DNA of 64,000 nt from Salinimicrobium sediminis (lineage in GTDB: Bacteria; Bacteroidota; Bacteroidia; Flavobacteriales; Flavobacteriaceae): contig NZ_OCMF01000003.1 in the NCBI RefSeq assembly GCF_900215295.1, positions 310,001-374,000 of the forward strand, given 5' to 3'. A model generated the notes under the pieces. The model did not search any database and was not told where the DNA came from. It saw only the letters and a program-made list of their open reading frames with translations. Of this stretch, positions 1-64,000 are shown piece by piece. Each line of letters opens with the position of its first letter. Position 1 is the stretch's first letter. The position numbers and the translations under genes are program-made.

Positions 1-1
1 C

Positions 2-352
2 CTACCTTTCACTACTTTTTATTTCTATGAAAACTATGTAGTTTCAGAACCGCATGAAGGAATTGTTATTGGAGATTCAGAAATAGATCAAATTCGGGAA
101 ATCTGTGCAACTCATTATTCCAATAAAAAGTTTGTGTACATTTCGCACAGGATAAATAACTTCAGTGTGAATCCCATGGTGTACAAAAAATTGGGAGAAA
201 TGAAAAACATGGTTGGTTTCGGAGTTGTAAGTCAAAAAGTTTCCTCTTTAAATATGGCGGCATTCGAAAAAAATTTCTCTAAAGCTCCCTTCGAAATGTT
301 TCTTGACCTGGAAAAGGCAAAGGGGTGGATCCAGAAAATCTTGACAAGTTAG
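2..352 (+). CDS. hypothetical protein, 5' end outside window
   Basis: The reading frame is open from base 2 to the TAG at 350-352, so this is the last 116 codons of a gene that begins upstream of the window. A methionine at 134 is internal; the frame before it is open and reads as ordinary protein (…FYFYENYVVSEPHEG…). The visible part has alternating hydrophobic and charged segments and ends in a short helix-like tail (LEKAKGWIQKILTS). Small STAS/SpoIIAA-like cytosolic proteins of flavobacteria look similar, but I do not recognise the family with confidence. It lies on the far side of the histidine kinase from the integrase and may belong to the same integrated element. Confidence 0.6.
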   Translation, partial: LPFTTFYFYENYVVSEPHEGIVIGDSEIDQIREICATHYSNKKFVYISHRINNFSVNPMVYKKLGEMKNMVGFGVVSQKVSSLNMAAFEKNFSKAPFEMFLDLEKAKGWIQKILTS

Positions 353-661
353 AACGGAGTATTCTAAAAGAGATTTGGAGTTAATGATTTGATGGAGATT
401 GGGACTTGAAGGATTTCTTGGTTGCCTCACAACGTAGTATTAGTTCGGTAGATATGGGGCTTGCAGCACTCCGCTGCGCTGCGTTCGCTTCTAATTCCGG
501 AGTGATTAACTTATTTCGTTCATAGTAAGAAAGCAATCCTTAGGGCTTTCATTTGGAGTGGATGGTGTTTTCCCTCCTGATTATGCGAATTGTTTATTGG
601 TTTAAACTATTGGTTTGGATCTATTTCTTATTTTCGCTCTTTTCCCAAATTAATACCTACT
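353..661. other. gene-free stretch with a short dyad
   Basis: No credible gene. A 7-bp inverted repeat (CACTCCG at 468-474, CGGAGTG at 498-504) could form a hairpin with a 23-nt loop. The first part (about 365-425) is G/T/A-rich, with hints of the 7-bp periodicity seen elsewhere but too degenerate to call. No clear promoter element was found for the following kinase gene. Confidence 0.4.
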
Positions 662-1756
662 ATGACGAGCCCTACTCTCGAATATCAGCCTGATCTGGAA
701 GCGTTTTTTCGTTTGTCTCAGGATAATCTCTGTATTGCCGGATACGATGGCTACTTTAGAAAAGTAAACCCTGCCTTTCTAAAGCTTATGGGGTATAGTG
801 AGGAAGAATTGTTTGCTGTTCCCATAAGTTCTTTCGTACACCCGGAGGATAAAAATTTAACTGCCAAGACGAGATCTGTAATTCTGGATGATAAACCCCT
901 GCTGAATTTTGAGAACCGATACATCACTAAAGCTGGTGAAATAGTATGGCTTTCCTGGACTTCCATACCAGATCATGCTAAAGAACTTATCTATGCTGTT
1001 TCTAAAAATGTTACGCATAAGAAAAAACTGGAAGAGGATAGACAGCTGCTGATAAAGGATCTTACAGCCATAAATACTGGACTTAAACAGCTCTCTTATG
1101 CCATTTCTCATGATTTAAGATCCCCGGTAAGCAATATGATGTCGATCTTTAGTTTACTTGATCTTTCACAAATACAGGACGAAGAAAGCTTACTATATCT
1201 TGATTTACTCGAGAAATCAGTAAATGAGTTAAAGAATACCTTGGACGATCAGATGAAACTTTTAAAAGAGACCCTTTTACTTAGATCTTCCAAAGAACCT
1301 ATTCCTCTTATAGAGGTGTATCAGGCCACCACAGATTCCATTCGTAGCTTAATCAATAGTTCGGGTACTACAATTGTTATTGATTTTTCTGAAGTGGAAT
1401 TGCTATTTGGAAATAGCTTTTATCTGCATAGTATCTTTTTGAATCTCATCACCAATTCCATTAAATATGCAAAACCGGGAGTTCCTCCCGTGGTTAGCAT
1501 TACTTCCAAAAAAGCCGGAGATAATACCTCACTTCTTTTTACGGATAACGGAATAGGTTTTGACCTGGCAAAGAACGGAAGTAAAATATTCAGCCTGAAT
1601 CACGTCTTTACCGATCATAGTAATAGTCATGGCATTGGCCTTTACCTGATCAAAACTTATATGAACAGTGTGGGTGGCACTGTTGAGGTATCTAGTCAGA
1701 TAAATGAAGGATCTACCTTTTGCCTGACCTTTAAAGATCAGGATCTAAACTTGTAG
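662..1756 (+). CDS. PAS-domain sensor histidine kinase
   Basis: A 364-aa soluble sensor kinase without membrane segments. Residues about 10-125 form a PAS domain (…CIAGYDGYFRKVNPAF…, GYSEEEL, FVHPEDK). A short coiled linker leads to a HisKA dimerisation domain with H-box ISHDLRSP, putting the phospho-acceptor at about His150. The HATPase_c domain follows, with N box (NLITNSIKYA), G1 box (DNGIGFD) and G2 box (HGIGLYL). The frame is open from 590, but the ATG at 662 (MTSPTLEYQ) is preferred because the upstream 24 codons are unlike a PAS start. No response regulator lies beside it, so it is an orphan kinase. Flavobacterial kinases of this layout often sense redox or small ligands through PAS; the signal here is unknown. 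Confidence 0.85.
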   Translation: MTSPTLEYQPDLEAFFRLSQDNLCIAGYDGYFRKVNPAFLKLMGYSEEELFAVPISSFVHPEDKNLTAKTRSVILDDKPLLNFENRYITKAGEIVWLSWTSIPDHAKELIYAVSKNVTHKKKLEEDRQLLIKDLTAINTGLKQLSYAISHDLRSPVSNMMSIFSLLDLSQIQDEESLLYLDLLEKSVNELKNTLDDQMKLLKETLLLRSSKEPIPLIEVYQATTDSIRSLINSSGTTIVIDFSEVELLFGNSFYLHSIFLNLITNSIKYAKPGVPPVVSITSKKAGDNTSLLFTDNGIGFDLAKNGSKIFSLNHVFTDHSNSHGIGLYLIKTYMNSVGGTVEVSSQINEGSTFCLTFKDQDLNL

Positions 1757-1793
1757 GTTTTTCCGCTCATTTTTATAAGCCGCGGTTAAGATT

Positions 1794-3050
1794 TTACTCT
1801 TTTATCTGCTCCTTAGAGATAATTTCTTTTTCTTTAGCTGCCAGTTTTACCCTCAATTCTTTCATATCATCACTAATTTTGCGGTCAACAATTTTAGCAT
1901 AATGCTGAGTAGTTCTAAGGTCTTTGTGGCCTAACATTTTACTTACTGATTCAATGGGAACACCATTGGTCAATGTAATAGTTGTAGCAAAAGTATGTCG
2001 GGCCAGGTGAGTGGTGAGAGGTTTTCTGATACCGCACATCATCGCTATTTCTTTTAAAAACGCATTGGATTTTTGGTTGCTGAGAACGGGCAGGATACAA
2101 TCCCCTTTTCGCACTTCCGGATGATCTTGATAACGCTCGATGATTTCTTCGGCAACTGGTAATAATGGAATGCTGCTAAGAGACTTTGTTTTCGTTCTTT
2201 TAATGCGAATCCATTTCCCGCCGTCTATACCCTTGGTGATATCGGCGCTACTTAATTTTTTTACATCCGAATAGGCAAGGCCTGTATAACAACTGAAAAC
2301 AAACATGTCTCGCACCAGCTTTAGACGGTCCATGTGAAGATCTTTATTGATCAGCATTTGTACTTCTTCTTCATTTAGAAATTCCCTTTCCACCGGTTCA
2401 AACTGAACTTTATAATTATAGAATGGATCTCTGTCCATCCATTGATTAGCTAAGGCAATACGAATGATCTTTTTAAAGTTGTTGACATACTTCAAGGCTG
2501 AATTATGATTGCACTCCCGTTTAGTCTTGAGAAAATATTCAAACTTGGCAATAAAATGGTGGTTGATTTCATTCATAGGATAATCGTGGGTCTTATATTC
2601 TTCATGGATGAATTGCTCCACATGATTAAAACAGGTCCAGTATCTCTTAGCAGTGCTCTTAGAAATACTCCTATCTGAAAGCCGGTCCATTTGCTCATTA
2701 TGCTCCTTAAACACCTTTAGGGTCATTTTTGGTCTCGGCTTATTTTCACCTTTAAATTCTTCAAGAATACTTTTTAGAGTTATTTCAAAATCTTTTTCGA
2801 CGAGGCCCTGGTGTATTTTCCTAATTTTATTCCTGAGAACATTAATATAATCATTCAGTTCAGTCGCTTCCGGGCTTTTTCCTAAAGCTTTTTCAGATTT
2901 TGGACTCCATTTCCCGAAGTCAATTTTTCGGCTAATACTAATGTCAGATCGCTTGTTATTAACCGTTATCCGCATATAAACATCACCGTCTGTGGTCTTT
3001 TTACTTCTACTTTTTCTAACGAAGAATGTGAGCTGGTACTGAGTGTGCAT
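1794..3050 (-). CDS. tyrosine recombinase / site-specific integrase (Bacteroidota type)
   Basis: A 418-aa phage/conjugative-element-type integrase. The N-terminal arm-binding domain (QYQLTFFVRKSRSKKTTDG) is followed by a SAM-like core-binding domain (about 100-215) and the catalytic domain. The HxxR motif is HLARHTFAT (about residue 347), the second His is in MLGHKDLRTT and the nucleophile is Tyr in QHYAKI (about 384). The position of the first catalytic Arg (usual TGLRxSE) reads TGLAYSD, so Arg I is missing, as known for IntDOT-like recombinases of Bacteroidetes. Start: ATG at 3048-3050; the longer frame begins upstream with a poor N terminus. It sits about 250 bp from the tmRNA 3' end on the same strand, the usual place of an integrase that has used ssrA as attachment site. 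Confidence 0.9.
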   Translation of the reverse strand: MHTQYQLTFFVRKSRSKKTTDGDVYMRITVNNKRSDISISRKIDFGKWSPKSEKALGKSPEATELNDYINVLRNKIRKIHQGLVEKDFEITLKSILEEFKGENKPRPKMTLKVFKEHNEQMDRLSDRSISKSTAKRYWTCFNHVEQFIHEEYKTHDYPMNEINHHFIAKFEYFLKTKRECNHNSALKYVNNFKKIIRIALANQWMDRDPFYNYKVQFEPVEREFLNEEEVQMLINKDLHMDRLKLVRDMFVFSCYTGLAYSDVKKLSSADITKGIDGGKWIRIKRTKTKSLSSIPLLPVAEEIIERYQDHPEVRKGDCILPVLSNQKSNAFLKEIAMMCGIRKPLTTHLARHTFATTITLTNGVPIESVSKMLGHKDLRTTQHYAKIVDRKISDDMKELRVKLAAKEKEIISKEQIKE

Positions 3051-3152
3051 TTTTTTGGTCTTTAAATTCGGTTTTAAAGTACTAAAAAAGCACATGCGAT
3101 TTTAAATTTTAATAGTTTGTAAAGAATTGGTTTACAGGGGTTTTAGCTCCTT

Positions 3153-3213
3153 CCAGTGTGCAATTTTTGAAGAAAAAATTGGTCGCCGGATTGCACACTG
3201 GGAATGTGCAATT
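3153..3213. repeat. nested inverted repeats between integrase and tmRNA
   Basis: CCAGTGTGCAAT (3153-3164) is perfectly repeated in inverse at 3190-3201. A smaller dyad (CAATTTTT/AAAAATTG, loop GAAG) lies inside and a further TGTGCAATT follows at 3205. There is no T-run, so it is more likely a protein site or attachment-region structure than a terminator. Its role is unknown. Confidence 0.6.
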
Positions 3214-3243
3214 ATTTGATATGAAATGACATTGTTAAAAATG

Positions 3244-3278
3244 AAAAACCCCGTAAACACTAGGATTACGGGGTTTTT
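3244..3278 (-). terminator. Rho-independent terminator of ssrA
   Basis: Perfect 13-bp stem (AAAAACCCCGTAA / TTACGGGGTTTTT) with a 9-nt loop, 24 nt past the tmRNA 3' end on the minus strand and ending in Ts. It is symmetrical enough to work from the other side too. Confidence 0.85.
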
Positions 3279-3301
3279 GAATTTGAAACTCGTCCAAAAA
3301 G

Positions 3302-3698
3302 TGGAGTCGGAGGGGTTCGAACCCTCGTCCAAACAAGCAATTCAGAAGCTTTCTACACGTTTAGTTTTCGCTTGTTTTTCGATGCACAGCCGGCCGAAAA
3401 CCACCAACTGTACACTTATCCTCAATTAAGTTTCGAAACCGCATCAAGGCCCTGCAGTCTCTATATTTACTTTGTCGGTGCCTCTGGTGTGAGTGCCGTA
3501 AATCAAGGCCCTCACGAGACATCTTGGCTCCCTACCTTGTAGGGACTAGAGCAATCCTACTATGATTCGGATTATGCTGCCAAGGCGTAGTTATTCTCGC
3601 CGTTTAAAAAGTGTGAAAAATGAGATTTACGAGCTATTTCCCAGCGCTCGACGTGCTTACAACTCAATTAGACTCGCTGTCAAAACCAAGTCGACCCC
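3302..3698 (-). ncRNA. ssrA: transfer-messenger RNA (tmRNA)
   Basis: About 397 nt. The 5' end GGGGTCG pairs with the 3' CGACTCC to give the tRNA-like acceptor stem, and the T arm GGGTTCGAACCC is intact. The tag reading frame at 3601-3572 reads GGC GAG AAT AAC TAC GCC TTG GCA GCA TAA, that is GENNYALAA (resume Ala supplied by the charged tmRNA), the tag known from flavobacteria. CCA is not fully encoded. tmRNA with SmpB rescues stalled ribosomes and tags the nascent peptide for proteolysis. The 3' end is a common integration site and an integrase gene lies just beyond it. A 10-bp direct repeat CTCGTCCAAA (3289-3298 and 3324-3333) flanks the T arm region. Confidence 0.97.
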
Positions 3699-3784
3699 AA
3701 TATGTAAAGAACTTCTGCAATAATATTGCATTTTCCATGCCATTTTTCCAATATTGACAGAAGGACAAAGTTAAGAAATAATTT

Positions 3785-3896
3785 GAAGTTAGAGGTACGA
3801 AGTTAGAAGTACGGGTTGGGATAACTCGCAACTCGCAACTAGCAACTCGCAACTCGCAACTAGCAACTAGCAACTCGCAACCCGACACCCGCAACT
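3785..3896. repeat. heptad repeat array, 16 units
   Basis: Sixteen consecutive 7-bp units in perfect phase. The first part uses GAAGTTA/GAAGTAC-type units and the second CGCAACT/AGCAACT units. The AGTT core of the first half is complementary to the AACT core of the second, so the array is a loose inverted repeat. It lies between the tmRNA 5' end and the next gene on the other strand. Confidence 0.9.
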
Positions 3897-3965
3897 GCCA
3901 AATTACAGTTCGGTAAAGTCTTGGCTCCTGATTCTTGTTTCTTTTTAATCGCCCCTTATAATTGC

Positions 3966-3973
3966 TATCTTTG
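3966..3973 (+). promoter_or_regulatory. -7 promoter element TATCTTTG
   Basis: Exact match to the Bacteroidota sigma consensus TAnnTTTG, 30 bp before the ATG at 4004. No convincing -33 TTG at the usual spacing. Confidence 0.55.
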
Positions 3974-4003
3974 AAACTATCCAAACAAATAAAAGTATTT
4001 TTA

Positions 4004-5221
4004 ATGATAAAATTCGGACTTATAAAGGAGCGAAAGACCCCGCCCGATCGCCGGGTGGTTTTTTCACCACTAAAGCTTGCAGCTGCGCGTGATGCCTTCC
4101 CCGAAGCCTCTTTTTTAGTAGAAAGTTCAGAGCTTCGCATCTTTCCCGATGAAGCATACCGCCAACAGGGATTTGAGGTTACAGAAGATATGACCTCCTG
4201 TGATGTGTTGTTGGGGGTGAAAGAAGTGCCCCTGCCTCATCTCATTCCTAATAAAAAATACTTTTTCTTCTCCCATACCATAAAGAAGCAACCCTATAAC
4301 CGGGATCTTTTGAGGGAGATCCTTAAAAATAATATTGAACTCTATGATCATGAAGTGATCATCAATAAGAGAGGCGGGCGATTAATAGGCTTTGGAAGAT
4401 ATGCCGGCCTTGTGGGGGCCTATAATGGTTTCCGCGGAATAGGTCTCAAAAATGGCATTTTTGAACTCCCTAAAGCAGAAGTTCTTCCAGATCTTAATGC
4501 CATGTTGGCAGAGCTCGATAAAATTTCTGTTCCGCCGTTAAAGATCGTTCTTTCCGGAAACGGAAAGGTGGCGCATGGCGCGTGCGAGATCCTGGACCAC
4601 CTTAAAATTGACAAAGTAGACGTTGATGATTTTCTTAATAAAGACTTTGAAGGTCCTGTTTACTGCCAGATTGATGTGCTTGATTACAACAAACGCATTG
4701 AGGGAGGAAAGGGCACCAATAAAGAGTTTTACAAGCATCCTGAAAAATATAAGTCTGATTTTCTTCGGTTCGCACAAGCCGCCGATTTTTTTATAGCCGG
4801 TCATTTCTACGGCGAGGGAGCCCCGGTATTTTTCACTGCTGAAGATGCCAGGAGACATGATTTCAGGATAAAATATGTAGCTGATATTTCCTGTGATATC
4901 AATGGTCCTATTGCCAGTACCATACGACCTTCTACCATTGCAGAACCATTTTATGGCTATGATGCCGACGGTGAACGGGAGGTAGATTTTCGGGAGGATA
5001 AGGCCATTCTTGTTATGGCTGTAGATAATCTTCCCTGCGAATTGCCAAAAGATGCCAGTGAAGGCTTTGGAGAAATGTTTCTGAAGCATGTAATCCCTGC
5101 ATTCTTTAATGGGGATAAGGACGGTATTTTAGAAAGAGCCAGGATGACCCAAAATGGGAAACTTACACCCCGTTTTGAATACCTCACAGATTATGTAAAA
5201 GGCGAAGAAATAGGCATATGA
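4004..5221 (+). CDS. saccharopine/alanine dehydrogenase-like NAD(P)-dependent oxidoreductase
   Basis: A 405-aa protein with the N-terminal fold of alanine dehydrogenase/transhydrogenase and yeast-type saccharopine dehydrogenase (FGLIKERKTPPDRRVVFSP; …CDVLLGVKEVP…; YFFFSHTIKKQ). The residues that bind the keto-acid substrate in those families (the Arg in the ERK region, the His in the SHT motif) are visible. A nucleotide-binding segment follows at about 180-200 (IVLSGNGKVAHGACEIL), slightly unlike a standard GxGxxG. The reaction would be NAD(P)-linked oxidative deamination or cleavage of an amino-acid derivative; the substrate is not identifiable. Start: ATG at 4004; upstream in-frame codons are non-conserved. 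The stop overlaps the next start (ATGA), so the two genes are translationally coupled. Confidence 0.75.
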   Translation: MIKFGLIKERKTPPDRRVVFSPLKLAAARDAFPEASFLVESSELRIFPDEAYRQQGFEVTEDMTSCDVLLGVKEVPLPHLIPNKKYFFFSHTIKKQPYNRDLLREILKNNIELYDHEVIINKRGGRLIGFGRYAGLVGAYNGFRGIGLKNGIFELPKAEVLPDLNAMLAELDKISVPPLKIVLSGNGKVAHGACEILDHLKIDKVDVDDFLNKDFEGPVYCQIDVLDYNKRIEGGKGTNKEFYKHPEKYKSDFLRFAQAADFFIAGHFYGEGAPVFFTAEDARRHDFRIKYVADISCDINGPIASTIRPSTIAEPFYGYDADGEREVDFREDKAILVMAVDNLPCELPKDASEGFGEMFLKHVIPAFFNGDKDGILERARMTQNGKLTPRFEYLTDYVKGEEIGI

Positions 5222-6048
5222 ACAAACCGGTACTTAATCTTTTGATCCTGCTTTTTGCTGCCTTTCCCGTGGAGGCGCAGCTCAAAGTGATGAGCTACAA
5301 TATCAAGTATGCCAACGAAAATGATGGAGAGAACAGCTGGTCACAAAGGAAGGATCATCTGGCATCTCAAATTCAGTTTTACGAACCTCACATTTTTGGA
5401 GTACAGGAGGCATTGCATAGTCAACTGGAATTTTTAAGTGGCGAATTGTCGGGTTATGATTACTTCGGAAAGGGTCGTGATGATGGAGCTGAAAAAGGGG
5501 AATTCAGTGCTATTTTTTACAAGACTCAAAAGTTTGAACTTCTGGAACAGGGAACCTTCTGGCTCTCACCAACGCCCGAAACTCCCGGAAAAGGTTGGGA
5601 TGCAGATTATCCAAGGGTTTGCACCTACGGAAAGTTCAGGGAAAAGAAAACCGGCAAAGAATTCTGGGTTTTTAATACTCATTTTGACCATGTGGGAGTT
5701 ATAGCAAGAGCAGAAAGTGCGCAATTGATCCACAGCAAAATCCGTGAACTCAACAAGGAAGAAAAACCAGTGATCCTCATGGGGGATCTCAACCTGGAAC
5801 CGGACACAAAAGAGATCAACTTCCTCTCCGGACAATACAACGATTCAAAAAAGGCAGCTGAAAAGGTTTTTGGTCCCGAAGGTACATTTAACGGGTACGA
5901 TTTTCTTTCCCCCGTCACCCGGCGAATTGATTACATTTTTACTACCCATGGGATAAGGGTGAAAAAATATGCGGTACTAAGTGATTCTAAAGATCTGCGG
6001 TATCCTTCAGATCATCTTCCGGTTTTCGTAAAGCTGAAACTTCCTTAA
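5218..6048 (+). CDS. secreted endonuclease/exonuclease/phosphatase-family protein
   Basis: A 276-aa protein with a signal peptide (LNLLILLFAAFPVEAQ, about 1-20). The metal-dependent EEP fold shows its motifs in order: MSYNIKY (Asn), GVQEAL (catalytic Glu), NTHFDH, GDLNLEP (Asp and Asn) and C-terminal SDHLPV (Asp-His). Members hydrolyse phosphodiesters or phosphomonoesters of nucleic acids, lipids or sugars; the periplasmic flavobacterial members have no fixed substrate. Its ATG overlaps the stop of the upstream dehydrogenase gene by ATGA. A bidirectional terminator follows at 6068. Family assignment is firm, substrate unknown. Confidence 0.88.
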   Translation: MNKPVLNLLILLFAAFPVEAQLKVMSYNIKYANENDGENSWSQRKDHLASQIQFYEPHIFGVQEALHSQLEFLSGELSGYDYFGKGRDDGAEKGEFSAIFYKTQKFELLEQGTFWLSPTPETPGKGWDADYPRVCTYGKFREKKTGKEFWVFNTHFDHVGVIARAESAQLIHSKIRELNKEEKPVILMGDLNLEPDTKEINFLSGQYNDSKKAAEKVFGPEGTFNGYDFLSPVTRRIDYIFTTHGIRVKKYAVLSDSKDLRYPSDHLPVFVKLKLP

Positions 6049-6067
6049 AAGGACTTTTTTGAAAGCA

Positions 6068-6094
6068 AAAAGCCACGAAAATCGTGGCTTTTTT
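6068..6094. terminator. bidirectional terminator
   Basis: AAAGCCACGA / TCGTGGCTTT with an AAA loop, A-run before and T-run after. It serves both the plus-strand hydrolase gene and the convergent channel gene. Confidence 0.9.
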
Positions 6095-6113
6095 ATCCTT
6101 TTTGCTGAAGGAT

Positions 6114-7565
6114 CTAGGTTGGATTTATAGGATCATTCGGGCCGGATCCTGCAGGTCCGTTGTTATCCGGATCCCGTGATGGATTATCTCTTCTGGAATT
6201 AGATCCCTGGTTATCCCCCGGTTTGGGTGGATTTGGTTTTGCAGGATTGCTTCCGGTAATGCCTCCCGGATTGTCACCCGAAATTCCTCCGGGTTTTGGA
6301 GTACTGGCATTTCCGGCTCCTGTTCCTTTAGGAAGGAAAGCGCTGCCGGTATTCCTTACATCAGGATTGTCTTTGTTGGGATCTCTGGCTTCCGAAGCTT
6401 CTTTTCTGAACTTCTGAATGATATCTTTAAAATGCTCTCCTGCAGCCTCACGGCCTCCTAATCCATAACTTAAAGCAACGGCAACTGCAATCGCTCCCAG
6501 GATCAATCCGAAGGCAAGCTCCACGATCTCATTGGCAATACCCATGGTACGAAGTGCAATGGCTATGAACAGCGCTAAAGAAGCCCATCTTACAACTCCC
6601 GCAATAAAATTGTTTTTGCTGGAGCGGGTCATGGTATTGTAGATCAACAGAGAAATGTAATTACCAATAGCAAGGATGATAAGCCCGAATAGGATTTGTC
6701 CGGTGATCTCCAGGATCTGGTGTAGAATTTCGGTCAATCTTGACAAGCCCAGTATTTCTACCGCGGTAATAATTCCGAAGAAGACAAGGAAGAAATAGAT
6801 AAGATTTGCCACGAGTTTGGACAGGGATTGCCCTGCGCCTATCATATTATGGATCTGTATCTTTTCTGCAGTGCGGTCAAGCCCCATGCTTTTGAAAAGG
6901 TCTTCCAGGAAATTCGCAAGGTACTTTCCACCCCAAACAAACACAATAAGAATTAGAGCTGCGATCACGATCTCTCCTATGAGTTCTGTGAATCCATAAA
7001 GGATATCATTGGCAGGTTCTGATATTGCATCCAGCTGTAAGGTGTTGAAGGCCTGGATTAGGAAGGGGACAAAAATGACAATAAAAACGATCTTGCGAAT
7101 TATGTTCACCAGTTTATCGGTGTCCTTAAAGCCGGTCTTGTCAACCCATCTGTCAACTATGTCGCCCCCTATGTAGATCAAATTGGAAACAAATTTTGCG
7201 AGGATGTATCCAATAAAAGCAATTAGCACCGCACCTATAAGATTAGGAATGAACATTAGGAATTCGTTGACCATATTTTCCAATGGGGTAAGAACTTCAC
7301 TAATGCCAAGGATCTCAAGAACGATCAATAGCACAATGATCATGATGAGGTAATAGAAAATATTGGCTACAAAAACGTTGGTGTCTTTATTGTTTCCTCT
7401 TCCAAAAACCCTTTCATCCCAGGAAGTTTTTCTAAGTAATTTTACTATAACGGCTTTAATGCCTTTCGCGATCAACCAACCTACCAGGAGTACCAGCAAA
7501 GCTGCAAGAAGATCGGGCAAGAAATTGGCGATACGATCGCCAATGTGTTCCAATTGTGTTTCCAT
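6114..7565 (-). CDS. mechanosensitive-channel-type membrane protein (conserved TM helix repeats)
   Basis: A 483-aa polytopic protein. Residues about 15-380 contain repeated glycine-rich hydrophobic segments (LLVLLVGWLIAKGIKAVIVKLL, shortened here; IGAVLIAFIGYILAKFV; ILFGLIILAIGNYIS) typical of the small-conductance 'conserved TM helix' family related to MscS. The segment GLILGAIAVAVALSYGLGGR resembles the pore-lining helix and glycine-rich end of MscS. The last ~100 residues are an extended hydrophilic tail of N, P, G, D and S (about 400-483), of low complexity and probably disordered. It is monocistronic between a bidirectional terminator and a 300-bp leader. Likely role: relief of turgor at the inner membrane. 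Confidence 0.8.
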   Translation of the reverse strand: METQLEHIGDRIANFLPDLLAALLVLLVGWLIAKGIKAVIVKLLRKTSWDERVFGRGNNKDTNVFVANIFYYLIMIIVLLIVLEILGISEVLTPLENMVNEFLMFIPNLIGAVLIAFIGYILAKFVSNLIYIGGDIVDRWVDKTGFKDTDKLVNIIRKIVFIVIFVPFLIQAFNTLQLDAISEPANDILYGFTELIGEIVIAALILIVFVWGGKYLANFLEDLFKSMGLDRTAEKIQIHNMIGAGQSLSKLVANLIYFFLVFFGIITAVEILGLSRLTEILHQILEITGQILFGLIILAIGNYISLLIYNTMTRSSKNNFIAGVVRWASLALFIAIALRTMGIANEIVELAFGLILGAIAVAVALSYGLGGREAAGEHFKDIIQKFRKEASEARDPNKDNPDVRNTGSAFLPKGTGAGNASTPKPGGISGDNPGGITGSNPAKPNPPKPGDNQGSNSRRDNPSRDPDNNGPAGSGPNDPINPT

Positions 7566-7874
7566 AATTTATTCTTTTTTTAAGATAGTTAGTCTTTGAA
7601 GTTAAATTAAAAAGCACTTATGCCACAGTTACTTAACAAGAGTTTAAAAAAAATTTTGGGGTTGTTGTTAATATTTTTTTAATCAGAATTTGAAGATTTG
7701 TGACAGACGAAATTAGGTGTAGCAAGGGCTGAAAGGAATTGCCGATTTTCAGAAAAAATCTGAAATTTTTTTTCAACAGTGTTTAGTTAATAAGAAAGCA
7801 ATGAGCCCTCTTTTATAACTGCGGAATTAAAATAACTTTACTCCTCTTTCAAGTTAAAACAAAAACAAAACGCC
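7566..7874. other. AT-rich divergent intergenic region
   Basis: It separates the divergent channel and RNR genes. I see no cobalamin-riboswitch core (no B12 box) and no strong hairpin. TAACTTTA at about 7832-7839 is a near match to TAnnTTTG and could be the RNR promoter. Confidence 0.35.
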
Positions 7875-10430
7875 ATGGTTGAAGAATTATTTAGCACCCA
7901 GACTTATACCTATGATGAGGTACTGCAAGCATGTTTAAAATATTTTAAAAATGACGAGCTCGCAGCCACTACCTGGATAAATAAGTATGCAGTAAAAGAC
8001 AAAAAAGGAGCATTTTTAGAATTAACGCCCGATGATATGCACCGTCGAATGGCGAAGGAATTTGCCAGAATGGAGGCAAAGTATGCAGATCGTGAGGCCG
8101 GAAAAGAAAATCTTTCTGCTTACGGTAAATCAAGGGAGTTCCTTAGTGAAGAAAGAATTTTTCAGCTTTTTAAAGACTTTAAATACAGTATTCCTCAGGG
8201 TAGTGTCATGGCGGCCCTTGGGAATGATCAAATGATCGCATCTTTGTCTAACTGTGTAGTGGTTCCCCCGGTCTATGATTCTTACGGCGGAATCCTTCAC
8301 ACAGATCAGCAACTTGTGCAATTGTTCAAAAGACGTTGTGGGGTAGGAGTGGACCTTTCCGGTCTTCGTCCTAAGAATGCACAGGTTTCAAATTCCGCAG
8401 GGACTACTACGGGAGCAGTTTCCTTTATGGAGCGTTTTTCAAATACTACTCGTGAAGTAGCTCAAAATGGTCGTCGTGGAGCCTTGATGCTTACTATTGA
8501 TGTCTCTCACCCCGATGTTGAAGATTTTATTACTATAAAGCAGGATCTTAAAAAAGTAACTGGGGCGAATATTTCCCTTAGGCTTACAGATGAATTCATG
8601 CAGGCTGTTACCGCGGATACCGATTTTACCTTACGTTGGCCTATCGACAGTCCTAATCCTAAATACACTAAAAAAGTACGTGCCAAAGAATTATGGAATA
8701 CCATTATTCAATGCGCTCATAATACTGCTGAGCCCGGATTGATCTTTTGGGACAAGCAGCATACTTATTCAACTTCATCCTTCTATCCCGGCTTTAAAAA
8801 TAGTTCAACAAATCCATGTTCAGAAATTGCGATGCAGGGAGGAGATTCCTGTCGCTTGATCGCAGTGAACCTTTACAATTTTGTAGATAACCCGTTTACA
8901 GACAATGCTTCTTTCAACCATGAGAAGTTTTATAAGGTGATCTATGAGACTCAGAGATTGATGGATGATCTTGTAGATCTTGAGCTGGAAGCAGTAGAAA
9001 AGATTCTTGCAAAGATAAGTCAGGATGAAGAGCCGGATTTCATAAAGAAGAACGAGATCGATACCTGGAAATTACTTGCCGAAAATGGTAAAAACGGAAG
9101 GCGTACCGGCCTTGGCTTCACCGCTCTTGCCGATGCTGTCGCTGCTCTTGGAGTGAAATTCGATACAGATGAAGCTTTGGAGGTAGTTGACAAGATCATG
9201 CAGACCAAGTTGAAAGGGGAATTTGATAGTAGTATTGACATGGCGATCACCCGCGAGCCTTTCAAGGTTTTCGATCCCACTATTGAAGAGCAGTCAGATT
9301 TTGTTCAAATGATGAAGAGAGAATTTCCGGAGCTTTACAACCGCATGATGCAACACGGTAGGAGAAACATTTCTATTAGTACTGTTGCTCCAACAGGAAG
9401 TTTGAGTATGTTGGCGCAAACCTCTTCAGGAATTGAGCCGGTATTCATGCTTTCCTATAAGCGTAGAAGAAAAGTTAATGCTTCAGGATCTAACGCCAAA
9501 GTAGCTTTTGTTGATGACACAGGAGATGCTTTTGAAGAGTTCACTGTTTACCACCCAAAGGTGAAGACCTGGATGGATGCATCGGGCAAAGAAGCCATTG
9601 AGGAAAGTCCTTATGCAGGTGCAACAGCTTCTGAAATTAACTGGCAAAAGCGTGTAGAGATGCAGGCGCTGGTTCAAAAATATACCACACATTCCATTAG
9701 CTCTACGATCAACCTTGCCAGTGATGTGACTACAGAGAAGGTGAGTGACATTTATATTGAATCCTGGAAACAGGGCTTAAAAGGTATAACCGTATACCGC
9801 GATGGTTCCCGAAGCGGAATCCTTGTTTCTTCAGATGATAAGGGCAAAAAAGAAGGGAATAAGGAAAATGTTTTTGCTGAAACTTATGCGCCAAAACGTC
9901 CAAAGAAACTGGAATCCAAGATCATTCGTTTTAATAACGAAAATGAAAAATGGCTTGCTGTTGTGGGAATTTTGAATGATCGTCCTTACGAGATCTTCAC
10001 CGGAAAAATGGAGGATGTATTCAACCTTCCAACCTGGGTAGAAAAAGGATATGTTATCAAGAATCGCGATGAAGATGGCAAATCAAGATATGATTTCCAG
10101 TTCTGCGACAAGCACGGTTACAAAGTAACTATTGAAGGTCTTTCAAGATCTTTCAACGAGGAATACTGGAATTATGCAAAGCTGATCTCAGGAGTCCTTC
10201 GTCACGGAATGCCAATTCCGTACGTAGTTGACCTGATCAACAACCTGAACCTGCTTGATGAGAGCATCAACACCTGGAAAGCAGGTGTGGTTCGTGCCCT
10301 CAAGCAATTCGTTCCAGACGGTACCCCGGCAGCCGATAAAGAATGCGGCGAATGTGGAGATCCTGAAGGAATCATTTTCTCTGAAGGCTGCCTGGTTTGT
10401 AAGAGCTGTGGTTACTCTAAATGCGGTTAA
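7875..10430 (+). CDS. nrdJ: adenosylcobalamin-dependent (class II) ribonucleoside-diphosphate reductase
   Basis: An 851-aa enzyme converting ribonucleotides to deoxyribonucleotides with a radical made from coenzyme B12, independent of oxygen. The 10-stranded barrel is seen with the active-site disulfide Cys in LSNCVVVPP (about 127), the finger-loop Cys in NPCSE (about 315), RRGALMLTIDVSHPD, and the phosphate-binding APTGSLSML. The C terminus is Cys-rich (CGECGDPEG… CLVCKSCGYSKCG), supplying the shuttle cysteines and a zinc-ribbon-like knuckle. Length matches the family. No small radical subunit gene is nearby, as expected for class II. A strong terminator follows at 10460. No cobalamin riboswitch is visible upstream although the enzyme needs B12. 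Confidence 0.95.
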   Translation: MVEELFSTQTYTYDEVLQACLKYFKNDELAATTWINKYAVKDKKGAFLELTPDDMHRRMAKEFARMEAKYADREAGKENLSAYGKSREFLSEERIFQLFKDFKYSIPQGSVMAALGNDQMIASLSNCVVVPPVYDSYGGILHTDQQLVQLFKRRCGVGVDLSGLRPKNAQVSNSAGTTTGAVSFMERFSNTTREVAQNGRRGALMLTIDVSHPDVEDFITIKQDLKKVTGANISLRLTDEFMQAVTADTDFTLRWPIDSPNPKYTKKVRAKELWNTIIQCAHNTAEPGLIFWDKQHTYSTSSFYPGFKNSSTNPCSEIAMQGGDSCRLIAVNLYNFVDNPFTDNASFNHEKFYKVIYETQRLMDDLVDLELEAVEKILAKISQDEEPDFIKKNEIDTWKLLAENGKNGRRTGLGFTALADAVAALGVKFDTDEALEVVDKIMQTKLKGEFDSSIDMAITREPFKVFDPTIEEQSDFVQMMKREFPELYNRMMQHGRRNISISTVAPTGSLSMLAQTSSGIEPVFMLSYKRRRKVNASGSNAKVAFVDDTGDAFEEFTVYHPKVKTWMDASGKEAIEESPYAGATASEINWQKRVEMQALVQKYTTHSISSTINLASDVTTEKVSDIYIESWKQGLKGITVYRDGSRSGILVSSDDKGKKEGNKENVFAETYAPKRPKKLESKIIRFNNENEKWLAVVGILNDRPYEIFTGKMEDVFNLPTWVEKGYVIKNRDEDGKSRYDFQFCDKHGYKVTIEGLSRSFNEEYWNYAKLISGVLRHGMPIPYVVDLINNLNLLDESINTWKAGVVRALKQFVPDGTPAADKECGECGDPEGIIFSEGCLVCKSCGYSKCG

Positions 10431-10459
10431 AAATTTAATTTTGTCCCCCGGTAAATAAA

Positions 10460-10493
10460 AAGCCCCGCTTTCTTATGGAAGCGGGGTTTTTGT
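10460..10493 (+). terminator. Rho-independent terminator after RNR
   Basis: CCCCGCTT / AAGCGGGG stem followed by TTTTTGTTTTTT. Confidence 0.9.
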
Positions 10494-10508
10494 TTTTTCT
10501 GCATCTGC

Positions 10509-10750
10509 CAACCCTTTCAGGGTTCCAAACCCTGAAAGGGTTTTTTGCACCTCTCTTCGCTCCGTGAGGTCTGCGACCTCGCGCCTGGCTGAATTATGAA
10601 AGAAGGATAAGTTCTTGAAGTCTCTGACTTCATGTTACAATTCATAGAGTTTATTTCGCTCAAGGTCATGAGACTTTGCGCAGTGTGATGGGAAAAGGAA
10701 AATGAAAGACCTCACAGATTTTTGAAACCTGTGAGGTCTGGAACCTCGTT
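10509..10750. repeat. cluster of palindromic intergenic repeats
   Basis: Two palindromic modules lie in about 240 bp. AACCCTTTCAGGGTT… with its inverse copy and a T-run is at 10509-10545, and a dyad of GACCTCACAG / CTGTGAGGTC is at about 10710-10739, with partial copies (GTGAGGTCTGCGACCTCGCG) between them. This resembles dispersed REP-like palindromes of Bacteroidota. The first module can also act as a terminator. No coding potential. Confidence 0.7.
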
Positions 10751-10784
10751 GACGCGGATTTAAAATCCGTCCCAACCTATAAAT

Positions 10785-11603
10785 TTAAAACGAATTTATT
10801 GTCTTTCTAATCGCTGTTAGATTACCGAGCAGTCTTTCCAGATACTGAATGTCAAGCATGTTTGCTCCATCGCTCTTCGCGTTGGCCGGATCAAAATGGG
10901 TTTCAATGAAAATTCCGTCTGCCCCTGTAGCGATTCCGGCGCGGGCGATGGTTTCGATCATATCAGGGCGACCACCGGTTACACCGCTGCTTTGATTTGG
11001 CTGTTGCAAGGAGTGGGTTACATCCAGCACGGTTGGTGCAAATTGGCGCATGGTTGGAATTCCGCGGAAATCCACGATCATATCATGATACCCAAACATG
11101 GTTCCACGATCTGTAACCATCACCTGCTCGTTATTGCAATCGGTTACTTTGGTGACTGCATGTTTCATGCTCTCCGGACTCATGAACTGTCCTTTTTTGA
11201 GATTCACCACTTTCCCGGTTTCTGCGGCGGCGACTACAAGATCTGTCTGGCGTACCAAAAATGCCGGAATTTGGAGGACATCCACATATTCGGCGGCAAG
11301 GATAGCATCTTCACGTTCATGAATATCGGTTACTGTGGGAACTCCAAAGGTTTCAGAAACCTTCCGGAGAATTTTCAGCGCTTTTTCATCTCCTATCCCG
11401 GTGAAACTGTCGATGCGGCTTCGGTTAGCCTTTTTAAAAGAACCTTTAAAAATATAAGGGATCTGCAGTTTATCGGTAATGCCAACAATGGTTTCGGCAA
11501 TTCGTAGCGCCATGTCTTCCCCTTCAATGGCACAGGGACCGGCAAGTAGAAAGAAATTACCTGAGTCGGCATGTTTTATCTGTGGTATCTTATTGAGTTG
11601 CAT
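10785..11603 (-). CDS. kdsA: 3-deoxy-8-phosphooctulonate synthase
   Basis: A 272-aa aldolase-type enzyme condensing phosphoenolpyruvate with arabinose-5-phosphate to KDO-8-phosphate, a precursor of the lipopolysaccharide inner core, in the cytosol. Signature segments: FLLAGPCAIEG near the N terminus, KGSFKKANRSRIDSF, VTDIHE, IPAFLVRQTD, MVTDRGTMFGY, and THSLQQPNQSSGVTGGRPD near the C terminus. The frame extends to a TTG at 11621, but the ATG at 11603 gives the usual length and lies 15 nt behind a TATCTTTG element. It appears monocistronic. The C terminus abuts the palindrome cluster. Confidence 0.96.
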   Translation of the reverse strand: MQLNKIPQIKHADSGNFFLLAGPCAIEGEDMALRIAETIVGITDKLQIPYIFKGSFKKANRSRIDSFTGIGDEKALKILRKVSETFGVPTVTDIHEREDAILAAEYVDVLQIPAFLVRQTDLVVAAAETGKVVNLKKGQFMSPESMKHAVTKVTDCNNEQVMVTDRGTMFGYHDMIVDFRGIPTMRQFAPTVLDVTHSLQQPNQSSGVTGGRPDMIETIARAGIATGADGIFIETHFDPANAKSDGANMLDIQYLERLLGNLTAIRKTINSF

Positions 11604-11618
11604 AAAAGAAATTTTCTG

Positions 11619-11626
11619 CAAAGATA
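11619..11626 (-). promoter_or_regulatory. -7 promoter element of kdsA
   Basis: TATCTTTG on the minus strand, 15 nt before the kdsA ATG, implying a leader of only about 8-10 nt. Confidence 0.55.
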
Positions 11627-11665
11627 CCTTTTTTGAAAATCCCTGAAGAATTCACATTTTAAATA

Positions 11666-12211
11666 CTAATTGTCCCTTTCATCCTGGTCAACCTCCAGAC
11701 CTTCCTTAAGCTCTTCGAGTGGAGGCTGGATCTCATAACCCAAAGCACGAATAATTCGATTGTTATCATAGTAGAAATGCGCCTGCTGAACTTTCTCGTC
11801 CTTAAATTTTAAGGCCACATGATAAGGAAAACTAACGGTTTCTCCAGATGGATAGGTGAGGGTATTATTGCCCCAATGGAGGATCCATTTTCCCGCTCTT
11901 GTACCGGATTTTACTGTATTTGCAAGCCAGATTCCTTCATCCTTTAGTAAAGGGGTTGCAGTTTCCCTGCCTTTTTTCCAGTAATTGATCGTCTGGTCCA
12001 ATGTTAAGCTGTCATAGCTGCCCAAATTATAGAACATAGCATCGGCTGCTACATTATTACGCAGTACATCCCAATTGCCTGCTTCATAAGCCTTAACGGT
12101 TTCTTTTGCTACTTCCATGACCTGCTCATCTGCAGAATTTTTAACGGTCACCTGTCCAAAACCTGTTTGGAAAAAAAGGAACCCAAACATGATCATCATA
12201 AGCTGCTTCAT
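11666..12211 (-). CDS. secreted NTF2/SnoaL-like protein
   Basis: A 181-aa protein with a signal peptide (MKQLMMIMFGFLFFQTGFGQ). The mature part has the pattern of an NTF2-like/SnoaL-like cone fold: a long helix with DEQVMEVAKETVKAYEAGNW, then AADAMFYNLGSYDSLTLD, and a strand-rich half with WILHWGNNTLTYPSGE and FPYHVALKFKD ending in the H-Y-Y-D-N segment. Such proteins bind or isomerise small ligands; no function can be assigned. The ATG at 12211 is preferred to the longer frame because it starts the signal peptide. It lies 60 bp upstream of kdsA on the same strand, but kdsA has its own promoter element. Confidence 0.7.
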   Translation of the reverse strand: MKQLMMIMFGFLFFQTGFGQVTVKNSADEQVMEVAKETVKAYEAGNWDVLRNNVAADAMFYNLGSYDSLTLDQTINYWKKGRETATPLLKDEGIWLANTVKSGTRAGKWILHWGNNTLTYPSGETVSFPYHVALKFKDEKVQQAHFYYDNNRIIRALGYEIQPPLEELKEGLEVDQDERDN

Positions 12212-12541
12212 ATATCTTGTTATTATCTTTTCTGTCTCCATAGTGCCTCCAATTTAAGTTAAACAAAGAATTATAATCTACTGAATATTAGTCCCTTAAA
12301 TTTAACGATTTTAAACCTGAAATGAAATTTTAGCTTCCCAAAATATGAGAAACATCAGTTTTAGAGGATTTCAATAAGGGCTTTTTTGAGAAGTGAGTTT
12401 GCTTCTGAAGCTCTTCTGAATCTAAGTAATTGTTTATCAGAATTTTAATAGGCTATAAAATTTTACTATAATTCCAAAAGCCTGTATTTTATATGGAAAA
12501 AATAAACGTACCTTTGCAGCCTTTAAAAATCAGGCGTTTAT
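12212..12541. other. divergent intergenic region, SnoaL-like gene and typA
   Basis: AT-rich. The only clear signal is the TACCTTTG element at 12509 serving typA. No RNA gene or repeat is recognised. Confidence 0.4.
12509..12516 (+). promoter_or_regulatory. -7 promoter element of typA
   Basis: TACCTTTG, followed by CAGCC, 25 bp before the ATG. The same TACCTTTGCAGCC string precedes the cysteine synthase gene at 29649. Confidence 0.6.
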
Positions 12542-14341
12542 ATGACAGCTATTAAGAATATCGCGATTATCGCACACGTTGACCACGGAAAGACCACTTT
12601 GGTAGATAAGATCATGTACCATTGCAGGCTTTTCAGGGAAAACGAAAACACCGGGGATCTTATCCTTGATAACAATGACCTGGAAAGGGAACGAGGGATC
12701 ACTATTACTTCCAAAAACGTTTCTGTAGTTTATAAGGATACAAAGATCAACATTATCGATACTCCCGGTCACGCCGACTTTGGAGGAGAGGTAGAAAGAG
12801 TTTTGAACATGGCCGATGGGGTTTTACTTTTGGTAGATGCCTTTGAAGGACCAATGCCGCAAACCCGCTTTGTACTTCAAAAAGCTATCGATCTTGGATT
12901 GAAACCTTGTGTGGTGATCAATAAGGTGGACAAAGAGAACTGTACACCCGAAGAGGTGCATGAAAAGGTATTCGACCTGATGTTTGAACTTGGTGCCGAA
13001 GAGTGGCAGCTTGATTTTCCTTCAGTTTACGGTTCAGCCAAAAATAACTGGATGAGTGATGACTGGAGAAACCAAACAGACAGTATTGAACCGCTACTTG
13101 ATATGGTGATCGAACATATTCCTTCGCCAAAAGTGGAAGAAGGTTCTCCACAAATGTTGATCACCTCTCTAGACTTTTCCTCCTTTACAGGAAGGATCGC
13201 CATTGGACGTCTTCAACGTGGGACTCTTAAAGAAGGAATGCCTGTTGCCCTGGTAAAAAGAGATGGCAGCATCAAAAAAACAAGAATAAAGGAATTACAC
13301 ATATTTGAAGGTCTTGGTCGAAGAAAGATTGAAGAGGTAAATGCCGGAGACATTTGTGCTATTGTTGGGCTTGAAGGCTTTGAGATTGGAGACACCGTCG
13401 CCGATCTTGAAAATCCTGAAGGGCTAAAAACTATTGCTATCGATGAGCCTACAATGAGTATGCTTTTCACTATTAATGATTCACCTTTTTTCGGAAAGGA
13501 CGGAAAATTCGTTACTTCAAGACACATCAAGGAGCGCCTTATGAAGGAGCTTGAAAAGAATCTTGCTTTAAGAGTGGAGGAGACAGACAGTGCAGATAAA
13601 TTCATGGTCTTTGGTCGTGGGGTCCTTCACCTGTCGGTTCTTATTGAAACCATGCGTCGTGAGGGTTACGAACTTCAGATCGGGCAGCCTCAGGTGATCA
13701 TCAAAGAGATCGACGGAGTGAAATGTGAGCCTATTGAAGAATTGACAATTGACCTTCCGGAAGATGTTTCAGGAAAGGCTGTGGAAATGGTGACCATGAG
13801 AAAAGGGGAGATGCTAAGCATGGAAGGAAAAGGAGACAGGATGACTATTCAGTTCCAGATCCCTTCCCGCGGAATCATTGGTCTAAGAAATCAATTGTTG
13901 ACCGCTACAGCGGGAGAAGCTATAATGGCTCACCGTTATAAGGAATATCAGCCGCTTAAAGGAGGAATTCCTGAGCGTCAAAATGGTTCTTTAGTGTCCA
14001 TGGAAAAAGGAAAAGCAATTCCTTATTCTATCGACAAGCTACAGGATCGTGGAAAATTCTTTGTAGATCCGGGAGAAGATATTTATGAAGGTCAGGTGAT
14101 TGGAGAGAACTCCCGCCAGGATGATATGGTGGTGAACATCACAAAAACCAAAAAACTTTCGAATGTACGTTCCTCGGGTGCAGATGATAAGGCAAGGATA
14201 GTTCCTGCAATTAAATTCTCATTGGAAGAAGCCCTGGAATATATTCAAAAAGATGAATACGTGGAGGTAACTCCCAAGCACCTGCGCTTAAGAAAGATCT
14301 ATCTTACTGAAAACGACAGAAAGAGAAATAAGATCATGTAA
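12542..14341 (+). CDS. typA: translational GTPase TypA/BipA
   Basis: A 599-aa ribosome-associated GTPase. G1 [10 protein letters not shown] (residues 10-19), switch [11 protein letters not shown]3 DTPGHADF, G4 NKVD and G5 GSA are all present. EF-G-like domains II, III and V follow, with the BipA-specific C-terminal domain ([21 protein letters not shown]-type region; [11 protein letters not shown]). BipA acts in 50S assembly and adaptation to cold or stress. Length is typical. It is monocistronic, between the -7 element at 12509 and a strong terminator at 14361. Confidence 0.96.
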
Positions 14342-14360
14342 TCAGATCATTTTTTATAAT

Positions 14361-14402
14361 AAGAGCTGTCAAAAATCGTATTTTTGGCAGCTCTTGTTTT
14401 TT
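14361..14402 (+). terminator. Rho-independent terminator of typA
   Basis: 15-bp stem AAGAGCTGTCAAAAA / TTTTTGGCAGCTCTT (one G-U pair), loop TCGTA, then a T-run. Confidence 0.95.
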
Positions 14403-14435
14403 AAAGGTTGTTCTAATTATGAGTGCAACACCTAG

Positions 14436-14456
14436 TCTTGAATTTTGAACATTGAA
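14436..14456. repeat. heptad array, 3 units
   Basis: TCTTGAA TTTTGAA CATTGAA just before the start of the next gene. It is short, so less certain than the longer arrays. Confidence 0.55.
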
Positions 14457-14462
14457 TTAATT

Positions 14463-14702
14463 ATGGAATTATTTGGAATATCATATGTGGAGTGGATTGG
14501 CTATTTAGCATCTTTAGTTTTGCTGCTGTCCTTCCTTATGCGAAACATCACTACTCTAAGGTACATTAACAGCCTGGGCTGCCTTTTATTTGTTATTTAT
14601 GGATTTCTACTCGATTCCTGGCCCATCACCATCACGAATGGAGCAATTATCCTGATCAATATCTACTACCTCTTCATTAACCGTAAGAACAGTGAAAGCT
14701 AG
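14463..14702 (+). CDS. small membrane protein, YgjV-like
   Basis: A 79-aa protein with three hydrophobic segments (IGYLASLVLLLSFLM, INSLGCLLFVIYGFLL, ITITNGAIILINIYYLF). The pattern GYLAS…LSFLMRNITTLRYINSLGC…YG resembles half of the YgjV family and PQ-loop-like small membrane proteins. The start at 14463 is an ATG; the longer frame begins with a non-ATG codon inside the heptad array. A terminator follows at 14763. Function unknown. Confidence 0.7.
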   Translation: MELFGISYVEWIGYLASLVLLLSFLMRNITTLRYINSLGCLLFVIYGFLLDSWPITITNGAIILINIYYLFINRKNSES

Positions 14703-14713
14703 ATTTTAAAAAG

Positions 14714-14748
14714 GTAGAAGTACGAAATTAGAAGTACGAGTTTAGGGT
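14714..14748. repeat. heptad array, 5 units
   Basis: GTAGAAG TACGAAA TTAGAAG TACGAGT TTAGGGT. It shares the GAAGTACGA theme with the array at 3785. Confidence 0.75.
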
Positions 14749-14762
14749 TTGCAAAGTATATT

Positions 14763-14797
14763 ACCTTCCAAAAATGATGTTTTTGGGAGGTTTTTTT
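14763..14797 (+). terminator. Rho-independent terminator
   Basis: ACCTTCCAAAAA / TTTTTGGGAGGT (one G-U), loop TGATG, followed by seven Ts. Confidence 0.9.
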
Positions 14798-14934
14798 GTG
14801 CTTAAATTATAAGCACAACTACTTTTACAGGGAGACCTTCCCAAGGGATGTGGGGCTCCCATATTTTTATTTCTTTATAGGGAAGTTATAAGCGATGAAA
14901 AAGTCGTATTTTTAAGATAGTAAATTAAAAGATA

Positions 14935-15171
14935 ATGGCTTCGTCAGATTTAAGAAATAGGGTAAAAGAGTATGTAGATACAGCAGATGTGAGGCTTCTA
15001 AAGATGATTGAAGCTTTGGCAGAAACTTATCACAATGAAGCGCACGAACCTTCATTAAGTGAGGAGCAATATGAGATTTTAGACTGCCGGAGAGAAAAGC
15101 ATTATAGTGGTCACAGTAAATCCTTTTCCTGGGATGAGGTGAGGCAGAACGCCAGAAAAGCCAAACCCTAA
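14935..15171 (+). CDS. antitoxin-like protein of a type II TA pair
   Basis: A 78-aa acidic protein. Helical N-terminal half (RNRVKEYVDTADVRLLKMIEALAE, shortened) and a C-terminal tail (SFSWDEVRQNARKAKP) resembling addiction-module component and RelB/ParD-like antitoxins, whose C terminus wraps the toxin. The TAA is directly followed by the ATG of the RelE/ParE-like gene, as usual for type II modules. Antitoxins of this kind generally repress their own operon, but no operator is evident upstream. Confidence 0.75.
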   Translation: MASSDLRNRVKEYVDTADVRLLKMIEALAETYHNEAHEPSLSEEQYEILDCRREKHYSGHSKSFSWDEVRQNARKAKP

Positions 15172-15462
15172 ATGCCCTTTTCTTTAAATATAAAAGAGGA
15201 AGCAAGTATTGAAATTCTCGAAGCCTATCTCTACTATGAAAGGAAACGGCCGGGACTTGGAGAAGATTTTCTTATTCATCTTGATGTTTATTTCGACAGA
15301 ATTATCTCTAATCCTGAGCATTTTCCGCAGAAAAGAAAACCCTATCGTGAAGCATTTTTAAAACGATTTCCTTTTCTGATCGTTTATGAGCTAATAGAAA
15401 ATAATATTATAGTTTATTCTATTTTCAATACCTGGCAAGATCCGGGGAAAAAGAAAAAATAA
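15172..15462 (+). CDS. RelE/ParE-family toxin
   Basis: A 96-aa basic protein with the RelE/ParE fold pattern: N-terminal strand (FSLNIKEEASIEILEA), helix with YYERKRPGLGEDFL, DRIISNPEHFPQ, then strands YREAFLKRFPFLIVYEL and IIVYSIFNTWQDPGKKKK. The set GLGEDFL…NPEHFP…R…RFPF…IVYE is characteristic of ParE-like toxins of Bacteroidota. The target (gyrase or ribosome-bound mRNA) cannot be told from sequence. It starts directly after the antitoxin stop. Confidence 0.85.
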   Translation: MPFSLNIKEEASIEILEAYLYYERKRPGLGEDFLIHLDVYFDRIISNPEHFPQKRKPYREAFLKRFPFLIVYELIENNIIVYSIFNTWQDPGKKKK

Positions 15463-15546
15463 AGGAATTCTTAATCCTTTTAATTTAGAAAATACCTCAG
15501 GCGGTAATATTAAGCTCCATTTTAAAATATGAAATTTTCAGACATA

Positions 15547-15591
15547 GAGCACTTCGACCGTCGCTCCCTACAGTCGCTGGCTCAGTGTGAC
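15547..15591. repeat. possible dispersed repeat fragment
   Basis: GAGCACTTCGACCGTCGCT… through CTCAGTGTGAC resembles, in reverse, the CACTGAGC…CGAAGTG intergenic repeat frequent in Bacteroidota genomes. Only one clear copy is in the window. Confidence 0.35.
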
Positions 15592-15610
15592 ATTTTCCAA
15601 AGAGGTAATC

Positions 15611-15638
15611 CTGAACTTTGAATTTTGAATCCTGAATT
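15611..15638. repeat. heptad array, 4 units
   Basis: CTGAACT TTGAATT TTGAATC CTGAATT, ending just before the stop of ftsE (minus strand). Confidence 0.7.
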
Positions 15639-15645
15639 TCCGTCT

Positions 15646-16329
15646 TTAGACGGTCTTTTGAACCACTTCAAATACTTTTTGTCCGTCGCACTTGAGGGTT
15701 TTTGACGGATACTTAAGCAACAGCGCATAATCATGAGTGGCCATAAGAATAGTCTTTCCGTTCTTGCTGATGTTTTGCAGGACCTCCATAATTTCAACCG
15801 AGGTCTGCGGATCCAGGTTTCCGGTGGGTTCGTCGGCCAGAATAAGTTCGGGATCATTGAGAAGGGCTCTCGCGATGGCGATCCTTTGCTGCTCACCTCC
15901 CGATAACTGATACGGGTTTTTAAAACCTTTGGTTCCCATTCCTACCTTTTTCAGGACTTCCTCAATTTTATTATCCATCGCAGCTTTGTCTTTCCAGCCG
16001 GTAGCCTTCAGCACGAACAGTAAATTATCATTGACGTTTCTGTCATTCAGCAGTTTGAAATCCTGGAACACCACGCCTAATTTTCGGCGAAGAAATGGAA
16101 TATCCTTTTCCTTTAGGGTGCGCAGGTCGTAATCTACGATCTGGCCTTCCCCTTCGGTAAGCGGAAGATCCCCGTAGAGGGTTTTCATAAAACTGGATTT
16201 CCCTGTTCCGGTCTTTCCAATAAGGTAAACGAATTCCCCTTTTTGGATCTCTATATTGACTTCAGAAAGAATTAAAGTTTCGCGTTGATAAATGGCAGCG
16301 TCTTTTAGATACAGAACTGTTTGAGACAT
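15646..16329 (-). CDS. ftsE: cell-division ABC ATPase FtsE
   Basis: A 227-aa ABC ATPase. Walker [10 protein letters not shown] (about 38-46), Q loop [10 protein letters not shown], signature [16 protein letters not shown], Walker [14 protein letters not shown] and H-loop MATHDY are all present. The FtsE-type Q-loop context and lack of extra domains favour FtsE over LolD/MacB ATPases. With the permease FtsX it activates peptidoglycan hydrolases at the septum. No ftsX lies beside it here. Start: ATG at 16329. Confidence 0.85.
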
Positions 16330-16494
16330 GAAAAATCACATTTTTGAGAGGTAAAAGTAAGAAAGTGAACGTAAATAATATCGCTTGTGTTGCTTTTCTT
16401 CTAATGAATTTTTATGCAGAAAATTTTAAGTTTCATTTAACGGGAAGGTATAATTTATCTTACAAGATGGGCGTTATTACCTAAGAGTTTCTTA

Positions 16495-16502
16495 TATCTT
16501 TG
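16495..16502 (+). promoter_or_regulatory. -7 promoter element TATCTTTG
   Basis: Exact TAnnTTTG match, 26 bp before the ATG of the TPR gene. Confidence 0.55.
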
Positions 16503-16528
16503 AATCATCAACAAAACAATACCTACGA

Positions 16529-19500
16529 ATGAAACATAGCAAAACCTGCCTGTTTGTCGTTTTACTTTTCCTTTCGCTTTTCGGGTACTCTCAACAATCT
16601 GCAATTCAAACGAATGAGCTGGCAGATTATCACCGTGCGCTGGATCTTTATAACAATCAGCAATATCTTGCCGCCCAGGCTTTATTTGATGAAGTACAGG
16701 ATGAGGTGGACGACGAAAGAATTGAAGCCAATTGTGCATACTACATTGCAAATGCTGCCATAAGATTGAATCAACCTGGGGCCGATAAGCTCATGGAGGA
16801 TTTCGTGCAGCGATATCCTACCAGCACCAAGACCAATGCAGCTTTCCTGGATGTTGCCGACTACTATTTTGAAACCGGGAAATATTCCCTTGCGCGCAAA
16901 TGGTATGATACTGTTGACCAGAGAAACCTGAGTAAAGCAGAAAAGGAGCGGTTCTATTTCAATAATGGTTATGCGTACTTCCGCGCCAATCAACCCGAAG
17001 AGGCCAGGGAATATTTGAATAAAGTGAAAGACTCTAAGGAGTATGGCGCACAGGCAAAATATTACTTAGGTTTTATGGCTTATGAAGGGGACGATTACGA
17101 GCAGGCGAATGCCTTATTTGAAGAGGTAGAAGGCAATGAGCGCTATGAAGAGGATCTTTCCTATTTCCAGGCAGATATGAATTTCAAACAGGGAAATTTT
17201 AAAGAAGCCATCAGGCTGGGGCTGGAGCAGCTCCCAAGAGCCGATCGCCGGGATAAGTCCGAACTCAACAAGATCATTGGGGAGAGCTATTTTAATCTTG
17301 GACAATATGAAGAGGCTATACCTTATTTAAAGGAATACCAGGGCGAGCGCGGAAAGTGGAACAATACCGATTATTACCAGTTGGGTTATGTTTACTTTCA
17401 GCAGGGAAATTTTGAAGCTGCGATCTCAGAATTTAATAAGATCATTGGAGGTTCAAATGCGGTAGCACAAAATGCCTACTATCACCTTGCACAGTCTTAC
17501 CTAAAAACAGACAAAAAGCAACAGGCGCTTAATGCCTTTAAGAATGCCAGTGAAATGGATTTCAATGCAGAGATCAAAGCAGATGCTGCCTTGAATTATG
17601 CGAAGCTCAGTTACGAAATTGGGAACAGCTACGCCAGCACCCCACAGGTGTTGATGGATTATTTAGAGGCATATCCCAATTCTCCGGCGAAAGATGAGAT
17701 CAATGAATTGCTGGTGAATTCCTTTATTACTTCCAAAAATTATGAGGAAGCCATGCGTTTGCTGAAGGGGAACCGAAACTTTCAGAATAATGTAGTGTAC
17801 CAACAGGTAGCTTTCTACCGCGGAATTGAGTTATTTAACGAAGGTAATTATCGTGAGGCGAGTGAATATTTTGACATGGCTTTAAGCGAAAGACGCGATC
17901 CACGTTTTACAGCCCTTGCAACATTTTGGAAAGCCGAAAGTGATTTCAATCTAAGGAATTATCCCGAAGCTTTGGTAGGTTACCGGGAATTCGCCGGAAT
18001 GAGTGGGGCGCAGGGCGCTTCAGAAAAAGAAAATCTCGACTATAATATTGGCTATGCCTATTTCAAGCAGCAGGATTACGGAAGAGCTGGCGAATTCTTT
18101 AATCGTTATGCCAAAGACGCCTCAAAGGAGAAGTCTAGAAGAACTGATGCTTATGTACGCCTTGGTGACAGTCATTTCGTGAACAGCAGCTACTGGCCGG
18201 CGATGGAAGCTTATAATTCAGCCATTGCGCTTAATGGTTCCCAGAATGATTATGCAGCTTTTCAAAAAGCCATCAGCTATGGTTTTGTGCAGCGTAACGA
18301 CACCAAAATTCAGGAGCTAACCGATTTTCTTCGGAAGTTTCCACGTTCCCCTTACAGGGATGATGCAGCTTACGAATTAGGGAATACCTATGTAGCAATG
18401 AAAAATACCTCCCAGGGTATGGAGGCTTACAACAGGCTTATAAGAGATGTTCCCGGCAGCCCGTTCGTACCTCAGGCCTTGCTGAAACAGGGACTAATTT
18501 ATTATAACAATGACCAGGGCAACCAGGCGCTGGATAAACTGAAAAAAGTGGTGGCCGATTATCCTAATTCGGCTGAAGCTGTACAGGCAGTAAGTACCGC
18601 CCGTCTCATTTATGTAGATATGGGCAGAACAGATGAGTATGCCGCGTGGGTTAAAAATCTGGACTTCGTAGAGGTTACCGATGCCGATCTTGATAACACC
18701 ACTTTTGAATCCGCAGAGAAGCAGTACCAGGCGAACAACACCGCTGCTGCAATTACTGCCCTTCAAAAATACCTGAATTCTTTCCCTAACGGAATACATT
18801 CCGTGCAGGCTAACTTCTACCTGGGACAATTGTACTTTAGGGAAGGAAATAAGCAAAAAAGTATTCCGCATTACAAGTATGTGATTGGCAGGTCGGCTTC
18901 AGAATATCTTGAGCAGTCCCTGGCAAGACTTTCAGAAGTTTACCTTGAAGACAGGAACTATTTTGAGGCGATTCCTCTGTTAAAGCGTTTGGAGCAGGAA
19001 GCATCCTATCCTCAAAACACCATTTTTGCGCAGTCTAATCTTATGAAATCCTATCTTGAAGGTGAGAAATATTCAGAAGCAGTTACCTATGCCGAAAAGG
19101 TTTTGGCTAATCCCGATGCAGAGCAGGCTGCTAAAGATGATGCCCAGGTGATCATTGCGCGCGCTGCTATGCGTACCGGCAATGAAGACAGGGCAAAACG
19201 TGCTTATGCCGAAGTACAAAAAACTGCTAAAGGAGAACTTGCTGCAGAAGCCTTGTATTATGATGCTTATTTCAAGCATAAAGCGGGTAATCACCAGGCT
19301 TCAAATGATGTGGTCCAACGACTGGCAAAAGATTACTCCGGCTACAAGCTTTACGGTGCAAAAGGACTGGTGTTGATGGCGAAGAATTTCTATGCGCTGG
19401 GAGATGCTTACCAGGCCACCTATATCCTGGAGAATGTGATCAAGAATTTCACACAGTTCCCCGATGTAGTACAGGAGGCTAAGCAGGAATTGGCCAGAAT

Positions 19501-19549
19501 AAAAGCCCAGGAAGCCAAAACAAACGCTTCAGTTGAAACCAACAATTAA
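16529..19549 (+). CDS. large secreted tetratricopeptide-repeat protein
   Basis: A 1006-aa protein with a signal peptide (CLFVVLLFLSLFGYSQQ). The rest is a continuous superhelix of TPR units, visible as recurring YxxGxxYxxxGxxxxAxxxF patterns (YYFETGKYSLARKWYD, YQLGYVYFQQGNFEAAI, YNIGYAYFKQQDYGRAG, YELGNTYVAMKNTSQG, FYLGQLYFREGNKQKS). I count well over fifteen units. Probably periplasmic or outer-membrane-attached, acting as a scaffold. It is followed after 19 bp by the barrel gene at 19569 on the same strand, and this pairing suggests a shared envelope complex. No catalytic motif. Confidence 0.85.
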   Translation: MKHSKTCLFVVLLFLSLFGYSQQSAIQTNELADYHRALDLYNNQQYLAAQALFDEVQDEVDDERIEANCAYYIANAAIRLNQPGADKLMEDFVQRYPTSTKTNAAFLDVADYYFETGKYSLARKWYDTVDQRNLSKAEKERFYFNNGYAYFRANQPEEAREYLNKVKDSKEYGAQAKYYLGFMAYEGDDYEQANALFEEVEGNERYEEDLSYFQADMNFKQGNFKEAIRLGLEQLPRADRRDKSELNKIIGESYFNLGQYEEAIPYLKEYQGERGKWNNTDYYQLGYVYFQQGNFEAAISEFNKIIGGSNAVAQNAYYHLAQSYLKTDKKQQALNAFKNASEMDFNAEIKADAALNYAKLSYEIGNSYASTPQVLMDYLEAYPNSPAKDEINELLVNSFITSKNYEEAMRLLKGNRNFQNNVVYQQVAFYRGIELFNEGNYREASEYFDMALSERRDPRFTALATFWKAESDFNLRNYPEALVGYREFAGMSGAQGASEKENLDYNIGYAYFKQQDYGRAGEFFNRYAKDASKEKSRRTDAYVRLGDSHFVNSSYWPAMEAYNSAIALNGSQNDYAAFQKAISYGFVQRNDTKIQELTDFLRKFPRSPYRDDAAYELGNTYVAMKNTSQGMEAYNRLIRDVPGSPFVPQALLKQGLIYYNNDQGNQALDKLKKVVADYPNSAEAVQAVSTARLIYVDMGRTDEYAAWVKNLDFVEVTDADLDNTTFESAEKQYQANNTAAAITALQKYLNSFPNGIHSVQANFYLGQLYFREGNKQKSIPHYKYVIGRSASEYLEQSLARLSEVYLEDRNYFEAIPLLKRLEQEASYPQNTIFAQSNLMKSYLEGEKYSEAVTYAEKVLANPDAEQAAKDDAQVIIARAAMRTGNEDRAKRAYAEVQKTAKGELAAEALYYDAYFKHKAGNHQASNDVVQRLAKDYSGYKLYGAKGLVLMAKNFYALGDAYQATYILENVIKNFTQFPDVVQEAKQELARIKAQEAKTNASVETNN

Positions 19550-19568
19550 TATACGTAAAAGCCTTCCC

Positions 19569-21293
19569 ATGAAAATCAACTCATTAAGTGTATTGATCAT
19601 GTTCTTATTTTTCACCGGCTTCTCCTTCGCCCAGGATCTGGGAAGCGAAACAGTAGAAGTGGTGAAACCATATACCCCAAGTGTAAGTGATGCTCCCAAA
19701 ATAAGGGAGTTGCCAAAAATATCAGATTCAGTGAGCCTTGAAAAAAGGCCGGTGCAATACAGTATTTTTTCGGTACCTGTGGCTTCCACCTTTTCGCCGG
19801 CCAAAGGAAGGGCGGCAACTGTTGAACGTCAAAGGCCGCCAAAGCTGTATGATAACTATATTACACTTGGCTTTGGAACCTACACCAGTGCTCTTGCGGA
19901 ATTCTACAGCAATATAGAGGTGAATCGCACAGATAACTTCGGAATTTTCCTGAACCACAATTCTGCCCAGGGAGGAATCGACGATGTGGTGCTTGATGAT
20001 CATTATTATGACACTGAACTCAACCTGAATTACTCCTCCAGAAACCGAAACCTAATCTGGAATATGGATTTTGGTGCCGAACATCAGCAGTATAACTGGT
20101 ATGGAGTCCCATCTTCACTTCCTTCAGAAATCGAGGAAATAGATCCACAACATAATTACTACAGTGTTAATGTGGGTGGGGAAATCAACCTTGATAAATC
20201 ATTTTTTGACAGGGCTGAAGCAAATTACAGATACTTTGGAGATGACTACAGTTCTGCAGAACATCGTTTTAAGATCAAGCCAACCCTGGAACTGCCCATT
20301 GGAGGAGAGCTCTTCCACACCAACCTTGTGCTTGATTATGTAAACGGAAGTTTTGAGCGTGATTACTTCACCGGAGAAGGGATCAACTACAGTTTCCTCA
20401 ACACCGGGTTGGAATCAAGTCTATTGGTCCTAAGAGATGATCTTACTCTAAATCTGGGGGCTGCTATCTATTACAGCCTGGATTCTGAGAACAGTGACGG
20501 CGGAATATATGTTTATCCGCAGGTGACTGCCAGTTACCGTATGGCCGGGGATTATTTTATTGGTTATGCAGGATTGGAAGGAGAATTGCGTCAAAACACC
20601 TATTATGAATTTGTAAAACATAATCCTTTTCTTTCACCTACCCTGGAAATCCATCCAACAGACAGGCAATATGACGCTTATGTAGGGGCAAAAGGAAAGC
20701 TTTCCAACAGTGTTGGTTACAATGTACGGGCAAATTATACGGCCGAAGATTTTAAGCCGCTTATTATTTCTAATCCAGTAGTTTCTGCCTCCAATTTGGA
20801 AAATTATAGCTTCGGAAATTCCTTTAATGTGGTTTATGATCAGGTAAACACTGTTTCTGCCTTTGGGGAACTAAACTTTGATGTGCGACGCAATTTAAAT
20901 CTGCGGTTAAATGCCACCTATTTTGTTTATGATACCAGTGAACAGGAGGAGGCATGGAACCTGCCTGAATACGAAGCCAACCTGATGATGGATTGGCAGA
21001 TCACTAAAAAGTGGTTTGCCGGTGCAAATCTCTTTTTGGTAGGAGAAAGAAAAGATGCCAATCTTTATGATGTAAGAACTTTGGATGAACTTCCTTCACC
21101 TGAGGTTGTTGATCTTGATGGTTATATAGATCTCAATGCTAACCTGGGATACAGGTTCAATGACAGGTTATCCATATTTGCCCGTGGTCATAATTTGTTG
21201 GGTGATAATTATGAAAAATGGAAAAATTACCCGGTAATGGGTCTGCAGGTAATGGCCGGTGCGACCTATAAATTCGACTTTGGAAGAAGATAA
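19569..21293 (+). CDS. outer-membrane beta-barrel (TonB-receptor-like) protein
   Basis: A 574-aa protein with signal peptide (SVLIMFLFFTGFSFAQ). After a proline-rich segment (VVKPYTPSVSDAPKIRELP) comes a long run of alternating strands rich in Tyr, Asn and Asp (FGTYTSALAEFYSNIEV, LNLNYSSRNRNLIWNMDF) and a C-terminal segment ending in GATYKFDFGRR. This looks like a TonB-dependent-receptor barrel without recognisable plug or TonB box, so transport energised by TonB is doubtful. The start ATG at 19569 fits the signal peptide; the longer frame overlaps the TPR gene. Likely co-transcribed with the TPR gene. A terminator follows at 21314. Confidence 0.75.
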   Translation: MKINSLSVLIMFLFFTGFSFAQDLGSETVEVVKPYTPSVSDAPKIRELPKISDSVSLEKRPVQYSIFSVPVASTFSPAKGRAATVERQRPPKLYDNYITLGFGTYTSALAEFYSNIEVNRTDNFGIFLNHNSAQGGIDDVVLDDHYYDTELNLNYSSRNRNLIWNMDFGAEHQQYNWYGVPSSLPSEIEEIDPQHNYYSVNVGGEINLDKSFFDRAEANYRYFGDDYSSAEHRFKIKPTLELPIGGELFHTNLVLDYVNGSFERDYFTGEGINYSFLNTGLESSLLVLRDDLTLNLGAAIYYSLDSENSDGGIYVYPQVTASYRMAGDYFIGYAGLEGELRQNTYYEFVKHNPFLSPTLEIHPTDRQYDAYVGAKGKLSNSVGYNVRANYTAEDFKPLIISNPVVSASNLENYSFGNSFNVVYDQVNTVSAFGELNFDVRRNLNLRLNATYFVYDTSEQEEAWNLPEYEANLMMDWQITKKWFAGANLFLVGERKDANLYDVRTLDELPSPEVVDLDGYIDLNANLGYRFNDRLSIFARGHNLLGDNYEKWKNYPVMGLQVMAGATYKFDFGRR

Positions 21294-21313
21294 TTAGAAC
21301 TTCCATACCTTTT

Positions 21314-21341
21314 AAAAAGCCGGTTTTTAAACCGGCTTTTT
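21314..21341 (+). terminator. Rho-independent terminator
   Basis: Perfect 13-bp stem AAAAAGCCGGTTT / AAACCGGCTTTTT with TT loop; Ts follow. Confidence 0.95.
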
Positions 21342-21396
21342 AATTTTTTACGCATGAATAAGATCCGGGTAAAGAAACCTTAACAATAAGGTAACA

Positions 21397-21424
21397 TTGG
21401 ATCTTTTTGGAGTATTTACTTTTG
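21397..21424 (+). promoter_or_regulatory. promoter TTG-N17-TACTTTTG
   Basis: -33 TTG at 21397-21399 and -7 TACTTTTG at 21417-21424 (fits TAnnTTTG), upstream of the membrane protein gene at 21500. Confidence 0.55.
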
Positions 21425-21499
21425 CGGCCAGAAAAAAATCCGGAAGAAGAAGCCGAAAACCGTTTATTTTTCCAAATTTTGAAATCTATTAAATAGCAA

Positions 21500-22636
21500 A
21501 TGGCAAAAAATAAAAAGTTCAACCGGACGAAGAGGAACAGACCTTATCTGAACGTCCTCGATTTCATGGTACAGGAAAAGACTTTCCTCGCCATCGTAAT
21601 AGTAGGCCTCGTGCTGGCAGGAATTCTCACCGGGTATGGTCAGGCAGGAATGTGGCTGGGTTTCTTTTTTGCTGCGTATGCGACAGTTGCAAACGACAGT
21701 ATTCAATCCCTGGGAACCTTTATTGAAAGCAACAAGAATAAGAAATGGTGGGTACTATGGCTTTTTGTTGGTGTAATTTTCCTTGCAGTAGTCACCTTTA
21801 GTTGGGTTTACTTCGACGGAGATGTTACTTATCAAAGATTACTGGATTCAGATGGGAACAGTAAATACCCGCATCCCGAAACTTTTGGCTTTTTCCAGAT
21901 CATCGCTCCACTGGTCCTGCTTATCCTTACCAGAATGCGTATGCCGGTATCAACCACCTTCCTCATTTTAAGTGTATTTAGTGCAGATACTTCTGGAATT
22001 ACTTCGGTAGTATGGAAGTCATGGTCGGGTTATATCATGGCCTTTATCCTGTCTTTCCTTGTGTGGTATCTTTCCTATAACACCATCAAAAAATATTTCA
22101 AGAGCCGTAAAACCCACAATGCCTGGACAGCAATCCAGTGGATTGTAAGCGGTACGCTCTGGGGAGTTTGGGTAATGCAGGATGGTGCGAACATTGCAGT
22201 TTACCTGCCCCGTACCCAAAGCCTTACCGAATTCATCATTTTTGCCACCACTATTTTTGCAGGTCTTGGTTTACTCTTTTATCTGAGAGGGGACAAGATC
22301 CAGGAAGTAGTAAGTGAAAAAGCGAGGATCTCAGACATTCGTGCAGCAACTCTAATCGATGCTACTTACGTAATCCTGTTGATCTACAAACTTTTTATAA
22401 GTACTGTGCCTATGAGTACCACCTGGGTTTTCCTTGGGGTTATTGGAGGTAGAGAGATTGCAATAAGCCTTGCAAGAACAAAGAAAGGAAGGAAACACCG
22501 CAAAAAAGCAGGAAAGATGATCTTCAGGGATTTCTCCTCTGCAATGATCGGGCTGTTCGTTTCTATCGCCCTTGCAGCAGGTGCTAATCCAGAAATACGC
22601 AGTGCCATTGGAGAAACGGTATCCGGCTGGTTTTAA
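21500..22636 (+). CDS. multi-pass membrane protein, distantly PiT-like
   Basis: A 378-aa protein with a basic N terminus (MAKNKKFNRTKRNRPYLN) and about 9-10 membrane segments. Two internal repeats resemble the inverted halves of PiT phosphate permeases: FFAAYATVANDSIQSLGTF / WVMQDGANIAVYLPR (cf. GANDxANA) and MRMPVSTTFLILSVFS / VPMSTTWVFLGVIGGR (cf. PxSTTH). These asparagine/aspartate and STT motifs support transport of an anion or inorganic phosphate, but the match is remote and no PhoU partner lies nearby. It is flanked by its own promoter and terminator, so probably a single-gene unit. Confidence 0.65.
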   Translation: MAKNKKFNRTKRNRPYLNVLDFMVQEKTFLAIVIVGLVLAGILTGYGQAGMWLGFFFAAYATVANDSIQSLGTFIESNKNKKWWVLWLFVGVIFLAVVTFSWVYFDGDVTYQRLLDSDGNSKYPHPETFGFFQIIAPLVLLILTRMRMPVSTTFLILSVFSADTSGITSVVWKSWSGYIMAFILSFLVWYLSYNTIKKYFKSRKTHNAWTAIQWIVSGTLWGVWVMQDGANIAVYLPRTQSLTEFIIFATTIFAGLGLLFYLRGDKIQEVVSEKARISDIRAATLIDATYVILLIYKLFISTVPMSTTWVFLGVIGGREIAISLARTKKGRKHRKKAGKMIFRDFSSAMIGLFVSIALAAGANPEIRSAIGETVSGWF

Positions 22637-22659
22637 CGTATAGCAACAAAGTATAACAG

Positions 22660-22683
22660 AATGCGTCTCAATTGAGGCGCATT
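22660..22683 (+). terminator. terminator-like hairpin
   Basis: 10-bp stem AATGCGTCTC / GAGGCGCATT (one G-U), loop AATT, then TTCTATTTTT. Confidence 0.8.
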
Positions 22684-22714
22684 TTCTATTTTTACCCAAA
22701 CCTTAATTAAAATC

Positions 22715-24352
22715 ATGAAAAAATTACTCTTTTTGATCCTGAGTATAGGGGTCTTTTTTAGCTGTGACAACAACAGTAAAGAAGCTGCCGATTTGCTGGT
22801 GATCAATGCAAAGATCTATACGGTAGATGAGGAGTTTTCTACTGCGGAAGCTGTCGCCATTAAAGACGGAAAATTTCTTGCTGTAGGTACATCTGAAGAG
22901 CTTCAGGAAAAATATGACGCCACTGAAGTAGTAGATGCCGCCGGCAAAACCATTCTACCCGGACTTATTGATGCACATGCGCATTTCTATGGGCAGGGAA
23001 TGAACCTGCAGGCAGTTGATCTTACCGAAACCAAAAGCTTTGAAGAAGTGGTGAGCAGGATCGTTGAGTTTCAGAAGCAGAAGAATTCCGAATTTATTAT
23101 TGGTCGCGGCTGGGATCAGAATGACTGGGAGGTGAAGGAATTCCCGGTTAAGGATACCTTAGATGCACTTTTTCCTGATACTCCCGTTGCGATCACCCGG
23201 ATTGACGGACATGCCTTATTAGCGAATCAGGCAGCTCTCGATGCTGCCGGCATCACACCAAACACTCCTGCCGAAGGAGGTGAAATAGAGGTAAAGGATG
23301 GAAAACTCACCGGGATCCTTGTAGACAATCCGATGGCCCTGGTTGAAAATGCCGTACCCGCTACAAGTACCAAAGATCAGATCACTGCTTTGCTGGATGC
23401 CCAAAAAGAGGTTTTTCAGTATGGTCTAACTACCATAAACGATGCAGGTCTTGACAGGCAGGTTATCCAATTGATCGACAGTTTACAACAGGCTGGAGCT
23501 TTGGATGTGCGAATCTATGCCATGATTAGCAACACCAAAGACAATCTGGATTATTTCCTGGATAAAGAGCCGCTAAAGACAGATAAGCTGAATGTGCGCT
23601 CCGTAAAATTCTATGCAGATGGTGCCCTTGGTTCCCGCGGTGCTGCTTTAAAGCAGCCTTATTCAGACAAGCACGACCATTTTGGAGCGCTGTTATCTTC
23701 AGTAGCCGAATTCAAGGAAACTGCTGCACGAATTGCTGCCTCTCCGTATCAAATGAACACCCATGCAATTGGAGATTCTGCAAATGTGGTTGTTCTTAAG
23801 ACATATGACTCTTTACTTGCAGATGCAGGGGACAGGCGTTGGAAAGTGGAGCATTCACAGGTTATCGACGAGGAGGATTTTAAATATTTCAGCAAGAATA
23901 TAATTCCTTCTGTACAGCCTACTCATGCCACCAGTGACATGTATTGGGCGCAGGACAGGCTGGGACCTGAAAGAGAGAAAGGAGCCTATGCCTATAAGCA
24001 GCTGTTGGACCAGGCAGGAATAATTGCATTAGGAACAGATTTTCCGGTAGAAAAAGTAAGTCCGTTTTTGACATTTTACGCTGCTGTTATAAGAAAAGAT
24101 ACTAAAGATTATCCCGAAGGTGGTTACATGCCCGAGCAGGCTTTGAGCAGGGAAGAAGCGCTTCGCGGGATGACCATTTGGGCTGCGTACAGCAACTTTG
24201 AAGAAGATGAAAAAGGTTCCATAGAACCGGGAAAGTTTGCCGATTTTGTCATTTTAGACAAAGATCTTATGGAAGTTCCCGAAGCTGAAATCCCTGAAAT
24301 GAAAGCTAATGCTACCTATTTAGGAGGGAAAAAAGTATTCAGTGCTCAGTGA
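22715..24352 (+). CDS. amidohydrolase-family lipoprotein (YtcJ-like)
   Basis: A 545-aa protein with a lipoprotein signal (LFLILSIGVFFSC, lipobox Cys about 17). The metal-dependent amidohydrolase-3 fold shows LPGLIDAHAHFYGQG (metal His pair), RIDGHALL, KFYADGALGSRGA, NTHAIGD, KVEHSQVI and GTDFPVE near the C terminus, all typical of YtcJ-like exoenzymes and N-substituted formamide deformylases. The substrate is probably an N-acylated or cyclic amide and the location is the periplasmic face. The stop codon lies inside a heptad array (24338-24365), so the last codons may have been shaped by it. Confidence 0.9.
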   Translation: MKKLLFLILSIGVFFSCDNNSKEAADLLVINAKIYTVDEEFSTAEAVAIKDGKFLAVGTSEELQEKYDATEVVDAAGKTILPGLIDAHAHFYGQGMNLQAVDLTETKSFEEVVSRIVEFQKQKNSEFIIGRGWDQNDWEVKEFPVKDTLDALFPDTPVAITRIDGHALLANQAALDAAGITPNTPAEGGEIEVKDGKLTGILVDNPMALVENAVPATSTKDQITALLDAQKEVFQYGLTTINDAGLDRQVIQLIDSLQQAGALDVRIYAMISNTKDNLDYFLDKEPLKTDKLNVRSVKFYADGALGSRGAALKQPYSDKHDHFGALLSSVAEFKETAARIAASPYQMNTHAIGDSANVVVLKTYDSLLADAGDRRWKVEHSQVIDEEDFKYFSKNIIPSVQPTHATSDMYWAQDRLGPEREKGAYAYKQLLDQAGIIALGTDFPVEKVSPFLTFYAAVIRKDTKDYPEGGYMPEQALSREEALRGMTIWAAYSNFEEDEKGSIEPGKFADFVILDKDLMEVPEAEIPEMKANATYLGGKKVFSAQ

Positions 24353-24365
24353 TCAGTGTTCAGTT
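24338..24365. repeat. heptad array overlapping a stop codon, 4 units
   Basis: TTCAGTG CTCAGTG ATCAGTG TTCAGTT. It includes the TGA (24350-24352) of the amidohydrolase gene. Confidence 0.75.
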
Positions 24366-24404
24366 TTTTTAATAAGTTTGAGCAGTAAAATATAGAACTA
24401 ATGA

Positions 24405-24443
24405 AAAACGCCCTTTAAAAAGAAGATTTTTATAGGGCGTTTT
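24405..24443. terminator. terminator-like hairpin
   Basis: AAAACGCCCT (24405-24414) pairs with AGGGCGTTTT (24434-24443) over a 19-nt loop that is itself AT-rich. It ends transcription from the left. Confidence 0.75.
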
Positions 24444-24468
24444 AATTACCAATTAATTTTGAATTTTT

Positions 24469-24496
24469 CTAAACCTTAAACCTTAAACCTTGAATA
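24469..24496. repeat. heptad array, 4 units
   Basis: CTAAACC TTAAACC TTAAACC TTGAATA, directly before the terminator of the minus-strand lipoprotein gene. Confidence 0.75.
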
Positions 24497-24513
24497 ACCC
24501 CTGCGGGGTTATT
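24493..24513 (-). terminator. terminator hairpin overlapping a stop codon
   Basis: AATAACCCC / GGGGTTATT with a TGC loop. It contains the TAA (24509-24511) of the minus-strand gene. On the minus strand the downstream tract is only moderately T-rich. Confidence 0.6.
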
Positions 24514-25285
24514 TTCCTCCATTAGCCTTAAGGTCAAGCTGACATTTTTCATCAAAGTCAACAATATTCTCTCCATCTTCGAGGTAACTGAATGGGGAAG
24601 AGCCAAAAGCTATTGATGCGGCCATAAGGCAGCCATCAACAATACAATGCGCTTTTTTACTTTTTTCAGTTTCTTCATGGGGAGTTTGAGCGGGGGAACC
24701 ATTATTTACAAGACCAAAAAGATGACCGAATTCGTGGTGTAAGGCAGTAGTCTGAATTTCGCTCCGGGATATAGAAAATCCGGACATTTCAGACACTTCT
24801 TTATCGAAAACAATTATTGAGGTGTTCCTGTAGGCTTTTCCAATGATTTTTTTGTCTTCATTACTGTCTACGCTTTTGTCGTCGGCAAAAAAGATATAAG
24901 TGCTCAGGGTTTTTCCACTTGAGAAGCTGGTCCTGTTTGTTTTTTCCTGAGCAATAATTTCTTCCAGGGTATAGGTGCCAAAATTGGGTGAAGCCACTGC
25001 CCTTGTTATTATAGTGATTCCGTCTGGTTTGTTGAGATATTTGTTCAGGAAGATCTTTAGATTACTAAGCGCTTCGGGAGTTGGTTCAAAGCCTGTGACG
25101 TAAACGATCTCTATCTCAAGGGCGGTAAATTTTTCGTCGCTAAGGAAATCCCTGGCAGAGGCTCCTAAAACCAGATCATTGCGGTGTGATATTTCCTCTT
25201 TATCAGATTCATCTGTAGAACAACCTGTAAGAAGTATTAATATAAGTGAAGAGAACCAGGTAAGTTTAAATAGTATTCTTGCCAT
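24509..25285 (-). CDS. putative metalloprotease-like lipoprotein
   Basis: A 258-aa protein with lipoprotein signal (WFSSLILILLTGCSTDE, Cys about 22). A zincin-type motif HHEFGHLFGLVNNG at about residues 185-198 provides HExxHxxGxxN/H-like ligands (HEFGHLFGL), suggesting a membrane-anchored zinc peptidase. The preceding sequence (IIVFDKEVSEMSGFS) could form the edge strand. The C-terminal third has four Cys (HCIVDGCLM, EKCQLD). Seven bases separate it from the upstream methyltransferase gene, so the two are probably one operon. The substrate is unknown; it may also be an inactive homologue. Confidence 0.7.
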   Translation of the reverse strand: MARILFKLTWFSSLILILLTGCSTDESDKEEISHRNDLVLGASARDFLSDEKFTALEIEIVYVTGFEPTPEALSNLKIFLNKYLNKPDGITIITRAVASPNFGTYTLEEIIAQEKTNRTSFSSGKTLSTYIFFADDKSVDSNEDKKIIGKAYRNTSIIVFDKEVSEMSGFSISRSEIQTTALHHEFGHLFGLVNNGSPAQTPHEETEKSKKAHCIVDGCLMAASIAFGSSPFSYLEDGENIVDFDEKCQLDLKANGGK

Positions 25286-25291
25286 TCATTT

Positions 25292-26020
25292 TTACTTTAA
25301 AGTAAGTTTTGCCAGGTAATCATAGTGGTCCCCTTCGAAAACTTTTTCACACTCAAAACCATTTTTAGCTGCTGCTAAATATAAGGAATCAAAATCAAGA
25401 TACAACCAGGGAAAATCTTTTGAAGTTTCTCCTTTATAACTAAGGCGATAGGTAAGTTCCCCATAATAACCCTGGGAGGTATCAACCCAAACCCCACCAT
25501 CTTCATCCTGCTCAAAAAGATAAATAAGGTCCGAGGAGTCGATCAGGACCTGTCCATTTATTGTCAGCAGATTCTTCAGCTGCCGGAAAAAATTATCTAA
25601 AAAACGCATTTTTCCCACGATACCAGTACCGTTCATGAGTAAAAGAATAGTATCGAACTTTTCTTCGGAAAGGTCTTCAAAATTGATAATTTTTGCGTCT
25701 GTAACTCCGCGTTTACGGCATACTTCTATTGCTCCCGAAGATGTGTCAATTGCTTTTACCTCAAGATTTCGCTCCTCCTGAAGGTAAAGAGCGTGGCTAC
25801 CGGCACCACAACCTACGTCTAAAACTTTTCCGCGACATAGTTGCAAAGCTTTTTGCTCCAGCTTTGGCATTTCCTTATAGCTTCTAAAGAGGTAAGGCAC
25901 CGGGATCACATCATCATCAAAGTCGGGCGAGTGGACAGTAATTTCCTCGTCATCACCATTTTCAAAGAATGCTTTTATAGCTTTTCCGAAGATATCGGGA
26001 TCATTTTTTAGCTTGCTCAC
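25292..26020 (-). CDS. class I SAM-dependent methyltransferase
   Basis: A 242-aa cytosolic protein. Motif I VLDVGCGAGSHALYLQ (about residues 67-82), acidic motif II (EVKAIDTSSGAIEVC), and post-I FDTILLLMNGTGIVGKM define a Rossmann-type methyltransferase. The C-terminal YDYLAKLTLK has no identifiable substrate-specific signature. The start is a GTG at 26018-26020; no ATG lies within a sensible distance. The divergent gene begins only 26 bp away, so both promoters overlap. It is followed by the lipoprotein gene. Confidence 0.85.
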   Translation of the reverse strand: MSKLKNDPDIFGKAIKAFFENGDDEEITVHSPDFDDDVIPVPYLFRSYKEMPKLEQKALQLCRGKVLDVGCGAGSHALYLQEERNLEVKAIDTSSGAIEVCRKRGVTDAKIINFEDLSEEKFDTILLLMNGTGIVGKMRFLDNFFRQLKNLLTINGQVLIDSSDLIYLFEQDEDGGVWVDTSQGYYGELTYRLSYKGETSKDFPWLYLDFDSLYLAAAKNGFECEKVFEGDHYDYLAKLTLK

Positions 26021-26042
26021 TTGTGGGTTCTGTTTATATTTG
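26013..26042 (+). promoter_or_regulatory. promoter TTG-N19-TATATTTG
   Basis: -33 TTG (26013-26015) and -7 TATATTTG (26035-26042) at the ideal spacing. The expected start of transcription falls on or beside the ATG at 26047, which suggests a leaderless mRNA. Confidence 0.6.
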
Positions 26043-26046
26043 CAGC

Positions 26047-26544
26047 ATGCAGGAAGAGATAGATGGGCTCCCGCAGCGGGCCAAAGATAAACATAAGGAG
26101 AATAAGAAGTTTTTCCAGCAGCTTAAAAAGAAGCCACCGCGCCACCTGGATCTTCAAATGCAGGAGCTGCACGAAGAAGAATTTCAAAAAACCGATTGCC
26201 TTAGCTGTGCCAACTGCTGTAAAACTACGGGCCCTCTATTTACCAATAAGGACATTGAGCGCATTTCAAAATACCTTAAGTTAAAGCCGCAGCAGTTTAT
26301 CGATCAATATCTCAGGATAGATGAGGACAATGATTATGTACTGCAGGAAGTGCCTTGCGCTTTTCTTGCTCCCGATAATTATTGCATCATTTATGACGTG
26401 CGGCCAAAAGCCTGCAGCGAATTCCCCCACACCAACCGCAAAGACTTTCACAAGATCTCCAATCTCACGATGAAGAATGTCGCTATTTGCCCGGCGGCGT
26501 TTAGGATTGTAGAGGAGATGAAACGCAGAGCCTTGAAGAGTTAG
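26047..26544 (+). CDS. YkgJ-type cysteine cluster protein
   Basis: A 165-aa cytosolic protein. The cluster CLSCANCCKTTGP (about residues 51-60) is followed by CAFLAPDNYCIIYDVRPKACSEFP and ICPAAF, the eight-Cys arrangement of the YkgJ/UPF0153 family, thought to bind zinc or an iron-sulfur cluster. The N-terminal 45 residues are charged and helical (RAKDKHKENKKFFQQLKKK), longer than in minimal family members. The ATG at 26047 is preferred to the GTG further up. It is divergent from the methyltransferase gene. Function unknown. Confidence 0.85.
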   Translation: MQEEIDGLPQRAKDKHKENKKFFQQLKKKPPRHLDLQMQELHEEEFQKTDCLSCANCCKTTGPLFTNKDIERISKYLKLKPQQFIDQYLRIDEDNDYVLQEVPCAFLAPDNYCIIYDVRPKACSEFPHTNRKDFHKISNLTMKNVAICPAAFRIVEEMKRRALKS

Positions 26545-26598
26545 TTCTTTAGGATGATTATGTATTGTACTAGATATCAGGGTTGTTTTTAACTGTTC

Positions 26599-26619
26599 CG
26601 AGTTGCGGGTTGCGAGTTG
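26599..26619. repeat. heptad array, 3 units
   Basis: CGAGTTG CGGGTTG CGAGTTG. It is the reverse complement of the CAACCCG/CAACTCG units at 27062 and 3827 and lies upstream of the four-helix-bundle gene. Confidence 0.75.
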
Positions 26620-26676
26620 TTTCTTTAAAAAGTATATTTTGAGTATCTTTTAATTTGATTTTGAAGACATACTTGC

Positions 26677-27048
26677 ATGGCACAATCTTATAAGGAACTT
26701 GAAATTTATTCTATATCTCTTACTCTCTTTTACAAGATCCACTCCTTAAGTCTTCAGCTGCCAAAACATGAACTTTATGAATTGGGCAGCCAGATTCGCA
26801 GGTCTGCAGATTCAGTAAATACTAATATTGTGGAAGGATATGGCCGTAGAAGATATAAAGCTGATTTTCTGAAGTTTCTTGTCTATTCTCACGCAAGCAA
26901 TGACGAGACGCTAAATCATCTGGAGAAACTCGTTCATCTGTATCCCGGCATAATGAAGGACCATCTTTATCTACAAAAGGAGTATAATAGCCTTGGGGGA
27001 AAAATAAATTCTTTTATAAAATACGTGGAAACTTCGTGGAAAAGCTGA
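26677..27048 (+). CDS. four-helix-bundle protein (S23/IVP family)
   Basis: A 123-aa helical protein of the 23S-rRNA intervening-sequence-protein family. Helix 1 has the typical YKELEIYSISLTLFYKIHS; then LPKHELYELGSQIRRSADSV, IVEGYGRRRYKADFLKFL and a C-terminal helix (YNSLGGKINSFIKYVETS). In leptospires such genes lie inside rRNA intervening sequences; in Bacteroidota they occur alone. Related bundles (Avd) serve diversity-generating retroelements, but no reverse transcriptase is visible here. It is bracketed by heptad arrays in opposite orientation, at 26599 (GTTG units) and 27062 (CAAC units). No terminator or strong promoter (near match TATCTTTT at 26644). The role is unknown. Confidence 0.9.
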   Translation: MAQSYKELEIYSISLTLFYKIHSLSLQLPKHELYELGSQIRRSADSVNTNIVEGYGRRRYKADFLKFLVYSHASNDETLNHLEKLVHLYPGIMKDHLYLQKEYNSLGGKINSFIKYVETSWKS

Positions 27049-27061
27049 TATAAATTTCATT

Positions 27062-27117
27062 CAACCCGCAACCCGCAACCCGCAACCCGTAACCCGCAAC
27101 CCGTAACCCGCAACACT
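27062..27117. repeat. heptad array, 8 units
   Basis: CAACCCG four times, then TAACCCG, CAACCCG, TAACCCG, CAACACT. It ends two bases before the stop of the minus-strand NamZ-like gene. Confidence 0.92.
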
Positions 27118-27118
27118 T

Positions 27119-28339
27119 TTAATACAACAAATACCTCTCCCTTACCACTTTAAAGTCTTCAAGTCCTTCGGTCCAGGTGTCCCTGATCTCTTCTGCAGTC
27201 ATCCCCTTTTCAATCTGCTCCTGAAGCTTTGTGGAGCCGGCGAGTTTGGTGAAAAAAGCATTGAAGAATTCCTCTTTTTGGGAAGTATTGTTATAAGCTT
27301 CGATAAGCCACTCAAGATTTAAACTGGCAAGACGTGGCTCTTCAGAAAGGTCTTTTCCGTAGCAGGTTTTGCCCAGGTGCTTCGGATTTTTAGCGCCTTC
27401 ATTGGATTCCGGTATGTATGAGAAGGTGTATTTGTCTTCAGGAAGATAAGGGGAGCCAAAGACCTGGAACTGCTTTTGGGTTCCGCGGCCGGCATTTACA
27501 TTGGTGCCTTCGAAAAAACATAGACTTGGATAAAGATTTATTGCCTTTGCATTTGGCAAGTTGGGGGAAGGTTTGATAGGAAGGTCATAAGGTTCATTCC
27601 TGTCATAGCCTTGCATTTTGATCACCTGTAACGGAGTCTGGACGCCATTTTTCAGCCATTTTTCGCCGTTGGTCATTTCAGCATATTCTCCTATGGTCAT
27701 TCCATGGACAACAGGAATTGGATGCATTCCCACAAAACTCTGGTGTGTTGTATCCAGCACCGGACCGTCAATATAATGACCGTTTGGGTTTGGTCTGTCG
27801 AATACCAGGACCTGAAGATCATTTTCCGCAGCTGCTTCCATGACGTAGTGCAGGGTAGAGATATAAGTGTAGAAGCGAACTCCCACATCCTGCAGGTCAA
27901 AAATAAGGATATCAAGGTCCTCCAGCTGTTCGGCCGAAGGTTTTTTATTGTTTCCGTAGAGGGAGAAGACGGGGAGGCCTGTTTTTGGGTCCTTACCGTC
28001 CTCAATGACTTCCCCGGCGTCGGCAGTTCCGCGGAAGCCGTGTTCGGGAGCGAATACTTTTCTTAGATCAACATCAAGAGCCAGCAGGGTATCTACCAGA
28101 TGTACGTTTCCTGCTTCAGTCTGGATGATACTGGTCTGGTTTCCTACCAGACCTACTTTCTTACCTTTCAAAAGTGGCAAATATTCGGTTGTTCTTTCAG
28201 CCCCTGTTTTTAGAGAGGGTTGAACTTCGGCCTGTACGTCTTCAGCAATTGCAACTGACTTAGACTCGGATTTGTTTCCGCAGCCGGTGGCGGTGATAAG
28301 TAGGAATAAAAATGTACTTTTGAAAAATCTTAAACTCAT
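27119..28339 (-). CDS. DUF1343 / NamZ-like exo-N-acetylmuramidase lipoprotein
   Basis: A 406-aa protein with lipoprotein signal (FLFLLITATGCGNKSE, Cys 20). The DUF1343 family signatures are KKVGLVGNQTSI, VFAPEHGFRGTADAGE, DILIFDLQDVGVRFYTY, VFDRPNPNG, PVVHGMTIGEYA, KPSPNLPNAKAINLYPSLCFFEGTN and GRGTQKQFQVFGSP. Characterised members (NamZ) release MurNAc from peptidoglycan fragments, so this is likely a periplasmic muropeptide-recycling or cell-wall-degrading enzyme. Length fits the family. It is monocistronic and divergent from the permease gene at 28348 by 8 bp between coding regions. Confidence 0.9.
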   Translation of the reverse strand: MSLRFFKSTFLFLLITATGCGNKSESKSVAIAEDVQAEVQPSLKTGAERTTEYLPLLKGKKVGLVGNQTSIIQTEAGNVHLVDTLLALDVDLRKVFAPEHGFRGTADAGEVIEDGKDPKTGLPVFSLYGNNKKPSAEQLEDLDILIFDLQDVGVRFYTYISTLHYVMEAAAENDLQVLVFDRPNPNGHYIDGPVLDTTHQSFVGMHPIPVVHGMTIGEYAEMTNGEKWLKNGVQTPLQVIKMQGYDRNEPYDLPIKPSPNLPNAKAINLYPSLCFFEGTNVNAGRGTQKQFQVFGSPYLPEDKYTFSYIPESNEGAKNPKHLGKTCYGKDLSEEPRLASLNLEWLIEAYNNTSQKEEFFNAFFTKLAGSTKLQEQIEKGMTAEEIRDTWTEGLEDFKVVRERYLLY

Positions 28340-28347
28340 AGCTACTC

Positions 28348-29583
28348 TTGGATCTTGAATTTTTTATTGCAAAACGCCTCGTAAGCTCGAAGCAACACAA
28401 AAGTAGCATATCGGCACCTATTATAAAAATTGCAATTGTAGCTATTGCAATTGGGGTGATCATGATGCTGGTGGCTTTTGCAACGGGAATTGGGCTTCAG
28501 CAAAAAATTAGGGAAAAGATGAGTGCCTTTACCGGTCATATCACAATCTCGAGCTATGACAATAACAATTCCCAGGTTTCTTTAATGCCTATTTCCACGG
28601 ATCAGGACTTTTACCCTGACTTTACTTCTGTTGAAGGAATTGAACATGTTCAGGCCACAGGCTACATTGGCGGAGTAATACGCACTGCGACCGACTTTGA
28701 GGGAATCATTGTCAAAGGCGTAGGTACAGATTATAACTGGGACTATTTTAAAGATTTCCTGATTGAAGGAGAACTGCCTGATCTTTCGGGAGGATTAAAC
28801 GACGAGATCCTCATGTCTTCGTATACGGCCAATAGGCTGGGCCTGGGAGTAGGGGACAAAGCAGTGACCTATTTCTTGAGGGATGACAGCAGTAAAACGC
28901 CGCTTACCAGAGCCTTTGTGATCAAGGGGATCTACAATTCGGGCTTTCAGGAATTTGATGAGCTTTACATGATAGCCGATATTCGGCATATCCAGCGGCT
29001 AAACCGCTGGGAGAAAGATCAGGTTGGAAATTTTGAGGTGTTTCTGACGGATTTTAGTGAGCTGGAAGAAAAAGGGCAGGAGATCTATGAAAATACAGAT
29101 TCCTTCCTTGATACCCGCACCATAAAGCAGCAATATTATTCCATTTTTGAATGGTTATCTCTGTTTGACTTCAATATTGCATTGATCATTGGGATCATGA
29201 TCCTGGTTGCGGGAATTAATATGATTACTGCTTTACTGGTACTTATCCTGGAACGTACGCAAATGATAGGGATCCTTAAAGCTCTTGGAAGCAGTGACTG
29301 GAGTATCAGGAAGATCTTTTTATATAATGCCGGATATCTAATCGTTCTTGGGCTTTTTTGGGGAAATCTCATTGGATTAGGCCTACTTTTCGCACAGAAA
29401 TACCTGAAACTCATTCCGCTTAACCCCGAAACCTATTATGTGACAGAGGCCCCGGTTTATATAGGCTGGGAATACATTGTGGGGGTAAACCTGGGGACCT
29501 TGTTCCTGTGCATGCTCATGCTGCTTATTCCTTCTTATATCATTACAAGGATCTCGCCGGTAAGGGCGATGAAGTTCGATTAA
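28348..29583 (+). CDS. LolE/FtsX-family ABC permease
   Basis: A 411-aa inner-membrane permease with the four-helix FtsX/LolC-E plan: TM1 at about 27-50 (IKIAIVAIAIGVIMMLV), a large periplasmic MacB-like core (about 60-265), and three C-terminal segments (IIGIMILVAGINMITALLVL, AGYLIVLGLFWGNLIGLGLL, LGTLFLCMLMLLI). The N terminus LEFFIAKRLVSSKQH is typical. The start must be TTG at 28348 since no ATG precedes the conserved N terminus; the next Met is inside TM1. Probably lipoprotein release to the outer membrane, with an ATPase encoded elsewhere. Its start is 8 bp from the divergent NamZ-like gene. Confidence 0.85.
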   Translation: MDLEFFIAKRLVSSKQHKSSISAPIIKIAIVAIAIGVIMMLVAFATGIGLQQKIREKMSAFTGHITISSYDNNNSQVSLMPISTDQDFYPDFTSVEGIEHVQATGYIGGVIRTATDFEGIIVKGVGTDYNWDYFKDFLIEGELPDLSGGLNDEILMSSYTANRLGLGVGDKAVTYFLRDDSSKTPLTRAFVIKGIYNSGFQEFDELYMIADIRHIQRLNRWEKDQVGNFEVFLTDFSELEEKGQEIYENTDSFLDTRTIKQQYYSIFEWLSLFDFNIALIIGIMILVAGINMITALLVLILERTQMIGILKALGSSDWSIRKIFLYNAGYLIVLGLFWGNLIGLGLLFAQKYLKLIPLNPETYYVTEAPVYIGWEYIVGVNLGTLFLCMLMLLIPSYIITRISPVRAMKFD

Positions 29584-29648
29584 GAAAAGTTTCAAAAATG
29601 TCATTTTGGGCACCCCTTTTGTGTCCTTTTAAAAGCTGCTTTTTTTCT

Positions 29649-29656
29649 TACCTTTG
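29649..29656 (+). promoter_or_regulatory. -7 promoter element TACCTTTG
   Basis: TACCTTTGCAGCC, identical to that before typA. The ATG at 29675 is 18 bp further, so the leader should be about 12 nt. Confidence 0.6.
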
Positions 29657-29674
29657 CAGCCGAAAATTTTTGAA

Positions 29675-30655
29675 ATGGAATACGCTGAAAACATACTGGG
29701 TACTATCGGAAATACTCCTCTCGTTAAGATCAATAAATTGACAGAAGGTATAGACGCACTGGTGCTTGCAAAATATGAAACCTTTAATCCTGGAAATTCG
29801 GTAAAGGACCGCATGGCGGTGAAGATGATCGAGGATGCCGAAGCCGCCGGACTTCTAAAACCCGGAGGGACCATTATTGAGGGAACTTCCGGAAACACCG
29901 GGATGGGACTTGCCCTTGCTGCCATTGTAAAAGGTTATCGCATGGTTTGTGTGATGGCCGATAAACAATCCAAGGAAAAAATTGACATTTTACGCGCGGT
30001 AGGAAGCGAAGTGGTGGTTTGTCCCACCAATGTGGCGCCAGATGATCCTCAATCCTATTATTCCACTTCTAAACGTCTTGCTGAAGAAACTCCAAACTCC
30101 TGGTACGTTAATCAGTACGACAATCTTTCGAATACTAAAGCTCATTATGAAAGCACGGGACCTGAGATCTGGAGACAGACCGATGGAAAAGTGACTCATT
30201 TTGTTGTTGGGGTTGGTACGGGCGGAACAATTTCGGGCGTTGGAAAATACCTGAAGGAACAAAATCCGAACGTTAAGGTTTGGGGCGTGGACACCTATGG
30301 CTCTGTTTTTAAGAAGTACCACGAGACCGGGGAATTCGATGAAAACGAGATCTATCCCTATGTGACTGAAGGGATTGGAGAGGATATCTTGCCAAAGAAT
30401 GTGGATTTCAGCATCATTGACGGCTTTACAAAAGTAACCGATAAGGATGCGGCTATCTATACTCAAAGACTTGCCAAAGAAGAGGGAATGTTCCTCGGGA
30501 ACAGTGCAGGAGCTGCTATAAAAGGTTTGCTTCAGCTAAAAGAGCATTTTAAGAAGGATGATGTAGTAGTGATCCTTTTCCATGACCACGGCAGTCGCTA
30601 TGTGGGTAAAATGTTCAATGACGACTGGATGCGGAAAATGGGATATATAGAATAA
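29675..30655 (+). CDS. PLP-dependent cysteine synthase / cystathionine beta-synthase
   Basis: A 326-aa fold-type II PLP enzyme. TPLVKINKL, the PLP lysine in NPGNSVKDRMA (about 43), the phosphate-cradle EGTSGNTGMGLA, and GVGTGGTISGVGKYL are present, followed by GDGITE-like YVTEGIGEDILP. It forms cysteine from O-acetylserine or serine, or cystathionine from serine and homocysteine. The YVTEGIGEDILP and DVAPDDPQSYY-type segments resemble cystathionine beta-synthase more than CysK, but no CBS regulatory domain is attached. The ATG at 29675 fits the family start. The last codon lies at the edge of a heptad array. Confidence 0.85.
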   Translation: MEYAENILGTIGNTPLVKINKLTEGIDALVLAKYETFNPGNSVKDRMAVKMIEDAEAAGLLKPGGTIIEGTSGNTGMGLALAAIVKGYRMVCVMADKQSKEKIDILRAVGSEVVVCPTNVAPDDPQSYYSTSKRLAEETPNSWYVNQYDNLSNTKAHYESTGPEIWRQTDGKVTHFVVGVGTGGTISGVGKYLKEQNPNVKVWGVDTYGSVFKKYHETGEFDENEIYPYVTEGIGEDILPKNVDFSIIDGFTKVTDKDAAIYTQRLAKEEGMFLGNSAGAAIKGLLQLKEHFKKDDVVVILFHDHGSRYVGKMFNDDWMRKMGYIE

Positions 30656-30688
30656 GAGTCAAGAGCCTAGAACCAAGAAGCTAGACTT
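30654..30688. repeat. heptad array overlapping a stop codon, 5 units
   Basis: AAGAGTC AAGAGCC TAGAACC AAGAAGC TAGACTT. The first unit shares two bases with the TAA of the synthase gene. Confidence 0.75.
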
Positions 30689-30708
30689 AATTTAAATAAG
30701 TTTTAAAG

Positions 30709-30734
30709 AGCTGTCTATTCAGGCAGCTTTTTTC
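30709..30734 (+). terminator. terminator of the cysteine synthase gene
   Basis: AGCTGTCT / AGGCAGCT (one G-U), loop ATTC, then TTTTTT. It overlaps the last codons of the convergent gene at 30719. Confidence 0.85.
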
Positions 30735-31099
30735 TTTTCTGAAATTATTGGAGGATCATCTTTCCTTTGAACCAGCCAGAATGCAAATGCACCGGTAAAA
30801 TAGAGCAGTACGTCCACGACATCAGCCGTGTATCGCTGAGTAACTTCCGGCAGGTAGAGTTCGAAATAAAGCGAATAAAAAGCTGCCAGGGAAAAGGCCG
30901 AAAAAAGGGAAATTTTGAGCTGTTCTTTTCTGCTGAATTTTCTGATCAAAAAGAGACAAATTCCCAGAACTACGGGCATACACAGCAGATCATTCAGGTA
31001 GGATGAAAAGAACTCCGGTAGGAAGAAAAATTTCAACAGGAACAAATTCACCAGGAATAGGCTGCAACATAATATTGAAAAGAGGTAGCTCTTTTTCAT
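30719..31099 (-). CDS. small membrane protein, 4 TM
   Basis: A 126-aa protein with four hydrophobic segments (LFSILCCSLFLVNLFLLKFFF, shortened; MPVVLGICLFLIRKF; SLFSAFSLAAFYSLYFE; LLYFTGAFAFWLVQ), joined by RKFSRKEQLK and ending in a lysine-rich tail. The YFELYLPEVTQRYTADVVD segment is seen in short flavobacterial proteins sometimes named 'magnesium citrate secondary transporter', but no transport function is shown. The ATG at 31097-31099 overlaps the stop of the upstream small gene by ATGA, which marks it as the real start and implies coupling. Confidence 0.7.
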   Translation of the reverse strand: MKKSYLFSILCCSLFLVNLFLLKFFFLPEFFSSYLNDLLCMPVVLGICLFLIRKFSRKEQLKISLFSAFSLAAFYSLYFELYLPEVTQRYTADVVDVLLYFTGAFAFWLVQRKDDPPIISEKKKAA

Positions 31100-31293
31100 A
31101 ACAGGAAAAGTGCAACAATAAAAGCAAGGGTTCCGCCAATGATCATCACCGCCAGCCATACCTTAAATCCGGCTTTTTTGAGTGCGCCGGTAAAACCCTT
31201 TCCCTCTTTTTTCGGAAGAGGAATTTTATTCGAGCTTGAGGTTTTTTTAGATCCTGCTTGCTCATTAAAATCCTTTCTTTTTTCGGGCTGCAT
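31096..31293 (-). CDS. small single-TM protein
   Basis: A 65-aa protein with a soluble basic N-terminal half (EKRKDFNEQAGSKKTSSSNK, LPKKEGKGF) and one C-terminal membrane helix (VWLAVMIIGGTLAFIVALFLL). It overlaps the following gene by four bases (ATGA), which supports that it is translated. Function unknown; the arrangement resembles a tail-anchored partner of the 4-TM protein. Confidence 0.65.
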   Translation of the reverse strand: MQPEKRKDFNEQAGSKKTSSSNKIPLPKKEGKGFTGALKKAGFKVWLAVMIIGGTLAFIVALFLL

Positions 31294-31371
31294 AAAACCG
31301 GTTTTGTGTTAATATAGAATATTTCCCGGAAATTATTCTGCCCTCATTAAGGTTTAACCCTGAATTAAGAT

Positions 31372-31935
31372 TTAATCCTCCCAGCCCCATGGTGCTGCAG
31401 GAGCGGGTACAGGTTTTCTAAGATCAAAGGCAATGGAAAAAAATCTGTCCGTACCTATGCGTCTTAAATTATAGGTAAAAGTGTTGTCATCTAAAGTCAC
31501 CCACCAAACATTGGTGGCAGCCAAAGGAAGAAGTAGTGCAGTCTCAGGGTCGGCCGGAAAAACCTGGATATCAGAAAGGCCGTAATTGGTGGCTGTGCCG
31601 CCGTACATTGTAACCTCGTCATTTGTCCCGTCCTCATGCCGGTGATCATGTTTTAACTGAATTCTTTCATTTTCTTTGCTGAATATCCAGGTTCGGGATC
31701 TGTCTTCTCCCACTAAAAAGGGTATTTTTATCAGCTTCTCTTCACAGGACCTCACGTGCATGATGAGTTTTTTTCCGCGGAAAGCATCATCTTGCGGGGC
31801 TTCCACCACATAGCCTTCAAAAGCTCTTCCGCAGTACTGTTGTAATGTATTCCAGAATTCAGTCGCAGGATCTGCATCCTGAGCGAAAAAATTCAGACTG
31901 GTGACGATAGCTAAGATGGAAAAAATAGTCTTCAT
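31372..31935 (-). CDS. secreted hypothetical protein
   Basis: A 187-aa protein with signal peptide (MKTIFSILAIVTSLNFFAQ). The mature part has a recurring secreted pattern: FWNTLQQYCGRAFEGYVVEA, a paired Cys (YCG, RSCEE) and strands with RTWIFSKENERIQLKHDHRHEDG. It appears to be a known but unnamed conserved secreted family of Bacteroidetes; I recognise no domain. It is divergent from the SGNH hydrolase gene. Start: ATG at 31935. Confidence 0.65.
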   Translation of the reverse strand: MKTIFSILAIVTSLNFFAQDADPATEFWNTLQQYCGRAFEGYVVEAPQDDAFRGKKLIMHVRSCEEKLIKIPFLVGEDRSRTWIFSKENERIQLKHDHRHEDGTNDEVTMYGGTATNYGLSDIQVFPADPETALLLPLAATNVWWVTLDDNTFTYNLRRIGTDRFFSIAFDLRKPVPAPAAPWGWED

Positions 31936-32013
31936 GTGTTAAGGTTTTTTGTAAATATAGAAAGACCTTATGCTGCTGCAGAAAAATCTATTTTAGTAGC
32001 TTTAATTTTCATT

Positions 32014-32709
32014 ATGAAGAACAAGCTAATTTTAATATTGCTGCTGGTTATAAGCGGTTGCAAAAGCAAAGAACCAGAAAATATCACAGTTCTGGAAGAG
32101 GATCCGGTAAGGTTCCTTGCGTTAGGGGATTCCTATACTATTGGAGAAAGTGTGCCTGTACCTATGCGATGGCCTATGCAGCTAGCGGAAAGATTGCGGG
32201 AGGAAGGAATAGAAATAGAAGAGCCCAGAATTATTGCCCGGACAGGATGGACTACCGGGGAGCTGTTGGAAGCTATGGAGACGCAGTTAAATAATGAAAA
32301 ATTTGACCTGGTCTCAGTTTTAATTGGAGTTAACAACCAATACAGAGGCCTTTCTCCCGAAGACTATGAACAAGATCTCCATGAGATTTTTAGAAGAGCG
32401 ATTCAATTCTCCCAAAATGGTGCCGCAGGGGTTTTTGCAGTGAGTATACCCGATTATGGGGTAACTCCATTTGGTGCCGACAACGAAGAAAAAATAGGAA
32501 TGGAGCTGGATGAATTCAATAGAATTTTCCAAAAGGTAGCTGCAGAATATGAAATAGATTTTTACAATATCACCCCCATTTCGCGTCGTGCAAAAGAAGA
32601 TGCATCTCTTATTGCTACAGATGATCTTCATCCCAGTGGTAAGATGTATACCCTTTGGGTTGACCTGATCCTTAATGAAGTGCTGCAAAAAATAGAAACC
32701 GATAAATAA
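32014..32709 (+). CDS. SGNH/GDSL-family esterase lipoprotein
   Basis: A 231-aa protein with lipoprotein signal (LILILLLVISGCKSKE, Cys about 16). Block I is LALGDSYTIGES (nucleophile Ser), block II ARTGWTT (Gly), block III GVNNQ (Asn) and block V DDLHPSGKMY (Asp…His). These four blocks give a complete SGNH hydrolase, probably a periplasmic esterase or lipase acting on acylated sugars or lipids. The frame is open from 31936, but ATG 32014 begins the signal peptide. The gene stands alone on the plus strand, with DUF2851 following after 78 bp. Confidence 0.88.
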   Translation: MKNKLILILLLVISGCKSKEPENITVLEEDPVRFLALGDSYTIGESVPVPMRWPMQLAERLREEGIEIEEPRIIARTGWTTGELLEAMETQLNNEKFDLVSVLIGVNNQYRGLSPEDYEQDLHEIFRRAIQFSQNGAAGVFAVSIPDYGVTPFGADNEEKIGMELDEFNRIFQKVAAEYEIDFYNITPISRRAKEDASLIATDDLHPSGKMYTLWVDLILNEVLQKIETDK

Positions 32710-32787
32710 TTTTTCTGTAAGGATTTTCGTGCTGAAAAAATTATTCTGAGGTTCAGGATGACATGGAATATTTCCTATTTTTATTTC

Positions 32788-34077
32788 ATGCGGGAGGATT
32801 ATTTACATTATTTGTGGCGGTATCAAAAGCTTGACCATCAGGAGATGAGAACAGCTGATGGACTTCCTGTAAAGGTGATTTCCCCCGGGGCACATAACCT
32901 GCTCTCGGGCCCCGACTTCTTTAACTCCAGGGTGCTCATAGGCGATCAGGAATGGGCGGGAAATGTGGAGATCCACCTTCGCTCTTCAGACTGGTATATG
33001 CATAGTCATGAAAGCGATCCTGCGTACGATAATGTCATCCTGCACGTGGTGTGGGTTCATGATGTTGAAGTATTCCGCAAGGACAATACCAGTCTCCCGG
33101 TTGTAGAAATTTGCCACCTGGTGGCTCCGGAGACTGTTAATTCCTATGAAGATCTCTGTTCAAATAATGGGAATCGATGGATCAATTGTCAAAATGATTT
33201 TGGCGAAGTAGATGACTTTTTTTTAAATAACTGGCTTGAAAGACTCTATGTGGAAAGGCTGGAGAAGAAAAGCCTGCTTATAAACCACATTTTTGAAAAC
33301 CTGGCTGGAGATTGGGAAGCAGTACTCTTTAAAATGTTGGCTAAAAACTTTGGATTAAATATAAACGGTGATGCATTCTTAAGCGTCGCGGCTTCCATTC
33401 CTTTTTCTGTAGTGCGTAAGCTTAGAGGAAACCGGTTGCAGCTGGAGGCAATTTTCCAGGGGCAGGCGGGGCTACTGTCAGGAGATTGTGAAGAGCCATA
33501 TTTTCTCAGCTTAAAAGAAGAATATAATTACCTGCGGAAAAAATTCAGATTAAATGCTCAGGGGGTTTTACCGGTGAAATATTTCAGGTTGCGGCCAGAC
33601 AATTTTCCGGAGGTAAGGTTAGCACAACTTGCAGGGATTTACAATAAACATGCATCTCTTTTTAATGTCTTGATCAATTGTGCCCAGGCAAAAGATCTTT
33701 ATAAAATATTGGAAGTGGAGGTCAATGATTTCTGGAAAACCCATTATACCTTTTATAAATCCCATAGTCCCAAAAGAAAGGCCCTGAGCACTAATTTTAT
33801 GGACCTGTTGATCATCAATACAGTAGTGCCGCTAAAATTCTGTTATGCCAGGAGTAAGGGTAAAGAGGAAGGTTGGGAAGAATTTTCAATGATCGAAGCT
33901 GTTGCTCCTGAAGAAAACCAGGTCATTAAAAAATTCAGCTCTTTAAGGCCGCAGGTTGCTGTAAATGCACTTCGATCGCAGGCACTTTTGCAGTTAAAAA
34001 ACGAGTATTGCGACAAAAATGCCTGTTTAAATTGTGCAATAGGAGTAAAGCTTCTTCAAAGGGAACCTCAATTTTAA
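32788..34077 (+). CDS. DUF2851 family protein
   Basis: A 429-aa soluble protein. The N terminus MREDYLHYLWRYQKLDHQ, GPDFFNSRVLIGDQEWAGNVEIH, SDWYMHSHESDPAYDNVILHVVW and the C-terminal Cys motif EYCDKNACLNCAIGVKLL are the signatures of the DUF2851 family, widespread in Bacteroidetes and without assigned function. The early WAGNVEIHLRSSDW region resembles a nuclease-like core, which is speculative. The ATG at 32788 is preferred over 32758. The stop is 12 bp from the next gene, so the two are probably co-transcribed. Confidence 0.85.
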   Translation: MREDYLHYLWRYQKLDHQEMRTADGLPVKVISPGAHNLLSGPDFFNSRVLIGDQEWAGNVEIHLRSSDWYMHSHESDPAYDNVILHVVWVHDVEVFRKDNTSLPVVEICHLVAPETVNSYEDLCSNNGNRWINCQNDFGEVDDFFLNNWLERLYVERLEKKSLLINHIFENLAGDWEAVLFKMLAKNFGLNINGDAFLSVAASIPFSVVRKLRGNRLQLEAIFQGQAGLLSGDCEEPYFLSLKEEYNYLRKKFRLNAQGVLPVKYFRLRPDNFPEVRLAQLAGIYNKHASLFNVLINCAQAKDLYKILEVEVNDFWKTHYTFYKSHSPKRKALSTNFMDLLIINTVVPLKFCYARSKGKEEGWEEFSMIEAVAPEENQVIKKFSSLRPQVAVNALRSQALLQLKNEYCDKNACLNCAIGVKLLQREPQF

Positions 34078-34089
34078 TATCTTCGCAAG

Positions 34090-34320
34090 ATGCAGAGATG
34101 GGTAAATCAAATCAGGAATTTTTTTGAACGACATGGTTTCTATGTCTCCTCTCGTTTTGCAGATAAATTAGGAATGAGGGCAAAAAACGTAAGATTGTTT
34201 TTTATCTACCTTTCCTTTGCCACTTTTGGAATAGGGTTCGCAGTTTACTTGACTCTTGCGTTTCTCTTAAAGTTCAAAGACATGATCTATTCCAAACGAA
34301 CTTCTGTCTTTGATCTTTAA
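34090..34320 (+). CDS. PspC-domain protein
   Basis: A 76-aa protein with a membrane helix (LFFIYLSFATFGIGFAVYL) preceded by the PspC-type segment RFADKLGMRAKNVRL. PspC-like proteins sense membrane stress in the phage-shock response; in Bacteroidetes short PspC proteins stand alone. It lies 12 bp downstream of DUF2851. The basic N terminus (MQRWVNQIRNFFERHGF) is on the cytosolic side. No PspA or PspB homologue is nearby. Confidence 0.8.
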   Translation: MQRWVNQIRNFFERHGFYVSSRFADKLGMRAKNVRLFFIYLSFATFGIGFAVYLTLAFLLKFKDMIYSKRTSVFDL

Positions 34321-34342
34321 TTTTGTACCGAATCTGTCAACG

Positions 34343-34392
34343 ATTAACGTTTTATTTACATTTTAACGCGGCAAAAATTTGAAAACGTTAAT
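34343..34392. promoter_or_regulatory. perfect 11-bp inverted repeat, candidate operator
   Basis: ATTAACGTTTT (34343-34353) and AAAACGTTAAT (34382-34392), separated by 28 bp, in the leader region of the AGCS gene. Spacing and perfection suggest a regulator-binding pair rather than a terminator (no T-run). Confidence 0.55.
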
Positions 34393-34448
34393 ATTTTTAG
34401 CATCTTGCTTCGCCGAAAATTTCAATTAAACTATTCTAAAACTTCTCT

Positions 34449-36533
34449 ATGAGAAAGGCCCTACTTTCAATTTTTTCTTTGTTCTTTTTGTTTACTGCAA
34501 CCGCACAGGAGTTGCAGATAAATGCCGATGTTCAAAACCCCACCAGGGAGATCAATGATGGTTTTGTTGAGCTGCAGGTTAATGGAGGAACTCCTCCCTA
34601 CCAATATAAGTGGTCCAGCCAAAGTACACCATTGGATTCACCCAGGGCAGAAGGCCTGGTTGAGGGAGTGGACTACTCGGTTGTGGTAACCGATGCTGCA
34701 GGAAATAAAGCAGAAGAGACTTTTAAAGTTCCTGCCGAGGCAATTACCGAACATTTCAATGGAACTTTTGCTCCTATTGTTGCGAGTATGGGAAGGATCC
34801 TCTTTTGGGATCCTTTTTCGGCTATTGGTATTTACGATCCTGTAGTTTATGCCGATTATAAAAGAGTTCCTGCGCCCGAGTGGGAAGCAACCGTGGAAGG
34901 TAAGTTTATACTGGAAGAATGGTTGAAGCCGGAAGGTGCTCAGGTAAAAGAAGGAGATCCTATTGCAGTGGTCAACAAAAACGGAGAAAGTATTACGGCT
35001 AATGCCAATGCAACAGGTACCCTTAGGTATTTGGTAAAGGAAGGTGGCGTAATTTATAATTCCGAAAATAAGGAGCATGTGATTGAGCAGGGAGCACAAT
35101 ATCTTGCTGCAATCGATTATGAAAATCCAGTAGCTTTAACCCATCCTAATGGGGATTTCCAGCAAAAAGATATTCCATTTATTGTAATATGGCTGGTGCT
35201 GGGAGCTTTGTTCTTCACCTTGAGAATGGGCTTTATAAATTTTCGTGGTTTTAAACATGCCCTGCATCTTGCCAAAGGAAAATATGATGATCCAAACGCG
35301 CCGGGGCAGGTTACGCATTTCCAGGCGCTTGCTACTGCGGTTTCCGGAACAGTGGGTCTTGGTAACATTGCGGGGGTAGCCGTGGCTGTATCTTTAGGAG
35401 GTGCAGGTGCGACTTTCTGGATGATCATTGCAGGTTTACTGGGGATGTCCTCCAAATTTGTGGAATGTACACTGGGGGTAAAATATCGTTTTATAAATAG
35501 TGAAGGCCGGGTTTTTGGTGGGCCAATGAACTATTTGCGTTATGGTCTTGAGAAAAGAGGGCAAAAAGGTCTGGGGAAATTTCTGGCCGTATTCTTTGCT
35601 ATTCTTGCTATTGGAGCCTCCTTTGGAGGTGGGAACATGTTCCAGGCTAACCAGTCCTTTGTAATTCTTGCCGGAGAGTTCCCTATCCTTGCAGGAAACG
35701 GATTCATCTTTGGAATAGTCGTAGCAATCCTTGTGGGAATCGTGATCATTGGAGGTATTTCCAGTATCGCAAAAGTGACCGGAAAGATCGTTCCTATAAT
35801 GGCCGGAATTTACATTCTTGGAGCTCTTATTGTAATTGGGGTGAATATCGAAAACATCGGTCCCGCATTCACTGCAATCTGGGATGGAGCTTTTAGTCCA
35901 AGTGCCTTAAAAGGTGGGATTATTGGAGTTCTTATTGTAGGTTTCCAGAGAGCAGCATTCTCTAATGAAGCCGGAGTAGGGTCTGCAGCAATCGCCCATA
36001 GTGCGGCTAAAACTCACCATCCTCCTTCTGAAGGGTTTGTAGCTTTATTAGAGCCATTTATAGACACAGTGGTGGTTTGTACACTTACTGCGTTGGTGCT
36101 TATCTTCACAGGAATGCATGAAGTAGAGGGAATAGGAGGAGTTGAGCTTACTTCCAGTGCTTTTGGAAGTGTGATTTCTTGGTTTCCCTACGTTTTGGCA
36201 ACCGCAGTTTTCCTTTTCGCCTTCTCAACCATGATCTCCTGGTCTTACTATGGAATGCGCGCCTGGACCTACCTTTTTGGAAAGAGCAAAAAGACAGAGG
36301 TGGTTTACAAAAGTCTTTTCCTTTTCTTCGTTGTAGTTGGAGCCTCAGTTAGTCTTGGTGCCGTCCTCGATTTCTCAGATATGATGATCCTTGCCATGTC
36401 CTTTCCTAACATTATAGGACTTTATATTATGAGTGGAGAGGTGAAAAGAGATCTTGATGAATACCGTAAAAAGCTGAAAAGAGGAGAGCTCTTTAGAAAA
36501 CCAGAAAAAGAGCGGGTGAAGAAAGCTTCTTAA
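34449..36533 (+). CDS. AGCS alanine/sodium symporter with N-terminal extracytoplasmic extension
   Basis: A 694-aa chimera. After a signal peptide ([14 protein letters not shown]) comes a SprB-like repeat (about 35-100: [26 protein letters not shown]), then a segment like a biotinyl/lipoyl hairpin (about 150-230: [31 protein letters not shown], without the modified lysine context). The rest (about 240-690) is a full AGCS transporter: [55 protein letters not shown]-type segment and [11 protein letters not shown]. It transports alanine or glycine with Na+ at the inner membrane. The extension would lie in the periplasm; its use is unknown. Confidence 0.88.
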
Positions 36534-36548
36534 GCCTTCCAGCATAAC

Positions 36549-37427
36549 ATGAAAAATTTCAGGTCCCATTTTGTTTTCAACAGAAGTCAGCAAAATGGGA
36601 TCTTTATTTTGGTAGCGGTCATAATTCTGCTGCAGCTGGTTTATTTTTTCTATCCTTTTTCTTCTGAAGTGGAAGAGGATCCTGAGCATGAAAAGGTGGT
36701 CCTTCAGCTGCAAAAGGAAATAGATTCCCTTAAGCAGGTGCGGTCGCAGGAAATATCCATTCCTCTTAAGCCATTCAATCCCAATTTTATTTCAGATTAT
36801 AAAGGCTATATGCTGGGAATGTCTCTTGAAGAAATTGACAGGCTTCATGAGTATAGGGCGCAGGAGCTATGGGTGAATTCTGCTGAAGAGTTTCAGGAGG
36901 TAACAGGAGTTTCAGATTCTTTGCTGAAGATCCTTACACCCTCCTTTAAATTTCCCGACTTCAGGGAGGGTGCTTCCGAAAAAAATAAGGTGTCAAAAAA
37001 GGCATTTTCCACACCGCTTCCAAAAACTGATCTCAATGCTGCCACTGCCGAAGAACTTCAGAAAATAAACGGGATTGGAGAAAAACTTTCAGCAAGAATC
37101 GTTAATTACAGGAACAGCATCGGAGGCTTCAGGGGGAATGCACAACTCAAAGATGTATACGGCTTATCACCACAGGTCATCGAAAGCCTGCTGCAAAGGT
37201 TTGAAGTAAAGCCTTCAGCAGTTGAAAAGCTTGATATAAATGCTATCACGCTGATGCAGCTCGTAGAAATTCCTTATTTGAATTATGAGCAGGCAAGGGC
37301 TGTGGTGAAATACAGGGAAGAGGTAGGAAAGATCGAAAGTTTCGATGAACTGTTAGAGATAAAGGATTTTCCCGTAGATAAATTAGACAGAATTAATTTA
37401 TATTTGACGATCAACCGGGAAAATTAA
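36549..37427 (+). CDS. helix-hairpin-helix (ComEA-like) protein
   Basis: A 292-aa protein with an N-terminal membrane helix (IFILVAVIILLQLVYFF) and a lumenal domain carrying at least two HhH motifs: LNAATAEELQKINGIGEKLSARIVNYR and DINAITLMQLVEIPYLNYEQA (each shortened), with a third, diverged at residues 85-130. ComEA-type proteins bind DNA at the cell surface during uptake, but a role in natural transformation is not shown. The gene follows the AGCS gene by 15 bp, so it is probably in one transcript. Confidence 0.8.
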   Translation: MKNFRSHFVFNRSQQNGIFILVAVIILLQLVYFFYPFSSEVEEDPEHEKVVLQLQKEIDSLKQVRSQEISIPLKPFNPNFISDYKGYMLGMSLEEIDRLHEYRAQELWVNSAEEFQEVTGVSDSLLKILTPSFKFPDFREGASEKNKVSKKAFSTPLPKTDLNAATAEELQKINGIGEKLSARIVNYRNSIGGFRGNAQLKDVYGLSPQVIESLLQRFEVKPSAVEKLDINAITLMQLVEIPYLNYEQARAVVKYREEVGKIESFDELLEIKDFPVDKLDRINLYLTINREN

Positions 37428-37486
37428 GTTTTTCTCATCCCCAAAAATTTTCAGGTTAAAGAAAACAACATTCAGAAAACAACTTT

Positions 37487-38656
37487 ATGAACAGCAGATA
37501 TTTTACAGAAGAGCACGAATTATTCAGGAAAAGCTTCCGGGAATTTTTACAAAAGGAGGTGGTGCCGCATATTGAGAAATGGGAAAAAACCGGCACTATT
37601 GAGCGTTTTATCTGGAAGAAATTTGGGGACATGGGCTACTTTGGACTCAATTATCCGGAGCAATACGGCGGACTCAATCTGGACATTTTTTATACGGTGA
37701 TCTTTCTCGAAGAATTACAAAAGATCAACAGCGGCGGATTTGCTGCTGCAATGTGGGCACATGCTTATCTTGCCATGACTCATGTTGCAAAAGAAGGCGA
37801 TGAAGCTATTAAGGAAAAATATCTTACAGGCAGTATAAGCGGTGATCTAATTGGTTGTCTGTGTATCACTGAACCCGCAGGGGGAAGTGATGTAGCCGGA
37901 ATGAAGACTACAGCCGTTAAAAAGGGTGATAAGTATGTGATCAATGGATCAAAAACCTTTATCACCAACGGGGTTTATTCAGATTATTTGGTAGTGGCAG
38001 CCAAGACAAACCCGGAATTAAAGAATAAAGGGATGAGTATCTTTATCGTGGACCGCGATACTCCCGGAATTTCTGCTACCAAACTTGATAAATTGGGATG
38101 GAGAGCGTCGGATACTGCCGAGATTGCTTTTGATAATGTAGAGATCCCGGCTTCCAACTTAATGGGAGAAGAAGGCAAAGGTTTCCCTTATATCATGCAA
38201 CACTTCGCCTTTGAGAGGCTTATTATGGGGATCAATGCGCATGCCCGTGCTCAATTCGCAATAGATTATACATTGCAGTACATGAGCGAAAGAGAAGCTT
38301 TTGGCAAGACTATTAATAAATTCCAGGCACTGCGCCACAGCATGGCCGAAATGGCAAGTGAGGTGGAGATGGCGACAGAATTTAATTATTCCATTGCCGA
38401 AAGAATGAAACGAGGGGTCTACGTAGTTAAAGAAGCCAGTATGTCAAAACTTTTATCTACCAAGATCGCAGATGAGGTGATCTACAAATGTCTTCAGTTC
38501 CTCGGGGGGTATGGATATATGGAAGATTACCCATTGGCAAGACTTTCAAGAGATAGCCGTTTAGGTCCAATTGGGGGTGGAACTTCAGAGATCCTAAGGG
38601 AGATCATTGCTAAGATGATCATCGATGGGAAGGAATATAAGCCGGCAGCGGAATAA
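37487..38656 (+). CDS. acyl-CoA dehydrogenase
   Basis: A 389-aa flavoprotein that oxidises acyl-CoA to 2-enoyl-CoA with FAD. Signatures: CLCITEPAGGSDVAGMKTTA, FITNG, GWRASDTAEIAFDNVEIP, AHARAQFAIDYTLQYMSER and the C-terminal QFLGGYGYMEDYPLARLSRD with the flavin/CoA-binding Arg region. The catalytic base of the family lies in the GGYGY / E region (…GGGTSEILREIIA…). Full length. It precedes a 12-unit heptad array. Pathway could be fatty-acid or branched-chain degradation. Confidence 0.9.
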   Translation: MNSRYFTEEHELFRKSFREFLQKEVVPHIEKWEKTGTIERFIWKKFGDMGYFGLNYPEQYGGLNLDIFYTVIFLEELQKINSGGFAAAMWAHAYLAMTHVAKEGDEAIKEKYLTGSISGDLIGCLCITEPAGGSDVAGMKTTAVKKGDKYVINGSKTFITNGVYSDYLVVAAKTNPELKNKGMSIFIVDRDTPGISATKLDKLGWRASDTAEIAFDNVEIPASNLMGEEGKGFPYIMQHFAFERLIMGINAHARAQFAIDYTLQYMSEREAFGKTINKFQALRHSMAEMASEVEMATEFNYSIAERMKRGVYVVKEASMSKLLSTKIADEVIYKCLQFLGGYGYMEDYPLARLSRDSRLGPIGGGTSEILREIIAKMIIDGKEYKPAAE

Positions 38657-38739
38657 TTCAAGATTCAAAATTCAAGATTCAAAATACTCCGGATCTTGGA
38701 ATTTGGTTCCTGGAATTTGTTGGTTGAACTACGATGTTT
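38656..38739. repeat. heptad array, 12 units, changing orientation
   Basis: Begins one base after the stop: ATTCAAG ATTCAAA ATTCAAG ATTCAAA ATACTCC, then GGATCTT GGAATTT GGTTCCT GGAATTT GTTGGTT GAACTAC GATGTTT. The first half (TTCAA) is complementary to the second (TTGGAAT/GGAATTT) so the array can fold on itself. Confidence 0.9.
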
Positions 38740-38769
38740 GAAATAAATTAAAATTAAATAATCGAATAA

Positions 38770-38799
38770 TTGCGGGTTTAGAGATTTCAATTATCTTTG
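38770..38799 (+). promoter_or_regulatory. promoter TTG-N19-TATCTTTG of rpsU
   Basis: -33 TTG at 38770-38772 and -7 TATCTTTG at 38792-38799, at the ideal spacing. Best full promoter of the window. Expected leader about 27 nt. Confidence 0.75.
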
Positions 38800-38815
38800 C
38801 ACCTTAATTTTTAAA

Positions 38816-38827
38816 GAAAGGAGGTGA
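38816..38827 (+). promoter_or_regulatory. strong Shine-Dalgarno of rpsU
   Basis: GAAAGGAGGTGA, an extended complement to the 3' end of 16S rRNA (GGAGGT core), 4 nt before the ATG at 38832. It stands out because Bacteroidota leaders normally lack such sites. In Flavobacterium bS21 is known to sequester the anti-SD, so this site makes rpsU translation sensitive to ribosomes without bS21. Confidence 0.85.
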
Positions 38828-38831
38828 CACT

Positions 38832-39026
38832 ATGTTAATTATACCAGTTAAAGACGGAGAGAATATTGATAGAGCGCTGAAGCGTTTCAAGCGTAAATTT
38901 GATCGTACAGGCACTATGCGCCAGTTGAGAGATCGGCAGGCATTCACAAAACCGTCAGTAGAACGTAGGGCTCAAATCCAAAAAGCTGCTTACATTCAGC
39001 ATCTAAGAGATCAGGAAGAGATCTAG
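38832..39026 (+). CDS. rpsU: 30S ribosomal protein bS21
   Basis: A 64-aa basic protein, MLIIPVKDGENIDRALKRFK, then RKFDRTG and a basic C-terminal helix (RRAQIQKAAYIQHLRDQEE). Its position on the platform next to the 16S 3' end lets it mask the anti-SD in Bacteroidota. It has the strong SD described above, which fits autoregulation: when bS21 is scarce, ribosomes with free anti-SD translate rpsU. It is followed by a terminator hairpin that touches the start of the recombinase gene. Confidence 0.97.
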   Translation: MLIIPVKDGENIDRALKRFKRKFDRTGTMRQLRDRQAFTKPSVERRAQIQKAAYIQHLRDQEEI

Positions 39027-39065
39027 TATCAATTCCTAAGCCTGAGTTCTTAGGTATACAATAAT

Positions 39066-39115
39066 AACTGTTGGTAGGTCAAAGTTTTCTAACTTTGCCT
39101 GTCAACAGTTTTTTT
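39066..39115 (+). terminator. terminator hairpin abutting the xerC start
   Basis: AACTGTTG…CAAAGTT (39066-39086) pairs with AACTTTG…CAACAGTT (39091-39110) over about 20 bp, with a T-run to 39115. The ATG of the recombinase begins at 39116, immediately after. A TAACTTTG element (39090-39097) lies in the right arm. Confidence 0.8.
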
Positions 39116-40021
39116 ATGCCCCAAAGCGACTTTTCAAAATTCTTCGATTACCTGGAATTCGAAAAAAAGAATTCAGTACATACCATTACTGCCTATCGGG
39201 CCGATCTTTTGACTTTTGCTGATTTTATTTCCTCCACATTCGGGAAGGAAGATCTTAGAGAGGTAAATCCATCCCAGGTGAGGAGTTGGGTAGTAAACCT
39301 GGTGGAACAGGGGCTTTCGAATTCCAGTGTAAATCGTAAGGTGTCTTCAATAAAAGCGTACTACCGATTTTTATTAAAAACAAAGCAGCTTGAGGTTTCT
39401 CCTTTGGCAAAACACCGGGCTTTGAAAACGACACGCAAGTTACAGGTGCCATTCTCGGAAACAGAAATAAACACTGCGCTGCAAAAAATCCCGGCCGAGG
39501 GTTTTGAGGAGCTTCGGAATAAATTGATGGTGGAGCTATTCTACTCAACCGGAATACGCCGCAGTGAATTAATTGGAATTAAACTGGGAGATATTGACCT
39601 TTCTTCGGGTTTATTGAAGGTGAAAGGGAAGGGGAACAAAGAGCGGTTCATACCTTTGTTGCCATCTGTAAAGGCCGGCATTACTGATTATCTTAAGGAG
39701 AGAGCGGGTGTCAAAAATGGCAATTCCGGAGACCATTTTTTTCTCACTGCAGCAGGCGTTAAAATGTATGATTCCCTTGTTTACAGAACAATTAATAATT
39801 ACTTTAGAGGAGTCTCGAGTAAGCTAAAACAGAGTCCGCACATCCTGCGTCACTCTTTTGCCACTCACTTGCTGAACCAGGGTGCTCATATAAATGCTGT
39901 TAAAGAACTTTTGGGGCATTCGAGCCTTGCTGCTACCCAGGTTTATACTCATAACAGCATGGCCGAGCTTAACAGGGTCTACAACAGTGCGCACCCCCGG
40001 AACAGAAAGAAGGGATCTTAG
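39116..40021 (+). CDS. xerC: tyrosine recombinase XerC
   Basis: A 301-aa site-specific recombinase resolving chromosome dimers at dif with its partner XerD. N-terminal SAM-like domain (FFDYLEFEKKNSVHTITAYR), catalytic Arg I in FYSTGIRRSELIG, Lys in LKVKGKGNKERFIPL, HILRHSFATHLLNQG (His and Arg II), LGHSSLAATQ (His) and nucleophile Tyr in QVYTHNSM. Complete set, unlike the integrase at 1794. The frame runs back to a TTG at 39071, but the ATG at 39116 fits the family N terminus and follows the terminator directly. XerC versus XerD cannot be settled; position between rpsU and hpf is typical of Flavobacteriaceae. Confidence 0.92.
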   Translation: MPQSDFSKFFDYLEFEKKNSVHTITAYRADLLTFADFISSTFGKEDLREVNPSQVRSWVVNLVEQGLSNSSVNRKVSSIKAYYRFLLKTKQLEVSPLAKHRALKTTRKLQVPFSETEINTALQKIPAEGFEELRNKLMVELFYSTGIRRSELIGIKLGDIDLSSGLLKVKGKGNKERFIPLLPSVKAGITDYLKERAGVKNGNSGDHFFLTAAGVKMYDSLVYRTINNYFRGVSSKLKQSPHILRHSFATHLLNQGAHINAVKELLGHSSLAATQVYTHNSMAELNRVYNSAHPRNRKKGS

Positions 40022-40048
40022 TAATCGTTTAACTAAATTTCAATTATT

Positions 40049-40354
40049 ATGAAAGTTAACTTACAGTCCGTAAACTTCCACGCCGATCAAAAACTTGTAG
40101 ATTTTATTCAGAAAAAGCTGGACAAGCTGGAAAGCCATTTCGAAAATGTAATTTATGCAGACGTATTTTTAAAGGTTGAAAAATCCAGTGATAAGGAGAA
40201 TAAAATTTCAGAAATATTATTAAGTATTCCCGGAGACGAGATCATATGTAAAAAGAGAGGGAGAAAATTCGAAGTAGGTGTAGATGAATGTGTTAATTCT
40301 TTGGAGCGCCAACTTCAAAAACGGAAAAGAAAATTTAATGTGCAGGTAGCGTAA
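40049..40354 (+). CDS. hpf: ribosome hibernation-promoting factor (short HPF/RaiA type)
   Basis: A 101-aa protein, MKVNLQSVNFHADQKLVDFI, with beta-alpha-beta-beta-beta-alpha layout (KKLDKLESHFENVIYADVFL; GDEIICKKRGRKFEVGVDEC). It binds the 30S decoding region and promotes inactive 70S or 100S particles in stationary phase. It is the short form, without the dimerising C-terminal domain. It lies 27 bp behind xerC. Confidence 0.9.
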   Translation: MKVNLQSVNFHADQKLVDFIQKKLDKLESHFENVIYADVFLKVEKSSDKENKISEILLSIPGDEIICKKRGRKFEVGVDECVNSLERQLQKRKRKFNVQVA

Positions 40355-40361
40355 AAAAGTT

Positions 40362-40380
40362 TTCTCAAAAATTTTGAGAA
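40362..40380. repeat. perfect 19-nt palindrome
   Basis: TTCTCAAAA-A-TTTTGAGAA directly behind hpf, overlapping the -33 TTTTG of the tRNA promoter. It may serve as terminator of hpf and/or as an operator. Confidence 0.65.
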
Positions 40381-40402
40381 CAGAATTAAATTTATACATT
40401 TG
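40373..40402 (+). promoter_or_regulatory. promoter TTTG-N18-TACATTTG of the tRNA/tuf block
   Basis: -33 TTTTG ending at 40376, -7 TACATTTG at 40395-40402. First tRNA begins at 40452. Confidence 0.7.
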
Positions 40403-40451
40403 CAGTCCGTTAGAAATAGCGGACTTTTTTTGTGAAAAAAGGTAGTTAAAG

Positions 40452-40525
40452 GCCGATGTAGCTCAGCTGGCTAGAGCAGCTGATTTGTAATCAGCAGGTC
40501 GTGGGTTCGAGTCCCTCCATCGGCT
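40452..40525 (+). tRNA. tRNA-Thr (TGT)
   Basis: 74 nt; acceptor GCCGATG/CATCGGC, discriminator T, anticodon TGT in loop TTTGTAA. Identical to the copy at 63053. CCA is not encoded. Confidence 0.97.
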
Positions 40526-40675
40526 CTGAAAAACCGCAGAAATGAGGTTTTTAAAGTTCTTGAAATTTTGAATTAAAAAGCTTTGGCGGGTAAATTAATT
40601 TTCAGTTAATTTGCGGCTTCAAAAATTAGCCATTCCAAAGTGATGGTTCTCTGAAATATTGAAAAGGTAAAAATT

Positions 40676-40758
40676 GGGGAGATACTCAAGCGGCCAACGA
40701 GGACAGACTGTAAATCTGTTGTTTTATAACTTCGCAGGTTCGAATCCTGCTCTCCCCA
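40676..40758 (+). tRNA. tRNA-Tyr (GTA)
   Basis: 83 nt class II tRNA with long variable arm; acceptor GGGGAGA/TCTCCCC, anticodon GTA. The next three bases happen to be CCA. Confidence 0.96.
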
Positions 40759-40764
40759 CCACTT

Positions 40765-40834
40765 TAAATTCCAAACTACAAATTCCAAATACCAAATTGG
40801 GATTTGGTGCTTGAGACTTGGAATTTAAGAATTG
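40765..40834. repeat. heptad array between tRNA genes, about 10 units, changing orientation
   Basis: TAAATTC CAAACTA CAAATTC CAAATAC CAAATTG, then GGATTTG GTGCTTG AGACTTG GAATTTA AGAATTG. The AAATTC/CAAA units of the first half are complementary to the GAATTT/TTTG units of the second. The last base is the first of tRNA-Gly. Confidence 0.85.
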
Positions 40835-40906
40835 CGGGAGTAGCTCAGTTGGTAGAGCGTCAGCCTTCCAAGCTGAATGTCGCCGGTTCGAACCCGGTCT
40901 CCCGCT
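40834..40906 (+). tRNA. tRNA-Gly (TCC)
   Basis: 73 nt; acceptor GCGGGAG/CTCCCGC, anticodon TCC in CTTCCAA loop. Confidence 0.97.
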
Positions 40907-41070
40907 CTAGGCTTTCTTTTGAAGGCTGGAGTTAAGAAGGAAGTTTGCTTCTTTTTAGCCCTTAAGATTCTCACGCTACGGCGTGTTTTTCTGCTAGGAA
41001 AAATTAGCAGCTTTTTTAGAACCTTTAGTTGTCTCCCCCAAACACAGCTTTGTTGGAGGTGACTTTTTTT

Positions 41071-41142
<72 letters not shown>

Positions 41143-41200
41143 CGAGATTTTGTATAAAATTGAACACTAATATATAACTAAGATTAAATAAGTATTAATT

Positions 41201-42388
41201 ATGGCAAAGGCAACTTACGATCGGTCCAAGCCGCACCTTAACATAGGTACGATTGGACACGTAGATCACGGAAAAACAACTTTAACAGCAGCGATTACTA
41301 AGGTAATGGCTGATGCCGGTTATTCAGAAGCTAGATCTTTTGATCAGATTGATAACGCTCCGGAGGAAAAAGAGAGAGGTATTACCATCAACTCTTCACA
41401 CGTAGAGTATTCAACTGCAAATCGTCACTATGCACACGTTGACTGTCCAGGTCACGCCGATTACGTGAAGAACATGGTAACTGGTGCTGCTCAAATGGAC
41501 GGTGCTATTCTTGTAGTTGCGGCTACAGATGGTCCAATGCCACAAACTCGTGAGCACATTCTTCTTGGTCGCCAGGTAGGTATTCCAAGAATCGTTGTGT
41601 TCCTTAACAAAGTTGACCTTGTTGATGATGAGGAGCTTCTTGAGCTAGTGGAAATGGAAGTAAGAGATCTTCTTTCTTTCTATGAATATGATGGAGATAA
41701 CGGACCTGTAATTTCAGGATCTGCTCTTGGTGCTCTTAACGGAGATGAGAAATGGACAAAAACTGTTCTTGACTTAATGGAGGCTGTTGACAGCTGGATC
41801 GAAATGCCAGAGCGTGATGTTGATAAGCCATTCCTTATGCCTATCGAGGATGTATTCTCTATTACTGGTCGTGGTACTGTTGCAACCGGTCGTATTGAAA
41901 CTGGTGTTGCAAACACCGGAGATCCTGTAGAGATCATTGGTATGGGTGCTGGAAAACTTACTTCTACTATTACAGGAGTTGAGATGTTCCGTAAGATCCT
42001 TGACAGAGGTGAAGCCGGTGATAACGTTGGTATCCTTCTAAGAGGTATTGAGAAAACTCAGATCTCAAGAGGTATGGTAATCACTAAGCCAGGATCTGTA
42101 ACTCCACACGCTAAATTCAAAGCTGAGGTTTATATCCTTAAGAAAGAAGAAGGTGGACGTCACACTCCATTCCACAACAATTACCGTCCACAGTTCTACG
42201 TACGTACAACAGACGTTACAGGAACAATTTCTCTTCCGGAAGGAGTAGAAATGGTAATGCCTGGGGATAACTTGACTATTCATGTTGAATTGATCCAGCC
42301 AATCGCAATGAACGTTGGTCTGCGTTTTGCTATCCGTGAAGGTGGTAGAACAGTAGGAGCTGGACAGGTTACTGAAATCTTAGACTAA
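41201..42388 (+). CDS. tuf: elongation factor Tu
   Basis: A 395-aa GTPase delivering aminoacyl-tRNA to the ribosome. G1 [10 protein letters not shown] (18-27), switch [14 protein letters not shown]3 DCPGHADY, G4 NKVD, then domains II and III ([47 protein letters not shown]). It sits between tRNA-Thr and tRNA-Trp, the widely conserved Bacteroidota layout, and is expected to share their transcript. Only one tuf is seen here. A hairpin follows at 42409. Confidence 0.98.
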
Positions 42389-42408
42389 TTATTAAGTCTA
42401 TCATATAA

Positions 42409-42445
42409 AGTTGAGGTATTCACCCCGGTGAATGCCTTGACTTAT
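42409..42445 (+). terminator. hairpin between tuf and tRNA-Trp
   Basis: AAGTTGAGG…ATTCACC pairs with GGTGAAT…CCTTGACTT. There is no clear T-run, so an RNA-processing or stability element is as likely as a terminator. Confidence 0.5.
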
Positions 42446-42449
42446 ATAT

Positions 42450-42522
42450 ACGGGTTTAGCTCAGTTGGTAGAGCACTGGTCTCCAAAACCAGGTGTCGGG
42501 AGTTCGAGTCTCTCAACCCGTG
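42450..42522 (+). tRNA. tRNA-Trp (CCA)
   Basis: 73 nt; acceptor ACGGGTT/AACCCGT, discriminator G, anticodon CCA in CTCCAAA loop. Confidence 0.97.
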
Positions 42523-42525
42523 CAT

Positions 42526-42555
42526 AAAAAAAGAGGGATCACAAACCTCTTTTTT
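42526..42555 (+). terminator. terminator-like hairpin after tRNA-Trp
   Basis: AAAAAAGAGG / CCTCTTTTTT with a 9-nt loop. It probably separates stable-RNA processing from the secE-nusG operon, perhaps by partial termination. Confidence 0.7.
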
Positions 42556-42661
42556 CAGAAACATATTGATCAACTACATGGCCATCGAAATTCTTCCAAA
42601 GAAAAGGGGTAGTTACGGGAGCCAAAGCTTAATGGAAGTTAAGCAATAAAAATTGAATACC

Positions 42662-42859
42662 ATGGCGGGAATAGCAAATTACGTTTCAGAGTCCTATAAT
42701 GAATTAAAGAACCACGTGACCTGGCCTACCTGGGCAGAAGCTCAAAGACTTACTATCGTGGTGGTTGTGTTCTCAATAATCTTTGCATTATTGATCTGGG
42801 GTGTGGATACTGTTTTTAGCGGTGTGATAGAGCAATATTTTGAATGGATTAAATCGTAA
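42662..42859 (+). CDS. secE: protein translocase subunit SecE
   Basis: A 65-aa single-TM protein with the SecE signature NELKNHVTWPTWAEAQR and membrane helix VVVVFSIIFALLIWGVDTVF. With SecY and SecG it forms the translocon. Start: ATG at 42662 (a longer frame uses a TTG at 42653). It precedes nusG by 11 bp, the standard order. Confidence 0.96.
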   Translation: MAGIANYVSESYNELKNHVTWPTWAEAQRLTIVVVVFSIIFALLIWGVDTVFSGVIEQYFEWIKS

Positions 42860-42870
42860 AAATTATTGCT

Positions 42871-43422
42871 ATGGCAGAGGTGAAAGACAAAAAATGGTAT
42901 GTAGTTCGTGCCGTTAGCGGACAAGAGAATAAAGTTAAGGAATATATTGAGCGCGAAATCGCTCATGAAGGCCTGGAGGATTTTATTGAAGAAGTGCTTG
43001 TTCCTACAGAAAAGGTCATTCAAATACGCAATGGCAAAAAGGTCAATAAAGAAAGAGTTTACTTCCCCGGGTATGTAATGATCTTAGCCAATATAGGCGG
43101 AGAGATCCCACACATTATCAAATCTATAAACGGTGTTATTGGATTTTTGGGCGAGACAAAAGGAGGAGATCCTGTGCCTTTAAGAAAATCTGAAGTTAAC
43201 AGAATGCTTGGTAAAGTGGATGAACTTTCTGTGAAAGCAGATAATGTTGCAATTCCATTTACCATTGGTGAAACTATAAAAGTAATTGATGGTCCTTTTA
43301 ACGGCTTTAACGGAACTGTTGAAAAGATCAATGAAGAGAAGCGTAAGCTTGAGGTGATGGTGAAGATCTTTGGTAGAAAGACACCATTGGAACTAAGTTA
43401 TATGCAGGTAGAAAAAGTATAA
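42871..43422 (+). CDS. nusG: transcription termination/antitermination protein NusG
   Basis: A 183-aa protein with NGN domain (KKWYVVRAVSGQENKVKEYI-like start, VYFPGYVMI) and C-terminal KOW domain (VIDGPFNGFNGTVEKINEEK). It binds RNA polymerase, and the KOW domain contacts ribosomes or Rho. Between secE and rplK as usual. Confidence 0.97.
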   Translation: MAEVKDKKWYVVRAVSGQENKVKEYIEREIAHEGLEDFIEEVLVPTEKVIQIRNGKKVNKERVYFPGYVMILANIGGEIPHIIKSINGVIGFLGETKGGDPVPLRKSEVNRMLGKVDELSVKADNVAIPFTIGETIKVIDGPFNGFNGTVEKINEEKRKLEVMVKIFGRKTPLELSYMQVEKV

Positions 43423-43446
43423 TAACTGTTACACTATATATTTTTG

Positions 43447-43481
43447 GATAGTTTTAGTATGCTTCCACTAACAAAACTATC
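43447..43481 (+). other. hairpin between nusG and rplK
   Basis: GATAGTTTT (43447-43455) pairs with AAAACTATC (43473-43481), with a further AGT/ACT pairing inside. It is the only strong structure in the rplK leader, a place where L1-mediated autoregulation acts in other bacteria. L1 binding is not proven here. Confidence 0.55.
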
Positions 43482-43498
43482 GTCTTAAAATTAATAAA

Positions 43499-43936
43499 AT
43501 GGCAAAAGAAGTAAGTAAGGTTGTTAAGTTACAAGTTCGCGGAGGTGCTGCTAACCCATCACCACCAGTTGGACCAGCTTTAGGTGCTGCCGGAGTTAAT
43601 ATCATGGAGTTCTGTAAGCAATTTAACGCCAGAACTCAGGATAAACAGGGGAAAATACTTCCTGTTGTAATTACAGTTTTTAAAGATAAGTCTTTTGACT
43701 TTGTAATTAAGACTCCACCGGCTGCAGTTCAAATCATGGAAGCTGCAAAAACAAAAAAGGGTTCAGGGGAACCGAACCGTAAAAAAGTAGCCAGTGTTTC
43801 TTGGGATCAGGTAAGAGCCATTGCTGAAGATAAAATGACAGATCTAAATGCATTCACAATTGAGTCTGCAATGAAGATGGTGGCAGGTACAGCAAGATCT
43901 ATGGGAATTACTGTAAAAGGACAGGCACCTTTTTAA
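43499..43936 (+). CDS. rplK: 50S ribosomal protein uL11
   Basis: A 145-aa protein, [20 protein letters not shown], with the proline-rich interdomain segment and C-terminal RNA-binding domain ([18 protein letters not shown]). It forms the GTPase-associated centre with 23S rRNA. First gene of the L11-L1-L10-L7/L12 group, with a 76-bp spacer to nusG containing the hairpin. Confidence 0.98.
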
Positions 43937-43954
43937 TCCAAAAAGAAATTAAAA

Positions 43955-44653
43955 ATGGCAAGATTGACTAAAAAGCAAAAGGAAGCACAGTCTAAACTTG
44001 AAAAAGGTAAAACTTATTCGGTTGCAGAAGCTTCAGCTTTAATAAAAGAGATTTCCAACGTAAATTTTGATCCTTCTGTGGATATCGCCGTTCGGTTGAA
44101 CGTTGATCCCCGTAAAGCGAATCAAATGGTGCGTGGCGTTGTTACCTTACCACACGGTACAGGTAAGGATGTAAAGGTTTTGGCTCTTGTGACTCCAGAT
44201 AAGGAGGCAGAAGCTAAAGAAGCCGGCGCAGATTATGTTGGACTAGATGAGTACCTTGAAAAGATCAAAGGAGGTTGGACAGATGTTGATGTGATCATCA
44301 CTATGCCCAGCGTTATGGGGAAACTTGGACCATTAGGACGTATCCTTGGACCAAGAGGTTTAATGCCTAACCCAAAGACCGGTACTGTTACTATGGACGT
44401 AGCAAAAGCTGTATCTGATGTAAAAGCCGGTAAGATCGATTTCAAAGTAGATAAGACAGGTATTGTTCATGCCGGTATTGGAAAAGCATCTTTTGATGCA
44501 GAGAAAATAGCAGGTAACGCAAGAGAATTATTAACTACCCTGGTAAAATTAAAACCTACGGCGGCTAAAGGTGTATATATTAAAAGTATCTACATGTCCA
44601 GCACTATGAGCCCTAGCGTTGAAGTTGATACCAAAAGGTTCACTGAGCAATAA
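43955..44653 (+). CDS. rplA: 50S ribosomal protein uL1
   Basis: A 232-aa protein of the L1 stalk ([53 protein letters not shown]). It moves deacylated tRNA out of the E site and, in other bacteria, represses its own operon. 18 bp after rplK. Confidence 0.98.
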
Positions 44654-44665
44654 TATTATTAGATT

Positions 44666-45187
44666 ATGACAAGAGAAGAAAAATCAAGAGTAATTGAAGA
44701 TTTAACTGCCCAGTTAGCTGATAATACTACTATTTACCTGGCCGATATTTCTGGCTTGAACGCCTTGAATACGTCAAATTTACGTAGAGCTTGTTTTAAG
44801 GCAAACGTAAAGCTTGCGGTAGTTAAGAACACACTTTTGGCTAAGGCCATGGAGAGTTCAGATAAAGATTTTGGAGAACTTCCTTCAGTATTGAAGGGAA
44901 ATACTTCGATCATGTTTTCTGAAACTGGAAATGGACCGGCTAAAGTAATTAAAGAATTCAGAAAAAAATCTGATAGGCCTTTACTAAAGGGCGCGTTTAT
45001 TGAAGAGGCTATCTTCATTGGAGATGATAAACTGGATACCCTGGTTAGCATCAAATCTAAGGAAGAAGTTATTGGAGATATCGTTGGATTATTACAATCA
45101 CCTGCCAAAAATGTTATTTCGGCACTTAAATCTGGTGGTGGTAAGATCGCAGGAATTCTTAAGACCCTTTCAGAAAAGGAAGGATAA
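44666..45187 (+). CDS. rplJ: 50S ribosomal protein uL10
   Basis: A 173-aa protein (TREEKSRVIEDLTAQLADN) whose C-terminal helix anchors L7/L12 dimers. The 12-bp spacer to rplA leaves no space for a separate L10 leader structure, so any autoregulation would act through an upstream site. Confidence 0.97.
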   Translation: MTREEKSRVIEDLTAQLADNTTIYLADISGLNALNTSNLRRACFKANVKLAVVKNTLLAKAMESSDKDFGELPSVLKGNTSIMFSETGNGPAKVIKEFRKKSDRPLLKGAFIEEAIFIGDDKLDTLVSIKSKEEVIGDIVGLLQSPAKNVISALKSGGGKIAGILKTLSEKEG

Positions 45188-45244
45188 TATAGTACGCACT
45201 TTTTAACAAACATAAATTACATTACATTTTAAAAACGATAGAAA

Positions 45245-45622
45245 ATGGCAGATTTAAAAGATTTCGCAGAACAATTGGTTAACTTGACAGTAAAAGAGGT
45301 TAATGAGTTAGCTGATATTTTGAAAAACGAATACGGGATTGAGCCTGCTGCTGCAGCTGTTGCTGTTGCTGGTGGTGCTGCCGCTGGTGGTGAGGAAGCC
45401 GCTGAAGAGCAGTCTGAATTTGACGTAATCCTTAAAGCTCCGGGTGGATCAAAACTAGCCGTAGTGAAATTAGTAAAAGAACTTACCGGTCTTGGCTTGA
45501 AAGATGCTAAAGAATTGGTAGATGGTGCTCCAAAACCAGTAAAAGAGGGAGTTTCTAAAGACGAAGCTGAAGCATTAAAAGCACAGTTAGAAGAAGCAGG
45601 AGCTGAGGTTGAGCTTAAGTAA
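45245..45622 (+). CDS. rplL: 50S ribosomal protein bL12 (L7/L12)
   Basis: A 125-aa acidic protein with N-terminal dimerisation domain ([20 protein letters not shown]), an Ala-rich hinge ([15 protein letters not shown]) and C-terminal domain ([20 protein letters not shown]) that recruits translation factors. Confidence 0.98.
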
Positions 45623-45644
45623 GCTAAACCAACACACACTTATA

Positions 45645-45683
45645 GGTTTAGACCCGGAGATTAGGTTCTCTGAGGTCTAAACC
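45645..45683 (+). other. hairpin between rplL and rpoB
   Basis: GGTTTAGACC (45645-45654) pairs perfectly with GGTCTAAACC (45674-45683), with inner AGA/TCT pairs. No T-run follows. Likely an RNA processing/attenuation structure that sets the ratio of ribosomal protein to RNA polymerase synthesis, as in the E. coli rplL-rpoB spacer. Confidence 0.7.
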
Positions 45684-45754
45684 ATTTTGCGTATATAAAC
45701 ATTTCCGGTTTATTTCGCACCTATTTTTTTAATATAACATAATTCCGTCCATTG

Positions 45755-48700
45755 ATGTTAGCAACGCAAACTGAAAGATTGAGTTTCTCTTCTGTAAAGA
45801 ACAGGCCTGCTTACCCCGACTTTCTGGATATCCAGATCAAGTCATTCCAGGACTTCTTTCAACTAGAAACAAAATCAGAAGAAAGAGGAAATGAAGGTTT
45901 ATACAACACCTTCATGGAGAACTTTCCCATTACGGACACCCGTAACCAATTCGTACTAGAATTTTTAGACTATTTTGTGGACCCGCCGCGATACTCTCTT
46001 CAGGAATGTATCGAACGTGGATTGACCTATAGTGTACCGCTTAAAGCACGGTTAAAGCTTTACTGTACAGACCCCGAACATGAGGATTTTGAAACTATTG
46101 TTCAGGATGTGTACCTGGGGACTATTCCTTACATGACCCCAAGCGGGACCTTTTGTATCAATGGAGCTGAGCGCGTAGTAGTTTCTCAGTTGCACCGGTC
46201 TCCCGGCGTATTCTTTGGACAATCCTTCCATGCAAACGGGACAAAACTTTATTCTGCCCGTGTTATTCCTTTTAAAGGATCCTGGATTGAATTCGCTACC
46301 GATATTAACAGCGTGATGTACGCTTATATCGATAGAAAGAAAAAATTACCCGTTACCACTCTTTTCCGTGCGATAGGATTTGAGCGTGACAAAGACATTC
46401 TGGAGATCTTTGACCTTGCTGAAGAGGTGAAAGTTTCCAAAACCGGACTTAAAAAGGTCCTTGGCCGTAGATTGGCCGCGCGTGTATTGAACACCTGGTA
46501 TGAAGATTTTGTTGATGAGGATACAGGAGAGGTAGTTTCAATTGAACGTAATGAGATCATTCTTGATCGTGATACCGTTCTTGAAAAGGAGCATATTGAA
46601 GAGATCGTTGAAACCGGATCAAAAACTATCCTTCTTCACAAAGAGGATAACCAGACCGGAGATTATGCGATCATCCATAACACATTACAAAAAGATCCAA
46701 CCAACTCCGAAAAGGAAGCGGTTGAACACATATACCGTCAACTTCGTAACGCAGAACCACCAGATGAGGAAACTGCCCGCGGAATTATTGACAAATTGTT
46801 CTTTTCAGACCAGCGTTACAACTTAGGTGAAGTAGGTCGTTACAGAATGAACAAGAAACTTGGTCTTGATATCGCTATGGATAAGCAGGTGCTTACCCGT
46901 GAAGATATCATTACCATCGTAAAATATCTTATTGAGCTTATTAATTCTAAGGCAGAGGTTGATGATATTGACCACTTGTCTAACCGTCGTGTAAGAACAG
47001 TAGGAGAGCAGCTGTCTCAGCAATTTGGTGTAGGTCTTGCCCGTATGGCAAGAACTATTCGTGAGCGTATGAACGTACGTGACAATGAGGTGTTTACCCC
47101 GATAGATTTGATCAACGCGAAGACTTTGTCTTCTGTAATTAACTCTTTCTTTGGTACCAACCAGCTGTCTCAGTTCATGGACCAGACAAACCCGCTTGCA
47201 GAGATCACTCACAAGCGTCGTCTTTCAGCTCTTGGACCTGGTGGTCTCTCAAGAGAGAGAGCAGGATTCGAGGTGCGTGACGTTCACTATACGCACTACG
47301 GAAGACTTTGTCCTATTGAAACTCCTGAAGGTCCGAACATTGGACTAATTTCTTCACTTTCGGCTTATGCCAAGGTGAATTCAATGGGATTCCTTGAAAC
47401 TCCTTATCGTGAGGTAGTCAATGGAAAAGTGAATGTTACCGATGAGCCAAGATATTTAAGTGCCGAAGAGGAAGAAGACAAGATGATCGCACAGGCGAAC
47501 ATCGCAATGAATGATGATGGTACTATTGAAGCCGAGAGAGTTATTGCGCGTGAAGAAGGTGATTTCCCTGTTGTTGATCCTACCCAGGTTCACTATATGG
47601 ACGTTGCTCCAAACCAGATTGCCTCTATTTCTGCTTCTTTGATCCCGTTCCTTGAGCATGATGATGCGAACCGTGCTTTGATGGGATCAAACATGATGCG
47701 CCAGGCCGTACCTTTATTGAGAGTTGATTCTCCAATCGTTGGTACAGGACTGGAAAGACAGGTAGCTACAGATTCCCGTGTATTGATCAATGCTGAAGGT
47801 GAAGGAACTGTAGAATATGTTGACGCAAACCAGATCACTATTAAGTATGACAGAACTGAAGAAGAGCGTATGGTAAGCTTTGATTCTGATTCTAAGGTAT
47901 ATGAGCTGGTAAAATTCAGAAAGACCAACCAGGGTACTTCTATCAACCTGAAGCCAATCGTAAGAGTAGGTGACAGGGTGAGCAAAGGCCAGGTGCTTTG
48001 TCAGGGTTACGCTACCGAGGCAGGAGAGCTTGCTCTTGGACGTAACATGAAAGTGGCTTTCATGCCATGGAAAGGTTACAACTTTGAGGATGCGATCGTG
48101 ATCTCTGAAAATGTGGTAAGAAATGACATTTTTACCTCTATTCACATCGATGAGTATTCTTTAGAAGTTAGAGATACCAAACTTGGTAACGAAGAATTGA
48201 CCAATGACATTCCGAACGTTTCAGAAGAGGCTACAAAAGACCTTGATGAGAATGGAATGATTCGTATTGGTGCCGAAGTGAAGCCAGGAGATATTCTTAT
48301 TGGTAAGATCACTCCAAAAGGAGAAAGCGATCCTACTCCTGAAGAAAAACTTCTTAGAGCGATCTTTGGTGATAAGGCCGGAGACGTAAAAGATGCTTCT
48401 CTAAAAGCTTCTCCATCTCTTAGAGGTGTGGTAATCGACAAGAAATTGTTCGCCCGTGCCATTAAGGATAAGCGCAAGAGAGCTCAGGACAAGGAAGATG
48501 TTGCAGCACTTGAGAAAAAATATGAAGCGAAATTTGCCATTTTAAAGTCTGAACTGGTAGATAAGCTATTCGCTATCATTGGTGGAAAAACTGCTCAGGG
48601 AGTGATGAACGACCTTGGTGAGGAGATCCTTCCAAAAGGTAAAAAGTATACTCAGAAAATGCTTAACGCAGTTGATGATTATACTCACCTTACTCAGGGA

Positions 48701-49567
48701 ACCTGGACAACAGATGAACATACAAACAGATTGGTAGCCGATCTTCTTCACAATTACCGCATCAAGGAAAATGATATTCAGGGTAACCTGAGAAGAGAGA
48801 AGTTCACCATTTCTGTAGGAGATGAATTGCCTTCAGGAATTATCAAACTTGCTAAAGTTTACATCGCTAAGAAACGTAAGCTTAAAGTAGGGGATAAGAT
48901 GGCGGGACGTCACGGTAACAAAGGTATTGTTGCGCGTATAGTACGTCAGGAAGATATGCCTTTCCTTGAAGATGGTACGCCTGTTGATATCGTGTTGAAC
49001 CCACTTGGGGTACCTTCACGTATGAACATTGGACAGATCTATGAGACTGTTCTTGGATGGGCCGGACAAAAGCTGGGTAGAAAATTTGCTACTCCAATCT
49101 TTGACGGTGCAACTATAGACCAGATCAATGAATTGACAGATGAGGCCGGAATTCCAAGATTTGGTCACACTTATCTATATGATGGTGGTACCGGAGACCG
49201 TTTTGACCAGCCTGCGACTGTTGGTGTGATTTACATGCTTAAGTTAGGACACATGATCGATGATAAGATGCACGCACGTTCTATCGGGCCGTACTCATTG
49301 ATCACACAGCAACCTCTTGGTGGTAAAGCTCAATTTGGTGGACAGCGTTTTGGAGAGATGGAAGTTTGGGCACTTGAAGCATATGGTGCTTCTGCAACCC
49401 TGCGTGAGATCTTAACTGTGAAGTCTGATGATGTAATAGGAAGAGCCAAGACTTATGAAGCCATTGTAAAAGGGGAACCAATGCCGGAACCTGGACTACC
49501 TGAATCTTTCAACGTTTTGATGCACGAATTGAAAGGTCTGGGATTAGATATTAGATTAGAAGAATAA
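45755..49567 (+). CDS. rpoB: DNA-directed RNA polymerase subunit beta
   Basis: A 1270-aa beta subunit. Start: ATG at 45755 (an in-frame TTG precedes). Familiar segments: [19 protein letters not shown] and [19 protein letters not shown] (the rifampicin pocket region), [19 protein letters not shown] and the C-terminal [18 protein letters not shown]. The pocket Asp, His and Ser residues look wild-type. 132-bp spacer to rplL with a hairpin; heptad array separates it from rpoC. Confidence 0.99.
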
Positions 49568-49570
49568 AAA

Positions 49571-49640
49571 AGTCACCAGTAGGCAGTAAGCAGTATCCAG
49601 TTTAACTTTACTGAATACTGTTTACTCAAAACTGATTACT
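49571..49640. repeat. heptad array in the rpoB-rpoC spacer, 10 units, changing orientation
   Basis: Five units begin with AGT (AGTCACC AGTAGGC AGTAAGC AGTATCC AGTTTAA), five end with ACT (CTTTACT GAATACT GTTTACT CAAAACT GATTACT). The whole 70 bp is an imperfect inverted repeat and fills nearly the entire spacer between the two subunit genes, with the ATG of rpoC 15 bp on. Confidence 0.92.
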
Positions 49641-49654
49641 ACATAAAAAGTATT

Positions 49655-52600
49655 ATGGCTAGAAATAATGATAAGAATACAGTACAGAGGTTTAACAAGA
49701 TCTCTATAGGTTTAGCTTCTCCTGAGTCGATTCTTGCCGAGTCACGCGGAGAGGTCCTAAAGCCTGAAACTATCAATTATCGTACGCACAAACCCGAGAG
49801 GGATGGGCTTTTTTGTGAGCGTATTTTTGGTCCTGTAAAGGATTATGAATGTGCCTGCGGAAAGTACAAAAGGATCCGTTACAAAGGGATCGTGTGTGAT
49901 AGGTGTGGTGTAGAGGTAACCGAAAAGAAAGTGCGTAGAGATCGTGTAGGACATATTAACCTTGTGGTCCCTGTTGCGCATATCTGGTACTTCCGTTCTT
50001 TACCAAACAAAATTGGCTACCTGCTTGGTCTTCCGTCTAAGAAATTAGACATGATCATTTACTACGAAAGATACGTGGTAATTCAGCCGGGTATTGCCAA
50101 GAATGAAGATGGATCGCCGTTGAAGAAGATGGATTTCCTAACCGAAGAAGAGTACCTGAATATATTAGATACTCTTCCGCAGGAAAACCTGTATCTGGAT
50201 GAAAATGATCCTAACAAATTTATCGCTAAAATGGGTGCCGAGTGTCTTATCGATATCCTGCAGCGAATTGATCTTGATTCTCTTTCATATGAATTAAGAC
50301 ACAAAGCAAATAACGAAACTTCAAAGCAGCGTAAAACTGAAGCTCTTAAAAGACTTCAGGTTGTGGAAGCACTTCGTGATGCTAACAAAAACCGCGAGAA
50401 CCGTCCCGAGTGGATGATCATGAAAGTAATTCCAATTATTCCGCCGGAATTGCGTCCATTGGTGCCGCTTGATGGAGGGCGTTTCGCAACTTCAGATCTT
50501 AACGACCTTTATCGTAGGGTAATTATTCGTAACAACCGTTTGAAGAGATTGATGGAGATTAAAGCTCCTGAAGTGATCCTTCGTAACGAGAAGCGTATGC
50601 TTCAGGAATCTGTGGATTCGTTGTTCGATAACACCCGTAAGTCGTCAGCAGTAAAAACTGATTCCAACAGGCCATTGAAATCCCTTTCTGATTCCTTAAA
50701 AGGTAAGCAAGGGCGTTTCCGTCAAAACCTGCTTGGTAAGCGTGTGGATTATTCAGCACGTTCGGTAATTGTTGTGGGACCTGAGTTGAAGTTCTACGAG
50801 TGTGGTCTTCCAAAAGACATGGCAGCCGAACTTTACAAGCCTTTCGTGATCAGAAAACTGATCGAAAGAGGGATTGTTAAGACTGTGAAATCTGCCAAGA
50901 AGATTATAGATAAAAAAGAACCTGTTGTTTGGGATATTCTCGAGAATGTGTTGAAAGGACATCCTGTGTTGCTAAACCGGGCTCCAACCCTTCACAGACT
51001 TGGTATCCAGGCATTCCAGCCTAAACTTATTGAAGGTAAGGCGATCCAGTTGCACCCGCTTGCGTGTACTGCATTCAACGCCGATTTTGATGGGGATCAA
51101 ATGGCTGTTCACCTTCCGCTGGGGCCAGAGGCTATCCTTGAGGCACAGCTGTTGATGCTGGGATCTCACAACATTTTGAACCCTGCTAACGGATCTCCGG
51201 TGACTGTTCCTTCTCAGGATATGGTGCTTGGTCTTTATTATATGACCAAGTCAAGAAAATCTACAGAAGAAAGAGCAGTAAAGGGAGAAGGTCTAACCTT
51301 CTATTCTCCGGAAGAGGTGGTAATCGCCTACAACCAGAAAATGGTTGAGCTAAACGCCATTATCAAGATCCGTACTAAAGATTTTAATGAAGCTGGTCAC
51401 CTGGTGAACCAAATCATTGAAACTACTGTAGGTAGAGTATTATTTAACCAGGCAGTGCCGGAAAAAGCCGGATTTATCAACGAAGTACTTACTAAAAAGT
51501 CTCTTCGTGATATCATCGGACGTATCCTTAAGGTAACCAGCGTACCGGAAACTGCTGAATTCCTTGATGCTATTAAGGAAATGGGTTATGGATTCGCATT
51601 CCGTGGAGGTTTATCTTTCAGCCTGGGAGATATTATTATTCCGGAAGAGAAGCAGTCTATGATCGATGATGCTAATGAGCAGGTAGAATCCATCATTGGA
51701 AACTACAACATGGGTCTTATCACCAATAATGAACGTTACAACCAGGTTATTGACATCTGGACTTCTACGAACGCCGGCTTAACGGAATTAGCCATGAAGC
51801 GTATCCGTGAAGATCAGCAAGGATTTAACTCGGTATACATGATGCTTGACTCTGGTGCAAGGGGATCTAAAGAACAGATCCGTCAGTTGACCGGTATGCG
51901 TGGTTTGATGGCTAAGCCTAAAAAATCTACTTCTGGGGGTGGAGAAATTATCGAGAACCCGATCCTTTCTAACTTTAAGGAAGGTCTTTCGATCCTTGAA
52001 TACTTTATCTCTACTCACGGTGCACGTAAAGGTCTTGCCGATACGGCTCTTAAAACTGCCGATGCAGGGTACCTTACCCGTCGTCTTGTCGACGTTTCAC
52101 AGGATGTGATCATCAATGAAGAGGATTGTGGTACTTTGAGAGGTGTTGATGTATCTCCGCTTAAGAAGAACGAAGAGATCGTTGAGTCACTTGGAGAGCG
52201 TATCTTAGGTAGAACTGCACTTCATGATGTTTACAACCCGTTGACCAATGAATTATTGGTAGCTTCAGGTATTGAAATCGATGAAGATGTTGTTAAGAAA
52301 ATTACCGAAGCCCCGATTGAAAGCGTTGAAGTAAGATCTGCGCTTACCTGTGAGGCTAAAAAAGGTATTTGTGTGAAATGTTACGGCCGTAACCTTGCTA
52401 CCAATAAAACGGTACAAAGAGGGGAAGCGGTTGGAGTTGTAGCTGCCCAGTCCATTGGAGAACCGGGAACTCAGCTTACCCTTCGTACCTTCCACGTGGG
52501 TGGTATTGCAGGAAACATTTCTGAAGAAAATAAATTGATCGCGAAGTTTCCCGGAATTGCAGAGATCGAAGATCTTAAAATCGTAAAAGGAGAAGCTCCT

Positions 52601-53956
52601 GACGGTAGTGAGGCAGAGATCGTTATTTCGAGAACTTCAGAATTGAAACTGAAAGATGAGAAGTCGGGAATCGTACTTAGTACAAGTAACATTCCTTACG
52701 GATCACAGATCTTTATCAAGAATGGAGACAAAGTTTCCAAAGACGAAGTGATTTGCCAGTGGGATCCTTATAATGGGGTGATCATTTCAGAATTTGCCGG
52801 TAAGATCAAATATGAGAATATCGAGCAAGGGGTGACATACCAGGTGGAAATCGATGAGCAAACAGGATTCCAGGAAAAAGTAATTTCTGAATCCCGTAAC
52901 AAGAAATTGATCCCAACCCTGCAGATCCTTGGAAAGAAAGACGAAGTAATTCGTTCTTATAACCTTCCTGTTGGTGCTCACCTTATGGTGGATAACGACG
53001 AAAAGATCAAAGTAGGTAAGATTCTGGTTAAGATTCCACGTAAGTCTTCAAAGTCCGGGGATATTACAGGAGGTCTTCCAAGGGTGACTGAGCTTTTCGA
53101 AGCACGTAATCCATCTAACCCTGCTGTTGTAAGTGAGATCGACGGAGTTGTTTCCTTCGGAAAGATCAAACGTGGTAACCGTGAGATCATCATCGAATCT
53201 AAACTTGGAGAAGTTAAGAAGTATCTTGTGAAACTTTCTAACCAGATCCTGGTTCAGGAGAATGACTACGTACGTGCCGGAATGCCGTTATCTGACGGGT
53301 CTGTTACTCCAGAAGATATCCTGGCGATCAAAGGACCAAGCGCTGTACAGCAGTATCTTGTGAACGAAGTTCAGGAAGTTTACCGACTACAAGGGGTGAA
53401 GATCAATGATAAGCACTTTGAAGTAGTTGTAAGACAGATGATGCGTAAAGTAAGGATCGTTGATCCGGGTGATACAATCTTCCTTGAGAACCAGCTGGTT
53501 CATAAGGATGACTTTACCCAGGAGAACGACGAGATCTTTGGAATGAAAGTTATCGAGGATGCAGGAGATTCAGAAAACCTGAAACCGGGACAACTTGTAA
53601 CTCCTCGTGAGTTGAGAGATGAGAATTCTATTCTTAGAAGAGAGGACAAGAATCTTGCAACTGCGAGAGATGTGACTCCGGCAACGGCGACTCCTATTCT
53701 TCAGGGTATCACGAGAGCATCACTTCAAACCAAGTCGTTCATATCTGCGGCGTCCTTCCAGGAAACTACGAAGGTACTTAACGAGGCAGCTGTAAGCGGT
53801 AAGGTTGATGAACTTGAGGGACTAAAAGAAAATGTTATTGTTGGTCATAGAATTCCTGCAGGTACAGGTCTTCGTGAATACGAACATATCATTGTTGGTT
53901 CTAAAGAAGAATTTGACGAAATGCTTGAGAAAAAGCAGGAAGTAAATTATAATTAA
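49655..53956 (+). CDS. rpoC: DNA-directed RNA polymerase subunit beta'
   Basis: A 1433-aa beta' subunit. N-terminal zinc ribbon ([20 protein letters not shown]), catalytic [16 protein letters not shown] with three metal-binding Asp, the trigger-loop/bridge region [15 protein letters not shown] and Cys-rich second zinc site ([17 protein letters not shown]). Length matches Bacteroidota, with their insertions in the C-terminal half ([14 protein letters not shown]). It ends 5 bp before a double terminator. Confidence 0.99.
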
Positions 53957-53961
53957 GAAGG

Positions 53962-53988
53962 AAGGCTGCTTTTGCAGCCTTTTCTTTT
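53962..53988 (+). terminator. terminator 1 after rpoC
   Basis: AAGGCTGC / GCAGCCTT, TTTT loop, followed by TTCTTTT. Confidence 0.92.
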
Positions 53989-53993
53989 GAATT

Positions 53994-54025
53994 AAATCCC
54001 GGTCTCACTGGCCGGGATTTTTTTG
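53994..54025 (+). terminator. terminator 2 after rpoC
   Basis: AAATCCCGG / CCGGGATTT with a 9-nt loop and T-run. Tandem with terminator 1, closes the long operon. Confidence 0.92.
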
Positions 54026-54053
54026 TACTTTTAGTTTAAATTAAATATCAACA

Positions 54054-54383
54054 ATGAGCGACCAAAACAACAACAATCCAAAAAAGCCAAAAAAAGGGCA
54101 GATCAATATAGAACTTGACGAAAAGGTAGCCGAGGGGACCTATTCAAACCTTGCAATCATCAACCATTCGGTTTCAGAATTCGTGGTGGATTTTGTAAGT
54201 ATCATGCCGGGAACTCCTAAAAGTAAAGTCAAATCGAGGATCATCCTAACTCCTCAACATGCAAAAAGGCTTTTAAAAGCCCTTGCTGATAATGTAAACA
54301 GGTTTGAGAAAGCTCATGGGGAGATCAAAGATTATGAGCAGCCGCCAATTCCACTTAATTTCGGTCCCACAGGACAGGCTTAA
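54054..54383 (+). CDS. DUF3467 protein
   Basis: A 109-aa protein with a charged Asn/Lys-rich N terminus (NNNNPKKPKKGQ), then INIELDEKVAEGTYSNLAII, FVVDFVSIMPGTPKSKVKSR and HAKRLLKALADNVNRFE. This is the DUF3467 family, common in Bacteroidetes and archaea, of unknown function; the residues resemble an immunity-like or ribosome-associated small protein. A gene of this kind commonly follows rpoC in Flavobacteriaceae. Confidence 0.85.
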   Translation: MSDQNNNNPKKPKKGQINIELDEKVAEGTYSNLAIINHSVSEFVVDFVSIMPGTPKSKVKSRIILTPQHAKRLLKALADNVNRFEKAHGEIKDYEQPPIPLNFGPTGQA

Positions 54384-54620
54384 ATACAATGTAAGGTCCG
54401 ATTTGCAAAAAACTTTTTTTCTGCTGATCTTTTTACTGCTATTCTCCTATACCGGATGAATTTGCTATACGAAATCATCACTTGTGAATTTTTAGGTAGG
54501 GGAAGAATGTAGTGGGCACTGCTTATGTTCTTTGAGCCACCTTTGTAGATGTACCTGCATACTGCGCTTCTTGAAGACTGCAGAAATAGGAACCTGAAAA
54601 AGACATTTTTGACACCTCTT

Positions 54621-54650
54621 AAAACCTGAAGCTTTTGCTTCAGGTTTTTT
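54621..54650. terminator. strong hairpin, likely bidirectional terminator
   Basis: AAAACCTGAAGC / GCTTCAGGTTTT with TTTT loop and flanking T-run. Confidence 0.85.
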
Positions 54651-54733
54651 ATGCCTCAATAGGTTGATCTTCCTGATATCCTTACTCTGAATTATTTTTT
54701 TACCCCCGTATGTAAAACCAAAGGAAACTTTTT

Positions 54734-54752
54734 TAACTTTGTATCTCAAAGT
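54734..54752 (+). promoter_or_regulatory. -7 element overlapped by operator ACTTTG-N5-CAAAGT
   Basis: TAACTTTG (54734-54741) fits TAnnTTTG. ACTTTG-TATCT-CAAAGT (54736-54752) is an inverted repeat laid across the promoter, the same as at 55707. It suggests repression by the winged-helix protein encoded downstream. Confidence 0.7.
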
Positions 54753-54761
54753 GCTTTTTAA

Positions 54762-55388
54762 ATGAAAAAAGAACAGGATTATATAAAAGATATCACAGAG
54801 ATACGTTCTATGATGGAGCGCTCTACAAAGTTTTTATCTTTAACCGGCATTTCGGGAGTTATGGCCGGTATTTATGCTTTAATAGGAGCATATCTTGTGT
54901 ATCGGTTTTTCTACCGGAATTCCTCAACCGACTTCTTTACTACTGTAACCGGAGGGGAAATAAACGGAAGCCTTTGGAATATGATCTTCCTTGCATTTGC
55001 AGTGCTGATATTGTCGGTGGGAACTGCTGTTTTTTTCTCTTTTAAAAAAGCCGGTAAAAGTGGGGAAAAACTGTGGAATGCAAGCGCCCGGAGGTTAATA
55101 ATAAATATGGCCATTCCATTGGTAGCAGGTGGTCTGTTGACCCTTGTTTTTCTCACAAAGGGATTGTTTGCTTTAGTTATTCCGGTAACTCTCATTTTTT
55201 ATGGACTTGCTTTGACAAATGCAGGAAAGTTCACTTTTGAAGAGATGAAATCCCTGGGGATCATCCAGATCTTTCTGGGACTGTTAGCCGCTTATTTCTT
55301 GGAGTTTTCTCTTTTATTCTGGGCTTTTGGATTTGGTGTAATGCACATCTTGTATGGGATTTATATGCACCTGAAATACGAGAAATGA
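54762..55388 (+). CDS. hypothetical membrane protein
   Basis: A 208-aa protein with a short soluble N terminus (MKKEQDYIKDITEIRSMMER) and about six membrane segments (LSLTGISGVMAGIYALIGAYL, shortened; MIFLAFAVLILSVGTAVFF; AIPLVAGGLLTLVFLTKG; LVIPVTLIFYGLAL; LGIIQIFLGLLAAYFLEF; LLFWAFGFGVMHILYGIY). Its stop overlaps the ATG of the winged-helix gene (ATGA), so the two form a coupled unit, and it probably acts with that regulator, for instance as a membrane sensor. The family is common in Bacteroidetes beside PadR/MarR-like regulators. Confidence 0.75.
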   Translation: MKKEQDYIKDITEIRSMMERSTKFLSLTGISGVMAGIYALIGAYLVYRFFYRNSSTDFFTTVTGGEINGSLWNMIFLAFAVLILSVGTAVFFSFKKAGKSGEKLWNASARRLIINMAIPLVAGGLLTLVFLTKGLFALVIPVTLIFYGLALTNAGKFTFEEMKSLGIIQIFLGLLAAYFLEFSLLFWAFGFGVMHILYGIYMHLKYEK

Positions 55389-55684
55389 AAACGATCATAG
55401 ATGGTTTATATAAAGCATTCGAAAACCGGGTGCGTCTTGGAATAATGGCTGCGCTCGCCGTAAATGAAACCCTGGAATTTACTGCTCTTAAAGAGTACCT
55501 GGATGTGACTGACGGCAATTTGGCGAGCCATATGAAAGCCCTGGAAAAGGAAAAATTTGTGGGAGTAAAAAAATCTTTTATCGATCGTAAACCTAATACC
55601 AGATATTATATGACCACACAAGGGAAGAAGGCTTTTGAGGAGCATCTAAACACTCTGGAGTCTATTATTAAAGCACAAAAATAA
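55385..55684 (+). CDS. winged-helix transcriptional regulator
   Basis: A 99-aa DNA-binding protein of the MarR/ArsR-like winged-helix class: YKAFENRVRLGIMAALAVNE, LEFTALKEYLDVTDGNLASH (recognition helix region), MKALEKEKFVGVKKSFIDRK and the wing KPNTRYYMTTQGKKAFEEHL. No metal-binding or cofactor site is visible. Likely binds the palindromes ACTTTG-N5-CAAAGT found upstream of its own operon (54736) and upstream of the following gene (55707). Confidence 0.88.
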   Translation: MKTIIDGLYKAFENRVRLGIMAALAVNETLEFTALKEYLDVTDGNLASHMKALEKEKFVGVKKSFIDRKPNTRYYMTTQGKKAFEEHLNTLESIIKAQK

Positions 55685-55706
55685 AAGCCTATTTTTTTAT
55701 TTATCA

Positions 55707-55723
55707 ACTTTGAAATTCAAAGT
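55707..55723. promoter_or_regulatory. perfect 17-nt palindromic operator
   Basis: ACTTTGAA-A-TTCAAAGT. Outer half-sites ACTTTG/CAAAGT with the same 5-bp spacing as the site at 54736. It lies just downstream of the regulator gene and upstream of the gene at 55774. Confidence 0.75.
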
Positions 55724-55773
55724 ACTTTATAGAATTGCTAATTAAATTTTTTATTCACTTTAAAACTACAATT

Positions 55774-56109
55774 ATGGATCACAAAAATGAATTTACTTCA
55801 CAGGTGGGTTTTGATGCTACCCTTGCAAAAAGAATGTTGATTGGTGCAGGAATAGCCCTGGTATTTATCGCAATTTTTCTTTTCGGCGCAACCCCCAAAC
55901 CCGAATGGTCGCCGTATTGGATCTTACGACCTTTTATCATTGTTCCTTTAGCGGGAGCCTTTGGAGGGGCTTTTTATCATTTCATGGGAATTCCCCGTTC
56001 CCGGGGAGGTCTTGTAAAGGCCCTGAGCATTCTCTTTAGCTTTATAGGTTATGTAGTCATTGTTTGGCTTGGAACGGTGCTGGGATTCGATGGAACCTTT
56101 TTCGATTAA
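55774..56109 (+). CDS. small membrane protein
   Basis: A 111-aa protein with three hydrophobic segments (MLIGAGIALVFIAIFLFG; WILRPFIIVPLAGAFGGAFYHF, shortened; ALSILFSFIGYVVIVWLGTVLG). The family is sometimes named after potassium transport in databases, but nothing in the sequence proves that. The ATG at 55774 begins MDHKNEF. It follows the second palindrome by 50 bp, so it is probably under the regulator of the upstream operon. A 21-bp gap leads to the next gene. Confidence 0.7.
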   Translation: MDHKNEFTSQVGFDATLAKRMLIGAGIALVFIAIFLFGATPKPEWSPYWILRPFIIVPLAGAFGGAFYHFMGIPRSRGGLVKALSILFSFIGYVVIVWLGTVLGFDGTFFD

Positions 56110-56130
56110 TCAATAACAATATTTTAAATC

Positions 56131-57384
56131 ATGAAAACCATGAAAGCCCAAATTTTATCCGGACTTAATGATCCGGCACAACTTGAGCATTTATACCGCA
56201 GCAATAAAAGTTCTTTTAAGCGGGAGTTTATTGAATTATATCCCGAGATTAAAGACACTTCTCTGGCGGCTTTTTGGAAGGAACGTCTTTCCTTTTCAGG
56301 AGAGGAGATCAACTGGGGATCCGCCAAGGAAATATTCCTGGTGCTTCTGGGTATTATTATAACCGGTTTAACTGCAAAATTACCTGCCTTCTTCGGAATT
56401 GACGAAGATTTTTTCTATCCCAGAAATTCGGGCTTTATAGTTTTCCCTGTGCTTACAGCTTATTTCGCCTGGAAAAACAATTTGTCTAAAGGAAAAAGTA
56501 TTGTTATTGCTTTGGCAATGTTTGCCGGACTTTTATATATAAATAGCCTTCCGGATTTTCCTGAGAGCGACACTCTTATCCTGGCCTGTATCCATCTTCT
56601 GATCTTTCTGTGGTTTCTCCTCAGTATTGCCTTTGTAGGCGAGGAGGAGGACACAAATGTCGGTCGATTAAGTTTTCTCAAATTTAATGGAGACCTGGTC
56701 GTACTCTCTGCTCTAATTTGTATTGCAGGAGGTATTGTAACAGCAGTAACAATTGGGCTCTTTCAACTCATTGGACTAAATATTGAAGAGTTTTACTTTC
56801 AGAATATAGTGGTTTTTGGACTTCCGGCAGTTCCTGTAATCGCCAGTTTTCTAAATAGTACCAATCCGCAACTGGTGGGAAAAGTTTCACCCGTGATTGC
56901 TCGCCTGTTCAGTCCTGTAGTGCTGGTGATGCTGGTAATCTACCTGGGAGCTATGGCATTTTCTGGCAAGGATCCTTACAGCGACCGGGAATTCCTGCTC
57001 ATTTTCAATATTTTATTGATAGGAGTAATGGCCTTAATCTTTTTTTCTGTTGCAGAAACTTCCGGAAAAAGCAAATCCAAACCTGAGATTTATATATTGG
57101 TGTTGCTGTCTTTGGTTACCGTGGTAGTAAATGGGATCGCACTTTCTGCCATTCTGTTTCGCATTGCCGAGTGGGGAATCACTCCAAACCGCCTGGCGGT
57201 ACTGGGTGCAAATGTTCTTATCCTGGTGAACCTGCTCCTCGTAAGCTTTCAACTTCTTAAAGCTGCCTCAAAAAATTCACAGTTACACCAGGTAGGTAAT
57301 ATCATTGCCCGATACTTACCGGTATATTTTGTTTGGGCTATACTGGTAACCTTCCTGTTCCCATTAATATTCGGAATCAATTAA
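56131..57384 (+). CDS. polytopic membrane protein, DUF4153-like
   Basis: A 417-aa protein. The N-terminal 75 residues are soluble (NDPAQLEHLYRSNKSSFKRE; IKDTSLAAFWKERLSF); the remainder holds about eleven membrane segments (IFLVLLGIIITGLTAKLPAFF, shortened; VVLSALICIAGGIVTAVTIG; VVLVMLVIYLGAMAF; YILVLLSLVTVVVNGIALSA). This layout matches the DUF4153 membrane family of Bacteroidetes. No known activity. Probably transcribed with the small gene at 55774. Confidence 0.75.
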   Translation: MKTMKAQILSGLNDPAQLEHLYRSNKSSFKREFIELYPEIKDTSLAAFWKERLSFSGEEINWGSAKEIFLVLLGIIITGLTAKLPAFFGIDEDFFYPRNSGFIVFPVLTAYFAWKNNLSKGKSIVIALAMFAGLLYINSLPDFPESDTLILACIHLLIFLWFLLSIAFVGEEEDTNVGRLSFLKFNGDLVVLSALICIAGGIVTAVTIGLFQLIGLNIEEFYFQNIVVFGLPAVPVIASFLNSTNPQLVGKVSPVIARLFSPVVLVMLVIYLGAMAFSGKDPYSDREFLLIFNILLIGVMALIFFSVAETSGKSKSKPEIYILVLLSLVTVVVNGIALSAILFRIAEWGITPNRLAVLGANVLILVNLLLVSFQLLKAASKNSQLHQVGNIIARYLPVYFVWAILVTFLFPLIFGIN

Positions 57385-57437
57385 AATTCTAATGTTTTTA
57401 AACTGGTTCAGAAGTTATAATCTAAAAAATAATAAGA

Positions 57438-58163
57438 GTGAAGCTTTTATCGAAATTTGAACAATTCTACTACAAGGTAAAAGATAATGGGTGGTATTTC
57501 CTGTTCTCTATCTTTTGTCGTATAAGTCTCGCCTATGCTTTTATAGTCGCAGGTATAGTGAAGATCCTCGATGAAAGATTCGCCAGTGGGTTATCCACTC
57601 TACACCCTATGGGCGCCTATCTGGAAGCCTTACATCATACCGGTTACTATTATACGTTTATCGGAATCGCTCAGGTGCTCGCTGCCATTCTACTTTTGAT
57701 ACCAAGAACTGTAGCATTAGGTGCATTATTGTATTTCCCTATTATAGTGAATATCTGGATCTTGTCCTATGCTGTCAGGTTCGAGGGTTCTGTCATTACA
57801 TCTCCACTAATGGTAATGGCCAATCTTTACCTCCTGGTTTGGAACTATGACAGGTTAAAATATCTTCTGCCCTTAAAGAATTTTCCTGCTCATGTTTTAT
57901 TTCGGAAGCCAAACAAGTATAACTGGAAATTTCCCTATTTGTTTGTTTCAGGAGTAATTGTTGTAGTTGTTATGGCCGTTGCATTCGCTCAATATGGTCA
58001 TGAGGTGATGCCCAGGAATTCTATGGCCGACTGTAGTGACCAGTTTGAAAACACTGAAAACGAGGCTGCCGGAAGAAAATTTTGCGGATGTATACATGAG
58101 CAGGGAGAAACGCTGGAGACATGCCTGGCGAATTTTGAAAGGGATAAGAAAAATTCCGGGTAA
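57438..58163 (+). CDS. DoxX-like membrane protein
   Basis: A 241-aa protein with four membrane segments of the DoxX/MauE type (ISLAYAFIVAGIVKIL, GYYYTFIGIAQVLAAILLLIP, ALGALLYFPIIVNIWIL, VSGVIVVVVMAVAFAQYG) and a C-terminal tail with four Cys (MADCSDQFEN, FCGCIHEQGETLETCL), possibly redox-active or metal-binding. The start is a GTG at 57438; no suitable ATG lies near. It is followed by the MpaB-like gene after 89 bp; the pair could serve a quinone- or oxygen-linked pathway, which is inference. Confidence 0.75.
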   Translation: MKLLSKFEQFYYKVKDNGWYFLFSIFCRISLAYAFIVAGIVKILDERFASGLSTLHPMGAYLEALHHTGYYYTFIGIAQVLAAILLLIPRTVALGALLYFPIIVNIWILSYAVRFEGSVITSPLMVMANLYLLVWNYDRLKYLLPLKNFPAHVLFRKPNKYNWKFPYLFVSGVIVVVVMAVAFAQYGHEVMPRNSMADCSDQFENTENEAAGRKFCGCIHEQGETLETCLANFERDKKNSG

Positions 58164-58252
58164 ATGCTTTCAACTCAAAAAATCACATTCAGGTATGGAA
58201 AATGTTTTGAATAGGATTTGCTGTTGAAAGCTGGATAAAACGAAATGATATC

Positions 58253-59053
58253 ATGAAAACGGAGGAGAAGATCTTAGGGGACAGAAATCAGGTTAATTTT
58301 GTCAAACCAACATCCATCGTAAGGCAAATATGGGGAAAAGGAGATACCATACTTTTCATCTTCGCCGGTGCGGCAGCCGAATTCGCTTTGAATAAAGCTG
58401 TAGACTGGCTCTACTTTAAAGGTAAACTTCCTGCCGATCCACTTGGCAGGTTGTTTTCTACGGTTTCCTATGCCCGCCAAATTGTTTTTGCAGATAAAAC
58501 TTCAGCATTAAAAGCTATTGATGCTATTAACGCTATTCATGCTAACATTGAAGATGCACGCCGCCAAAAAATTCCCGATTGGGCTTACCGGGACGTTTTG
58601 TTCATGTTGATCGACTACTCCATAAGGGCTTTTGAGACAATGGAAAGGCAGCTTAATATTTCTGAAAAGGAGGAAGTATTTGATGTTTTTAACAGGGTTG
58701 GTAAACGCATGAGAATTACGGGACTTCCGGATAATTATTCTGAATGGACTCAGATGCGAAAGGGGCATCTGCAACATGATTTGAAATACAGTGATTTCAC
58801 TAAGGATCTTTACTTACAGTATCGAAGACATCTTGGCGCGGTCCGGTATTTTCTCCTGCTGGAAACCCAAAATCTCATTTGCCCTGAAGAAGTACGTACT
58901 TTTTTAGGTTTTTCAACACGCTCGGCTCTAAATCCTTTGCTATGGATCTATAAACTAAGCAGATATGTGGGGCTCGATAAGGTTCTAAAAGCTATAATTT
59001 TGCCGAAAAAGTATAAAAAAGAGATTCGGTCCCTGGATGTTTTTACCGGCTGA
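58253..59053 (+). CDS. MpaB/rubber-oxygenase-like (DUF2236) protein
   Basis: A 266-aa helical protein: GKGDTILFIFAGAAAEFAL, RLFSTVSYARQIVFADKTSA, ANIEDARRQKIPDWAYRDVL and a long C-terminal helical part. The layout and the segment spanning 45-130 match the oxygenase MpaB / latex-clearing-protein family (DUF2236), whose members bind heme b. The typical axial-ligand pattern is not easily assigned here. Substrate unknown. Confidence 0.75.
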   Translation: MKTEEKILGDRNQVNFVKPTSIVRQIWGKGDTILFIFAGAAAEFALNKAVDWLYFKGKLPADPLGRLFSTVSYARQIVFADKTSALKAIDAINAIHANIEDARRQKIPDWAYRDVLFMLIDYSIRAFETMERQLNISEKEEVFDVFNRVGKRMRITGLPDNYSEWTQMRKGHLQHDLKYSDFTKDLYLQYRRHLGAVRYFLLLETQNLICPEEVRTFLGFSTRSALNPLLWIYKLSRYVGLDKVLKAIILPKKYKKEIRSLDVFTG

Positions 59054-59195
59054 TCCTGTACCTCGAAAGCAATTTCTGCCATTTTTCTACTTAATACTTT
59101 AAATTGTAGGAAATAACTTAAATGATTTCTACGTTTGAATAAAAGAAATTTAAACTGAAATTATTTTTGAACCCGTTGCTCCCGAATAATCTAAG

Positions 59196-59978
59196 ATGAT
59201 CAGACACTTTCTTTTACTGATCTTCATTCTTTTTTTTGTTTCGGGCTTTTCTCAGGAGACCCTACTGAAAGGCAAAATTCTAACCGAAAGTTTACAGGGA
59301 TCTTCCATTAATATTCTTAATCTTTCCCGTGGAATTGGAACCACCAACAACACCGAAGGGGAATTTGAGATCGCTGTTAGTTTGAATGATACAATCTATT
59401 TTTCTTCAATACAGTACGAACCAAGGGAAATAGTGGTTACAGAAGACCTGTTGAAAAGGGCATTTTTGACGGTGCTTCTTGTGGAGAAAATGAATGAACT
59501 GGACGAAGTAAGCATCAGTGATATTAGCCTGAGCGGGAATATAGCTACCGATTTAAAAAATATTCCCACTCTTACCCAGGCAGATCTGGGTTTTCCAATG
59601 TCTGATGTGCCAAGGCCAACCTCCATTGAACGGAAATTAAAAACAGCTTCCAACGTTAGTACGACTTCAGCGTATAATCCTCCCGGATTGGTGAATGTAA
59701 GCCTCGATGGAATCATCAACAGGTTGAACGGAAAAATTGCAATGCTTCAAAAAGCCGCAGCCAATGAAGATCTTTCCCAAACCGTGGATGCGGGAGTTGC
59801 TGCAATGCCGGTTTCCTTTTTTACAGACCTGGCAATTCCCGAAGACCGAATTCGGGACTTTGTTTATTATTGCGCCGAAGATGCTGAATTTTCTTCCCTT
59901 TTACCCGAAACCAAACGTTTTGAGCTCATCGCATATTTTCAAACGAAAGCCCCTGAATTTATTAAAGAGCGCATGTAA
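59196..59978 (+). CDS. secreted CarboxypepD_reg-like domain protein
   Basis: A 260-aa protein with signal peptide (LLLIFILFFVSGFSQE). An Ig-like carboxypeptidase-regulatory domain spans about 23-105 (LKGKILTESLQGSSINILNL; GTTNNTEGEFEIAVSLNDTI; IQYEPREIVV), followed by a helical tail. Such domains cap TonB-dependent receptors; here no receptor part is attached. Probably periplasmic. Not in an evident operon. Confidence 0.75.
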   Translation: MIRHFLLLIFILFFVSGFSQETLLKGKILTESLQGSSINILNLSRGIGTTNNTEGEFEIAVSLNDTIYFSSIQYEPREIVVTEDLLKRAFLTVLLVEKMNELDEVSISDISLSGNIATDLKNIPTLTQADLGFPMSDVPRPTSIERKLKTASNVSTTSAYNPPGLVNVSLDGIINRLNGKIAMLQKAAANEDLSQTVDAGVAAMPVSFFTDLAIPEDRIRDFVYYCAEDAEFSSLLPETKRFELIAYFQTKAPEFIKERM

Positions 59979-60016
59979 CCGCGAGGACCAAATTCGAAGA
60001 CAGATATTTCAATATT

Positions 60017-60051
60017 AGTCTTTTCTCCTTATTCTAATCTCCTGATTCTTA
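60017..60051. repeat. heptad array overlapping the prfC stop, 5 units
   Basis: AGTCTTT TCTCCTT ATTCTAA TCTCCTG ATTCTTA. The last unit contains the TAA of prfC on the minus strand (60049-60051). Confidence 0.75.
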
Positions 60052-61638
60052 TTTATACTCCGATACAAAATGAAATTTTATATTCGGGTACTTTTGTTGG
60101 GCCATTTGCAGGGAGAAAGCAGAGTCGGCCAGGAAGACGAGTTGTCCGCGTTTGTCGTGAGCCAGGTATTTTGATTTCACTCTTTTGAAGTCCTTGAATT
60201 CTTCACTTTTTGGATCCTTGGGTTCCACCCAGCAAGCTTTAAAAACGTTGAGATTTTCATAGGTACACTTTGCTCCATATTCGTGTTCCAACCTATATTG
60301 GATCACTTCAAACTGGAGTGCGCCCACGGTCCCTATAACCTTTCGGCCGTTCAGTTCCAGGGTAAAAAGCTGTGCCACACCTTCATCCATTAATTGATCG
60401 ATCCCTTTTTCCAATTGTTTCGATTTCATGGGATCGGCATTATTGATATATCTAAAGTGTTCAGGAGAGAAACTGGGAATGCCTTTATATCGCAATTCTT
60501 CCCCTTCGGTTAGAGTATCCCCAATTTTGAAATTCCCGGTGTCATGGAGTCCCACGATGTCCCCGGGATAGGATACATCCACGATCTCCTTTCTTTCCGC
60601 AAAAAAGGCATTGGGACTGGAGAATTTCAGTTTTTTGTTGTGACGTACGTGTAGGTATGGCGTATTGCGTTCAAATTTTCCCGATACGATCTTAATAAAT
60701 GCCAGCCTGTCCCTGTGCTTTGGATCCATGTTCGCATGGATCTTAAAGACGAAGCCTGTAAATTGATCTTCAGAAGGTTCAACCTTTCTCACGTCGCTTT
60801 CTTTTGGACGTGGGGGAGGGGCAATGCTTATGAAACAGTCCAGCAATTCCCGTACTCCAAAATTGTTTAGTGCCGATCCAAAGAAGACAGGTTGCAGATT
60901 TCCGTCAAGATATGCTTGTTTATCAAATTCTGGATAAACTCCCTGCGCCAGTTCCAGTTCTTCCCTAAGAGTTGTAGCGGCTTTTGAACCTATTAATTGA
61001 TCAAGCTCTTCAGAAGCAAGATCAGAGATCTCTACAGTTTCCTCAATATCCTTTCGCGGATCACCGGTAAAAAGGTTTACGTTTTGCTCCCAGATATTAT
61101 AGATCCCTTTGAAATCATAACCCATACCAATAGGAAAGCTGAGGGGAGTAACGGTAAGGTTGAGTTTTTGTTCGATTTCATCAAGCAGTTCGAAAGCATC
61201 TTTTCCTTCCCGGTCAAGTTTGTTGATGAACACAATCATGGGGATATTTCGCATACGGCACACCTCCACAAGCTTTTCGGTTTGTTCCTCAACCCCTTTC
61301 GCCACGTCAATCACCACGATCACACTATCTACAGCAGTAAGCGTTCTAAAGGTATCTTCGGCGAAATCCTTATGCCCCGGGGTATCGAGAATATTGATCT
61401 TGGTTCCCTGGTATTCAAAAGCGAGTACAGAGGTGGCTACAGAGATCCCACGTTGGCGCTCTATTTCCATAAAGTCACTGGTTGCCCCTTTTTTGATCTT
61501 GTTAGACTTCACAGCCCCCGCTTCCTGGATGGCACCCCCAAAAAGCAAAAGTTTTTCGGTTAGTGTGGTCTTACCGGCATCGGGGTGAGAAATGATCCCA
61601 AAGGTCCTGCGTCTCTTGATCTCTTCTGAAAACTTCAT
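60049..61638 (-). CDS. prfC: peptide chain release factor 3
   Basis: A 529-aa translational GTPase. G1 SHPDAGKTTLTEKLL, the RF3-typical KSNKIKKGATSDFMEIERQRG and RGISVATSV, G3 DTPGHKDFAEDT, G4 NKLDREGKDAFELLD; then domains II and III with GAVGALQFEVIQYRL. It releases RF1/RF2 after hydrolysis. Start: ATG at 61638, about 17 nt behind a -7 element at 61656. Divergent from idi. Confidence 0.97.
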   Translation of the reverse strand: MKFSEEIKRRRTFGIISHPDAGKTTLTEKLLLFGGAIQEAGAVKSNKIKKGATSDFMEIERQRGISVATSVLAFEYQGTKINILDTPGHKDFAEDTFRTLTAVDSVIVVIDVAKGVEEQTEKLVEVCRMRNIPMIVFINKLDREGKDAFELLDEIEQKLNLTVTPLSFPIGMGYDFKGIYNIWEQNVNLFTGDPRKDIEETVEISDLASEELDQLIGSKAATTLREELELAQGVYPEFDKQAYLDGNLQPVFFGSALNNFGVRELLDCFISIAPPPRPKESDVRKVEPSEDQFTGFVFKIHANMDPKHRDRLAFIKIVSGKFERNTPYLHVRHNKKLKFSSPNAFFAERKEIVDVSYPGDIVGLHDTGNFKIGDTLTEGEELRYKGIPSFSPEHFRYINNADPMKSKQLEKGIDQLMDEGVAQLFTLELNGRKVIGTVGALQFEVIQYRLEHEYGAKCTYENLNVFKACWVEPKDPKSEEFKDFKRVKSKYLAHDKRGQLVFLADSAFSLQMAQQKYPNIKFHFVSEYK

Positions 61639-61655
61639 ATTTGTATTTAAGGCTG

Positions 61656-61663
61656 CAAAGATA
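61656..61663 (-). promoter_or_regulatory. -7 promoter element of prfC
   Basis: TATCTTTG on the minus strand, followed by CAGCC; leader about 11 nt. Confidence 0.55.
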
Positions 61664-61753
61664 ATTATTTGATCGTGAATTTAATGCTCAAAGCCTACAC
61701 TCAATTTCATGGTTTTCTAAAGTGTCAAAAAGAGGATTTACCGGGTGTTTTTG

Positions 61754-61761
61754 TACATTTG
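61754..61761 (+). promoter_or_regulatory. -7 promoter element of idi
   Basis: TACATTTG, 17 nt before the ATG at 61779. Confidence 0.55.
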
Positions 61762-61778
61762 AGACTCAAATTTTTGCA

Positions 61779-62297
61779 ATGAAAGAAGAACAAGTGATCC
61801 TGGTAAATGAAAAAGATGAGCAAATAGGACTGATGCCGAAGATGGAAGCTCATGAAAAAGCTTTGTTACACCGGGCATTTTCTGTTTTTGTTTTTAATGA
61901 TCAAAACGAACTCATGATACAGCAACGGGCACTGGGAAAATATCATTCTCCGGGATTATGGACCAACACCTGTTGCAGTCATCAACGGGAGGGAGAAAGC
62001 AATATAGAAGCCGGTAAAAGAAGGCTGCAGGAAGAAATGGGTTTTACTACAGAACTTAAGGATACTATCTCATTTATCTACAAAGCTCCTTTTGATAATG
62101 GTCTCACAGAACATGAATTTGATCACATTCTTGTGGGAAACTATAACGGAGAACCTGTTTTAAATCCGGAAGAAGCTCATGCATATAAATGGATTGGCCT
62201 GGAGGAGTTAAAGAAAGATATGAGTAAAAATCCTGATAATTATACTGAATGGTTTAAGATCATTTTTGACAAATACTACAAGCACATTCAGCAATGA
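61779..62297 (+). CDS. idi: isopentenyl-diphosphate delta-isomerase, type 1
   Basis: A 172-aa Nudix-fold enzyme interconverting isopentenyl and dimethylallyl diphosphate in isoprenoid synthesis. LLHRAFSVFVFNDQNELMIQ, WTNTCCSHQREGE (catalytic Cys region and metal His), AGKRRLQEEMGF (Nudix box), EHEFDHILVG (catalytic Glu). The ATG at 61779 fits the family; the longer frame is unneeded. The stop overlaps the start of queD (ATGA). Confidence 0.95.
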   Translation: MKEEQVILVNEKDEQIGLMPKMEAHEKALLHRAFSVFVFNDQNELMIQQRALGKYHSPGLWTNTCCSHQREGESNIEAGKRRLQEEMGFTTELKDTISFIYKAPFDNGLTEHEFDHILVGNYNGEPVLNPEEAHAYKWIGLEELKKDMSKNPDNYTEWFKIIFDKYYKHIQQ

Positions 62298-62704
62298 GAG
62301 TAACGGTAAACAGAAAAGCACATTTTAACGCTGCGCACAGGTTGCACCGCAAGGATTGGGATGATGCAAAGAACAGTCGTGTCTTTGGCAAATGCAGTAA
62401 TCCCAATTATCACGGTCACAATTATGAATTGATTGTTGCCGTTACCGGAAATATAAATCCTGAAACCGGCTTCGTGATGGATCTTAAAGATCTGAAGGAG
62501 CTAATCTACCAAAAGATCGAGCAGCCTTTTGATCATAAGAATCTGAACATTGAAGTTGCGGAATTTAGAGATCTTAATCCTACAGCTGAAAATATTGCAG
62601 TGGTGATATGGAACAAACTGAGAGCCGAACTGGAACCACACCTTGATCTTGAGGTGACCTTATATGAAACTCCCCGAAATTTTGTCACTTACCGGGGAGA
62701 GTAA
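62294..62704 (+). CDS. queD: 6-carboxytetrahydropterin synthase (QueD) / PTPS family
   Basis: A 136-aa zinc enzyme. HFNAAHRLHRKDW (first zinc His), HGHNYELIVAVTG (two further His), CSNPNYHGHN (active-site Cys), MDLKDLKELI and LYETPRNFVTYRG at the end. It makes 6-carboxytetrahydropterin in queuosine synthesis, or acts as a PTP synthase homologue. ATGA overlap with idi shows coupling. Confidence 0.9.
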   Translation: MRVTVNRKAHFNAAHRLHRKDWDDAKNSRVFGKCSNPNYHGHNYELIVAVTGNINPETGFVMDLKDLKELIYQKIEQPFDHKNLNIEVAEFRDLNPTAENIAVVIWNKLRAELEPHLDLEVTLYETPRNFVTYRGE

Positions 62705-62774
62705 AAAAAAATTTAAAAACTGTTTTTTGAAACGGGAAATAATGTAAATTCGCTGCTCAAAATTACGCGAAGCG

Positions 62775-63041
62775 ATGGCGAACAGAAGAACATTAAAAAG
62801 AGATATCAATTACGTATTTGGAGACATTATTGAGGCGGCTTACCTGCACCAGATAACTCATCCGGATGAAGATCCTGCAAAATCTGAAGAGATCGTTGAT
62901 GAAGCAATTTCAGATTTTGATGATTTGATAGGTAAGATGAACAAGAAAGATGTTGAAAACAGAAAACAACATTTTAAAGGAATAGAAAAGGAACTCGAGG
63001 CTAAGGCCAGAGGTCTTGTAGAAAAAATAAACGCTCTTTAA
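62775..63041 (+). CDS. conserved small protein of unknown function
   Basis: An 88-aa charged helical protein (RRTLKRDINYVFGDIIEAAY; SEEIVDEAISDFDDLIGKMN; NRKQHFKGIEKELEAKARG). It looks like a small conserved flavobacterial protein; no domain is recognised. The TAA is 11 bp before tRNA-Thr, so it may be co-transcribed with it. Confidence 0.75.
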   Translation: MANRRTLKRDINYVFGDIIEAAYLHQITHPDEDPAKSEEIVDEAISDFDDLIGKMNKKDVENRKQHFKGIEKELEAKARGLVEKINAL

Positions 63042-63052
63042 ATAGAGCATTT

Positions 63053-63126
63053 GCCGATGTAGCTCAGCTGGCTAGAGCAGCTGATTTGTAATCAGCAGGT
63101 CGTGGGTTCGAGTCCCTCCATCGGCT
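63053..63126 (+). tRNA. tRNA-Thr (TGT), second copy
   Basis: 74 nt, identical in sequence to the copy at 40452. Followed directly by tandem duplications of its 3' end. Confidence 0.97.
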
Positions 63127-63392
63127 CAAAAAACCTCCCTTTCCGGGAGGTTTTTTTATTGGAACAAGGGACGAGAAGTTTATCCCGAGTCCCGATAGCC
63201 ATCGGGATCGAGGGAAGTCCCTCCATCGGCTCAAAAAGCCTCCCTTTTCGGGAGGTTTTTTTATTGGAACAAGGGACGAGAAGTTTATCCCGACTCCCGA
63301 TAGCTATCGGGATCGAGGGGAGTCCCTCCATCGGCTCAAAAAGCCTCCCTTTTCGGGAGGTTTTTTTATTGGAACAAGGGACAAGGCGTAGT
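63112..63392. repeat. 105-bp tandem repeats of tRNA 3' end plus terminator
   Basis: The string GTCCCTCCATCGGCTC begins at 63112 (inside the tRNA), 63217 and 63322, so the period is 105 bp, with 2.7 copies. Each unit has the tRNA 3' end, an AGCCTCCC…GGGAGG hairpin with T7, then AACAAGGGACGAGAAGTTTA and a CCCGATAG/CTATCGGG-type hairpin. The first unit has slight differences. The third breaks off at GGGAC. Confidence 0.95.
63131..63158 (+). terminator. terminator after tRNA-Thr (first of three)
   Basis: ACCTCCC / GGGAGGT stem over TTTCC, followed by seven Ts. Copies follow at about 63237-63262 and 63342-63367 as part of the tandem units. Confidence 0.9.
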
Positions 63393-63644
63393 CGGGGGCA
63401 TTTTTTATATGCTCAAAAACCTCCAATTTTTGGAGTATTTTTAGGAGGAAAATAGAAGGTAATCTCTGAATCCACGTTTTGAATAAGCAAGTGCGGCTTT
63501 AAGCTCCCAGACACGAGGCCGGAATTCGATTATTTGAATTCGTGCCTGGTAGCCCTTCCGAGTAAGTAGTTCTCCCTCCTAATTTTAAACAACAAAAAAT
63601 CCCGCCGTTAAGCAGGATTTTGATATAATTTTATAAATAAGATA
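63393..63644. other. gene-free stretch with a dyad
   Basis: Between the tandem repeats and the minus-strand gene. About 63508-63555 an imperfect inverted repeat (CCAGACACGA … TCGTGCCTGG) flanks GGAATTC…GAATTC. A small terminator lies at 63596. No coding sequence. Confidence 0.45.
63596..63622 (-). terminator. terminator of the following minus-strand gene
   Basis: AAAATCC.GC / GCAGGATTTT (one mismatch), CGTTAA loop; read from the right it ends in Ts. Confidence 0.75.
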
Positions 63645-64000
63645 TTATGCCTGAGGTGTAGAATCTGCGGCTGCTTTTTCCAGTTCTCTTCTTTCTTTCA
63701 GGAATTCCTCCAGGCTTTTTCCATAGCGGGAGTCCTTTACTTCAGGAGTGAGAGATTTATAGATGGTGTCCAGATATTTGATGTTGGCGTCATAGACTTC
63801 AGAAATCGCTAAATAAGGAGCGAGCTCCATATTTTTGTTATTTACAGCGAAGTTTACTGTAAATAGATAGCGTCTCTTCAGCAGGCTTTCAAATTCCTTA
63901 TTTGTGGAATCTATATTTTCCATATCCTGTTCCTGCTGTGCTACCAGATTTTTCTGTATCAATTCAAGATTTCTATTATTGAATTGCTGCATCATCGTTT
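63645..64000 (-). CDS. DUF4369-like domain protein, 5' end outside window
   Basis: The frame runs to the window edge, so only the C-terminal 117 codons are seen. The segment LLKRRYLFTVNFAVNNKNME, YDANIKYLDTIYKSLTPEVK and SRYGKSLEEFLKERRELEKAAADS resembles the helical part of DUF4369 proteins that usually sit before a thioredoxin-like domain in Bacteroidetes lipoproteins. Here the chain ends without the thioredoxin part. A methionine at 63995 is not necessarily the start. Terminator at 63596. Confidence 0.6.
   Translation of the reverse strand, partial: TMMQQFNNRNLELIQKNLVAQQEQDMENIDSTNKEFESLLKRRYLFTVNFAVNNKNMELAPYLAISEVYDANIKYLDTIYKSLTPEVKDSRYGKSLEEFLKERRELEKAAADSTPQA

What the first reader, a model, noticed from the sequence alone, without database searches (positions are those of the whole stretch)
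3785..60051. Window-wide family of intergenic arrays with an invariant 7-bp period but different unit sequences
At least 13 loci (3785, 14436, 14714, 15611, 24338, 24469, 26599, 27062, 30654, 38656, 40765, 49571, 60017) show consecutive 7-bp units in exact phase, even where the unit changes halfway. All lie in intergenic space or run only into the last codons of a gene. Units differ between loci (CAACTCG, CAGTAAG, TTGAATT, AAACCTT, TCTCCTG classes) but the period never does, which points to an enzyme or replication step that adds or copies 7-nt blocks. Heptanucleotide short tandem repeats are known in cyanobacteria; I know of no accepted mechanism for Bacteroidota.
Basis: partly seen in the sequence, partly recalled or inferred. 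Interest (0 to 1): 0.8.

Follow-up and report, generated by a model that had tools for sequence, protein, structure and literature searches.

The report
Seven-letter repeats belong to S23 genes
Many of the scattered 7-letter DNA repeats in this marine bacterium use the same repeat words as the matching, mostly mirror-image arms around genes of a small protein family (S23, or four-helix-bundle, whose solved members are five-part rings), which points to a hidden two-part repeat system that also occurs in cyanobacteria.

Summary
In detail: intergenic 7-bp arrays are real and specific (18 intergenic, 0 coding at lag 7 on the 414-kb contig; other lags from 4 to 13: 0-2). The period is not strictly invariant; some related arrays use 8 bp. 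The genome is a Salinimicrobium (Flavobacteriaceae). New result: the arrays are tied to one gene family. Window gene 26677-27048 is PF05635 (S23 / 23S-rRNA-intervening-sequence protein, four-helix bundle, 'FHB') and lies between arrays of one word in opposite orientation. Tested as sets, arms match within elements beyond permutation: 10 FHB loci of this genome, 26 of the genus, 30 of Bacteroidota (0 of 100,000 each) and 19 on named, mostly cyanobacterial plasmids (1 of 50,000). At ffh|folD, gene and arms are both present (9 genomes, two genes broken) or both absent (3). Solo arrays tend to reuse FHB arm words (14 of 25 beat all controls); one word occurs at 42 places and is commonest in genomes with its FHB lineage. 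I read this as a two-component system working like REPIN/RAYT with FHB as trans-acting partner. The copying chemistry is unknown: no reverse transcriptase found in the genome, no RNA-pairing signature in the arms.

The parts
3785..3813 (+). solo array, GAAGTTA/GAAGTAC word; exact 29-mer also at C6:399921 and C8:360056; same word as the FHB arms of L113 (hisH|hisA)
3823..3891 (+). solo array, AACTCGC word; closest arms are those of the window FHB (L109), but unit-permuted controls reach the same level (best 24.0, control maximum 29.5)
14711..14745 (+). solo array, GAAGTAC/GAAATTA, 14-bp two-unit period only
15612..15637 (+). solo array, TTGAATC/CTGAATT word; matches arms of L105
24339..24367 (+). 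solo array, CAGTGNT word (ACTGATC family, 42 places in the genome); matches arms of L106 at ffh|folD
24470..24494 (+). solo array, AAACCTT word; 3 ACCTT units here, 17 at the same place in S. nanhaiense (L024)
26595..26619 (+). left (5') arm of the window FHB element, GAGTTGC/GGGTTGC word
26677..27048 (+). FHB gene: PF05635 23S_rRNA_IVP / S23 four-helix-bundle protein, 123 aa; AlphaFold2 model matches 2GSC and 2RLD (S23 family) and, weakly, Avd 4DWL and 8UBE
27062..27114 (+). right (3') arm of the window FHB element, CAACCCG word, inverted relative to the left arm
30654..30685 (+). solo array, AAGAGCC/AAGAACC word; closest arms are those of L126 in another Salinimicrobium
38656..38685 (+). solo array, ATTCAAG/ATTCAAA word, followed by partly inverted TTGGAAT units to about 38721
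40766..40797 (+). solo array between tRNA-Tyr and tRNA-Gly, AAATTCC word, with inverted partner downstream; closest arms are those of L239
49577..49640 (+). FHB-less inverted pair of CAGTNNN arrays between rpoB and rpoC (49577-49601 and 49607-49640); no close FHB arm found (best 10.0, within controls)
60024..60052 (+). weak array, TCTCCTTATTCTAA, 14-bp period only

Best explanation
The heptamer arrays are the cis component of a two-component repeat system whose other component is the S23/IVP four-helix-bundle protein (FHB, PF05635). SHOWN: many FHB genes sit between tandem arrays of one 7-bp (in some lineages 8-bp) word, mostly in inverted orientation. Close FHB relatives share words across junctions; at one tested junction arms and gene are present or absent together; many dispersed solo arrays use the same words. 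INFERRED: an FHB oligomer (solved relatives are pentamers) binds its own word in tandem, on DNA or on a transcript. It thereby acts on its own arms and in trans on solo arrays, which spread as short non-autonomous copies, like REPINs with a RAYT. Host replication (slippage or template switching at the arms) supplies the synthesis and then alters copy number. FHB has no known catalytic domain, so the strand-transfer step must come from the host. It is not reverse transcription in this genome.
For: 1) Matched arms: left flank against reverse-complemented right flank, own pairing against permuted pairings: own genome 10 loci, sum 147 against 85.2 (sd 8.8), 0 of 100,000, own partner best in 9 of 10 rows; genus 26 loci, 361.5 against 216.8, 0 of 100,000, and phylum 30 loci, 412 against 249.2, 0 of 100,000; 19 plasmid loci (17 cyanobacterial, plus Azospirillum and Gemmatirosa), 312 against 170.8, 1 of 50,000. 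2) Genus census: inverted score above the null 95% point in 81 of 115 rows and above the 99% point in 19, against 4 and 0 of 353 genes of contig C6, one of the 4 being the window FHB itself; 7/8-bp arrays on both sides in 55 of 115 against 1 of 352, on at least one side in 104 of 115 against 38 of 352. 3) At one junction (fadB|fadA by my reading, 20 rows with one locus twice, several FHB lineages and words) arms still match within the element: 14.9 against 9.2, 0 of 5000. 4) ffh|folD in 12 genomes: 9 have the gene and, by eye, arms (8 PF05635 hits, one of them with two in-frame stops, plus a copy broken into two frames in G002); 3 have neither. 5) Word follows close FHB kinship across different junctions: arm similarity 8.8 to 9.2 below 60% FHB identity, then 13.4, 15.6 and 18.4 at 60-70, 70-80 and over 80% (51, 23 and 9 pairs); Mantel r 0.219, 0 of 5000. 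6) Solo arrays share words: 25 solos against 26 of the elements, best-match sum 446.5 against 292 (maximum of 20 controls 311.5), 14 of 25 beat all their controls. 7) ACTGATC word: 22-168 hits in 7 genomes with its FHB lineage, 0-10 in 5 without it or with a divergent form (p 0.0027); GAAGTTA/GAAGTAC word 2-23 in 6 against 0-3 in 6 (p 0.006). 8) FHB under purifying selection, dN/dS 0.03-0.09 over 10 pairs at atpA|atpG. 9) Published precedent: Coxiella 23S rRNA IVS carries strain-variable tandem heptamers just upstream of its S23 ORF (PMC4990558, passages).
Against: No binding or mobility was measured. 0 of 23 solo array clusters on contig C6 have an FHB at the same junction in any of the 115 genus rows, so they are not shown to be in-situ relics. 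In the window's own genome the FHB copies cognate to the two best-studied words are broken (L106 two in-frame stops, L113 one), yet their solo arrays are numerous; intact copies exist in relatives. At atpA|atpG four genomes have arms without a gene. Genome-wide inverted pairing of arrays on C6 is weak (54 of 20,000 permutations reach it, and that set includes the FHB arms). 34 of 115 rows fall below the inverted threshold; 8 of these have direct-orientation arms instead. In one search the within-junction test was clear at J0 (0 of 5000) and suggestive at J4, J6 and J11 (25, 32, 92 of 5000) but not at nine other groups (one of the 14 was cut from view). Array density does not follow FHB count closely: 6 FHB-free genomes had 0 lag-7 arrays in 320 kb (three of them GC-rich), but the 13 found in 9 FHB-bearing genomes (520 kb) were mostly in two of them. 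The word/lineage test across genomes is confounded with phylogeny (genomes lacking the lineage are mostly the more distant ones by atpA identity) and two are only 74-75% complete. 11 of 25 solo arrays do not beat all their controls.
Confidence: 0.57

Rival explanations
1. Pure polymerase slippage: the replication machinery of some bacteria duplicates 7-bp units (a hypothesis quoted for long simple sequence repeats), and selection removes such arrays from genes. FHB genes merely tolerate or collect arrays.
For: Copy number varies at one place (3 against 17 units); heptamer excess is known in many bacteria (PMC4679880 and PMC4692102 passages); lag 7 beats other frame-breaking lags.
Against: Slippage does not predict that arms on the two sides of one gene carry the same word in opposite orientation, that one gene family is so flanked (55 of 115 against 1 of 352 on both sides), exact multi-unit blocks at distant places, or that 7 against 8 tracks FHB phylogeny (6 changes against a shuffled mean of 16; partly confounded by shared junctions).
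Confidence: 0.2
2. RNA-level intervening sequences: the arms pair in the transcript to form a long stem around the FHB ORF, cut by RNase III as in 23S rRNA IVSs; the arrays are kept by selection for RNA pairing that survives repeat-number changes.
For: Elements lie between co-directional genes that look like operons (atpA|atpG, hisH|hisA, ffh|folD; names are my reading); RNase III excises the Coxiella IVS (PMC4990558); strand rule: 5' arms are G-rich at 35 of 44 junctions, 3' arms C-rich at 42 of 45.
Against: Arm mismatches are not biased to G-U: 58 G-U against 86 A-C at score 14 or more (49 of 65 elements). Some lineages have direct, not inverted, arms (L217, L218, L221, L130). Single solo arrays without a clear partner are common.
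Confidence: 0.25
3. Target preference: arrays come first and FHB elements insert into or next to existing arrays.
For: FHB-less arrays exist at a junction where relatives have FHB (atpA|atpG in G005, G007, G009, G006).
Against: Inverted same-word arms are not what insertion into one directional array gives (direct arms would result; 81 inverted against 20 direct rows over threshold); the three empty ffh|folD sites carry no array by eye.
Confidence: 0.1
4. Assembly or sequencing artefact, or compositional low complexity.
For: None found.
Against: Independent named genomes and plasmids recorded as complete show the same architecture; reversed-pattern controls give 0 in the window's own genome and 1 hit in all over the 12 genus genomes.
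Confidence: 0.01

Closest known systems
S23p-encoding intervening sequences (IVS) of 23S rRNA, e.g. Coxiella burnetii IVS (PMC4990558, passages)
   Same: One S23/IVP ORF in a short element; tandem heptamers (GACAGAT, strain-variable number) immediately upstream of the ORF; called a selfish element there.
   Different: Here the elements lie between protein genes, not in rRNA; often both sides carry same-word arrays; solo arrays of the same words accompany them.
REPIN / RAYT (REP-associated tyrosine transposase) systems (PMC8049555, passages)
   Same: A vertically kept gene with dispersed short intergenic cognates; genomes with the gene hold more copies.
   Different: No tyrosine transposase in the element; the cis unit is a tandem 7/8-bp array, not a palindromic REP; the genome's two Y1_Tnp genes have other palindromes at their flanks by eye, not heptamers.
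Heptanucleotide repeats of cyanobacteria (STRR, label recalled), Beggiatoaceae (TAACTGA) and Xanthomonas/Nostoc (GGGAATC, GGGGATT) (PMC4679880, PMC4692102, passages)
   Same: Intergenic heptamer arrays with varying words; ACTGATC here differs from ACTGATA (rotated TAACTGA) by one base.
   Different: The passages read link the arrays to slippage, G-quadruplexes or translation, not to S23/FHB genes.
Avd protein of diversity-generating retroelements
   Same: Similar fold: the model matches 4DWL and 8UBE weakly (E 0.52, TM 0.64-0.72); PMC10053308 states PF05635-Avd homology (passages).
   Different: No RT found in this genome (PF00078 0 hits); template and variable repeats were not searched for.

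Membership tests
S23/IVP (PF05635) protein family | Pfam profile over gathering score | tested here: met
   78.6 bits against 33.8 cut-off; 10 places in the genome
S23/IVP (PF05635) protein family | Four-helix bundle like the S23 structures 2GSC and 2RLD | tested here: met
   AlphaFold2 pLDDT 91.4; Foldseek top hits 2GSC and 2RLD, best TMq about 0.8
S23/IVP (PF05635) protein family | Homopentamer | not tested
   Only a monomer was modelled; 2GSC and 2RLD entries hold five chains
23S rRNA IVS element | Insertion in a 23S rRNA helix | tested here: not met
   Elements read here lie between protein-coding genes; Rfam finds no 23S in the window
23S rRNA IVS element | Short S23 ORF bounded by inverted repeats | tested here: met
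   As sets; 81 of 115 rows
23S rRNA IVS element | RNase III excision from the transcript | not testable with these tools
   No RNA data; the G-U mismatch test gave no pairing signature
REPIN/RAYT | Y1 tyrosine transposase next to the repeats | tested here: not met
   FHB is PF05635, not Y1; the two Y1_Tnp genes lack heptamer flanks by eye
REPIN/RAYT | More dispersed copies in genomes holding the cognate gene | tested here: met
   22-168 against 0-10; 2-23 against 0-3; confounded with phylogeny
Diversity-generating retroelement (Avd) | Reverse transcriptase in the genome | tested here: not met
   PF00078 0 of 1 genome, 3 of 14 control genomes positive
Heptanucleotide simple sequence repeats | Tandem 7-bp intergenic units in excess of other unit lengths | tested here: met

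The most novel reading that the evidence does not exclude
Heptamer repeats across bacterial phyla (Bacteroidota, Cyanobacteria, and by published sequence Coxiella) belong to one undescribed class of genetic element: a four-helix-bundle protein gene bounded by tandem 7/8-bp words that the protein recognises, plus dispersed solo arrays copied in trans, the repeat length being set by the protein. This would give the long-known bacterial heptamer repeats an origin and S23/IVP proteins a function.
Probability: 0.4. Interest if true: 0.92.

Novelty: new variant of a known kind. Interest (0 to 1): 0.82.

Why it matters
Bacterial heptamer repeats have been described repeatedly without an accepted cause (PMC4679880 and PMC4692102, passages), and S23/IVP proteins have no known function (PMC4990558, passages) although they are common: PF05635 was found in 157 of 198 sampled Bacteroidota genomes. 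Linking the two makes both questions directly testable, because each FHB lineage supplies its own predicted ligand. It also warns that FHB genes found between genes of other systems, including CRISPR genes on three cyanobacterial plasmids, may be passengers rather than functional partners, and that arrays between genes of conserved gene pairs may affect expression.

Tried and rejected
Tried and not supported: (1) Solo arrays as relics of FHB insertion at the same place: 0 of 23 clusters on C6; among the junctions looked at, atpA|atpG shows FHB-less forms (G005, G007, G009 with a related word; G006 with the same word, by eye) and L027 a one-sided array at the NamZ junction. (2) RNA-pairing selection: G-U not enriched. 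(3) Reverse transcriptase as the copying enzyme: none found in the genome. (4) Y1/RAYT transposases as the source: flanks carry other palindromes. (5) FHB number as a simple predictor of array density: uneven. (6) Orientation of solo arrays relative to co-directional gene pairs: 7 against 4, no signal. (7) FHB in phage records: no match with one FHB query. (8) A DNA search of plasmids with a whole locus returned thiolase and dehydrogenase genes in the rows shown, not FHB.

Limits of the counts: gene calls are my own ORF masks (at least 80 aa). Gene names of junctions (atpA, atpG, ffh, folD, hisH, hisA, fadB, fadA) are my reading of the translations, not annotation; rpoB and rpoC rest on Pfam. 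The 115 genus rows hold one locus twice (L120 and L257); L133 and L258 (short or at a contig end), the G010 atp copy (L178, frameshifted), and one weak place (G001:C3) were left out. Phylum loci are 30 of the best by profile score, so not a random sample. The null draws on the same loci and holds same-word pairs, which makes it conservative. In one search, repeats of the same gene start were dropped, leaving 65. Plasmid loci: 19 of 25 matching records fetched; one of them (L321) is a broken gene. One search used 26 elements (the 10 own plus one per other junction of the genus). In one search the output was cut, so one of 14 junction groups was not seen whole. The genomes were picked by contig number and FHB count.
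Full report
WHAT WAS CHECKED. A lag scan of the window finds 7 intergenic clusters at lag 7, none at lags 3-6 or 8-13, and none at lag 7 in coding DNA. On the whole contig (414,246 bp) the lag-7 count is 18 intergenic and 0 coding, lag 14 gives 17 and 2, and the other lags from 4 to 13 give 0-2 intergenic. In 76 other loci fetched, lag-7 intergenic clusters also lead in 29 mostly Bacteroidota loci (12, next lags 8 and 14 with 7 each) and in 32 mixed loci (16, next lag 14 with 11 and lag 8 with 9), and are 0 in 15 Bacillota loci.

THE LEAD. Comparing the window with relatives, the arrays at 26595-26619 and 27062-27114 turned out to bracket a 123-aa gene (26677-27048) that is PF05635, 23S_rRNA_IVP, also called S23 ribosomal protein or four-helix-bundle protein. 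The two arrays are one word in opposite orientations. The genome has 10 PF05635 genes, and by eye most of them had same-word arrays on both sides. This was then tested.

TESTS OF THE ARMS. For each gene I compared about 150 bp to the left with the reverse complement of the same length to the right, against the same comparison between different genes. Own genome: sum 147 against 85.2 (sd 8.8), 0 of 100,000 permutations, own partner best in 9 of 10 rows (an earlier run with three loci misoriented gave 138.5 against 88.4, 3 of 20,000). Genus: 26 loci, 361.5 against 216.8; phylum: 30 loci (among the best profile matches of 198 genomes), 412 against 249.2; both 0 of 100,000. In the same orientation the sums were only 247.5 and 261. 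A census of the genus (115 rows, one locus counted twice) puts 81 above the null 95% point for inverted arms (19 above the 99% point) and 20 above the 95% point for direct arms, 89 for either. Among 353 genes of the contig 4 pass the 95% point, one of them the window FHB, and 0 the 99% point. Arrays of period 7 or 8 lie on both sides in 55 of 115 FHB rows and 1 of 352 controls, on at least one side in 104 and 38. Several FHB lineages carry direct arms (for example L217, L218, L221, L130).

BEYOND BACTEROIDOTA. A protein search of plasmids with one FHB gave 25 records, 23 of them cyanobacteria. Nineteen were fetched. Inverted arms: 312 against 170.8, 1 of 50,000; direct arms also exceed chance (221.5 against 144.2, 7 of 50,000), largely through Pseudanabaena (62.5) and Gemmatirosa (24). 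The words include AGGGAGT in Nostoc edaphicum and AACAGGG in Nostoc C052. In print, Coxiella's 23S rRNA intervening sequence carries two or three tandem heptamers just upstream of its S23 ORF (PMC4990558, passages). The same query found no match in phage records.

GAIN AND LOSS. At ffh|folD, 9 of 12 Salinimicrobium genomes have an insert with arms by eye (8 found as PF05635, the window genome's own with two in-frame stops; one in G002 broken into two frames) and 3 (G001, G006, G008) have neither gene nor arms. At atpA|atpG, 6 have the gene (frameshifted in G010) and arms, 3 (G005, G007, G009) have FHB-less inverted arms of a related word, G006 has short same-word arms without a gene, and G002 and G008 have neither, by eye. 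At fadB|fadA (20 rows) several FHB lineages with different words occupy one junction, and the arms still match within each element (14.9 against 9.2, 0 of 5000). Of the other junction groups shown, three are suggestive (25, 32 and 92 of 5000) and nine are not (from 330 to 5000 of 5000), mostly because all their copies share one word. The FHB gene is under purifying selection (dN/dS 0.03-0.09 over 10 pairs at atpA|atpG), although 15 of 115 rows have in-frame stops.

WORD AND PROTEIN. Across different junctions, arm similarity rises only when FHB identity passes about 60% (8.8-9.2, then 13.4, 15.6, 18.4; Mantel r 0.219, 0 of 5000 with one locus per junction). The closest pairs come from a few lineages, and a rank correlation over all pairs is slightly negative (-0.03). 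Of 145 FHB loci 110 have a clear arm period: 91 of 7 bp, 17 of 8, one each of 6 and 9. On the FHB tree the 7/8 label changes 6 times against 16 when shuffled (minimum 11 of 2000), but shared junctions contribute: for nearest relatives at other junctions, 9 of 17 with period 8 have a period-8 neighbour.

SOLO ARRAYS. The contig has 25 arrays not next to an FHB in this count. Their words match the arms of 26 FHB elements better than unit-permuted versions (446.5 against 292, highest of 20 controls 311.5); 14 of 25 beat all their controls and 11 do not. The ACTGATC word occurs at 42 places of the genome (81 hits, reversed control 0), and a 29-mer of the GAAGTTA word occurs exactly at three places. 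Arrays share unit order somewhat more than order-shuffled ones (14 pairs against 9.85, maximum 13 of 60). In 12 genomes the ACTGATC word has 22-168 hits in the 7 with its FHB lineage, 0, 3 and 0 in G001, G006 and G008 without it (G006 and G008 are 75 and 74% complete), 0 in G002 with a broken divergent copy and 10 in G009 with a divergent form; the GAAGTTA word has 2-23 against 0-3. These comparisons are confounded with relatedness. In the window's own genome both cognate FHB copies (L106, L113) carry in-frame stops, so its solo arrays either predate the damage or do not need the protein. No solo cluster (0 of 23) has an FHB at its own junction in a relative.

MECHANISM. I take the arrays as binding sites and ends for FHB, and solo arrays as non-autonomous copies, by analogy with REPINs and RAYT (PMC8049555, passages). 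Shown: architecture, co-occurrence, word-lineage coupling among close relatives, dispersal. Inferred: binding, trans action, and host replication as the copying machinery. No reverse transcriptase was found in this genome, and the two Y1 transposases carry other palindromes. RNA stem selection is not supported by mismatch types (58 G-U, 86 A-C), yet a strand rule exists: 5' arms G-rich at 35 of 44 junctions, 3' arms C-rich at 42 of 45 (plasmid loci counted singly), so one strand or the transcript probably matters. The predicted structure (pLDDT 91.4) matches the S23 structures 2GSC and 2RLD, and weakly Avd.

LITERATURE. Heptamer repeats are described in Beggiatoaceae, cyanobacteria, Xanthomonas and five Bacteroidetes (PMC4679880, PMC4692102, passages). 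In those listings and the passages read I saw no paper linking heptamer arrays with S23/FHB genes, apart from the Coxiella observation. Subscription papers were not searchable, so the link may exist elsewhere.

VERDICT. The association is strong. The functional reading is a hypothesis with clear tests.

Noticed in passing
L314, L318, L322 (cyanobacterial plasmids): FHB/S23 genes lie among CRISPR genes (cas6|FHB|cas4 twice, cas10/cmr2|FHB|cmr3-like). If FHB elements are passengers, this could explain why '23S rRNA IVP' appears in a figure of CRISPR-linked proteins (PMC10910872, legend passage only).
   Followed up: partly
window 63053-63382: A tRNA-Thr (63053-63127) is followed by 2.6 copies of a 105-bp tandem repeat holding a terminator-like hairpin; a tRNA-Thr with the same anticodon lies at 40452.
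   Followed up: no
L024 11335-12431: S. nanhaiense has two tandem FHB copies with arrays around both at the window's NamZ junction, where S. terrae (L027) shows a short one-sided array of a like word and no FHB was seen.
   Followed up: partly
L332 and L333 (G000:C8:119353, G000:C5:79513): Two Y1_Tnp (RAYT-like) genes with their own palindromes at the flanks: a possible separate REP/RAYT family in the same genome.
   Followed up: no
L108, L213, L215, L235, L208: The AENFE[KN]L FHB lineage seems to have two arrays per side (GGGATTA and CCAATTAA words), so each flank looks like an inverted pair itself.
   Followed up: no
L198 and L314: Long regular arms beside FHB genes (GAGGACA about ten times; AAAGCTA many times) suggest recent expansion.
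   Followed up: no
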